30,297 nt of DNA, taken from the IMG/VR virus record IMGVR_UViG_3300032053_006351, positions 1-30,297 of that record. One strand, 5' to 3'. A program made the position numbers and the translations under genes. This DNA comes from a virus. The first letter of the stretch is position 1, and every line of letters begins with the position of its first letter. Positions 1 to 30,297 of the stretch are shown piece after piece. The notes beneath the pieces are model-generated. The model worked only from the letters and a program-made list of their open reading frames with translations, did no database searches and was not told where the DNA came from.

Positions 1-1052
1 TGCCTCACAATGAAGATATTATTTTCAAGGATTTAATAAGAGGAAACATGTCTGTAAAGAGTCACACGATTGACGACAAGGTTCTTTTTAAATCTGACGG
101 AATGCCAACATATCATTTAGCAAATGTTGTTGATGATCACATGATGGATATTTCACATGTCATAAGAGGTGAGGAGTGGTTACCATCTGCGCCATTGCAT
201 GTTATGTTATACAAATATCTTGGATGGGCAGATACAATGCCAGAGTTCGCACACCTACCATTAATAATGGGACCTAACGGAAAGTTAAGTAAGAGAGATG
301 GTGATGCATTAGGATTTCCTGTATTTCCTTTGAAGTGGACTGATCCAAAGACTGGAGAAACTTCAAGTGGATATAGAGAAAATGGTTACATGCCAGAAGC
401 ATTTAATAATATGATTGCATTTCTTGGTTGGAATCCAGGTGGTACCAAAGAGATTTTAAGCATGGCTGAAATGATTGAGAGTTTTTCTTTTGAGAAGGTA
501 GGAAAATCAGGAGCTAAATTCGATTTGAAAAAAGCAGAATGGTTTAATCACCAACACATGAACAAGACTAATAATACTGTGCTTGCAAAGATGTGGATTG
601 AAAGTGGAAATTTAGTTAATGGTTTAAAAAATGAAGGAAAAATGCCTGATACAAGAATAGACAAGTTTGAATATGTATGTAGTGTTTGTGGTTTATTAAA
701 AGAGAAAGTATCAAACATACATAAATTCTGGGAGTCGGGTAAATATTTCTTTGTTTCGCCAGATTCAAATTCGGTTGAAATTGAACATGCACCTTTACTT
801 CTTGATATGATTACAAACATGGAAGCAAATGAGATCTTTACTCATGATTCATTGAGAGCTTCTTTCGATTTAGCTGTTAAATCATCTGGGGAAGATGCAA
901 GAAAAGCTGGAATGATTTTAAGAACTGCTATAACAGGAATGTCAGTTGGTCCACCATTATTTGATGTCATGGAGCTTTTAGGCAAAGAAGAGTCTATTAA
1001 AAGAATTGTGAGTGCTGTAAAATACGAACATCACAGTGAAGATCATAGATAA
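1..1052 (+). CDS. gltX: Glutamyl-tRNA synthetase, C-terminal part (5' end outside window)
   Basis: Class I synthetase that charges tRNA-Glu in the cytoplasm. The frame is open to the left edge (first whole codon at base 3), so the ATG at 48 is internal: the residues before it (DIIFKDLIRGN) continue the family alignment. Visible from that Met are the substrate-pocket segment GMPTYHLANVVDDH (about 18-31), HVIRGEEWL, and the second ATP-binding signature as KLSKR (about 79-83). The stretch after it (GFPVFPLKW...KTGETSSGYRE) is the insertion typical of Bacteroidetes GluRS. The anticodon-binding domain is rather short, with stop at 1050-1052. The next gene overlaps by one base (TAATG). The N-terminal HIGH region is not visible. 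Family assignment is very safe; origin from a Bacteroidetes host is inference. No tRNA-Glu is seen in the window. Confidence 0.95.
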   Translation, partial: PHNEDIIFKDLIRGNMSVKSHTIDDKVLFKSDGMPTYHLANVVDDHMMDISHVIRGEEWLPSAPLHVMLYKYLGWADTMPEFAHLPLIMGPNGKLSKRDGDALGFPVFPLKWTDPKTGETSSGYRENGYMPEAFNNMIAFLGWNPGGTKEILSMAEMIESFSFEKVGKSGAKFDLKKAEWFNHQHMNKTNNTVLAKMWIESGNLVNGLKNEGKMPDTRIDKFEYVCSVCGLLKEKVSNIHKFWESGKYFFVSPDSNSVEIEHAPLLLDMITNMEANEIFTHDSLRASFDLAVKSSGEDARKAGMILRTAITGMSVGPPLFDVMELLGKEESIKRIVSAVKYEHHSEDHR

Positions 1053-1261
1053 TGGCGAAGCCACTTTTCTATAAATCATCGAAGGGAAATCTTTTTGAAT
1101 ATGATAAGTATGCAAATATAGAAGAACCTAAATGGTGGCCACCTATAAGTTATGGCGTTAATTTACCAGGTCCAGATTCTAAACTTTATCTTCCATTGCC
1201 TTTGGATGAATATCCATATACACATTTATATAAAGAAGACATAGAAAAAAAGGGAGATTAA
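1052..1261 (+). CDS. Hypothetical protein, 69 aa
   Basis: Begins on the ATG that shares its A with the stop of the synthetase gene, so it is translationally coupled to it. The product is soluble, rich in Pro, Tyr and Trp (WWPPISYGVNLPGPDSK at about 28-44), with no membrane segment or recognised motif. Its last codons lie in the 5' arm of a terminator, so it is the last gene of the unit. I do not recognise the family. Confidence 0.7.
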   Translation: MAKPLFYKSSKGNLFEYDKYANIEEPKWWPPISYGVNLPGPDSKLYLPLPLDEYPYTHLYKEDIEKKGD

Positions 1262-1274
1262 TTTCTCCCTTTTT
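1247..1274. terminator. Bidirectional intrinsic terminator
   Basis: Perfect 11-bp inverted repeat AAAAAGGGAGA / TCTCCCTTTTT (1247-1257, 1264-1274) with a 6-base loop. The A-run on one side and T-run on the other let it work in both directions. That fits its place between the rightward synthetase unit and the leftward lipoprotein gene that ends at 1282. Confidence 0.9.
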
Positions 1275-1281
1275 AATTTCA

Positions 1282-1458
1282 TTACTTTACTGTTGTAGTA
1301 GCAATTGTAGTAGCTTCAACAACTGCAGTAGGAGTTACAACTGCACAAGAGTCAGCACATTTTGTAGTATCACAAGCTGGAGCAGCAACTGCTTCTTCAG
1401 TCTTAGGACTTCCACATGCAACTAATAATGTCGTTGCAAGAATAATCATCTTTTTCAT
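1282..1458 (-). CDS. Small lipoprotein, 58 aa
   Basis: Reads leftward from ATG at 1458-1456 to TAA at 1284-1282. The N-terminus MKKMIILATTLLVACGSPK is a classical lipoprotein signal: two lysines, a hydrophobic stretch and a lipobox L-V-A-C with the acylated Cys at residue 15. The mature part is about 44 residues, rich in Ala, Thr and Val, with three more Cys (CDTTKCADSC, about 29-38). Acidic residues soon after the Cys (KTEE) loosely resemble the surface-export signal of Flavobacteria lipoproteins, but that is weak. It is the only minus-strand gene in the window, converging on the synthetase unit with a shared terminator. Small phage lipoproteins in other systems block superinfection by masking a receptor (for example T5 Llp); that role here is only a guess. 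Confidence 0.85.
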   Translation of the reverse strand: MKKMIILATTLLVACGSPKTEEAVAAPACDTTKCADSCAVVTPTAVVEATTIATTTVK

Positions 1459-1484
1459 TTCAAATCTTTGTTTATTTTCATATA

Positions 1485-1499
1485 GACTGATAATCAGTC
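1485..1499. promoter_or_regulatory. Operator-like palindrome GACTGAT-A-ATCAGTC
   Basis: Perfect 7-bp inverted repeat around one base, 27 bases upstream of the lipoprotein start and in the divergent region toward the gene at 1565. It could be a repressor operator. No regulator is identified, and I find no convincing promoter elements for either flanking gene. Confidence 0.4.
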
Positions 1500-1564
1500 A
1501 GGCTATATATAAATCAGTGAAAGGTTTATCTTAATCAATATATACGGTACCTCAATCATTTCCA

Positions 1565-1765
1565 TTGAAACCGAAATTTAAAATAGGACAGACCTTTTAC
1601 TACATGTATCTCAATTGGATATGCAAATCCAAAGTAGAAACTTATCATGAAAAAGATGGTCAAATTTATTATACAGATAAATTTAATAATGCGATTTTAG
1701 AAAAATATTCATTTAAAAATAAATCAGAACTGTTTGATTTTCAAAATCGTAGAAAAAATAAATAA
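1565..1765 (+). CDS. Hypothetical protein, 66 aa (TTG start)
   Basis: The frame opens after a stop at 1532-1534 and has no ATG, so translation would start at TTG 1565 (MKPKFKIGQTFYYMYLNW...). The product is basic and rich in Lys, Tyr, Phe and Asn; FKIGQTFYYM followed by a short linker looks like a small beta-rich domain. No family recognised. It stands alone between the lipoprotein and the first tRNA leader. Confidence is reduced by the start codon and length. Confidence 0.5.
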   Translation: MKPKFKIGQTFYYMYLNWICKSKVETYHEKDGQIYYTDKFNNAILEKYSFKNKSELFDFQNRRKNK

Positions 1766-1771
1766 AATATA

Positions 1772-1803
1772 TTTTTCTGCTTCAACATAAATACCTATAT
1801 TTG
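1772..1803 (+). promoter_or_regulatory. Promoter P1 for tRNA array 1 leader
   Basis: TTTTTCTG, exactly 16 nt, then TATATTTG (1796-1803). TATATTTG fits the Bacteroidetes housekeeping -7 consensus TAnnTTTG. The same arrangement and spacing recurs at 5261, 7410, 12886, 21120 and 24195. It would start the long leader RNA of tRNA array 1. Confidence 0.75.
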
Positions 1804-1833
1804 TATTGTTAAAGGTTTTAAAGATCTTTTAAG

Positions 1834-1884
1834 GGTTGCATACAGCATACTAAAACATTCAGCAAAAATGAAAAAAACGCAACC
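1834..1884 (+). other. Structured leader element, copy 1
   Basis: Closed by GGTTGC (1834-1839) and GCAACC (1879-1884), a 6-bp stem. Just inside the 5' arm is the segment TACAGCATA. A second copy with a compensatory stem change lies at 1946-1993. The run ATGAAAAAAACGCAACC inside it starts an 11-codon ORF that need not be used. It is transcribed from P1 upstream of the attenuator. I do not match it to a known riboswitch class. Confidence 0.55.
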
Positions 1885-1945
1885 TGAAAGATTTTTAAAA
1901 TAAATTTGAAACAAAAAGGTATATAAGAAGTAAAACATTAAATAA

Positions 1946-1993
1946 GGATTGCTTACAGCATAACAAATCTATTGAAAAGAAAAACCAGCATCC
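1946..1993 (+). other. Structured leader element, copy 2
   Basis: Homologous to the element at 1834. GGATTGC (1946-1952) pairs with GCATCC (1988-1993) with one bulged T, and the internal TACAGCATA is conserved. Position 3 of the stem is T-A in copy 1 and A-T in copy 2, a compensatory pair change, while single-stranded bases are kept and internal length varies. Both copies are followed by CCTGAA and a T5 run (ATTTTTAAA). Between the copies lies GAAACAAAAA and GGTATATAAG (1908-1927), a motif pair also found in the other two tRNA leaders. Confidence 0.55.
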
Positions 1994-2014
1994 TGAATTT
2001 TTAAATAAGAAACA

Positions 2015-2116
2015 ATGAACAAAGTAATTAACATATTCAACCCGCAGTTCCAGTTCCAGTTTGTGGTGCCGTTTATCGGCTCACCGGGCAATGTTATGTA
2101 CTTTGACGATATATAA
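2015..2116 (+). CDS. Leader peptide of tRNA array 1 attenuator, 33 aa
   Basis: Short ORF ending 64 bases before the first tRNA. Residues 8-20 read FNPQFQFQFVVPF: 12 of 13 are Phe, Pro, Gln or Val, and the tRNAs downstream are Pro, Phe, Pro, a Gln-like tRNA, Phe, Val and Val. Codons used are TTC/TTT, CCG, CAG and GTG. The codons Pro24-Gly25 (CCGGGC, 2084-2089) are the strand that can pair with the terminator's 5' arm. By analogy with trp, his and phe operon leaders, stalling in this codon run would let the antiterminator form. The peptide itself probably has no function beyond being translated. Confidence 0.85.
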   Translation: MNKVINIFNPQFQFQFVVPFIGSPGNVMYFDDI

Positions 2117-2167
2117 ATTATATTTGAAATTACAGAAAAGCCCGGCAGAAATGTTCGGGCTTTTTTT
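2065..2167 (+). terminator. Attenuator 1: hairpin 1:2, antiterminator strand and intrinsic terminator
   Basis: Hairpin 1:2 is GGTGCCG (2065-2071) with CGG-CT-CACC (2077-2085, two-base bulge). Antiterminator strand CCGGGC (2084-2089) is fully complementary to GCCCGG (2140-2145). The terminator is AAAAGCCCG (2136-2144) with CGGGCTTTT (2156-2164) plus three more T. Hairpin 1:2 shares two bases with the antiterminator strand, which in turn competes with the terminator stem. Thus free translation or none favours termination, and stalling at leader codons 8-20 favours read-through into the tRNA-Pro that starts 14 bases after the T-run. Confidence 0.8.
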
Positions 2168-2180
2168 ATTTTCAAAAATT

Positions 2181-2253
2181 CGGGGTGTGGCGCAGTTGGT
2201 AGCGCGCGTGCTTTGGGAGCATGAGGTCGCAGGTTCGAGCCCTGTCACCCCGA
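2181..2253 (+). tRNA. tRNA-Pro (anticodon TGG), first copy
   Basis: Canonical cloverleaf: acceptor CGGGGTG/CACCCCG, D arm GCGCAGTTGGTAGCGC, anticodon arm CGTGC-TTTGGGA-GCATG, T arm GCAGG-TTCGAGC-CCTGT, discriminator A. CCA is not encoded. First tRNA after attenuator 1; Pro codons occur three times in the leader peptide. Confidence 0.97.
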
Positions 2254-2268
2254 CGGTAAAATGGAAAT

Positions 2269-2342
2269 GCGGAAGTAGCTGAGTTGGTTCAAGCGCCAGA
2301 CTGAAAATCTGGAGTAGATCGGTTCGAGACCGATGTTTCGCA
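2269..2342 (+). tRNA. tRNA-Phe (anticodon GAA), first copy
   Basis: Acceptor GCGGAAG/GTTTCGC (one G-T pair and a G-G mismatch at the base), D loop with TTGG, anticodon arm CCAGA-CTGAAAA-TCTGG, T arm ATCGG-TTCGAGA-CCGAT. CCA not encoded. A second Phe tRNA of different sequence is at 2814. The 69-base spacer after it contains a 9-bp hairpin, GTTTTGTTT/AAACAAAAC (2360-2400), of unknown role. Confidence 0.93.
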
Positions 2343-2411
2343 CGATAGCAGAAGGAGTGGTTTTGTTTAAGCTGTTTGTTTGTCCCTTTGGAAACAAAAC
2401 AAATCGCAACA

Positions 2412-2487
2412 CGGGAATTGGGCTAATTGGTTAAGCCGCCACTTTTGGGAAGTGGACATCGTGCGAGTTCGAGTCTCGCATTCCCGA
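2412..2487 (+). tRNA. tRNA-Pro (anticodon TGG), second copy
   Basis: Acceptor CGGGAAT/ATTCCCG, D arm GGCTAATTGGTTAAGCC, anticodon arm CCACT-TTTGGGA-AGTGG, T arm GCGAG-TTCGAGT-CTCGC. It has the same anticodon as the tRNA at 2181 but a different body, so the pair is not a recent duplication. Confidence 0.93.
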
Positions 2488-2561
2488 CAAACAAAATAAA
2501 AATGATAAAAATGAAAAGTTGAAATTAAGACGAAATAATAGTCAGGATATTCATTAAGACA

Positions 2562-2720
2562 ATGGTAATCCTGTCGATCGTTGCTGTGACAAAAGGAAAA
2601 ATCAAATGCCGTTTGTATGAGGACGATGAAGAAACCTGCGTGTTAGACTTTAACAATGCGTTGAATAGAAATAGTAGAAAGAGGAAAAAAGTAGAAATAC
2701 ACTTTATTAAAAAGAAATAA
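2562..2720 (+). CDS. Small hypothetical protein, 52 aa
   Basis: ORF of 53 codons from ATG 2562 inside tRNA array 1. The product (MVILSIVAVTKGKIKCRLYE...) has a short hydrophobic start, an acidic middle (EDDEET) and a strongly basic tail (NRNSRKRKKVEIHFIKKK). No family recognised. It fills the otherwise unexplained gap between tRNA-Pro and the Gln-like tRNA. The 74 bases before it (2488-2561) hold nothing I can identify. Confidence 0.5.
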   Translation: MVILSIVAVTKGKIKCRLYEDDEETCVLDFNNALNRNSRKRKKVEIHFIKKK

Positions 2721-2728
2721 AGAAATAT

Positions 2729-2808
2729 CCGGGGAATGGTAAATCACACTTGGTGTGGTGGCAAATAGACGTGCACGACTATTGGAGCTTCGATTGCTTC
2801 GCCCTGGA
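2729..2808 (+). tRNA. Unusual tRNA, probably tRNA-Gln (anticodon TTG)
   Basis: Acceptor CCGGGGA/GCCCTGG (one G-T, one terminal mismatch) and a clear T arm GGAGC-TTCGATT-GCTTC. In place of a D arm there are only five bases (GGTAA) before the hairpin ATCAC-ACTTGGT-GTGGT, whose seven-base loop would give anticodon TTG, with C instead of T at position 33. A 24-base insert holding AATAG/CTATT then precedes the T arm. The Gln reading is supported indirectly by three CAG codons in the array leader peptide. It could instead be a degenerate tRNA. See the related odd tRNAs at 22669, 24416 and 25834. Confidence 0.5.
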
Positions 2809-2813
2809 CAAAT

Positions 2814-2886
2814 GTGACCGTAGCTCAGTTGGTAGAGCACTGCCCTGAAGAGGCAGGTGTCGCTGGTTCGAATCCAGCCGGTCACA
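2814..2886 (+). tRNA. tRNA-Phe (anticodon GAA), second copy
   Basis: Fully paired acceptor GTGACCG/CGGTCAC, D arm GCTCAGTTGGTAGAGC, anticodon arm CTGCC-CTGAAGA-GGCAG, T arm GCTGG-TTCGAAT-CCAGC. Same anticodon as 2269 but a different body and G at position 37. Confidence 0.96.
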
Positions 2887-2892
2887 CAACAT

Positions 2893-2967
2893 TGGAGTGT
2901 AGCTCAGTTGGTTCAGAGCAATTGCCTTACAAGCAATAGGTCAACGGTTCGAACCCGTTCACTCCAA
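2893..2967 (+). tRNA. tRNA-Val (anticodon TAC), first copy
   Basis: Acceptor TGGAGTG/CACTCCA, D arm GCTCAGTTGGTTCAGAGC, anticodon arm ATTGC-CTTACAA-GCAAT, T arm AACGG-TTCGAAC-CCGTT. It follows the preceding tRNA by six bases. Confidence 0.96.
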
Positions 2968-3023
2968 CATTTGAATCTTGAAAAAATCTGGCCAGAAATA
3001 ATTTTCAAGAAGTTCGATTGAAT

Positions 3024-3098
3024 TGCTGCTTAGCTCAGTTGGAAGAGCTCCGGATTTACATTCCGGGTATGCCGCAGGTTCGAACCCTGCAGTGGCAA
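3024..3098 (+). tRNA. tRNA-Val (anticodon TAC), second copy
   Basis: Acceptor TGCTGCT/AGTGGCA (two G-T pairs), D arm GCTCAGTTGGAAGAGC, anticodon arm CCGGA-TTTACAT-TCCGG, T arm GCAGG-TTCGAAC-CCTGC. Its 3' end is two bases before the ATG of the next protein gene, so tRNA processing must cut the mRNA immediately upstream of that start. Confidence 0.94.
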
Positions 3099-3100
3099 CT

Positions 3101-3286
3101 ATGAATGAGAGTAAATTGACAAATCAGCAATTCAAATTTATATCTGAATTGCTGTGGGGTGGAGTTCCCACAAATAGATTAGAAGCAGAAGAATCTGCTT
3201 TATTTAAAAGTAAAGCTCCAGAAATATTAAAAGAATATCCAATGTTGGATAAATCTTTTTTTGAGAAACATGTTAGTAAAAAATAG
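3101..3286 (+). CDS. Hypothetical protein, 61 aa
   Basis: I start it at ATG 3101; the longer frame to 3023 would run through the tRNA-Val gene. Product MNESKLTNQQFKFISELLWG... is small and largely helical-looking, Glu/Lys rich, ending FFEKHVSKK, with no known motif. It is the first protein gene after array 1. Because 3' processing of tRNA-Val would leave only two bases before the ATG, processed transcripts would be essentially leaderless for this gene. Confidence 0.7.
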   Translation: MNESKLTNQQFKFISELLWGGVPTNRLEAEESALFKSKAPEILKEYPMLDKSFFEKHVSKK

Positions 3287-3291
3287 AAATA

Positions 3292-3828
3292 ATGAAACCA
3301 ATTTATGTTGACGATTATGTCAAAGAAAAAATATTTGAAAAATTAAGAAACGAAGTTTCTTGGTTGAATAGAGAAGCTCCAAGAGATGAATGCTTCATGT
3401 CATACATTCCATTAGAATACACCTATGGAAAAGGATTTACAAGAACATATAACTCTTTAGAATTTAATGAAGCTGTAATTAAGATTATGGATAGATTAAA
3501 TTCTGAATTTGGTAGTGAATATAATGTATGCTTCTTAAATTATTACAAGAGTGATAAAGAACATTTAGGTTGGCATGCAGATGATTCTCCAGAAATGGAT
3601 ACAACTCACCCAATAGGAGTTGTATCATTTGGAGCAGAAAGATTCATCTGGGTTAAAAATAAGGACTATAAGGGAAACATTCCTGATGAAGATAAGTATT
3701 TATTAGGAGATGGTTCTTTGTTTATCATGCCTGCAGGATTTCAAATTGATAACTTGCACAAGATACCAAAGAATGATAAACCTTGTGGAGGAAGAATTAG
3801 CTTAACATTTAGAAAATTTATAAAATGA
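3292..3828 (+). CDS. AlkB-like 2-oxoglutarate/Fe(II) dioxygenase
   Basis: 178 aa, the size of a minimal AlkB domain. Seen: FLNYYKSDKEHLGWHADD with the iron ligands H95-x-D97, the third ligand H156 (NLHKIPK), and the 2-oxoglutarate-binding arginines in RISLTFR (R168, R174). The nucleotide-recognition segment SYIPLEYTYG is near residue 40. AlkB proteins oxidatively remove alkyl groups from DNA or RNA bases. A demethylase for viral nucleic acid or tRNA is plausible; with tRNA genes upstream and RNA ligase downstream, RNA as substrate deserves thought, but the sequence does not settle it. Overlaps the next gene by ATGA. Confidence 0.9.
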   Translation: MKPIYVDDYVKEKIFEKLRNEVSWLNREAPRDECFMSYIPLEYTYGKGFTRTYNSLEFNEAVIKIMDRLNSEFGSEYNVCFLNYYKSDKEHLGWHADDSPEMDTTHPIGVVSFGAERFIWVKNKDYKGNIPDEDKYLLGDGSLFIMPAGFQIDNLHKIPKNDKPCGGRISLTFRKFIK

Positions 3829-4469
3829 AAAAACTTAAAATAAAACAAACAGAAAAGCAGCGGGTATTCTATACGTCGGATACCCACTATGCTCACGCGA
3901 ATATATGTCGTGGTGTTTCCCGATGGGGAGACAAAGAAAACAGCACACGTGATTTCAGCACGATAGCAGAAATGAATAACGAGCTTGTAAATGCAATCAA
4001 CAGAACAGTGAAAGAGGATGATACTTTATTTCACATGGGCGACTGGTCATTTGGAAACATACGTGAGGTTGCAGAATTCAGACGTAGAATACATTGCAAA
4101 AACGTTCATTTGATCTATGGCAATCATGATGATGGAATCGAAGAGGATGAGGAACTACAAAATCTTTTCTCTTCAGTTCAGCATTACAAAGAGGTTGCAA
4201 TCGATGGAGATATGATTTGCTTGTTTCACTACAAGCAAACAATCTGGAATAAGAGTCATCGTGATGCATACCATTTGTACGGACATTCTCACTCAGGTGC
4301 AGAACACATGGTGATAGGAAGATCAATGGATGTTGGAGTTGACAATGCATTTAAGATGCTTGGAGAATACAGACCATTTTCACACGAAGAGATCTTGTAC
4401 TTCTTGAAAGGAAGAAAACAAAAAGCCGTTGATCACCACGGTGTTAAAGGAAGCGAAAACCACAAATGA
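3825..4469 (+). CDS. Calcineurin-like metallophosphoesterase
   Basis: 214 aa. The family motifs occur in order: SDTHYAH (D19, H21), MGDW (D73), YGNHDD (N100, H101), FHYKQ (H135) and GHSHSG (H154, H156), which together bind two metals. This is the phage-type single-domain phosphoesterase with a short N-terminal basic extension and a variable C-terminal tail. The substrate is unknown. It is joined by 4-base overlaps both to the AlkB gene before it and to the RNA ligase after it. That suggests an RNA end-healing role beside the ligase, analogous to polynucleotide 3'-phosphatase with ligase in T4, but this is inference. Confidence 0.9.
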   Translation: MKKLKIKQTEKQRVFYTSDTHYAHANICRGVSRWGDKENSTRDFSTIAEMNNELVNAINRTVKEDDTLFHMGDWSFGNIREVAEFRRRIHCKNVHLIYGNHDDGIEEDEELQNLFSSVQHYKEVAIDGDMICLFHYKQTIWNKSHRDAYHLYGHSHSGAEHMVIGRSMDVGVDNAFKMLGEYRPFSHEEILYFLKGRKQKAVDHHGVKGSENHK

Positions 4470-5092
4470 AACAGTATCCATCCATAGCGCATTATAAAGA
4501 TTCCATACTTGGAACTCCTTTAGTTGCATTTAATAAACTGGATGGAAGCAATCTTCGTTTTGAATGGGACAAGAAGAAAGGTTGGAATAAGTTTGGCACA
4601 AGAAGAACTATGTTAAGCAAGGGAGATCCACTCTATATTGGAGTGGATCTTTTCTTAGACAAATACTCGGAAGGTCTTACTACTATTTTTAAGGAAGATA
4701 AAGATTTCAGAGGAATAAGAGAGGTAGTTGTATTTTGTGAATTATTTGGACCTAATAGTTTCTATGGACAACATGATTTTGAAAACATGGAAGTAGTTTT
4801 GCTTGATGTTAATCCAATGACAAAGGGGTTTATCCCACCAAGAGAATTCATAAAGAAGTTTGGTCATTTGGGAATACCTGAAATAGTATTTGATGGAATG
4901 ATAACAAATGACGATGTGAGGAATGTGAGATATTCAAAAGAATTAAAAGAAGGTGTTGTATGTAAATGGATGAATAACAAACATCTTCAAACTTGCAAGA
5001 TTAAAACAAACAATTGGTTAAACACATTAAAGGAAAAATATGGCCAAGAGGCTATAGATGAGGAATTTAAAAATGAAATAATGACTGTGTAG
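4466..5092 (+). CDS. RNA ligase (nucleotidyltransferase family)
   Basis: 208 aa, with the covalent nucleotidyltransferase motifs: motif I KLDGSN with the AMP-accepting K24, FGTRRTM (about 43-49), motif III VVFCELFG (about 88-95), motif IV KEGVVCKW (about 161-168) and motif V CKIKTNNWL (K178/K180). It is the size of the adenylyltransferase domain alone, without a C-terminal domain as in T4 Rnl2. It joins RNA ends with ATP; the classic phage role is resealing tRNAs cut by host anticodon nucleases. Its stop TAG lies at T8-A9-G10 of tRNA-Val(GAC), so gene and tRNA overlap by ten bases, and tRNA maturation would destroy the mRNA 3' end. Confidence 0.92.
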   Translation: MKQYPSIAHYKDSILGTPLVAFNKLDGSNLRFEWDKKKGWNKFGTRRTMLSKGDPLYIGVDLFLDKYSEGLTTIFKEDKDFRGIREVVVFCELFGPNSFYGQHDFENMEVVLLDVNPMTKGFIPPREFIKKFGHLGIPEIVFDGMITNDDVRNVRYSKELKEGVVCKWMNNKHLQTCKIKTNNWLNTLKEKYGQEAIDEEFKNEIMTV

Positions 5093-5156
5093 CTCAGTTG
5101 GTTAGAGCGTTTCCTTGACATGGAAAAGGTCAGCGGTTCGAATCCGCTCATGGTCA
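5083..5156 (+). tRNA. tRNA-Val (anticodon GAC)
   Basis: Acceptor GACTGTG/CATGGTC with wobble pairs, D arm GCTCAGTTGGTTAGAGC, anticodon arm TTTCC-TTGACAT-GGAAA, T arm AGCGG-TTCGAAT-CCGCT. It completes Val decoding with the two TAC isoacceptors of the same operon and overlaps the 3' end of the RNA ligase gene. Confidence 0.95.
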
Positions 5157-5161
5157 CACGT

Positions 5162-5215
5162 CCAGGAGGTAAAAGTAAAAAGATAAGTATACAATCTAAC
5201 TTTTACTAAACCTGG
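5162..5215 (+). ncRNA. Long composite hairpin after tRNA-Val(GAC)
   Basis: Helices: CCAGG (5162-5166)/CCTGG (5211-5215); internal loop AG/TAAA; GTAAAAGT (5169-5176)/ACTTTTAC (5199-5206); and an apical AGAT/ATCT around AAGTATACA. It lies between tRNA-Val and the operon terminator and contains no gene. It might protect the transcript end, act in tRNA processing or be a small RNA. I do not recognise a class. Confidence 0.5.
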
Positions 5216-5229
5216 CGGAATTTGCAAAC

Positions 5230-5265
5230 AAAAGGTTGCTTAAAAGAATTTTAGGCAACCTTTTT
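5230..5265 (+). terminator. Intrinsic terminator of the array 1 operon
   Basis: 10-bp stem AAAAGGTTGC (5230-5239)/GCAACCTTTT (5255-5264), then a T-rich tail. The tail is also the upstream box of the next promoter, as at 7410 and 12886. Confidence 0.9.
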
Positions 5266-5292
5266 ATTTTATCAATTTTTTTATTATATTTG
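5261..5292 (+). promoter_or_regulatory. Promoter P2 for the GHKL ATPase unit
   Basis: TTTTTATT (5261-5268), 16 nt, TATATTTG (5285-5292). The ATG follows 22 bases after the -7 box. The T-rich box is the terminator tail of the previous unit, an economical fusion of end and start signals. Confidence 0.75.
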
Positions 5293-5314
5293 CTTTAATC
5301 CAACTGATATAATA

Positions 5315-6481
5315 ATGAATCAAATAATCATAGAACTTTCTTTGTCACCTAACTATGTTAGTAACTGGACAATACTTGATGCTATCAGGGAATTTTTACA
5401 GAATGCAATTGATGCAGAAAGCAATACAATCACGTATGATGAAGCAGGAACTCTAACAATTTCTAATTCTGGGAATTTATCTAGAGAAACTATTTTGCTT
5501 GGATCATCTTCAAAAACTAATGACAGTAAAACAATAGGTCAATTTGGTGAAGGATATAAAATTGGTCTTTTGGTTCTTTGTAGAAATGGATTTAAGCCAT
5601 ACATAAATATCTATTCTAATTTTAGAATGGAAACATGGAGAGCATTCATAGACCATTCCGAAAAATTTAAGAGTGATGTATTGCAGATAGAAATAACCGA
5701 GCATCCAGACAGAGCTTATGGAGATAAGGTTGATTTCATCATTCCAAACTTTCCAAAAGATCTGTATGAGCAAGTTGTAAATAACACACTCATTTTAAAA
5801 GAACGATATAAAACTATCGAATCAATAAAAACAAAGTTTGGAGAGATTCTTACTGATTCATCTGAACGTGGAAGAATTTATGTAAATGGTTTATATGTTT
5901 GTAATGGAGATCCAAAGATTGGATATGGTTACAACATTAAACCTGAATACTTAAAAGTTGACAGGGACAGAAGGCTTATACAAGATTTTAATTTATTTTG
6001 GAACACTTCACAGATGTGGGCTTTTGCTCCTAAAGAGCTTGCAGTTAAAAATGTATTAGCAAATCTTCCAGATGTTCAGTACTTGGTTCAGTCTAATTCA
6101 AGCAATCTTGAATTGAAGACTATTGCTGAGATGACATATACTGAGATGAAGAAGGAATACGGCGAAGATGTTATTGTTGTTAAAGACCAAAAGGAATTCG
6201 ATACCATGGTTAAATACGGCAATGATCCTGATGACATTAAATTTGTGGAAGAATCAACATACAATGTTATAACAACAAGTTCATCCTACAGAAAGCCCGA
6301 ACCCATTTTTAAAGAAAAGATACGAGATAGAAATCCAACAGAAGTTTTAAATGACTTATACGATAAATTGGAAAGCTATGGTGTTGATCAGGAAGTATTA
6401 GATGACCTGAATGAAGTGATTGAAGAATCTGCCAATTGGACGATTCAAGTTAAACAAGAAGAATCAGAATTACCATTTTAA
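5315..6481 (+). CDS. GHKL/HSP90-like ATPase domain protein
   Basis: 388 aa. The N-terminal part has the Bergerat ATP fold signatures: N box AIREFLQNAIDA with E26, N30 and D33; LTISNSGN (about 47-54) in the position of the D-x-G motif, the Asp here replaced by Asn; and the lid/G2 motif GQFGEGYKIG (75-84). These are typical of HSP90, MutL, topoisomerase VI and histidine kinases. No kinase phospho-acceptor domain, HSP90 C-terminus or MutL linker is evident. The C-terminal ~130 residues are acidic, with likely helices and an EESELPF tail. Phages often carry such ATPases of unknown role. ATP binding is a fair prediction; the Asn substitution leaves hydrolysis open. Confidence 0.8.
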   Translation: MNQIIIELSLSPNYVSNWTILDAIREFLQNAIDAESNTITYDEAGTLTISNSGNLSRETILLGSSSKTNDSKTIGQFGEGYKIGLLVLCRNGFKPYINIYSNFRMETWRAFIDHSEKFKSDVLQIEITEHPDRAYGDKVDFIIPNFPKDLYEQVVNNTLILKERYKTIESIKTKFGEILTDSSERGRIYVNGLYVCNGDPKIGYGYNIKPEYLKVDRDRRLIQDFNLFWNTSQMWAFAPKELAVKNVLANLPDVQYLVQSNSSNLELKTIAEMTYTEMKKEYGEDVIVVKDQKEFDTMVKYGNDPDDIKFVEESTYNVITTSSSYRKPEPIFKEKIRDRNPTEVLNDLYDKLESYGVDQEVLDDLNEVIEESANWTIQVKQEESELPF

Positions 6482-6483
6482 TT

Positions 6484-7227
6484 ATGCGAGTTTTTATACC
6501 AAAAGGAAAAAATAGTTTATTCATCTCTAATGAGATTATAACAGAGAATACTTATGCAGCATTCTTTGGATTCTCTGTGATGGGATGGGAAGTTGTTTTC
6601 TATGAAGGCGATCCACCAAAAGATTTATCTAGAGATGATGTTGTGTTGGGATGGATAACTCAAGTTAAGATGGCAGTAGCTAATCTTGGAATTGAACCAC
6701 CAAGTGAAATTGATTACCCAGAAGAATTAAATAGTTATCTTGGAAGAAAAATATGGCAGAGCAATCTGCATAAAATATACACTGATGAAACTCTTTGGCC
6801 TGTGTTTGTAAAACCTGTAAAAGGGAAACAGTTTGATGGAAAGCTTATAACCGGTCTTAAGGATTTAGTTGGGCTTGGAGATCAAAATGAAGACAGAAAG
6901 ATTTGGTGTTCTGAACCTGTTAATTTTATATCTGAATGGAGATGCTTTGTTAGATATGGAAAGATGATTGACAGTAGAAATTATAAAGGAGATTTTACAA
7001 TACAACCAAACTTTAATGTAGTGCGAAGCTGCATAGAAGATTTTAAAGATAAACCTGCCGCTTTCACAATTGATTTTGGAGTAACAGATGATGGTCGAAC
7101 TTTACTTATTGAAGTAAATGATGGATATGCATTTGGTACTTATGGACTTCAACCCATGAATGTTGCTAAGATGCTCTCAGCAAGATGGAGCGAAATGGTT
7201 GGAATTCCAGACCCATGCATTTTTTAA
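6484..7227 (+). CDS. ATP-grasp domain protein (DUF4343-like)
   Basis: 247 aa. The ATP-grasp pattern is visible: WPVFVKPVKGKQFDGKLI with the nucleotide-binding K110, a second strand SEWRCFVRYGK (E151, R153), and the metal-binding end FTIDFGVTDDGRTLLIEVNDGYAFGTYGL (D197, E210, N212). ATP-grasp enzymes join a carboxylate to an amine or thiol through an acyl-phosphate. The phage and bacterial DUF4343 group has no settled substrate. It begins two bases after the ATPase stop, so both are probably co-translated. Confidence 0.8.
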   Translation: MRVFIPKGKNSLFISNEIITENTYAAFFGFSVMGWEVVFYEGDPPKDLSRDDVVLGWITQVKMAVANLGIEPPSEIDYPEELNSYLGRKIWQSNLHKIYTDETLWPVFVKPVKGKQFDGKLITGLKDLVGLGDQNEDRKIWCSEPVNFISEWRCFVRYGKMIDSRNYKGDFTIQPNFNVVRSCIEDFKDKPAAFTIDFGVTDDGRTLLIEVNDGYAFGTYGLQPMNVAKMLSARWSEMVGIPDPCIF

Positions 7228-7263
7228 TTTTAATTCAATATATGTTTAACCAATATCCTATCA

Positions 7264-7398
7264 ATGACAAATGAAGCAATGGAAAATCTTTCTCTTCCTG
7301 AAGAGACTGTGGGCGAAGATCCACCCGAAGAAAAAACAATGCGAATACATTCCAGAAGATCACCTCGGAATATGATTCGGATGCCTTACTACTATTGA
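7264..7398 (+). CDS. Small ORF, 44 aa
   Basis: ATG 7264 to TGA 7398. The acidic first half (ENLSLPEETVGEDPPEE) and basic second half (RIHSRRSPRNMIRM) end in PYYY. Its last codons form the 5' arm and loop of a terminator, so the coding end and the transcription end are merged. No family recognised; could be spurious. Confidence 0.4.
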   Translation: MTNEAMENLSLPEETVGEDPPEEKTMRIHSRRSPRNMIRMPYYY

Positions 7399-7414
7399 GT
7401 TGTAAGGCATTTTT
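7381..7414 (+). terminator. Intrinsic terminator
   Basis: ATGCCTTAC (7381-7389)/GTAAGGCAT (7402-7410), 9-bp stem and 12-base loop, followed by TTTTATTTTT. The tail doubles as the upstream box of the next promoter. Confidence 0.88.
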
Positions 7415-7441
7415 ATTTTTGGAATATTGTTAGTATATTTG
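7410..7441 (+). promoter_or_regulatory. Promoter P3
   Basis: TTTTTATT (7410-7417), 16 nt, TATATTTG (7434-7441). The following leader TCTGATAAAATATAAACAACC resembles the one at 12918, and the spacer end ATATTGTTAG is identical to that of P4. Confidence 0.78.
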
Positions 7442-7462
7442 TCTGATAAAATATAAACAACC

Positions 7463-7888
7463 ATGGATACATTAATTTTAAGACTTGAACACGAAATCGT
7501 AGCAACTATTGGCGCCGACAATGGATGTACAGTACATTTTGAATATGGGCAATGTGATTCTACAACACCAAAAAATCCAGGTGGATTGATGAATGTTGAT
7601 TATGTTGCTTCTGCAATCACGATAAATCCAATTACAAATGAACCTTTTCTTTTAAAGACAGAACAAGGTGACACCAAAGAAAAAGCATTGAAAGCTATTT
7701 TGGAATATGTGAAAAAACAAAAAGGTTTAAATTCATTCACCGTTATTTGGATGAAGAAAGGTGATTCAAAATCAAACACATCATATTTTTATTGTCATGA
7801 TATTTTAGATGTAGTTGAGAAATTCTTTTTTGGAAAAAATAGAATTGATTATGTTATTCACGAAATCAAGTTAAACCCTGCTGCTTAA
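7463..7888 (+). CDS. Hypothetical protein, 141 aa
   Basis: First gene after promoter P3, start ATG 22 bases after the -7 box. The product is a mixed alpha/beta soluble protein (LILRLEHEIVATIGADNG at the start; KALKAILEYVKKQKG helix near 80; HDILDVVEKFFFGKNRIDYV near the end). No cysteines in a metal pattern, no nucleotide motif, no known family. Confidence 0.75.
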   Translation: MDTLILRLEHEIVATIGADNGCTVHFEYGQCDSTTPKNPGGLMNVDYVASAITINPITNEPFLLKTEQGDTKEKALKAILEYVKKQKGLNSFTVIWMKKGDSKSNTSYFYCHDILDVVEKFFFGKNRIDYVIHEIKLNPAA

Positions 7889-7892
7889 TTTT

Positions 7893-8174
7893 ATGGAAAA
7901 GAAATTTTGCATTCACTGCGGTGAAGAAATTCCTGAAGGACGTTTGAAAGCTCTTAAAGGAAAAACTGAAACATGTACTCCATGCAGTTCAACAGGCAGA
8001 GTTGCAGGACATCCTTTAATAACTGGGAAGAATGAATACTCAGCAATTGAAATTGTTTCTCCTGAAATGGCAGCTCAATTAGCAAAGGCTCAGGATAGAA
8101 TAGGATATGGAGTTGCTGAAGGAGTTAAGTTTGACTCCGATAAAAATGGAACATCTAACGGATACGGCTTATGA
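7893..8174 (+). CDS. DksA/TraR-like C4 zinc-finger protein, 93 aa
   Basis: The N-terminus has the DksA/TraR-type finger CIHCGEEIPEGRLKAL-(6)-CTPC, ligands C6, C9, C28 and C31, with the diagnostic IPEGRLKAL between. Unlike DksA it has no N-terminal coiled coil to enter the RNA polymerase secondary channel: the finger comes first, and a 60-residue Ala/Glu-rich tail follows. TraR-like small proteins can bind RNA polymerase directly, so a transcription effect is possible but not shown. Its stop overlaps the ATG of the broken gene at 8171. Confidence 0.8.
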   Translation: MEKKFCIHCGEEIPEGRLKALKGKTETCTPCSSTGRVAGHPLITGKNEYSAIEIVSPEMAAQLAKAQDRIGYGVAEGVKFDSDKNGTSNGYGL

Positions 8175-8364
8175 AAAAACTAATATTCTTTGCAGCCGTT
8201 TTTAAAGTTTCGTTCTTCATCCTAATTTCTTATAACGTTTTGCAACTACGGATGAGGCTGTTGATCAAATGGATTCCGAGAAAATGGATAGGGCAATAAC
8301 ACAAATAGAAAAAACGATTGAAAATAATAACAATAAATTAATAGAAAAATATGATAGCAAATAA
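8171..8364 (+). pseudogene. Secreted small protein gene with a one-base frameshift
   Basis: From ATG 8171 the frame gives MKKLIFFAAVFKVSFFILIS..., a signal-peptide-like start, then turns into an unlikely tail (QLRMRLLIKWIPRKW) and stops at 42 residues. Adding one T to the T4 run at 8238-8241 restores a 64-residue protein: the start continues ISYNVFA-TTDEAVDQMDSEK, with a good signal-peptidase site after VFA, and a charged mature part IEKTIENNNNKLIEKYDSK ending at TAA 8364. A homopolymer error, a real mutation or slippage could explain it. It overlaps the membrane protein start by 14 bases. Confidence 0.65.
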
Positions 8365-8851
8365 AAATGCGTGGCACGCAAAGCTGTATAAATTTACATA
8401 CAAATCTGAATTACCTAAAAACTTATGTCCATATTTCTGGAAATTTGTGGCTTCTGTTATCTTGTATATTCCAAATCTTATTATGCAATTACCGATGCTT
8501 ATAGTATTGTTATTTGATAAAGACAACACTAACACCAAATGCAATGAAAGAAGACTATATAGTGGAGTCATTTATCTATGTACAGCAATACTTTTGATTT
8601 ATGGCTTTGTTACTTTTCATTGGATTAAAATGGTATTTAATTGTTATTCTTATAATGTTGGTGCTGCGACTGGCGGAGGTATTATACATTTATTTTTATT
8701 TGGAGTAGCAATGTTTTCATTATTTGATCATATTAAAACATCAATGTCAAGTAAAAAAGAAGAAGAAAAAACACCTAATTTAATAGTGGAATTTGTTAAA
8801 GCAAAATATAACAAATACTGTCCTCAAATTGAATGGAAAGAAACCAAATAA
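8351..8851 (+). CDS. Predicted membrane protein, 166 aa
   Basis: Three or four hydrophobic segments are seen: FWKFVASVILYIPNLIMQLP running into MLIVLLF (about 29-55), VIYLCTAILLIYGFV (about 73-87), and GGGIIHLFLFGVAMFSLF (about 108-125). A charged tail with KKEEEKTP follows. The N-terminal WHAKLYKFTY...LPKNLCPYFW precedes the first segment. No enzyme motif. It sits between the broken secreted-protein gene and MetRS; its stop overlaps the MetRS start by one base. Confidence 0.75.
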   Translation: MIANKNAWHAKLYKFTYKSELPKNLCPYFWKFVASVILYIPNLIMQLPMLIVLLFDKDNTNTKCNERRLYSGVIYLCTAILLIYGFVTFHWIKMVFNCYSYNVGAATGGGIIHLFLFGVAMFSLFDHIKTSMSSKKEEEKTPNLIVEFVKAKYNKYCPQIEWKETK

Positions 8852-10260
8852 TGGAATACGACAAATACATATCAACAACACTTCCATACGCGAACTCAGT
8901 TCCGCACATTGGTCATGCACTTGAATTTATTCAAGCTGATGCTCTTGTTCATTACTTCAAAGATGTACAGAAAGAAAAGGTATTCTTTAATATAGGAATA
9001 GATGAGCATGGATTAAAGGTTTATAACAAAGCCAAAGAACTTGAAATAGAACCAGAAAAATATACTGAGATGTTAGCATTGAGATGGGCTTCATTTTGTA
9101 TGATGTTCCAAATTGAATTTGATAACTTTTACAGAACTACCAGTCTTGTTCATCGTGCAAAGGTGCAAAGATTTTGGAGAGCTTCTTTGGAAAGAGGAGA
9201 CCTTTACAAGAAGGCTTATTCTGGAAAGTACTGCACAGGTTGTGAAGCATTTAAAACAGAATCTGATTTAGTAGATGGAAAATGTCCTGATCATAATGTT
9301 GAACCAACTTTAATAGAAGAAGAGAATTGGTTCTTCAGAGTTTCTAAACATAAAGGTTTATTGCATGGTTGGTTAAAAAACAATCCTGATTTTCTATCAC
9401 CACAATCTAAAACACCTGAATTGGAAAACATCATACTTCAATCAGAAGATATTTCTGTATCAAGATTAAAGAAGAATGTTCCATGGGGGATACCAGTTCC
9501 AGATGACGACGACCAAGTCATATATGTTTGGTTTGAAGCTTTGTTGAACTACATCTTCGCTGTTGAAGATTTTAATTCAGAACACTTTATTCAAATATGC
9601 GGTCCTGACAATTTAAGATTTCAAGGATCTCTTTTCCAATCAATACTGTTGTCTGCTAATTTAAAGAATACTCAGAAATTATTGGTGCATGGAACAGTAG
9701 TCGATGCAGAAGGAAAGAAGATGTCAAAATCTCTTGGTAATGTAATAGACCCAATTCAACAATTAAATAAGTTTGGATTGGATGCTGTAAGATATTATGC
9801 TCTTGCTGGTTTATCTACTTATGGAAATGGTGCATGGTCTGAAGATGATTTAGTTAAGAAATACAATAATGATTTAGCAGATAATTATGGAAATTTAATT
9901 GCTAGAGTTCTGCATCTAATAGACACAAAGCAAGTTGAAATAACAGGGCCTGATCAAGAAACAGAATCTATTGTATCAACTCTTGTTGGCAATGCAAAAT
10001 ACTATTGGGAGAAGTTCGAGATTAATACTGCCATAAATGAGACTAATGTTTTGGTAAAAGCTGGCAACAAATATATCAATGATCATAAGCCGTGGGAAAA
10101 AGATGCACCCTATGAGCAAATTTTAAATAACTTGTACTATTTATTATGTGAAACAAATAAATTATATTTGCCTGTTATTTCAGCACAAACTTGGTTACTG
10201 ATAGAAGAATCATTGAAATTAAAAAAGAAAATAATTATATTTCCAAAAATAACAATATGA
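8851..10260 (+). CDS. metG: Methionyl-tRNA synthetase
   Basis: 469 aa from ATG 8851, which overlaps the previous stop (TAATG); the longer frame from 8833 adds six residues coded inside the membrane-protein gene. It charges tRNA-Met with methionine. Seen: HIGH (19-22), a CTGC-(13)-CPDH zinc knuckle (C128, C131, C145, H148) in the connective peptide, VPWGIPVPDDDDQVIYVWFEALLNY, GPDNLRFQG, and KMSKS (290-294). The anticodon-binding helical domain follows, and the protein stops without the C-terminal tRNA-binding (EMAP-like) domain found in many bacterial enzymes. No tRNA-Met is visible in the window. The stop overlaps the next gene by ATGA. Confidence 0.96.
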   Translation: MEYDKYISTTLPYANSVPHIGHALEFIQADALVHYFKDVQKEKVFFNIGIDEHGLKVYNKAKELEIEPEKYTEMLALRWASFCMMFQIEFDNFYRTTSLVHRAKVQRFWRASLERGDLYKKAYSGKYCTGCEAFKTESDLVDGKCPDHNVEPTLIEEENWFFRVSKHKGLLHGWLKNNPDFLSPQSKTPELENIILQSEDISVSRLKKNVPWGIPVPDDDDQVIYVWFEALLNYIFAVEDFNSEHFIQICGPDNLRFQGSLFQSILLSANLKNTQKLLVHGTVVDAEGKKMSKSLGNVIDPIQQLNKFGLDAVRYYALAGLSTYGNGAWSEDDLVKKYNNDLADNYGNLIARVLHLIDTKQVEITGPDQETESIVSTLVGNAKYYWEKFEINTAINETNVLVKAGNKYINDHKPWEKDAPYEQILNNLYYLLCETNKLYLPVISAQTWLLIEESLKLKKKIIIFPKITI

Positions 10261-11189
10261 AAAACCACTACTTAGGAAAAACAAATAGTACAACCTTATT
10301 AGGAGTACCGACATCAAACGATCATTCAATATTCCAAAATCCGAATGCTGAATTACGAAAGCAAATAGCTGATTTCAAAATCGATGCCACTGAAGTGGAA
10401 ATGGGATGGCCATCAAAAAAATGGAAGATCATCGAATGGGAAGGAGATGAAGCCAAATGTCAGGAAGGAAGAAACACATCATACTTTAAACGAAGTGAGA
10501 TTGAAGAAGCACTAAAGGATAAGCTTGAGTATGCGAGAAATCAAGCATTCAAAGCATGTGATTATTTTAAAAATGCATTTGGTGTGATTTCAGCTATGAC
10601 TCCAGCACGCACACAACTTAAAAAAATAGATCTACAAGGTGCTAATGATTTCATGGGTAGAGCTGTTGGAATTTCTAGAGAGCTTAATCCACTTGTTGTA
10701 GAAGGATATGAAACATTTTATGAATTCAATATAAGCACATACAAAGGAGTAAGTATTTCGGCTACTGTTTCAGCTCAAATGTTGAAATTACATTTTAATG
10801 CAGATGGTGATTATGTGAATCGTGATTATAATGAAGACCTACTTGAATATGAATGTAAAGATATATCTCCGATGATTATCTTTGAAGAATTCGAAAAATC
10901 TATATTAGCTTTAGGAGATCTGGAATACTGTAAAGGAAAATACTATTCAGATAAGAATTGTTATATTCCTTATTATGGTGAAATAAGAGGAGATCTAACA
11001 TTAGGAGTAGAAATTGTACCTATTAGATATGACAATAAATCATATCAACATAGTTCAGGAGATACAATCTACAAGAAGCCAGCTGTATTGGAAAAGAAGA
11101 CTAGTCAAGATTTGCTAGATACTATTAAAAGTAAAATGCCAAAAGAATTTTTTGATTTATTTGAAAGTAAAACATTGCAAGAAGCTTAA
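10257..11189 (+). CDS. Hypothetical protein, 310 aa
   Basis: I start at ATG 10257 (MKNHYLGKTNSTTLLG...), which overlaps the MetRS stop as ATGA; the frame stays open upstream only inside MetRS. Soluble, moderately acidic, with a region of alternating strands (YETFYEFNISTYKGVSISATVSAQMLKLHF) in the middle and a charged helix near 80-100. No catalytic motif recognised. The position between MetRS and the PTH2 gene does not by itself imply a translation role. Confidence 0.8.
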   Translation: MKNHYLGKTNSTTLLGVPTSNDHSIFQNPNAELRKQIADFKIDATEVEMGWPSKKWKIIEWEGDEAKCQEGRNTSYFKRSEIEEALKDKLEYARNQAFKACDYFKNAFGVISAMTPARTQLKKIDLQGANDFMGRAVGISRELNPLVVEGYETFYEFNISTYKGVSISATVSAQMLKLHFNADGDYVNRDYNEDLLEYECKDISPMIIFEEFEKSILALGDLEYCKGKYYSDKNCYIPYYGEIRGDLTLGVEIVPIRYDNKSYQHSSGDTIYKKPAVLEKKTSQDLLDTIKSKMPKEFFDLFESKTLQEA

Positions 11190-11217
11190 TTAATAAAATA
11201 ACATAAATAAAAAAAAC

Positions 11218-11889
11218 ATGGAAACAGGAGACTATTTAATTGGAACAAATCCAGACAAAGGCAAAACTGGCAAAGAAAATGCAGTCAGAATTATTAAAGT
11301 TAAAAGTATAACTAAGGCTGAAGAAGAACACGAAGAAGATACAGAGGAGACTTTGTATTACGCTCTTAGTTCTAACAGCTTAAGAATCTACAAAGTAAAT
11401 GAAGAAGATTTCCAAAAGGTTTCTCCGAGTGATGAACGAATTGTAGATTTCAAGAAAAAAATCGAAGAGGGACAAAGATGTAAATCATATCTTGGATATG
11501 ATTTCGGTGAAGTTATACCAACCAATGTTAATGGTTATAAAGAAATGGTTGGAGATTTTATAGATGCTGATGATGAAGATGAACTTGAATCAGGTCACCT
11601 ATTATTTTTGGGAACAGAACCAGACACTGATGATGCTGAAGCAGAGCACTTAGTATGTTTATGTTGGGTATTAAAAGACACGAATGAGAAAAAAGATGGA
11701 ACAGCAATGGACGAATCTTCAATAAGTAAAACAGATTTTGTTAAACGCATGTTGGTTCCAATGGAAGAAGAATCAAAAAGAATCACAATCCATTACATTA
11801 ACAAAGATGGTATTAAAACTAAACAAGCTGTTAATGATGCAACTGAAATTAAAGATATGAAGGAAGAACTTTATAGAATGAACAACTAA
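11218..11889 (+). CDS. Acidic hypothetical protein, 223 aa
   Basis: Very acidic (EEEHEEDTEET near 38-48; DADDEDELESGH near 116-127; DTDDAEAEH). The start METGDYLIGTNPDKGKTGKENAVRIIKVKSI resembles a small SH3-like beta barrel. The last 40 residues (RITIHYINKDGIKTKQAV...) loosely resemble the end of the protein at 20226 (FTISYVDADGKTNKVTV...), so the two may share a small C-terminal module. No known family. Confidence 0.75.
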   Translation: METGDYLIGTNPDKGKTGKENAVRIIKVKSITKAEEEHEEDTEETLYYALSSNSLRIYKVNEEDFQKVSPSDERIVDFKKKIEEGQRCKSYLGYDFGEVIPTNVNGYKEMVGDFIDADDEDELESGHLLFLGTEPDTDDAEAEHLVCLCWVLKDTNEKKDGTAMDESSISKTDFVKRMLVPMEEESKRITIHYINKDGIKTKQAVNDATEIKDMKEELYRMNN

Positions 11890-12317
11890 TGGAAAGGGTA
11901 GCAAAGCAGGTCATCGTAATGAGGACCAAATTTAAAGATGGCAAAACCATTAGAAAAGGAAAGATGATTGCACAGGGAGCTCATGCATCCCTTGCAGCTG
12001 TCTTAAGACATTCTAAAGGAGATCAAGATAGCATTACGATTTACTTGGATGAAGAAGACAGTGCTATCAGAAGTTGGCTTCGTGGAAGATTCACTAAGAT
12101 ATGTGTACAAGCTTCTGCTACAACATCTGAAGAACAGGAAAAGGAAATAATAGGATTGATTGAAGCCGCAAAAGAAAAAGGAATTCCATGTTATGCTTTA
12201 ATAACAGATGCAGGTTTAACAGAATTTAATGGAGAACCAACGATAACATGTTGTGCAATTGGACCGGCTTGGTCAAATGAAATCGATGAATTAACTGGAA
12301 AATTAGGATTACTATGA
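11889..12317 (+). CDS. Peptidyl-tRNA hydrolase, PTH2 family
   Basis: 142 aa, full length for the archaeal/eukaryotic-type enzyme that frees peptides from peptidyl-tRNA after ribosome stalling or drop-off. Seen: KQVIVMRTKF, the signature GKMIAQGAHAS (24-34), ICVQASA (71-77), ALITDAGLTEF (103-113) and TCCAIGPAWSNEIDELTG (about 120-137). It is unrelated to the usual bacterial Pth. With MetRS, GluRS, tRNAs and RNA ligase it forms part of a phage translation kit; recycling peptidyl-tRNA would matter most when ribosomes stall for lack of charged tRNA, the condition the tRNA leaders here seem to sense. Starts on TAATG. Confidence 0.92.
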   Translation: MERVAKQVIVMRTKFKDGKTIRKGKMIAQGAHASLAAVLRHSKGDQDSITIYLDEEDSAIRSWLRGRFTKICVQASATTSEEQEKEIIGLIEAAKEKGIPCYALITDAGLTEFNGEPTITCCAIGPAWSNEIDELTGKLGLL

Positions 12318-12838
12318 AAGAGAAAAATGAAGACATGAGAGTTGAGCCCGTTGATGGAGCTCCAATTTCCTTAAAGAAAGTTTCTGATCACCTTTCAAAA
12401 GAAAGAAAAGCAAAGAGTAATACTTATGTTCTCATCGATAGTACTGCATCAGGATTTATGCCAGATGATCCAATGATGGCAAATATAACTATAGCAGAAA
12501 GAGAAACACAAGCTGATTATTTTCTTGGATTAAATCTTCCAATGCCTACATATCTTCGCCCATACTTGGAGTTAATGTTTCCAGATGAAAATGTAGATAA
12601 CTTGTATAAGTATGCAAAGACGAATGGTGAGATGCGACACATAATAGCTATTGTTCAATTGTTTGGTGGAAGTTTAAACATTGCTAAGAAACAAAAGAAG
12701 CATGTGAAGATTTATTTAGAAGAACCAGAAACTAGAATGCATCCAAAGAGAGAAGCACGAATGATGATGCTAATAGAGAAATTGAAAAAGGATTACGGTT
12801 TTAATGAAACCGAAGAGAAAGAGACTGATACAAAATAA
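12314..12838 (+). CDS. ATPase C-terminal half (Walker B/D-loop) protein, 174 aa
   Basis: Overlaps the PTH2 stop by ATGA. The C-terminal part contains KIYLEEPETRMHP (132-144), the Walker B strand with catalytic Glu pair and the D-loop-like LHP element of ABC/OLD-type ATPases, followed by the usual helix KREARMMMLIEKLKKDYG. There is no Walker A and no LSGG-like signature. Those are found in the next gene (12937-13656), which in turn stops just after its signature. So the two proteins look like halves of one ATPase in reversed order. The N-terminal 105 residues match nothing I know. Confidence 0.7.
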   Translation: MKEKNEDMRVEPVDGAPISLKKVSDHLSKERKAKSNTYVLIDSTASGFMPDDPMMANITIAERETQADYFLGLNLPMPTYLRPYLELMFPDENVDNLYKYAKTNGEMRHIIAIVQLFGGSLNIAKKQKKHVKIYLEEPETRMHPKREARMMMLIEKLKKDYGFNETEEKETDTK

Positions 12839-12856
12839 TGAGTTTTAATTGATTCT

Positions 12857-12890
12857 AATGCTCTGATACCAATGGTTTCAGAGCATTTTT
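12857..12890 (+). terminator. Intrinsic terminator
   Basis: 10-bp stem AATGCTCTGA (12857-12866)/TCAGAGCATT (12878-12887) and T-run. The T-run begins the upstream box of promoter P4. Confidence 0.9.
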
Positions 12891-12917
12891 ATTTTAGAGA
12901 TATTGTTAGTATATTTG
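12886..12917 (+). promoter_or_regulatory. Promoter P4
   Basis: TTTTTATT (12886-12893), 16 nt, TATATTTG (12910-12917). The leader TATGATATAAAAGATACAA ends at the ATG and shares AAGATACAAATG with the leader at 24262, where the third tRNA leader peptide starts. Confidence 0.78.
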
Positions 12918-12936
12918 TATGATATAAAAGATACAA

Positions 12937-13656
12937 ATGGAAGTAGTTAAAGAAAAAAACGAAGTGTTAGGTCATCTCCAAAATTTAAAGATGGATATTG
13001 ACAAACCAATACAGATGAAATTCGAGATTGAGTATAAAAACTTAAATCTTTTAACCGGTCTTAATGGGTCTGGAAAATCATTGATAATGAAACTTGGTTG
13101 GTCATTTGAAACTATCTTGTCAATACTCATAACAAATCCACCTTCAGCAAATGAGGCTGCACAATATATCCTGGATAAAACTTTCGAGAACCAAGATTTC
13201 AACGGTAACATCGAAGCAACCTTTAAAAAAGGAACATTGAAGTTATGCATGGATAACGGAAAAGTTTCACGTGCTGAATTTTTTATAGATCCTGCTGTGA
13301 AAGTAATATCACCTTCAATATACATGTCCACCAATACAAGAACATTTATTCAAATCAACCAGTTTTTAAAAGTTGAAAAACTAATTAAAACTGAAGAAGA
13401 ACTGTTAAGCCTGTATAGATTGTATGATGTGATTTTTGTGAATGTAATGAAAGGTAAATTAAAGAATGGATTAAAGGCCACTCAACAATTCAAAGAGTCA
13501 ATGTCTAAGAATTTTGATATGAAATATGACTTTGATACATTTGCTATAGAAAATGATTCTGTTATATTCATTGATACAAATGGAAAGAAAACAGAATTAT
13601 CTACTCTTTCTGCAGGGGAACAATCATTAATCAATATGAACTTAGCTTCAATGTAA
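12937..13656 (+). CDS. ATPase N-terminal half (Walker A and signature), 239 aa
   Basis: Walker A GLNGSGKS (41-48) after NLNLLT, and the ABC-type signature LSAGEQ (224-229), then only ten more residues before the stop. Intact ATPases of this AAA_15/21 or RecF/OLD-like group need a Walker B about 25-30 residues further on; it is missing here but present in the neighbouring upstream gene at 12314. The two may assemble into one active site. Alternatively this is a truncated remnant; the strong promoter in front argues that it is expressed. Frames after the stop do not continue the domain. Confidence 0.75.
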   Translation: MEVVKEKNEVLGHLQNLKMDIDKPIQMKFEIEYKNLNLLTGLNGSGKSLIMKLGWSFETILSILITNPPSANEAAQYILDKTFENQDFNGNIEATFKKGTLKLCMDNGKVSRAEFFIDPAVKVISPSIYMSTNTRTFIQINQFLKVEKLIKTEEELLSLYRLYDVIFVNVMKGKLKNGLKATQQFKESMSKNFDMKYDFDTFAIENDSVIFIDTNGKKTELSTLSAGEQSLINMNLASM

Positions 13657-13658
13657 AT

Positions 13659-13958
13659 ATGAAAGAATTAGGAACATCAACACCAATTGAGAAATCAGGA
13701 TACCTTCTTCCATGGGATAAGGATAATGACAGTCCTTGTATGATAATGATAGAAGATGTACGATTCATTCCGGTATTTTCGGATGAAGAGAAGCTTAACG
13801 CACATTTGGAATTTACGAAATACAAATGTACTGTATCAACAAAGATGATAACAGACGTTGATGATTTCTTAGAGTCGGTTCAACCATACAGAATTGCATT
13901 AAACCCAAGAGCAACAGAAAGAAATACAACACGTTTTACAGAAATAAAAAAGTTATGA
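13659..13958 (+). CDS. Hypothetical protein, 99 aa
   Basis: Two bases after the ATPase-half stop. MKELGTSTPIEKSGYLLPWDKDNDSPCMIMIEDVRFIPVFSDEEKLNAHLE suggests a small alpha/beta fold; no motif recognised. Overlaps the next start by ATGA, so it is translationally coupled to it. Confidence 0.7.
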   Translation: MKELGTSTPIEKSGYLLPWDKDNDSPCMIMIEDVRFIPVFSDEEKLNAHLEFTKYKCTVSTKMITDVDDFLESVQPYRIALNPRATERNTTRFTEIKKL

Positions 13959-14287
13959 CACCAGAAGAACAAAAATTATTTGACCAATGGCTTTTAGAAA
14001 GACCAGAGGTTATTCAAAAACTTGCAGCAAAATATCCGCCAGCAGATTATCGAATGAAGGAAGGAGCTCCTTATGGAATATCTTGTCCTGGTACAAAAGT
14101 TTCTTTAGTATCTTACAGAGAGAATGGAGAAGTTTCAGTAGCTGTTATGGCTGAAGACAAACTGCCTACAGGACTTGAGCATGAAAAGAAACTTGCAGCT
14201 CAACATGGAAAAACTCACATGATCGAACAGATACACGCACAAAATGTGCAAGTGTACATTGATCCAATTTGGTTAGAGAAAATATGA
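13955..14287 (+). CDS. Hypothetical protein, 110 aa
   Basis: Soluble protein with an N-terminal helical part (TPEEQKLFDQWLLERPEVIQKLAAKYPP) and a beta-rich part (GISCPGTKVSLVSYRENGEVSVAVMAED), ending VQVYIDPIWLEKI. No catalytic motif recognised. Overlaps both neighbours by four bases. Confidence 0.72.
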   Translation: MTPEEQKLFDQWLLERPEVIQKLAAKYPPADYRMKEGAPYGISCPGTKVSLVSYRENGEVSVAVMAEDKLPTGLEHEKKLAAQHGKTHMIEQIHAQNVQVYIDPIWLEKI

Positions 14288-14427
14288 GATGGTTAGCAGA
14301 AAAATATGTTACATTTGTTTTTAATTGTATAGCCGATGATAAAATGTGGAAGGTATGGATTTTAAGAATAATATTAAATATTCCAATTATTTACATAATA
14401 GTACATTTCATAATAAAATACTGGTAA
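14284..14427 (+). CDS. Small membrane protein, 47 aa
   Basis: ATG overlaps the previous stop (ATGA). One long hydrophobic helix, VWILRIILNIPIIYIIVHFII (about 24-44), follows an amphipathic MRWLAEKYVTFVFN. Likely a single-pass inner-membrane protein; function unknown. Its stop lies one base before the next start. Confidence 0.6.
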   Translation: MRWLAEKYVTFVFNCIADDKMWKVWILRIILNIPIIYIIVHFIIKYW

Positions 14428-14428
14428 G

Positions 14429-15427
14429 ATGATTTTAGAATTAGCAATAGGAGACGCTTATGGAAGACCGTTTGAGTTTAATACTCCGGAATTCATTGAA
14501 GCAAATAATGATTTGTCTGGTTACAAACACCGCGAAAAAGAAGAAGTAACTGGAATTGGAACTTATACTGACGACACTCAAATGTCTATGGCTGTTGCAG
14601 AACAAATTTTATCTGGTCTTCCTGGAACTCAAGTAAGATTTGCAGCACACTTTGTTACTGCTTATAAAAGAGATCCACACAAAGGATATAGCAGAAGAAT
14701 AACAAATGCTTTAGAAGAATCTAAAGCTAATTTACCATTTGAGTTTATTTTAAAAGCAAAACAAGCCGGAGCAAATAGTAATGGAAGTGTTATGCGTGCT
14801 GTTCCTCTTGGAATGATGCATGATCCAAAAGAGATAATGCACAGAAGCATTGTTCAGACTTCTACATCTCATGGACACATTGATGCGGTTAATTCAGCAT
14901 GTGCTGTTTCTTTGACTGCACATTTCTTCTATCATTTATATCCACGTTTAGATGGAAAAACATTAATAGAAAAATTCCAGATATACCAGGAATGGATGAG
15001 AAGCTTTATGGGAATTATTTACAGCGACATATTTGAATCTTATTCTCTTAGAGCTGACATGAAGTTAAATGACCCATTATTATGCGATGCAAAAACTACA
15101 GCATCTCTTGCAATCAAATTAGCATGGGGAATGAAGAAAGATGTTATCATTCATGATATGAGAACTACTGCAAAAAAGATTTTAAAGACTGCCATTGCAA
15201 TTGGTGGTGATGTTGATTCATCTGCTTCTATTGCACTTGGTTTATACAGCTTACGTCCTGATGCTGTTATGGATCTTCCACAAGTGCTTTATGATAATTT
15301 AGAGAACGGAGAATTTGGAAGAGATTATTTAATAGCAATGGATGCTGAACTTACAAATAAATTTCCACGAATTGTAAAAGAAGAAGAGAAAGCATCGAGT
15401 ACAGATTTAACCGATATAATTGTTTAA
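14429..15427 (+). CDS. ADP-ribosylglycohydrolase (DraG-like)
   Basis: 332 aa. The dinuclear-metal motifs are all present: GDAYGRPFEF (8-17), TYTDDTQMS (T47, D48, D49, T50), SNGSVMRAVPLG (118-128), TSTSHGHIDAVNSA and the C-terminal AIGGDVDSSASIALG (G259-G260-D261, D263). The family removes ADP-ribose from arginine and other groups, or cleaves related ADP-ribose compounds. In a phage it could reverse host ADP-ribosylation used in defence, or undo the phage's own modification of host proteins; no ADP-ribosyltransferase is seen nearby. The VDSS in place of the usual TDTI is a mild variation. Confidence 0.9.
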   Translation: MILELAIGDAYGRPFEFNTPEFIEANNDLSGYKHREKEEVTGIGTYTDDTQMSMAVAEQILSGLPGTQVRFAAHFVTAYKRDPHKGYSRRITNALEESKANLPFEFILKAKQAGANSNGSVMRAVPLGMMHDPKEIMHRSIVQTSTSHGHIDAVNSACAVSLTAHFFYHLYPRLDGKTLIEKFQIYQEWMRSFMGIIYSDIFESYSLRADMKLNDPLLCDAKTTASLAIKLAWGMKKDVIIHDMRTTAKKILKTAIAIGGDVDSSASIALGLYSLRPDAVMDLPQVLYDNLENGEFGRDYLIAMDAELTNKFPRIVKEEEKASSTDLTDIIV

Positions 15428-15429
15428 TC

Positions 15430-16086
15430 ATGAAATATAAGTTAAGAGAAATAAAGAGTGGGATAATTCTCGCTGAATTTGAAAGTCCATACGATTTAGC
15501 AATGACATTCTTAAGATACCAAGAATTTTATGAATCTGCTAATCCTAAATTCAAAGGAAAACAATTTACTATAATTGAGTTTATGGAATGGTATAGTAAT
15601 CATCGTTTGGATTCAGTTGGAGCATTTACATATCCAACTGATTGGGCAGGATTTAATATACCTTCACATATTATTTGGGATGTTAAACGATTGGATATAT
15701 TGGATGAGAATAAGTATGATGTTGAAATGCTTAACATTTGGAACAAGTGTAATCCCAAACATGTGATTGCTGGATTCTATTTGATAGGAACTTTAAAAGG
15801 TAAACCTGAAGTAGTAAAGCACGAAGTTGCACATGGACTGTATCATGTATATCCATATTATAAATCTGACATGGATAAGCTTTATTCCAAACTTCCAAAA
15901 GATGTAAAGAAAATAATTAACGCGGAGTTCGAGAAACTTGGTTATCACAAATCAGTTTGGAAGGATGAAGCACAAGCATATCTTTCAACAGGTGGTTTTA
16001 CATGGACTACTGCAGAAATAAGAAAACCTTTCCAGGAATTATTTAAAAAATTTACTAAACAAATAAAATGGAAATCAACAAAGTAA
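15430..16086 (+). CDS. HExxH zinc-peptidase-like protein, 218 aa
   Basis: The central helix EVVKHEVAHGLYHVYP carries H131-E132-x-x-H135, and KDEAQAYLSTG provides a likely third ligand at E180, a gluzincin-like arrangement. The N-terminal 120 residues (KYKLREIKSGIILAEFESPYDLAMTFLRY...) form an unfamiliar domain. No signal peptide, so it acts in the cytoplasm or virion. Substrate unknown. Confidence 0.7.
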   Translation: MKYKLREIKSGIILAEFESPYDLAMTFLRYQEFYESANPKFKGKQFTIIEFMEWYSNHRLDSVGAFTYPTDWAGFNIPSHIIWDVKRLDILDENKYDVEMLNIWNKCNPKHVIAGFYLIGTLKGKPEVVKHEVAHGLYHVYPYYKSDMDKLYSKLPKDVKKIINAEFEKLGYHKSVWKDEAQAYLSTGGFTWTTAEIRKPFQELFKKFTKQIKWKSTK

Positions 16087-16105
16087 CCTATAAAACAAAT
16101 ATATC

Positions 16106-17395
16106 ATGAAAAAAACAGTGGAAATTATTGGTGGTGGAACAGTATCACATGTTCGTGCACATCTCGCCGTATCTGCAGTAGCATACGGATTTACTGCAAG
16201 AAAACTAAAAGAACTTTGCGAAGCACATTCTGACAAGTTAAAAGTAAACTTGTATCTTACAAGAATGGCTAACTCAGGTAACGGAAATCTTGAGACTCCA
16301 GAAAACATTAAAGAGCTTGCTGACAAATTAAAGCTTGATGCAAATGTAAAGATTATATTCTTTAATCCTGCAATGGTAGATTTCGATGGAAGCATCGGAG
16401 TTCATGACATGGGAATGGACCCTGAGCAGTACGAAAAAACCCCAAGTGGTAAATATGAAACTAGATTGAACAGCAGATTAGGTGATGAGATAATGGTTCT
16501 TTCTCCAAAAGAAAAAATCATTAAAGATATTCGTAATGGAAGAAAAGACATCTTCTTAGTTGGTTTCAAAACTACTTGTGGTGCAACAGAAGATGAACAA
16601 TACATTGCTGGTTTAAATTTGATGAAGGAATCAAGTTGTAATCTTGTTCTCGCAAATGATATTAAAACACGCAAGAACATGATCATCACTCCTGAAGAAG
16701 CAAGATACCATGTTACTTTAGACCGAGATGAAGCTTTAAAAAATCTTGTTGATATGGCATATTTAAGAAGCCATTTATCCTTTACAAGAAGCACTGTAGT
16801 TTCAGGTGAATCAATTCCATGGAAATCTGATTTGGTTCCGGAAGCTTTAAGAAAGGCTGTAGATTTCTGTATTCAGAAAGGAGCATACAAAGAATTCAGA
16901 GGAGCAACTGTTGGACATTTTGCTTGTAAGATAGATGATAAAACATTCTTGACATCTAAACGAAAAACAAACTTCAATGACCTTGAAAAGAATGGATTAG
17001 TTAAAGTTGTTATTGATGGCAAAGATACTGTAATTGCTTATGGATCTAAACCAAGTGTTGGTGGGCAGTCACAGAGAATCATTTTCTCTGAGCATAATGA
17101 TTATGATTGTATTGTTCACTTCCACTGTCCTGTAAAACCAGGCTCTGTAGTTCCTGTTGTATCTCAAAGAGAATACGAATGCGGAAGTCATGAGTGCGGA
17201 CAGAATACATCTAATGGCTTAAAGAGATTTGGAAATCTTTCTGCTGTCATGTTAGATAACCACGGTCCAAACATTGTATTCAATCACACTATAGATCCTC
17301 AGGAAGTTATTGATTTCATTGAGGCAAATTTCGATCTAACCGGAAAGACCGGCGGTCCTGTTAAATTAGAACAAACACTAACACATATATTATAA
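16106..17395 (+). CDS. Fusion: CoaB-like domain plus class II aldolase-like domain
   Basis: 429 aa. Residues 4-230 resemble the CoaB (phosphopantothenoylcysteine synthetase) fold: IIGGGT near the start, KIIFFNPAMVDFDGSIG, LSPKEKIIKDI, FLVGFKTTCGATEDEQYIA (about 150-168) and CNLVLANDIKTR (about 178-189). Residues 255-410 resemble class II aldolase/adducin proteins: FRGATVGHFACKID, DCIVHFHCP with metal ligands H338 and H340, and LDNHGPNIVF with H386. The fusion of these two is unexpected; one linked pathway is not obvious to me. Substrates are unknown, and the CoaB assignment is the less certain half. Confidence 0.7.
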   Translation: MKKTVEIIGGGTVSHVRAHLAVSAVAYGFTARKLKELCEAHSDKLKVNLYLTRMANSGNGNLETPENIKELADKLKLDANVKIIFFNPAMVDFDGSIGVHDMGMDPEQYEKTPSGKYETRLNSRLGDEIMVLSPKEKIIKDIRNGRKDIFLVGFKTTCGATEDEQYIAGLNLMKESSCNLVLANDIKTRKNMIITPEEARYHVTLDRDEALKNLVDMAYLRSHLSFTRSTVVSGESIPWKSDLVPEALRKAVDFCIQKGAYKEFRGATVGHFACKIDDKTFLTSKRKTNFNDLEKNGLVKVVIDGKDTVIAYGSKPSVGGQSQRIIFSEHNDYDCIVHFHCPVKPGSVVPVVSQREYECGSHECGQNTSNGLKRFGNLSAVMLDNHGPNIVFNHTIDPQEVIDFIEANFDLTGKTGGPVKLEQTLTHIL

Positions 17396-17397
17396 TA

Positions 17398-19506
17398 ATG
17401 GAAACAACAGCAATACCAACAACCAAGGTTGTAAACTTTTCTGAGTTATCAAGCTTAGAATTAACTGACAGAGAGAATTATAAAAACATCCCAGTAAAAA
17501 AATCAGATAACCCAAGATGTATTTATAAAGTATTTAAACTTACCGGAGATGATACTGGCATCTTGATTAAAATGTCTAAAACTTATAAGTCAAGTAGTTT
17601 CGGATTTGGTGGTGGATATACTACTACTGTAGAGGGTGCATTTTACGAAATCAATCCACAGCATGAACATCAAAGAACCACATTTACAGAACCGGAAATT
17701 GAAATTATAGTAGATGAAAAAATACAAGTGACTCCACATCAAGATGGAGATCGTCATTATCAAAGACAATCAATACTTGTAAAAGGAGAAAAACATAATC
17801 TGAAGTTTTTCCTTCCACATAGAATAGAAGGAGATGTAAGAGAAAGAGATGGTAAATTTTTTGTGGAACATTATGGTGTATGGTTTGATTTAGTTCCAAC
17901 ATATTATCAACAAGGAAATAATACAGAGTCGTTATTCCAATCAATAAATTACATAGAAGCTAAATTTACAGATATTGAACAAATGAATCGATATTTAGTA
18001 ACTCTTGCTAAAGAAAAGAAGGTATCATTTGTACTTAATACAAAGGCTATAGATGGAATATCAAAAACAATGGCAACCATACAGCCATTTTACGAGGAGC
18101 TTATTAAAGATCCAAAGGATATTCTTTCACTAATTGCATTTAAACATGCAGTAGAAGCTTCAAAGAGAACCATAAACAATGTCAAGTTCTCTGTGATCAT
18201 AAATAAAATATTCGCAGATGTAAAAGATGAAAAACAGTTTAATGATAAGATAAAAGAAATGTCTGTGCTATTAGAAGAAACTGCTAACATGCATAAGAAT
18301 GGAAATGAGGATTACAGAGATTACCATGCAAGAATAATGGATTCTATTCCTGAAGCACGTGAAATAAAGAAAGCGGCTTTAAAGAGAAAGAGTACTGGGG
18401 CAATTAATAAAATAATGGATGACCTTGATTTCATTAAAATTGACAAGGACAAATATCCATTAACGCATGAAGCTATATTTGCCGGTGAAATTCCAAAGGG
18501 AACATTCTTCAGAAAGAATGGAGATTCTTATTTTGTTTATAATGACAATTGGGATATATGGGAAGAGATGCTTGCATTACATAAAGAGGTTGCTATATCA
18601 ATTGCAACTGAATGTTCAAGAAGAACTACATTCGAAAAAGACATCATGTCATATTTCTTCTTTGTACTTCACAAGCTTCCAGAATACCTTGAAAAACAAA
18701 CTGGCAAAAAATGGAAATGTTTTCCTAAGCTTGTATCTGCAGAGAAAGAATTAGATCCACCTACTGAAGGTGATAATGGTGTTGCTAAAACAAGAAGTGC
18801 ATTAACTCCTATTGTTGACAATGACAAGAATGAAGTTATTGTCCCTTATGTTTCTATGAGACTTAGTGGATACCAAACATCTTATTGTTATGGTTTGGAC
18901 TATAATGTCCTTGAGCGCGGAATGTCATTCATGGGAAATTCAGTTACGAGAGACGTGGAGAAGAATCTAAATGGTCGTGATGATTACGGTTTAATGTTTT
19001 ACACATTAACCGGTTCTGCACAGGCACAAGGTTATCCTACATTCCTAATCATATTCGAACATCTCGATAAGACAACTAAAGTACACTTCCACAGAACTCA
19101 CCCTATGCGTTCTAAAGGTGGTGATTACAATCCTATTCATGGTTGGGTTATTGGCTGTTACAAGTGGATGGTTGGAAATGTAAACTTCGAAAGAATTAAA
19201 GCTCAACAAGGTGATTTAGTATTTGTTGGTGGAATTGCTATTGAACCTATAAGTGCAGATGTTCCTCTTGAATTCACAGAAGTAAATTCGTATGACAATC
19301 ACATGTTTGAACATCCTGTTAAATTTTTACCATATAATAAAAAGGAAAAGAATAACATCTTAGGATATTTCCGTATTGAGAAAGATACAATGCTAAACCA
19401 CCACGAACATAAACCAAGATTAATCCCAGCAGGTGATTATGAATTACGTCAGTGCCGTTCATGGGAAGCAAATCCTAAAGGTATCTGGAGTTTAAGAATA
19501 GATTAA
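17398..19506 (+). CDS. Large unknown protein, 702 aa
   Basis: Largest complete gene in the window. The N-terminal 200 residues are beta-rich (FGFGGGYTTTVEGAFYEINP; ILVKGEKHNLKFFLPHRIEG), the middle (200-350) helical and charged. The last ~100 residues (QQGDLVFVGGIAIEPISADVP ... TMLNHHEHKPRLIPAGDYEL, ending RSWEANPKGIWSLRID) resemble small uncharacterised bacterial proteins with the pattern GD(V/L)...EH.P..LP.G.Y..R..RE. Cys/His occur in CYGLDYNVLERG and HFHRTHPM near 500-580, without a firm metal motif. It starts one base after the previous stop plus a spacer base. No enzymatic role can be claimed. Confidence 0.8.
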   Translation: METTAIPTTKVVNFSELSSLELTDRENYKNIPVKKSDNPRCIYKVFKLTGDDTGILIKMSKTYKSSSFGFGGGYTTTVEGAFYEINPQHEHQRTTFTEPEIEIIVDEKIQVTPHQDGDRHYQRQSILVKGEKHNLKFFLPHRIEGDVRERDGKFFVEHYGVWFDLVPTYYQQGNNTESLFQSINYIEAKFTDIEQMNRYLVTLAKEKKVSFVLNTKAIDGISKTMATIQPFYEELIKDPKDILSLIAFKHAVEASKRTINNVKFSVIINKIFADVKDEKQFNDKIKEMSVLLEETANMHKNGNEDYRDYHARIMDSIPEAREIKKAALKRKSTGAINKIMDDLDFIKIDKDKYPLTHEAIFAGEIPKGTFFRKNGDSYFVYNDNWDIWEEMLALHKEVAISIATECSRRTTFEKDIMSYFFFVLHKLPEYLEKQTGKKWKCFPKLVSAEKELDPPTEGDNGVAKTRSALTPIVDNDKNEVIVPYVSMRLSGYQTSYCYGLDYNVLERGMSFMGNSVTRDVEKNLNGRDDYGLMFYTLTGSAQAQGYPTFLIIFEHLDKTTKVHFHRTHPMRSKGGDYNPIHGWVIGCYKWMVGNVNFERIKAQQGDLVFVGGIAIEPISADVPLEFTEVNSYDNHMFEHPVKFLPYNKKEKNNILGYFRIEKDTMLNHHEHKPRLIPAGDYELRQCRSWEANPKGIWSLRID

Positions 19507-19513
19507 TTTCGTT

Positions 19514-19741
19514 ATGACTCTTGGAGAAGCTATAGAGGAAGTACACAAACGTTCTGGCAATATAAACTTACAATGGTTTATTTCAAAGTGGAATGATGGT
19601 TATATTATACATCATTCCACTTATATGAAGAGATTTCCTGATACTGAATATGTGTATACAACTGGAGATGGAAACTTCGATAAGTCATGGTATGTAGAAT
19701 TCAGCAAAGATGAAAAACGATTTAAGCATGTGGTAAAATGA
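19514..19741 (+). CDS. Hypothetical protein, 75 aa
   Basis: Small aromatic-rich protein (NINLQWFISKWNDGYIIHHSTYMKRF), ending KDEKRFKHVVK. No motif. Overlaps the next gene by ATGA. Confidence 0.65.
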   Translation: MTLGEAIEEVHKRSGNINLQWFISKWNDGYIIHHSTYMKRFPDTEYVYTTGDGNFDKSWYVEFSKDEKRFKHVVK

Positions 19742-20223
19742 AAAATGTAATATCATTTATTGGACAAGTATCAGACACTAAAGGAAGATTAGCAATAATA
19801 AGCTATATGATATTTGCATTATTGGAATTTCCTGCATTTGTATTTCATGAAGCTATGCACTTAATTGTAGCATTTATGTTTGGCCATGATTTGAAAATAA
19901 TAGAATGGAGTTTTTTCTCAATAAAAAAACGTAATACCAAACATACAATGAAGGTGTATAGGTTAGTGATTCAGTACTCATCGACTAAACTTGTTGGTAT
20001 AATAGGAACAGCTGCTCCTTTAATAGGATGGTTGATTGCTGTGACAATATTAAGTTTAACTCATCATTGGTTTATTTTAGCATATTTTATTTTTGGAATA
20101 CGTATGTTCTTTTTAAGTGCACAGGATATTCAAACAATGCGTGGTCATGGATTTAATGAAAAAATATGTAACGCATTTTTTAAAGTTGAACGTGCATTAA
20201 AAGCAGACATAAGCTTTAATTAG
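19738..20223 (+). CDS. Membrane zinc-peptidase-like protein (M50-like)
   Basis: 161 aa. A hydrophobic helix contains FPAFVFHEAMHLIVAFMFG with H37-E38-x-x-H41. A second helix has IIGTAAPLIGWLIAVTILSL, recalling the GP-rich segment of site-2 proteases, and a third has WFILAYFIFGIRMFFLSAQD with D130 as a possible third metal ligand. This layout matches a minimal intramembrane metalloprotease, though the fold assignment rests on motifs alone. A phage-encoded membrane protease could act on host membrane regulators; substrate unknown. Confidence 0.65.
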   Translation: MKNVISFIGQVSDTKGRLAIISYMIFALLEFPAFVFHEAMHLIVAFMFGHDLKIIEWSFFSIKKRNTKHTMKVYRLVIQYSSTKLVGIIGTAAPLIGWLIAVTILSLTHHWFILAYFIFGIRMFFLSAQDIQTMRGHGFNEKICNAFFKVERALKADISFN

Positions 20224-20225
20224 TT

Positions 20226-20888
20226 ATGGAAATAAATGATATAAAACCCGGTGATATATTAGTTTGTCTTCCAGGATTTACAACTTCCGATTATGCTAAT
20301 CTTAGCAAGAAGAATGTGAGTGATGCAGGTGGGGCTGGATATGAAGATGGACTTATGGGAAAGGCCAATGCGGAAAGAGATAATGATATACAATGGAACT
20401 TTAAAGGTGGAAATGGTGTTCATGCCAGAGCTTTAAGAAAAGCGACTGACTTAGAAAAGAGTGCTTTTGAAAAAGGAATTAAAAATATTAATGATATAAA
20501 TAAAATGTTAGATTTAATAAAAGGAGATAATGTAAGTTTCTTAGATGCTAAATCTGGTAAAATCGAAACGTATTATAGTGAAATTGATGGAATTCCAAGT
20601 AAGATGTTAATTCATGGAAATATTATATTACAAGATAATATAGGAGAAGTTATAGATTTTTATAAAGAATATGTTATTGTAAAATATCGAAATGACAAAA
20701 ACAAGAGTACACAGCTTGGATTTAAACGTGAACAACTTGTATTATTGGTGGATAATAAAACTTTTACAATATCCTATGTAGATGCAGATGGCAAGACTAA
20801 TAAGGTAACAGTAGAAGCAGAAAGTGAAGTAAAAGCATTAGCTTCACTTAAAAATAAACAACATGTTAATTATATAATTGGAGGTTAA
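20226..20888 (+). CDS. Hypothetical protein, 220 aa
   Basis: Starts EINDIKPGDILVCLPGF, a small barrel-like opening, followed by GGAGYEDGLMGKA and a helical KATDLEKSAFEKGIKNINDINKML. The end FTISYVDADGKTNKVTVEAESEVKAL is a compact beta-beta-alpha unit, loosely similar to the end of the protein at 11218. The last codons GGA-GGT create a GGAGG five bases before the next ATG, one of the few SD-like sequences in the window. Confidence 0.72.
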   Translation: MEINDIKPGDILVCLPGFTTSDYANLSKKNVSDAGGAGYEDGLMGKANAERDNDIQWNFKGGNGVHARALRKATDLEKSAFEKGIKNINDINKMLDLIKGDNVSFLDAKSGKIETYYSEIDGIPSKMLIHGNIILQDNIGEVIDFYKEYVIVKYRNDKNKSTQLGFKREQLVLLVDNKTFTISYVDADGKTNKVTVEAESEVKALASLKNKQHVNYIIGG

Positions 20889-21118
20889 TGGATTATTACT
20901 GCGATAACCAAAGACATTTAGTTTGCGTTCCATATTCAATAGAGAATCTGCATAAGATGGCAGAAGACCTTGGAATAAAAAAATGTTGGTTCCATAATAA
21001 GAATGGAAGATGGCATTATGATATTCCAAAAAGAAGAATAGAGGAGATACAAAAGAAATGCTTTATTGTAAGTCCAACGTACATTTTAGATATAATGAAA
21101 ACAGCCCAGAAAAAATAA
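20888..21118 (+). CDS. DUF4031 family protein, 76 aa
   Basis: Starts at the TAATG overlap. The pattern YCDNQRH (about 4-10), HKMAEDLGIKKCWFHNKNGRWHYDIPKRR fits the small DUF4031 proteins common in phages and actinobacteria, which keep a (Y)VDD..H start and an HYD(I/L) motif. Function unknown. Last gene before the leader of tRNA array 2. Confidence 0.8.
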   Translation: MDYYCDNQRHLVCVPYSIENLHKMAEDLGIKKCWFHNKNGRWHYDIPKRRIEEIQKKCFIVSPTYILDIMKTAQKK

Positions 21119-21119
21119 A

Positions 21120-21151
21120 TTTTTTAGTTTCGATAATTGTTTCTATATTTG
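21120..21151 (+). promoter_or_regulatory. Promoter P5 for tRNA array 2 leader
   Basis: TTTTTTAG (21120-21127), 16 nt, TATATTTG (21144-21151). P5 and P6 share the upstream box TTTTTTAGTTT. Downstream GAAACAAAAC (21154-21163) and GGTATATAG (21175-21183) recur in the other two tRNA leaders. Confidence 0.8.
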
Positions 21152-21194
21152 TTGAAACAAAACGAAAAGATAAAGGTATATAGTTTATAACACA

Positions 21195-21278
21195 ATGAAA
21201 AACAGGAACCACATACATGAGCATCAGATATGGCACGCAACAGTGTCGAGCTTGGGTATTGCCTGTACTTTCCATTAA
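21195..21278 (+). CDS. Leader peptide of tRNA array 2 attenuator, 27 aa
   Basis: Residues 6-14 read HIHEHQIWH: 7 of 9 are His, Ile or Trp, and the array behind encodes tRNA-Trp, a Trp-anticodon tRNA, tRNA-His and tRNA-Ile. The two Ile codons in this run are ATA, the codon read by the array's tRNA-Ile(TAT), and ATA is otherwise a codon easily made limiting. Codons Ser18-Gly21 form the antiterminator strand. The same logic as in the leaders at 2015 and 24271. Confidence 0.87.
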   Translation: MKNRNHIHEHQIWHATVSSLGIACTFH

Positions 21279-21334
21279 TAAAGTATTTAGGTTTTAAAAC
21301 TGACCCAAGACTCGAAAGAGTGCTTGGGTTTTTT
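21232..21334 (+). terminator. Attenuator 2: hairpin 1:2, antiterminator strand and terminator
   Basis: Hairpin 1:2: GGCAC (21232-21236)/GTGTC (21243-21247). Antiterminator strand CGAGCTTGGGT (21247-21257) pairs with ACCCAAG-A-CTCG (21303-21314): 11 bp with one bulged A. Terminator ACCCAAG-A-CTC-GAAA-GAG-TG-CTTGGGT (21303-21329) with a T-rich tail, ending 8-14 bases before tRNA-Trp. The upstream strand repeats the terminator's own 3' arm (CTTGGGT), a direct sign of mutually exclusive structures. Confidence 0.85.
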
Positions 21335-21348
21335 ATTTTTCAAAATTT

Positions 21349-21419
21349 ACGGATGTAGTTCAGTGGTAGAATAGCGGTCTCCAAAACCGTTGACGGGGGT
21401 TCGAATCCCTCCATCCGTG
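21349..21419 (+). tRNA. tRNA-Trp (anticodon CCA)
   Basis: Acceptor ACGGATG/CATCCGT, D arm GTTCAGTGGTAGAAT, anticodon arm GCGGT-CTCCAAA-ACCGT, short variable TTGAC, T arm GGGGG-TTCGAAT-CCCTC, discriminator G as usual for Trp. First tRNA behind attenuator 2. Confidence 0.95.
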
Positions 21420-21426
21420 CAAACAT

Positions 21427-21508
21427 ACGTCAGTGGTCGAGTGGTCAAAGGCAACGGTCTCCAAAACCGTGTCGAAAGATGCCGCAGGTTCGAATCCTGC
21501 CTGACGTG
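21427..21508 (+). tRNA. Type II tRNA with Trp anticodon (CCA)
   Basis: Acceptor ACGTCAG/CTGACGT, D arm GTCGAGTGGTCAAAGGC of the Ser/Leu style, anticodon arm ACGGT-CTCCAAA-ACCGT identical in loop to the tRNA-Trp just upstream, a 15-base variable arm, and T arm GCAGG-TTCGAAT-CCTGC. Normal bacterial Trp tRNAs have a short variable loop, so this looks like a Ser- or Leu-like body with a Trp anticodon. The amino acid attached is uncertain; the discriminator G would suit Trp or Ser. Confidence 0.85.
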
Positions 21509-21529
21509 CAAAACAAAAAAGAAGAAAAC

Positions 21530-21874
21530 ATGAATGCAAATGATGTTAAGAAAGAGCTCTATAAGAGCAAGGTGAATGCTAAGTTAGCAGAGGTTGTTAA
21601 TGGAACAATGTATTATATAGTACAGTTGGAAGATGGCTTATACCGTTTCCCTATTGAAACAGTTGATCCAGTGAATAAAACATTATACAAGCTTGATGCA
21701 AAGACTCAAACCAGTCCGAGTATTGCTTTAACTTACACGAAAGTTGAAGAGCATTATTATACACTTTCTGCTGATTTAGGAACTACCACATTTTCAGCAG
21801 AGATGAAAGCTTCCGATTTGAACAGATGGATTTCAAAATCCATTGACAAAGGAGAATTTATAAAGATCTCTTAA
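21530..21874 (+). CDS. Hypothetical protein, 114 aa, inside tRNA array 2
   Basis: Start at ATG 21530; the frame to 21479 runs into the tRNA. MNANDVKKELYKSKVNAKLAEVVNGTMYYIVQLEDGLYRFPIETVD... is a soluble alpha/beta protein; the end MKASDLNRWISKSIDKGEFIKIS is helical. No family recognised. It is embedded between tRNA genes and so would be under attenuator 2. Confidence 0.75.
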   Translation: MNANDVKKELYKSKVNAKLAEVVNGTMYYIVQLEDGLYRFPIETVDPVNKTLYKLDAKTQTSPSIALTYTKVEEHYYTLSADLGTTTFSAEMKASDLNRWISKSIDKGEFIKIS

Positions 21875-21881
21875 TTTATAT

Positions 21882-21968
21882 GTGGATTGTAGCCGGTAAA
21901 GGCAGCCGACCAGCTTGTGGCGCTGGAATGATTTCAATCTAATGCGGGTTCGAATCCCGTCTTTCCAC
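21882..21968 (+). tRNA. tRNA-His (anticodon GTG), unusual D and variable regions
   Basis: The His hallmark G-1 opposite C73 is present (21882, 21968). Acceptor TGGATTG/CTTTCCA has two T-T mismatches. Anticodon arm CCAGC-TTGTGGC-GCTGG and T arm GCGGG-TTCGAAT-CCCGT are clear. The D arm has only GCC/GGC, followed by an extra AGCCGA, and the variable region is 17 bases long (GATT/AATC). Identity is supported by five His codons in the array leader. Confidence 0.8.
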
Positions 21969-21970
21969 CT

Positions 21971-22014
21971 GCGGATATTTTGTACCGCGTTTCTGATATA
22001 TAAAAGAAACGCGG
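21971..22014 (+). promoter_or_regulatory. Conserved hairpin element before homing endonuclease 1
   Basis: GCGG-ATATTTTGTA-CCGC followed by the 9-bp stem CCGCGTTTC (21985-21993)/GAAACGCGG (22006-22014) around TGATATATAAAA. The same layout with different stem bases stands before the second endonuclease gene (25160-25188). The loop TATATAAAA resembles a T4-style late promoter, and the hairpin ends seven bases before the ATG, so it could hide the start region in longer transcripts. Confidence 0.6.
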
Positions 22015-22021
22015 ATACAAA

Positions 22022-22666
22022 ATGCCAAGAAAACAAAAGAAGTATCACTATTTGTACAAGACTACAAATTTGATAAATAATAAATTTTATGTTGGAATGC
22101 ACTCTAGTAATGATTTAGAAGATGGATATTTGGGTAGTGGTAAGTATTTATGGAATTCAATCCGTAAACATGGTGCAGAAAATTTTACACGAGAAATTTT
22201 AGAGTTTTTTGAAAATAGAAAAGACCTAGTAGAACGAGAAAAAAATCTAATTAATGAAGATTTTATAAAAGATCCAATGTGCATGAATCTTAAACCTGGA
22301 GGAAGTGGGGGATGGTCAGTAGAGCAGCAGGTTATAAATCAGTATAATGGTAGGATAAAAATAAAAATACTAAAAGAAACAGATCCTGCATGGGTAGAAC
22401 GATTTTTTAAAAATATGTCAGATGGCCAGAAAAATGCGTATAAAAATGGGAGAATACCAACTCCAGTTGATTGGACTGGTAAAACACATTCAGACGAGTC
22501 AAAAAAAGAAATGAGTAGAATAGCTAAATTGAGAACAGGTGATAAAAATAGTTCATTTGGTACTTGCTGGATTCATAATATGGAAGAAAGTAAAAAAATT
22601 AAACAAAGTGAATTAGAACAATACTTAAGTAATAATTGGTTAAAAGGGAGAAAAATGAAATTTTAA
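22022..22666 (+). CDS. GIY-YIG homing endonuclease 1 (Seg-like)
   Basis: 214 aa. GIY-YIG nuclease domain in the first 90 residues: YHYLYKTTNLINNKFYVGMHSS (Y10, Y12, Y23, G25), GYLGSGKYL and EREKNLINEDF with the catalytic Glu near 73. A linker follows, then NUMOD3 DNA-binding repeats (GKTHSDESKKEMSRIAKL, about 151-168) and a terminal block GTCWIHN...YLSNNWLKGRK. Paralogue of the gene at 25195; the nuclease halves are close, the linkers differ. It is free-standing between tRNA-His and tRNA-Ile(TAT), ending two bases before the latter, so tRNA loci are the likely homing sites. Confidence 0.93.
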   Translation: MPRKQKKYHYLYKTTNLINNKFYVGMHSSNDLEDGYLGSGKYLWNSIRKHGAENFTREILEFFENRKDLVEREKNLINEDFIKDPMCMNLKPGGSGGWSVEQQVINQYNGRIKIKILKETDPAWVERFFKNMSDGQKNAYKNGRIPTPVDWTGKTHSDESKKEMSRIAKLRTGDKNSSFGTCWIHNMEESKKIKQSELEQYLSNNWLKGRKMKF

Positions 22667-22668
22667 AT

Positions 22669-22758
22669 GGGCAAGTACCGATGGAGTCTTATAAACTCTA
22701 TAACCGTAGCTGGTCGTTGCGATAACTTCAAACGTGAGTTCAAATCTCACCTTGCCTA
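22669..22758 (+). tRNA. Unusual tRNA-Ile (anticodon TAT), reduced D region
   Basis: Acceptor GGGCAAG/CTTGCCT, T8-A9, then only five bases (CCGAT) before the anticodon arm GGAGT-CTTATAA-ACTCT. A 34-base insert with the hairpin CGTAGC-TGGTC-GTTGCG precedes T arm GTGAG-TTCAAAT-CTCAC. Anticodon TAT reads AUA, matching the ATA codons of leader 2. The insert shares the pattern yGTArYTGG..GyTGyrA with the tRNAs at 24416 and 25834. Confidence 0.8.
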
Positions 22759-22760
22759 CT

Positions 22761-22790
22761 AAAACCCGATCATGAAAATGGTCGGGTTTT
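22761..22790 (+). terminator. Intrinsic terminator of tRNA array 2
   Basis: AAAACCCGATCAT (22761-22773)/ATGGTCGGGTTTT (22778-22790), 13 bp with one T-G pair, GAAA tetraloop, followed by T. It starts two bases after the tRNA-Ile discriminator. Confidence 0.93.
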
Positions 22791-22817
22791 TCATTTATCC
22801 TAATGGATATATAGTAC

Positions 22818-23345
22818 ATGAAACACATTAAAACATTTCAACAGTTAAACGAGGGACTAAACCAAGAAGCTGATTTAGATAAGGCTTTTAAATTACAAGT
22901 TAAGAATATCGAAGATATTTCTAAGGCTATTCTTGGATCAAAAGATTTAAAAGATATTCTAGCAACTGCTCAGAAAGAAAATCCACAAATCAAAGAACTA
23001 AAAAAGTATTTTGATTTGGCTACAAAGTCTGAAAAACTTGTAAAAAAGATAAGATCAAATGGATTATCTCCTAAAAGAAGAGAAGCAAAAAAACAGATTG
23101 AAGCTATTACTAAATTTGCAGATTCATTAAAAGAAGGTTTTAATATACTTAAAACATTTAAAAAGAAAGCTGCAAAAGGAATGGAGACTAAAGAGGGCTT
23201 ATTAGATGTTGTAGGGAATACATTAAAAAATATTGTGACAGGTAAATGGATATTAAATATTGTTAGCTTAGTTAAATCAAATCTCGTTGATACATATAAT
23301 GAATATGGAACAGTACAGGATATGTTTGACGTAAAAGACTATTAA
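22818..23345 (+). CDS. Putative internal head protein 1 (capsid-targeting N-terminus), 175 aa
   Basis: The N-terminus MKHIKTFQQLNEG matches those of two neighbouring genes (23580, 23879) and resembles the capsid-targeting peptides of T4 internal proteins (MKTYQEFIAEA), which are cut by the prohead protease after (L/I)-x-E; here L10-N-E12. The rest is Lys-rich and helical (DLDKAFKLQVKNIEDISKAI...) with a more hydrophobic end NTLKNIVTGKWILNIVSLV. Packaging into the head and injection with DNA is inference. It lies 27 bases after the array 2 terminator, behind GGATATATAGTAC, which resembles the GATATATA motif noted elsewhere. Confidence 0.7.
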   Translation: MKHIKTFQQLNEGLNQEADLDKAFKLQVKNIEDISKAILGSKDLKDILATAQKENPQIKELKKYFDLATKSEKLVKKIRSNGLSPKRREAKKQIEAITKFADSLKEGFNILKTFKKKAAKGMETKEGLLDVVGNTLKNIVTGKWILNIVSLVKSNLVDTYNEYGTVQDMFDVKDY

Positions 23346-23346
23346 T

Positions 23347-23583
23347 ATGAAGAACTTTTTTAAATGGATTACTCACACGAAATTAGGATGGTTATTAATA
23401 TCATTCTTATGGACTGCAGTCTTCATGATTATAGATGATAATATAGAATCCAATTGGGCATTCTGGGTGGCAACACCTGCAATAGCTTACATGTTTGGAT
23501 TAACGCTTGTTGGAATAGCATTCGCATTTGTTATAAATCCAATAAGAGATCACAAAGCAAATAAAAAAACAAAAATACAATGA
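23347..23583 (+). CDS. Small membrane protein, 78 aa
   Basis: Two transmembrane segments: LGWLLISFLWTAVFMIID (about 13-30) and FWVATPAIAYMFGLTLVGIA (about 39-58) extending to about 64, with basic ends. No enzyme motif. It lies between two capsid-targeted proteins in an apparent operon, and overlaps the next start by ATGA. Confidence 0.75.
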   Translation: MKNFFKWITHTKLGWLLISFLWTAVFMIIDDNIESNWAFWVATPAIAYMFGLTLVGIAFAFVINPIRDHKANKKTKIQ

Positions 23584-23876
23584 AGAATTTAAAGACATTC
23601 ACTCAATTAAATGAGTCGGTAAATGAAGGTGGAAAAATTGAAATCTGGGAAGACGTTCAATCTGTTGATGATGTAGTAAATATCTTACATGCATTAATCG
23701 ACGAAGGACATTTCGATAATCACGGTTTTCCTAAATCTAATTTAGAAGATGTTAACTCATTTTTAGCTGAACAAGGTCATGATGTTGAAGGTGGTTATTT
23801 TAAAACAGATGATGACATGAACAACTTCACAAATATTGTTAAATCTGCTATGCAAGAATTAACTGCTAAATTGTAA
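23580..23876 (+). CDS. Putative internal head protein 2, 98 aa
   Basis: N-terminus MKNLKTFTQLNES carries the shared capsid-targeting-like pattern with a prohead-protease-like site L10-N-E12. The mature part (VNEGGKIEIWEDVQSVDDVVNILHALIDEGHFDNHGFPKS..., in part) is acidic and helical with no known motif. The common prefix joined to unrelated bodies is what identifies the group. Confidence 0.7.
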   Translation: MKNLKTFTQLNESVNEGGKIEIWEDVQSVDDVVNILHALIDEGHFDNHGFPKSNLEDVNSFLAEQGHDVEGGYFKTDDDMNNFTNIVKSAMQELTAKL

Positions 23877-23878
23877 TC

Positions 23879-24193
23879 ATGAAAAACATTATTCCATTCC
23901 ATTCATTTTTGAATGAATCAAAAAATAATACGATAGATCTTTACGCTAAAAAGTTTAAAGCTGCTATGAAAACAACACCTAGTAAACAAAAAACTATGGA
24001 TTGGATTGATTCACAGAAAGAATTAAGCGATAAAGAAAAAGTAGAATTATGGGATACTGTAACACATTATACTTTTACAGATGACAATCCTAATCCATAT
24101 ATGCGAAAGCAATTTGTCGATATGGGAGATAGAGGAAGAGGTGTTCCTGGAAAGAAAGCAACTTTGCTTAAATTTCCTAAATGGTTAAAATAA
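23879..24193 (+). CDS. Putative internal head protein 3, 104 aa
   Basis: N-terminus MKNIIPFHSFLNES, third copy of the prefix (site L11-N-E13). The body is basic (LYAKKFKAAMKTTPSKQKT; GRGVPGKKATLLKFPKWLK at the end), consistent with a DNA-associated head protein. No known domain. Confidence 0.68.
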   Translation: MKNIIPFHSFLNESKNNTIDLYAKKFKAAMKTTPSKQKTMDWIDSQKELSDKEKVELWDTVTHYTFTDDNPNPYMRKQFVDMGDRGRGVPGKKATLLKFPKWLK

Positions 24194-24194
24194 A

Positions 24195-24226
24195 TTTTTT
24201 AGTTTAAATAACATTGCCTACATTTG
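24195..24226 (+). promoter_or_regulatory. Promoter P6 for tRNA array 3 leader
   Basis: TTTTTTAG (24195-24202), 16 nt, TACATTTG (24219-24226). GAAACAAAAG (24237-24246) and GGTATATAAG (24255-24264) follow, as in the other tRNA leaders. Confidence 0.8.
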
Positions 24227-24270
24227 TAATGTTAAAGAAACAAAAGATAAAAAAGGTATATAAGATACAA

Positions 24271-24348
24271 ATGAAGAATAACACAAATATTATTAGCAGA
24301 ATTATTAGACGTAGAAATACATCTAACGACCTGGATAGTATCGTGTAA
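24271..24348 (+). CDS. Leader peptide of tRNA array 3 attenuator, 25 aa
   Basis: Residues 7-15 read IISRIIRRR: 8 of 9 are Ile or Arg. The array behind holds two Ile(GAT) and four Arg tRNAs and nothing else. Codons are ATT for Ile and AGA, AGA, CGT, AGA for Arg. Asn19-Leu21 codons are part of the antiterminator strand. This is the cleanest of the three matches. Confidence 0.9.
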   Translation: MKNNTNIISRIIRRRNTSNDLDSIV

Positions 24349-24404
24349 CTTCAATAAGAATTAATACGAATTTAAAACCCAGGACGTTGTTCTGGGTTTT
24401 TTTG
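24305..24404 (+). terminator. Attenuator 3: hairpin 1:2, antiterminator strand and terminator
   Basis: Hairpin 1:2: TTAGA (24305-24309)/TCTAA (24322-24326). Antiterminator strand AACGACCTGG (24325-24334) pairs with CCAGGACGTT (24379-24388) at 9 of 10 positions. Terminator AAAACCCAGGAC (24374-24385)/GTTCTGGGTTTT (24389-24400), 12 bp with one wobble and a T-rich tail; tRNA-Ile starts at 24416. The Arg codons lie in hairpin 1:2, so a ribosome stalled there melts it and frees the antiterminator strand. Confidence 0.87.
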
Positions 24405-24415
24405 TTTTTATACCT

Positions 24416-24496
24416 CGGCACATACTCAGCCGATCCTGATAAGATCGAGAACTGTAATTGGTGTTGCAAATATGGGTTCAAATCCCATTGTGCCGA
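24416..24496 (+). tRNA. Unusual tRNA-Ile (anticodon GAT), reduced D region
   Basis: Acceptor CGGCACA/TGTGCCG, T8-A9, six bases CTCAGC in place of a D arm, anticodon arm CGATC-CTGATAA-GATCG, then a 24-base insert with TGTAAT-TGGT-GTTGCA, T arm ATGGG-TTCAAAT-CCCAT. The next gene is a canonical tRNA with the same anticodon loop. Confidence 0.8.
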
Positions 24497-24501
24497 CATA
24501 C

Positions 24502-24575
24502 TGGAATGTAGCTCAGTTGGTTAGAGCATATCTCTGATAAGGATAAGGTCGGCGGTTCGAATCCGCCCATTCCGA
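24502..24575 (+). tRNA. tRNA-Ile (anticodon GAT), canonical
   Basis: Acceptor TGGAATG/CATTCCG, D arm GCTCAGTTGGTTAGAGC, anticodon arm TATCT-CTGATAA-GGATA, T arm GGCGG-TTCGAAT-CCGCC. Loop identical to that of the unusual tRNA-Ile upstream. Confidence 0.95.
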
Positions 24576-24621
24576 CCGCGGTCATTTTGTACCTGAAATG
24601 GTTGGGTAAAAGGAAGAACTT
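24576..24621 (+). other. Spacer element without endonuclease gene
   Basis: After tRNA-Ile comes GCGGTCATTTTGTACCTGAAA, nearly the same start as the elements that precede both endonuclease genes (GG, A/T-rich ATTTTGTA, CC), but the GATATATAAAA hairpin and the gene are absent. It may be an empty or decayed insertion site. Confidence 0.45.
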
Positions 24622-24695
24622 GCTTGCATAGCTCAACTGGATAGAGCACCTCACTACGGATGAGGAGGTTTAGAGTTCGAATCTCTATGCGAGTA
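24622..24695 (+). tRNA. tRNA-Arg (anticodon ACG)
   Basis: Acceptor GCTTGCA/TGCGAGT, D arm GCTCAACTGGATAGAGC, anticodon arm CCTCA-CTACGGA-TGAGG, T arm TAGAG-TTCGAAT-CTCTA. Reads CGU (and CGC/CGA if A34 is deaminated by host TadA). Confidence 0.95.
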
Positions 24696-24700
24696 CAAAT

Positions 24701-24782
24701 GGTCGGGTGCCAGATTGGATATTGGAACAGTTTCCTAAACTGTGAGTAACATCAACTGCAGGTTCGAATCCTGTCTCGATCA
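24701..24782 (+). tRNA. tRNA-Arg (anticodon CCT), long variable region
   Basis: Acceptor GGTCGGG/CTCGATC, D arm CCAG-ATTGGATA-TTGG, anticodon arm ACAGT-TTCCTAA-ACTGT, 14-base variable region GAGTAACATCAACT, T arm GCAGG-TTCGAAT-CCTGT. The D arm is normal, but the variable region is longer than in ordinary tRNA-Arg. Confidence 0.88.
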
Positions 24783-24792
24783 CAAAAAATAA

Positions 24793-25068
24793 ATGGAAAT
24801 GGAAAAATTAGTATACAGTCATTTTTGGGGTGACGAAGGATGTTCAGGAACTTCATATATTGCTTTTGAATATGAGAGCAAAGAGAAGTTTGTATTTGAC
24901 ATATTAGAGAAGTATAAAGATCAAATATGGGAACATGAATGGACTAAGGTATTGGTCTTTTTTGAGAATGATGTATATCTCGATAAGTATGAGATCGAAG
25001 GAATAGAACACAACGTGCAAACACTTGATCAATGGTTTGAAAGAGAGAAGATATTTGTGATATTGTAA
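24793..25068 (+). CDS. Hypothetical protein, 91 aa, inside tRNA array 3
   Basis: MEMEKLVYSHFWGDEGCSGTSYIAFEYESKEKFVFDILEKYKDQI... is an acidic, aromatic-rich soluble protein. GDEGCSGTSYIAFEYES followed by a helix could be a small beta-alpha unit. No family recognised. It stands between tRNA-Arg(CCT) and tRNA-Arg(TCG), which starts two bases after its stop codon, so it would be co-regulated by attenuator 3 like the 114-aa gene of array 2. Confidence 0.7.
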   Translation: MEMEKLVYSHFWGDEGCSGTSYIAFEYESKEKFVFDILEKYKDQIWEHEWTKVLVFFENDVYLDKYEIEGIEHNVQTLDQWFEREKIFVIL

Positions 25069-25069
25069 T

Positions 25070-25142
25070 GCCTACATAGCTCAGGGGACAGAGCATCGGT
25101 CTTCGGAACCGAGTGGCGGGAGTTCGAATCTCTCTGTGGGTT
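25070..25142 (+). tRNA. tRNA-Arg (anticodon TCG)
   Basis: Acceptor GCCTACA/TGTGGGT, D arm GCTCAGGGGACAGAGC, anticodon arm TCGGT-CTTCGGA-ACCGA, T arm GGGAG-TTCGAAT-CTCTC. Reads CGA and CGG. Confidence 0.93.
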
Positions 25143-25146
25143 CACC

Positions 25147-25188
25147 GGCTATTTTGTACCTGAATTTAGATATATAAAATAAATTCAG
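25147..25188 (+). promoter_or_regulatory. Conserved hairpin element before homing endonuclease 2
   Basis: GGCTATTTTGTACC followed by CTGAATTTA (25160-25168)/TAAATTCAG (25180-25188) around GATATATAAAA. Compared with 21985-22014 the loop is kept and the 9-bp stem bases are changed on both sides. The ATG is six bases after the stem. Confidence 0.6.
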
Positions 25189-25194
25189 TGCAAG

Positions 25195-25833
25195 ATGCCA
25201 AGACGACAAAAGCAATATCACTTCATCTATAAAACGACGAATGTGATAAATGAAAAATTTTATGTTGGGATGCACTCAACAGATGATTTGAATGACGGAT
25301 ATTTAGGATCTGGCAAAAGATTAAAATATTCCATTAATAAGTATGGAAAGGAAAATTTCATATTTGAAATTTTAGAGTTCTTTGAAGATAGAAAAACGTT
25401 AATTGAGCGAGAGGAAAATCTCATTAACGAGGATTTTATTAAAAATCCATTGTGCATGAACTTAATGAAAGGAGGGACAGGAGGATTACTTTCAGAAGCC
25501 CATCACTTAAAAATGAGAGAAGGCGCTTCTAAATTTGCAAAAAAACAATGGGAAGATGATGAATTTCGTGTATTTAAAAATAGTTTAACGTCAGTTCAAT
25601 TTAGAAATTATAATTTGAATATTAAAACAAAATTCGATAATTTTAAAGGAAAGACACATAGTAAAGAATCAAAAATAAAAATGAGTAAAAAAGCTCAGCA
25701 GAGAATTGGTGATAAAAATTCTCAGTTTGGAACATGCTGGATTTATAAGAATAAAGAAAATAAAAAAATCCAAAAAGAAAAATTGAATGATTGGATTAAA
25801 TTGGGATGGATTAAAGGTAGAAAAATAAAATAA
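25195..25833 (+). CDS. GIY-YIG homing endonuclease 2 (Seg-like)
   Basis: 212 aa, paralogue of the gene at 22022: YHFIYKTTNVINEKFYVGMHST, GYLGSGKRLKYSINKYG, EREENLINEDF with the catalytic Glu, then a different linker (EAHHLKMREGASKFAKKQWEDDE), NUMOD3 GKTHSKESKIKMSKKAQQR and GTCWIYKNKENKKI...LGWIKGRK at the end. It lies free-standing between tRNA-Arg(TCG) and tRNA-Arg(TCT), with its stop directly before the latter. Lack of tRNA disruption fits an intergenic homing enzyme of the T4 Seg kind rather than an intron enzyme. Confidence 0.93.
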   Translation: MPRRQKQYHFIYKTTNVINEKFYVGMHSTDDLNDGYLGSGKRLKYSINKYGKENFIFEILEFFEDRKTLIEREENLINEDFIKNPLCMNLMKGGTGGLLSEAHHLKMREGASKFAKKQWEDDEFRVFKNSLTSVQFRNYNLNIKTKFDNFKGKTHSKESKIKMSKKAQQRIGDKNSQFGTCWIYKNKENKKIQKEKLNDWIKLGWIKGRKIK

Positions 25834-25913
25834 GCAGGTGTAGTCGAGGAAGTTTTCTAAACTTTTAAACGTAATTGGAGCTGTAAATGGGGGTTCGAAT
25901 CCCTCCACCTGTA
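25834..25913 (+). tRNA. Unusual tRNA-Arg (anticodon TCT), reduced D region
   Basis: Acceptor GCAGGTG/CACCTGT, T8-A9, six bases GTCGAG, anticodon arm GAAGT-TTTCTAA-ACTTT, 23-base insert containing CGTAATTGGAGCTGTAAAT, T arm GGGGG-TTCGAAT-CCCTC. The insert aligns with that of tRNA-Ile at 24416 (TGTAATTGGTGTTGCAAAT). A canonical tRNA-Arg(TCT) exists at 30048. Confidence 0.8.
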
Positions 25914-25917
25914 CAGC

Positions 25918-25952
25918 AAAAACCATAATAGAATTACGCTATTATGGTTTTT
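25918..25952 (+). terminator. Intrinsic terminator of tRNA array 3
   Basis: 14-bp perfect stem AAAAACCATAATAG (25918-25931)/CTATTATGGTTTTT (25939-25952), 7-base loop. The 84 bases after it contain no gene and no promoter of the P1-P6 kind that I can see, although a promoter for the CobS-like gene is expected there. Confidence 0.92.
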
Positions 25953-26036
25953 AAATTAATGGGTTATCATTAGAAACATTTTTACTAAATTAGCTTCTAT
26001 AACAAACGCTGATAACTATTAAACTAAAAAATAAAA

Positions 26037-27107
26037 ATGGCAACGACAACAACTAACAAAAAATTCCCAGTTAAGAAAAGAGTACCTGGAAGAGTAAGAG
26101 CAATTACAACAAAAGCAGAAAAAGAATTATCTGTAGATGAAATTAAGAAAACAAAAAGAGCAGAAGCAAAAGATCTAGCGGTAGATTTACTTGCAGAAAA
26201 AGCTAAGAAGAAAATAGATGAAATGAAGCTTTTAAAAATAGAGCAAGAAAAATTAAAAAAAGAAGAAGAAAAAAAATCTGGAATTGAAATTACCGGAAAA
26301 GAAGTTACGTTAAATGGATATTTCAAACTTGAGTTAGGAACCTTTTCTATTCTTAAGCACAATGTAAAAAATAATATAAGCACTCTTCTTATAGGTCCAA
26401 CAGGTCTTGGTAAAACAGATATTGCAGTTAACATTGCAACAGTATTAAAAGTTCCTATTACTATATTCGATATGGGAACTATGACAGATCCAATTATGGG
26501 ACTTATTGGAACTCACGTTATCGAAGTTAAAGATGGTAAAACATATTCTGAATTTAAGAAGAGTAGATTCTCTGAGGTTATTCAGAAACCAGGTATAGTG
26601 CTTTTGGATGAGGTTAACCGTGCAGCTTCTGCAGCAAACAATCTCTTATTTCCATGTTTAGACTTTAGAAGAGAACTTCCTATGGAATATTCTTTTGGAG
26701 ATACTAAACCTATTTCTGTACACCCTCAGTGTGTTTTCTTTGCAACTGCAAATATAGGTTCTCAATATACAGGAACTCATAAATTGGATAGAGCATTAAT
26801 CGACAGGTTTATGATTATCGCAGTTGATGGTTTGTCACAAACACAAACTATTGCAACATTAAATGTTACACACCCAAAATTAAAGGATGTGGAAACTAAG
26901 AAGATTGTTGAAATATACAACAAGATAAACAAGGAGCATGATGATTTTAAAATAGGATTTAATTTGTCAATAAGACATTTGAAGACTGTTGCAACTCTTG
27001 TACAAAACAAGTTTACTATTTACGATGCTTATTATGCGATATGCAAAGGTCTTGGTGGACCAGAAGGATTAAAAGCAATTGAATCAATTTTAAGTTCTTC
27101 AAAATGA
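26037..27107 (+). CDS. MoxR/CobS-like AAA+ ATPase
   Basis: 356 aa. A basic N-terminus (TNKKFPVKKRVPGRV) and a charged coiled-coil-like region (30-82) precede the AAA+ core: Walker A GPTGLGKT (120-127), TMTDPIMGLIG, Walker B GIVLLDEVNRA (186-196), sensor 1 FFATANIGSQYTGT (about 235-247) and the MoxR arginine stretch LDRALIDRF (250-258). Related CobS proteins are cobaltochelatase subunits, but in phages they occur without the other cobalamin genes. It overlaps the VWA gene by ATGA; such MoxR-VWA pairs remodel or activate target proteins. Target unknown. Confidence 0.9.
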   Translation: MATTTTNKKFPVKKRVPGRVRAITTKAEKELSVDEIKKTKRAEAKDLAVDLLAEKAKKKIDEMKLLKIEQEKLKKEEEKKSGIEITGKEVTLNGYFKLELGTFSILKHNVKNNISTLLIGPTGLGKTDIAVNIATVLKVPITIFDMGTMTDPIMGLIGTHVIEVKDGKTYSEFKKSRFSEVIQKPGIVLLDEVNRAASAANNLLFPCLDFRRELPMEYSFGDTKPISVHPQCVFFATANIGSQYTGTHKLDRALIDRFMIIAVDGLSQTQTIATLNVTHPKLKDVETKKIVEIYNKINKEHDDFKIGFNLSIRHLKTVATLVQNKFTIYDAYYAICKGLGGPEGLKAIESILSSSK

Positions 27108-28828
27108 TAGGTTTCGATTTAATAGGAAAACAAAAATCTGGTAGTAGTGTCACACGCTGGGAAGATTCTTTCTTTGGTGGATATTATCGAACAGTAATGG
27201 ATTACCCTGAGGTGAACATAGATCGAAATGTGGATTTCGATTTTGGAACATTACCATATAGCAGTTATTACCTTAAAGAAAAAATCATGAAGATCTTTTT
27301 GTCAAAGGTAAAGAAGCATGGTTTAACACATGACATATTAAAAGATTCTAAAGTAGAAAGAAAATTTGATCCATGGGGAGATGTTATAATTGAATCTACA
27401 GTTAGTGCTATATCTAAAAAGAATGCAATAAGGAATGTCATTAATTTGGAACCTGAATTTGCTCCGATGTTTAAGCATTACCAGGAATTTATAGATGGAA
27501 CTCGTATTTATTTTCAGGTTAAAGACAAAAGCAGCCAAAGTGGGATGCCTCAAGAAAGTGGGATGCCTCAAGATAAGCCAGAAGATAAAGAAGATAAAGA
27601 AGAGCAAAACGAAAGTAATGACAGCGGGAAAGGAAAATCTGGGAAAGGGAAAGAAGAGGAAAAAGAGAAAGAAAAGAAAGAAGGTGGAAGTGGAAAATCT
27701 GAAGATGAAGAGAAGAAATCGGAAGAAGATAAATCCGAAGAAACAGGTGGTGGACAAAATTCAGAAGAAAATAAATCTGAAGAGGAGAAAGAGAAAGAAG
27801 AACGAGAGAAATTAGAAAAAGAATTAGAGGATGCACTTGAGGAAAGGAAGAAAGAATTAAAAGCTCAAAAGGAAAAGGAAAAAAACACAAAACTAAAACC
27901 ACCAACGGCTGCTGAAATAGCGCACATATATAATAACTTTAAAGAAGCTGTAAATAAAGTAACGGAAGAAACTATAGTATACAGTCATATTTCGGGTTTT
28001 AATAAGAGAGTTGGAATTGTGTATGAACACCCAAGAACGTCTGAAACTCATTTTGATACTTTGGATAAACGCATTGCCGATAATCTTCTTAAAATGCTTG
28101 ATATTTCTTTTGATCCTGCTAATGAAATCGTAAAGAACTTGAGACTTGGAAAATTAGATGTCGCAAAGATTGCAGAAGTTCCTGCCGGGAATATTTCTAT
28201 ATACAAGCAGGATGTTGAAAATCAAACAACAAAACCATTTAGCATTGTAATGTTGTGTGACGAATCTGGGAGCATGGGATGTGGTGATCATTATGGAAGT
28301 AATGGAAAAGGTGATGTGATAGGTGATAAATTATATTGTCAATACAGAATAGTTAAGCAATTGTATTTAGCTTTTTCTGATATTCTTCCACAAGAAAAGA
28401 TTCATGTGTATGGACATACAGGATCATCAACTCCGGACCTTTTTGTTTATCAAGATGCATATCGTCCAAACTTCACGAGAACTATTGATAATATGCTTGA
28501 TCATTATCATTCATCAAATTATGATGGACCTATAATTGAAGAGGTTTATAATCAAGTTAGAAAATCGACGAATGACAGAATTATTTTTATTGTTCTTTCA
28601 GATGGACAACCTGCCGGAAGAGATTATGGTGGAGCACCGGATATATTGAAGATGAAACAGATAATCGAGAAATGCAAGAGAGATGAGTTTGTAACGGTTG
28701 GTGTAGGTATTCAGTATTTCACACAAAAAGATCTCTATCAATATAGCACTGTTATAACAAACCTTGATGATATGGCAAAAAAAGTAAGTCATATTGTTAA
28801 CCATGTTGTTAAGACAGAGTTTCAATAA
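27104..28828 (+). CDS. CobT-like VWA-domain protein
   Basis: 574 aa partner of the ATPase. Residues 145-265 are extremely charged and of low complexity (runs of EEK, KEKE, GKGK), as in CobT/CoxE-like proteins. The C-terminal VWA domain has the MIDAS motif D386-E-S388-G-S390 (FSIVMLCDESGSMG) and FIVLSDGQPAGRDYGG as the later metal-site segment. With MoxR-type ATPases, VWA proteins act as substrate adaptors. The central region includes an 18-bp tandem repeat at 27537. The long minus-strand frames opposite the charged region are composition artefacts. Confidence 0.88.
   Translation: MIGFDLIGKQKSGSSVTRWEDSFFGGYYRTVMDYPEVNIDRNVDFDFGTLPYSSYYLKEKIMKIFLSKVKKHGLTHDILKDSKVERKFDPWGDVIIESTVSAISKKNAIRNVINLEPEFAPMFKHYQEFIDGTRIYFQVKDKSSQSGMPQESGMPQDKPEDKEDKEEQNESNDSGKGKSGKGKEEEKEKEKKEGGSGKSEDEEKKSEEDKSEETGGGQNSEENKSEEEKEKEEREKLEKELEDALEERKKELKAQKEKEKNTKLKPPTAAEIAHIYNNFKEAVNKVTEETIVYSHISGFNKRVGIVYEHPRTSETHFDTLDKRIADNLLKMLDISFDPANEIVKNLRLGKLDVAKIAEVPAGNISIYKQDVENQTTKPFSIVMLCDESGSMGCGDHYGSNGKGDVIGDKLYCQYRIVKQLYLAFSDILPQEKIHVYGHTGSSTPDLFVYQDAYRPNFTRTIDNMLDHYHSSNYDGPIIEEVYNQVRKSTNDRIIFIVLSDGQPAGRDYGGAPDILKMKQIIEKCKRDEFVTVGVGIQYFTQKDLYQYSTVITNLDDMAKKVSHIVNHVVKTEFQ
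27537..27572 (+). repeat. Tandem repeat 2 x 18 bp in the CobT-like gene
   Basis: AAAGTGGGATGCCTCAAG occurs twice in a row without mismatch, coding for two copies of SGMPQE/D just before the charged region. The match suggests a recent slip duplication; copy number may vary between isolates. Confidence 0.85.
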
Positions 28829-28846
28829 TTTTTTGTATATTTGTTC

Positions 28847-29170
28847 ATGGATCAAGAGATAAAAAGTAAACTGTTGGCATCATTTGTTCTTGTTGAAGAA
28901 GGTGAGTTAACTCCATTTAAGGCTATGAAGCAAATGGAAGAACTTATCGATGAAGGAACTGAGAAGCTTACATTTGGAGAATTAGAACAAGGAGATAAAT
29001 TTATTTGTTTTCCAAGACCAGGAGATAATTCCGGACATGGTGGTTACAAACCTGGTCATCGTATATTTTACAAGTGGCCAGATTTTAACGGTGGTTTTTG
29101 TTCAAAGAGTTTTACTGATGGAACATTTAGTACAACTCCTGATTCAATGGAAGTAATTAAAATTATTTAA
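28847..29170 (+). CDS. Hypothetical protein, 107 aa
   Basis: I prefer ATG 28847 (MDQEIKSKLL) over TTG 28841. The first 45 residues form a likely helical pair (ASFVLVEEGELTPFKAMKQMEELIDEG). The second part LTFGELEQGDKFICFPRPGDNSGHGG is a small beta domain of the F-(x)-E-L-(x)2-G-D-K-F type common among uncharacterised phage proteins. Function unknown. Confidence 0.7.
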   Translation: MDQEIKSKLLASFVLVEEGELTPFKAMKQMEELIDEGTEKLTFGELEQGDKFICFPRPGDNSGHGGYKPGHRIFYKWPDFNGGFCSKSFTDGTFSTTPDSMEVIKII

Positions 29171-29171
29171 C

Positions 29172-29387
29172 ATGGCATTAACGGATAAACAAGAAACGCT
29201 TGTTACAATATATCAAGTTGAAGTTTGGAAAGGCGAGGATTACATAAATGAGATTGATGGAGGAGGTCCAAGTGGAACAGAAGATTGGTATTCGCTTTGT
29301 CTTGGTTGGGCTCTTGGAAAAGGACTTAATCCAAAAGAAGCACATGAGTTTGCTTCACACATAAGGTATAACACAAACATGGGATAA
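29172..29387 (+). CDS. Hypothetical protein, 71 aa
   Basis: MALTDKQETLVTIYQVEVWKGEDYINEIDGGGPSGTEDWYSLCLGWALGKG... contains EDWYSLCLGWALGKGLNPKEAHEFASHIRY, a helix-turn-helix-like stretch without firm assignment. Stop overlaps the next ATG by one base. Confidence 0.65.
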   Translation: MALTDKQETLVTIYQVEVWKGEDYINEIDGGGPSGTEDWYSLCLGWALGKGLNPKEAHEFASHIRYNTNMG

Positions 29388-29554
29388 TGGCAGGAATAAG
29401 AACATTAAACAGTAAAGAAAAAATGCCATGGATATTCCAAAAGGCAGCTATAATGGATGCTAACGGTAAATACTATGCTACTAGGATAGGTTTAATATTA
29501 TGGATTAGATTGCAGTTTGGAAAAACAATCCATTATCAAATAACAATAGAATAA
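29387..29554 (+). CDS. Small hypothetical protein, 55 aa
   Basis: Starts on TAATG with the previous gene. MAGIRTLNSKEKMPWIFQKAAIMDANGKYYATRIGL... is basic with an aromatic middle and ends FGKTIHYQITIE. The overlap with one neighbour and the two-base gap to the other support a real gene. No family known. Confidence 0.55.
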   Translation: MAGIRTLNSKEKMPWIFQKAAIMDANGKYYATRIGLILWIRLQFGKTIHYQITIE

Positions 29555-29556
29555 TT

Positions 29557-29799
29557 ATGGACAGCGTAGATAAATGGCACGAAGAACAAGTAAGGAAGCA
29601 AACAATAGCTAATGAGCTTATGCCTACACTTATTGGTAAAACTTTGGAAGAAGCAAGAGAAGCTACAAATGAAAAGAAGCTTCAACATAGAGTTAGAATA
29701 CTCGATGGAAAAGGTTGTATAGGAACTTGTGATTTACAACCGTCAAGACTTAATTTCAATGTGGAAAAAAATATAGTAATTGATATTCACCTTGGATAA
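29557..29799 (+). CDS. Hypothetical protein, 80 aa, protease-inhibitor-like pattern
   Basis: An N-terminal helix (DSVDKWHEEQVRKQTIANELM) is followed by PTLIGKTLEEAREATNEKKLQHRVRILDGKG and a terminal LQPSRLNFNVEKNIVIDIHLG. The order 'L-x-G-x(4)-A, later R-x-N-(x)-V, terminal I-x-(x)-G' recalls the I78/potato-inhibitor-I fold. The similarity is only at pattern level, and a serine-protease inhibitor role is speculation. Confidence 0.6.
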   Translation: MDSVDKWHEEQVRKQTIANELMPTLIGKTLEEAREATNEKKLQHRVRILDGKGCIGTCDLQPSRLNFNVEKNIVIDIHLG

Positions 29800-30043
29800 G
29801 TTTCTTGATAAAACACAAAGTGTAATATTAAAATACAGACGTTGCAAAAACAATAAGTCTGGCATTAGCACTATGGATGTTTTAAGATTTATCCATCCAT
29901 GGGGTAAGATAGTAATAATTGATATTGTTCCTGCTGATAATTTTATATTAACGATTAATTACAAAGTAGGTGATATAGAATTATCAGAGCCTATTGAGAG
30001 ATTAATGGACACATATTATATGATGGAAAGAATAGGTAAATAA
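29780..30043 (+). CDS. Hypothetical protein, about 83-87 aa (TTG start)
   Basis: No ATG at the start: TTG 29780 (IFTLDKFLDK) or TTG 29792 (DKFLDK), the latter overlapping the previous stop. Product has KYRRCKNNKSGISTMDVLRFIHPWGKIVIIDIVPADNFILTINYKVG, a likely small beta domain, and a helical tail. No family recognised. The stop is four bases before tRNA-Arg. Confidence 0.55.
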   Translation: MIFTLDKFLDKTQSVILKYRRCKNNKSGISTMDVLRFIHPWGKIVIIDIVPADNFILTINYKVGDIELSEPIERLMDTYYMMERIGK

Positions 30044-30047
30044 AATT

Positions 30048-30121
30048 GGTCCCGTAGCTCAGCTGGATAGAGCACAGGTTTTCTAAACCTGCGGTCCTTG
30101 GTTCGAACCCAAGCGGGATCA
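30048..30121 (+). tRNA. tRNA-Arg (anticodon TCT), canonical
   Basis: Acceptor GGTCCCG/CGGGATC, D arm GCTCAGCTGGATAGAGC, anticodon arm CAGGT-TTTCTAA-ACCTG, T arm CTTGG-TTCGAAC-CCAAG. Unlike the arrays, it has no leader peptide or terminator directly in front. It duplicates the anticodon of the unusual tRNA at 25834. Confidence 0.96.
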
Positions 30122-30135
30122 CAAAAAATAAAGTT

Positions 30136-30195
30136 ATGTCAACATTTAATGTAAATATAGTAGTTAAAACAGTCACATATAAAATAAAAATATGA
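30136..30195 (+). CDS. Very small ORF, 19 aa
   Basis: MSTFNVNI...KIKI, overlapping the next ATG by ATGA (30192-30195). The overlap style is that of real genes here and could serve translational coupling, but the length makes chance likely. Confidence 0.25.
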   Translation: MSTFNVNIVVKTVTYKIKI

Positions 30196-30297
30196 AAGTA
30201 TTTGAAAAAGAAACCCAAGAGGTTGAAGTATTAAAGGATGTCGTTTGTGACTGTTGTGGAAAAACCTGCAAGGATGATATTAACTTGAACTTTGAAT
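30192..30297 (+). CDS. Zinc-ribbon-like protein, 3' end outside window
   Basis: ATG 30192, 35 codons visible. MKVFEKETQEVEVLKDVVCDCCGKTCKDD contains C-D-C-C-G-K-x-C, a probable half zinc ribbon as in many small phage and bacterial proteins. The rest is outside the window. Confidence 0.65.
   Translation, partial: MKVFEKETQEVEVLKDVVCDCCGKTCKDDINLNFE

Follow-up and report, generated by a model that had tools for sequence, protein, structure and literature searches.

Leader peptides that match the tRNA arrays behind them in huge phages suggest control by transcription attenuation

The three tRNA arrays of the window

We analysed a 30,297-nucleotide stretch of viral DNA (IMG/VR record IMGVR_UViG_3300032053_006351), here called the window. 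Three tRNA arrays are found in it, and each lies behind a leader ORF with cognate codons, an intrinsic terminator and an antiterminator (Table 1); this arrangement is confirmed, and it is real and general. A preliminary description had placed promoter, leader ORF, terminator and array in this order at the three loci. The order is found at all of them, with -7-like boxes upstream; in Bacteroidetes the consensus of the -7-type promoter is TAnnTTTG. The cognate residues reported for the dense runs of the leaders (12 of 13, 7 of 9 and 8 of 9) were correct on recount.

The three terminators have energies of -15 to -17 kcal/mol and U tails. A consensus promoter and terminator scan overlooked terminator 1, and a separate hairpin search was used instead. 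The segment following each run, said to be complementary to the 5' arm of the terminator, was recovered as an antiterminator strand at three of three loci. In each case it overlaps or sits near the stop codon of the leader.

The proposed array contents hold for the Pro/Phe/Val, Trp/His/Ile and Ile/Arg tRNAs, with the exception of a "Gln-like" tRNA in array 1 (about 2727-2811). We rejected this candidate, for which even E=10 gave no tRNA match in Rfam, and leader 1 is therefore left with three unexplained Gln codons. The degenerate first Ile tRNA of array 3 has a 37-bit homologue in a 482-kb relative. Two lone tRNAs of the window, Val at 5083 and Arg at 30048, are without a leader. The window also contains RNA ligase and peptidyl-tRNA hydrolase genes.

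Table 1. Features of the three leader and array loci in the window
Feature	Position	Strand	Remarks
-7-like box, leader 1	1796..1803	+	TATATTTG; 5' of leader 1; Bacteroidetes-type match
Hairpin/pseudoknot-like RNA element	1833..1999	+	Two copies (1833-1890, 1946-1999) between promoter and leader 1
Leader ORF 1	2015..2116	+	MNKVINIFNPQFQFQFVVPFIGSPGNVMYFDDI, stop; control run FNPQFQFQFVVPF, Phe/Pro/Val plus Gln
Antiterminator 5' strand, leader 1	2083..2114	+	Within final leader codons; duplex -17.7 kcal/mol, p 0.01
Intrinsic terminator, leader 1	2134..2166	+	-16.6 kcal/mol, U tail
tRNA array 1	2181..3099	+	Pro(UGG) Phe(GAA) Pro(UGG) Phe(GAA) Val(UAC) Val(UAC); ARAGORN, Rfam
-7-like box, leader 2	21144..21151	+	TATATTTG
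Leader ORF 2	21195..21278	+	MKNRNHIHEHQIWHATVSSLGIACTFH, stop; control run HIHEHQIWH, its Ile codons ATA
Antiterminator 5' strand, leader 2	21247..21266	+	-17.4 kcal/mol
Intrinsic terminator, leader 2	21303..21329	+	-15.4 kcal/mol
tRNA array 2	21349..22758	+	Trp(CCA) Trp(CCA) His(GUG), GIY-YIG ORF, Ile(UAU) (22669-22758, anticodon read by eye); ARAGORN, Rfam
-7-like box, leader 3	24219..24226	+	TACATTTG
Leader ORF 3	24271..24348	+	MKNNTNIISRIIRRRNTSNDLDSIV, stop; control run IISRIIRRR, its Ile codons all ATT
Antiterminator 5' strand, leader 3	24329..24347	+	Final leader codons; -12.6 kcal/mol, p 0.003
Intrinsic terminator, leader 3	24374..24400	+	-14.8 kcal/mol
tRNA array 3	24416..25913	+	Ile(GAU) Ile(GAU) Arg(ACG) Arg(CCU) Arg(UCG), GIY-YIG ORF, Arg(UCU); ARAGORN, Rfam
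Degenerate Ile(GAU), first of array 3	24416-24498	+	By eye
Arg(UCU), last of array 3	25834-25913	+	Anticodon by eye

Leaders and arrays in related and cultured phages

The 482-kb relative (G001) served as a blind test, in which the leaders were predicted before inspection. It has seven tRNA arrays, and a matching leader precedes all seven; NNNNQQQYQQNNY, for example, stands before an Asn/Gln/Tyr array and LSLSLSLSLSLS before a Leu/Ser array. Together the seven sets span all 20 amino acids, and the true pairing of leaders and arrays ranks best among all 7! permutations.

Leaders are also present in published uncultured huge phages. Here MTTSFQQQQQQQINRTD precedes four Gln tRNAs, LSLCLSLSLSL a Leu/Ser/Cys array and KKQQYKQYQPQYK a Tyr/Gln/Lys array. 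Further, cognate leaders are found in the cultured phages SCTP-2, CcrColossus, Atu_ph07 and G. The make-up of the arrays differs among the published huge and the cultured phages, and the leaders differ correspondingly. For the seven leaders of the cultured phages, no other of the 5040 permutations scores as high as the true pairing.

In 40 automatically chosen pairs of leader and array the match score is 132, versus 3 +/- 9 after permutation, and none of 100,000 permutations is as high. The same (0 of 100,000) holds when leaders are permuted solely inside each phage, and over 41 non-redundant pairs the match is higher than in every one of 100,000 permutations. Leader and array covary in at least ten huge phages placed in the UvsW tree, and also in cultured phages that belong to four further lineages. 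Relatives that kept the arrays behind unrelated leaders would have refuted the proposal; the leaders covary with array content. The Lak phage was included in the analyses of automatic pairs and antiterminators, and its case is undecided.

The device is not universal, since there is a clade that keeps the arrays but has no leaders, and where some arrays are headed by a tmRNA-like sequence. Convincing leaders are absent from the arrays of G010, G020, G031, G041, G054, G055 and LR756508, some of which are headed by tmRNA or a tmRNA-like sequence; the automatic leaders of G010 were dismissed for their chance-like appearance. Some arrays within leader-bearing phages also lack a leader, and no tRNA match is found in Tenacibaculum phage PTm1 or Bacteroides phage BS162P1. 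Among the control phages, a matching leader is absent from T4, T5, FelixO1, GAP32, XacN1 and phiCbK, almost all of whose arrays also lack a preceding terminator; KVP40 and CBB have one weak hairpin each, with a non-matching ORF.

The match is partly resolved to the isoacceptor. ATA leader codons pair with tRNA-Ile(UAU), and ATT and ATC codons with tRNA-Ile(GAU), so that 43 of 50 Ile codons are readable by the Ile tRNA of their own array (null 26; 0 of 20,000 shuffles). The corresponding numbers are 22 of 25 for Leu (P 0.00015) and 21 of 29 for Arg (P 0.026), and for Ser codons an isoacceptor signal is absent in the same test. As the array tRNAs read the leader codons, the regulated genes would relieve the shortage that is sensed.

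These codon choices bear on what the signal may be. The same switch could answer amino-acid starvation, as in biosynthetic operons, with the phage responding to low supply: the anatomy is identical to that of the attenuators of amino-acid biosynthesis, and a stalled ribosome is blind to the cause of a missing charged tRNA. However, the regulated genes are tRNAs, which are no source of amino acids, and leader codons that track the array isoacceptor, in Ile (ATA versus ATT/ATC) and in the Leu and Arg boxes, are unneeded for amino-acid sensing. Starvation is an unlikely signal in our judgement. The codon evidence favours tRNA shortage as the putative signal, because the codons used in the leaders fit the isoacceptors of the arrays.

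Folding and timing of the terminator and antiterminator

The check by folding that had been suggested for the competing structures found them present above chance: 30 of 40 leaders have an antiterminator duplex at p<=0.05 against shuffles, compared with 6 of 126 ordinary terminators used as controls. For the leaders of cultured phages the fraction is 6 of 7. In phage G the peptide match is present and the antiterminator is undetectable (p 0.80). The shuffle test does not discriminate the positive control, trpL of E. coli (z -0.3), and passing it therefore does not prove function.

In 19 leaders the overlap between the antiterminator and the 5' arm of the terminator is 9-16 nt. The antiterminator strand ends at a median of 3 nt beyond the first base of the stop codon. 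When a stall in the run is simulated the antiterminator forms in 20 of 20 leaders, ahead of the synthesis of the 3' arm of the terminator. With the simulated ribosome at the stop codon it forms in 0 of 20, largely since the ribosome by construction covers that strand. At equilibrium most leaders favour the terminator over the antiterminator even when the ribosome is stalled, and the switch must therefore be kinetic.

In about 80% of cases, folding without any ribosome also leaves the antiterminator able to form while the 3' arm is still unmade. This would fit a real leader and terminator whose read-through is set by the timing of translation, for instance by shut-off of host translation or by an antiterminator factor of the phage, with cognate codons that merely fine-tune ribosome speed. 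Many leaders span almost all the amino acids of a large array, and a general slowing would suffice for these. However, neither a narrow and distinct codon set for each array (seven in G001) nor matching at the isoacceptor level would then be needed, and we give this explanation little credence.

The alternative that the short ORFs encode functional small proteins or arose by chance, that the terminators close the upstream unit and that the tRNA match is incidental is hardly tenable: the leaders of phage G and Atu_ph07 are annotated as ordinary hypothetical genes and evidence of expression is nonexistent, but the permutation tests, the covariation with differing array make-up, the rarity of antiterminators among control terminators and the absence of any NCBIfam match for ten leader peptides all stand against it.

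A putative multivalent attenuator of tRNA supply

With a probability of about 0.88, we propose that each array is under multivalent, ribosome-mediated transcription attenuation of the trp/his/ilv type. There are no expression data, and translation of the leader, stalling, read-through and purpose are inferred. As far as sequence can tell, the evidence is strong for the leader, the amino acid and partial isoacceptor match, the terminator, the antiterminator, the geometry and the covariation over diverged phages.

In the proposed mechanism RNA polymerase would transcribe the short leader ORF, in which codons for the downstream tRNAs are abundant. Given an ample supply of the sensed tRNAs in charged form, the ribosome would arrive at the stop codon, with which the antiterminator strand overlaps; the terminator would then fold and the array remain untranscribed. 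If any single one of them is scarce, the ribosome would stall in the codon run, the antiterminator strand would pair with the emerging 5' arm of the terminator, and polymerase would enter the array, restoring exactly the scarce tRNAs. The loop would be self-limiting, because the array products would speed the leader ribosome.

Many giant phages would then, very probably, make each tRNA set only when ribosomes lack those tRNAs. The purpose is inferred to be an adequate tRNA pool as host tRNAs decay or are cleaved by defence, or as the codon demand of the phage shifts. On-demand tRNA replacement by attenuation, as first suggested, has support from the covariation, the structures and the codons, while the transcriptional response and the need of the phage remain inference.

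A wider reading, towards which we lean with some reserve, is that the independent attenuators of huge phages may form a multi-channel, isoacceptor-resolved sensor of the tRNA pool. Jointly they would cover up to 20 amino acids, each acting as an OR over a few tRNAs, and would rebuild precisely those tRNAs that are missing from the host or destroyed by it. The phages that carry the device infect Bacteroidetes-like, alphaproteobacterial, gammaproteobacterial and Bacillus hosts, and as part of this reading the device would therefore have arisen repeatedly or move between phages.

The phage leaders share with the trp, his, thr, leu and ilv attenuators of enteric bacteria a run of cognate codons, an intrinsic terminator, an alternative antiterminator, and a stop codon positioned such that a ribosome completing the leader covers the antiterminator strand. 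The ilv and thr leaders of enteric bacteria are also multivalent. In contrast to the enteric attenuators, the new ones are located in phages, would regulate tRNA arrays rather than amino-acid biosynthesis, occur several to a genome, jointly sensing up to all 20 amino acids, and have codons that track the isoacceptor. They are also unmatched by the Rfam amino-acid leader families (Trp, His, Leu and Thr leader), which score 14.8-18.0 bits against thresholds of 41-55. T-box riboswitches, mostly of Firmicutes, likewise read tRNA charging through a choice between terminator and antiterminator, but bind uncharged tRNA directly, without a leader peptide. The T-box covariance model has no match at its gathering score in the window and 130 kb of related loci.

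The reason why phages carry tRNAs has been disputed for more than 50 years, with codon compensation and evasion of defence as the alternatives. The leaders would spell in codons the purpose of each array, that is, the tRNA shortages the phage answers. This makes the question directly testable, partly with CcrColossus and phage G, cultured phages whose respective hosts, Caulobacter crescentus and Bacillus megaterium, are laboratory species. Two papers describe phage tRNAs that stand in for tRNAs lost to anticodon nucleases or retron effectors (PMC10264068, PMC11555353), and in one of them a phage tRNA-Tyr is reported to be expressed from a strong promoter (PMC11555353); a text search of both gave no leader or attenuator. 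In line with the initial claim of novelty, no earlier description of cognate leaders on phage tRNA arrays was found among the open-access papers searched, subscription papers and preprints being outside the scope. The proposed control would bring attenuation, familiar from textbook accounts of amino-acid operons, to viral tRNA supply, and the leaders could be ready-made multivalent reporters of tRNA shortage.

The hairpin/pseudoknot-like element before leader 1 is conserved in G001, and in both the window and G001 it is confined to tRNA leader regions.

Leaders and arrays in the window and its closest relative

The window, a virus record of 30,297 bases, contains 17 tRNAs (ARAGORN and Rfam), in three arrays plus a lone tRNA-Val and a lone tRNA-Arg. 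Each of the three arrays follows a leader ORF with an intrinsic terminator, exactly where the preliminary description had placed them, and its residue counts for the control runs, i.e. the leader stretches dense in codons cognate to the array tRNAs, were correct on recount. A "Gln-like" tRNA that it assigned to array 1 was not recovered. GIY-YIG endonuclease-like ORFs lie within arrays 2 and 3, a placement reminiscent of T4 segB inside the T4 tRNA cluster.

As a blind test we used the closest relative, G001 (IMGVR_UViG_3300028558_000016, 482 kb; AAA protein 88% identical), where 62 tRNA matches are spread over separate clusters. All seven of its multi-tRNA arrays have a leader and a terminator, and between them these arrays and leaders account for all 20 amino acids. 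Of the 5040 possible pairings of leaders with arrays, the true one ranks best.

Features of the window and of related or cultured phages
Feature	Record	Position	Content or remark
GluRS	window	48-1052	
RNA ligase	window	4466-5092	
MetRS	window	8833-10260	
Peptidyl-tRNA hydrolase PTH2	window	11889-12317	
ADP-ribosylglycohydrolase	window	14429-15427	
Lone tRNAs	window	5083; 30048	Val; Arg
GGTATATA box	window	1918-1925; 21175-21182; 24255-24262	all 3 leaders
Tandem ~55-nt element	window	1833-1890; 1946-1999	GGxTGC-(A/T)(T)ACAGCAtaac...GCAxCC-TGAA
GIY-YIG-like ORFs	window	22022-22666; 25195-25833	array 2; array 3
Array A	G001		Met/Thr/Lys/Gly/Asn; run ITTGTTTTTKTGKGKPM
Array B	G001		Asp/Cys/Glu/Ala; run ADCADE
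Array C	G001		Leu/Ser; run LSLSLSLSLSLS
Array D	G001		Asn/Gln/Tyr; run NNNNQQQYQQNNY
Array E	G001		Pro/Phe/Val; run PQFQFVVPF
Array F	G001		Trp/His/Ile; run HIHKHQIWH
Array G	G001		Ile/Arg; run ITRIIRIRRR
CTA-anticodon tRNAs	G001	358021-358092; 374278	
CTA-anticodon tRNA	locus L051	277	
Leader	phage G	58381-58515	annotated as ordinary hypothetical protein gp86
Leader	Atu_ph07	339118-339246	annotated as ordinary hypothetical protein AUZ95228.1

Correspondence between leader codons and tRNAs

Comparing leader residues with tRNA content in relatives had been proposed as a check, and the leaders do track the arrays. For 40 pairs picked by a fixed rule, with a few apparent false pairs kept in, the match score is 132 versus 3 ± 9 when permuted, and none of 100,000 permutations was as high. 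Permuting only within phages gives 111 versus 9 ± 14, with 111 reached in 0 of 100,000. A set of 41 non-redundant pairs scores 132.9 versus 1.9 ± 8.9, and for the leaders of cultured phages no other pairing among the 5040 scores as high as the true one. Array limits were set by simple gap rules; the pairs are not fully independent, and stricter tests excluded homologous leaders.

The match extends to isoacceptors. For amino acids where the array tRNAs read just one codon box, leader codons fall in that box in 43 of 50 cases for Ile (null 26; 0 of 20,000 shuffles), 22 of 25 for Leu (P 0.00015) and 21 of 29 for Arg (P 0.026), while Ser, unlike these, was uninformative. With homologues removed the P-values are 0.00005, 0.001 and 0.044, respectively. 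Ile is divided over two arrays in both the window and G001, and in their control runs ATA precedes tRNA-Ile(UAU) and ATT precedes tRNA-Ile(GAU); when G001 and the related record G012 are combined, a simpler test of coverage gives P 0.007. That leader codons follow the codon box of the array points towards the supply of tRNAs rather than of amino acids as what would be sensed.

The predicted switch

Judged from its predicted parts, the mechanism is of a classical type, ribosome-mediated attenuation. The leader segment described as complementary to the terminator 5' arm is present in the window leaders, and in each leader studied this antiterminator strand lies in the last codons or about the stop codon, its 3' end a median of 3 nt beyond the start of the stop codon. 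Compared with dinucleotide shuffles, the duplex is significant at p<=0.05 in 30 of 40 leaders and at p<=0.01 in 23; among 126 ordinary terminators of G001 and the relative G002 the corresponding numbers are 6 and 2. In the phage G leader no antiterminator was detected.

With a ribosome stalled in the run, the antiterminator is predicted to fold in 20 of 20 cases while the terminator 3' arm has yet to be made. It never formed when the ribosome was placed at the stop codon, largely because the ribosome then covers the antiterminator strand. At equilibrium the terminator usually beats the antiterminator, so the choice between them would have to be kinetic, as trp attenuation is generally held to be. 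The switch as a whole is inferred from sequence.

No Rfam match was obtained for a T-box in the window or related loci, nor for the Rfam amino-acid leader families. A literature search, which left out subscription papers and preprints, found no description of attenuation of tRNA arrays in phages. The huge-phage paper counts tRNAs and nowhere mentions leaders, attenuation or terminators. In the CcrColossus record a predicted terminator is annotated ahead of the tRNA array, and the CcrColossus paper reports tRNAs as the sole functional RNAs that Rfam gave.

Distribution among phages and accompanying elements

Phages were sampled through UvsW and gp32 scans, tRNA searches and retrieved arrays. 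The same anatomy with different array make-up is found in five related records (G002, G012, G017, G026, G027) and in the published huge phages LR756500, LR756504, LR756502 and LR756501. Cultured phages with cognate leaders are Salicola SCTP-2 (four leaders), Caulobacter CcrColossus, Agrobacterium Atu_ph07 and Bacillus phage G; among those examined, T4, T5, FelixO1, KVP40, GAP32, CBB, XacN1 and phiCbK have none. Cognate leaders occur beyond the relatives of the window; Lak phages are undecided. In the UvsW tree, leader-bearing phages are scattered across deep branches. One clade, including records G020 and G031, retains arrays without leaders, which were lost or never possessed, and some arrays there start with a tmRNA-like sequence. 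At loci L215 and L222 of these two records such a sequence stands in the leader's place.

A TAnnTTTG box, the Bacteroidetes -7 consensus, precedes nearly all leaders in the window and relatives and suggests a Bacteroidetes host. Between this box and each leader ORF of the window lies GGTATATA, with no copies elsewhere in the window; variants (AGATATATA) precede most leaders in relatives. The tandem ~55-nt element is hairpin or H-type pseudoknot-like and resembles, below threshold, the Dictyostelium class I RNA in Rfam. G001 has three further copies of it, each in the leader region of a tRNA array (E or F).

Further, the window arrays are surrounded by translation and RNA repair genes (the first five rows of the table), a set consistent with, though no proof of, management or repair of a damaged tRNA pool by the phage. 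CTA-anticodon tRNAs (amber suppressors) also occur in LR756501 and at locus L256. With these tRNAs, and TAG ending only 27 of 549 predicted ORFs in G001, recoding of TAG is possible there.
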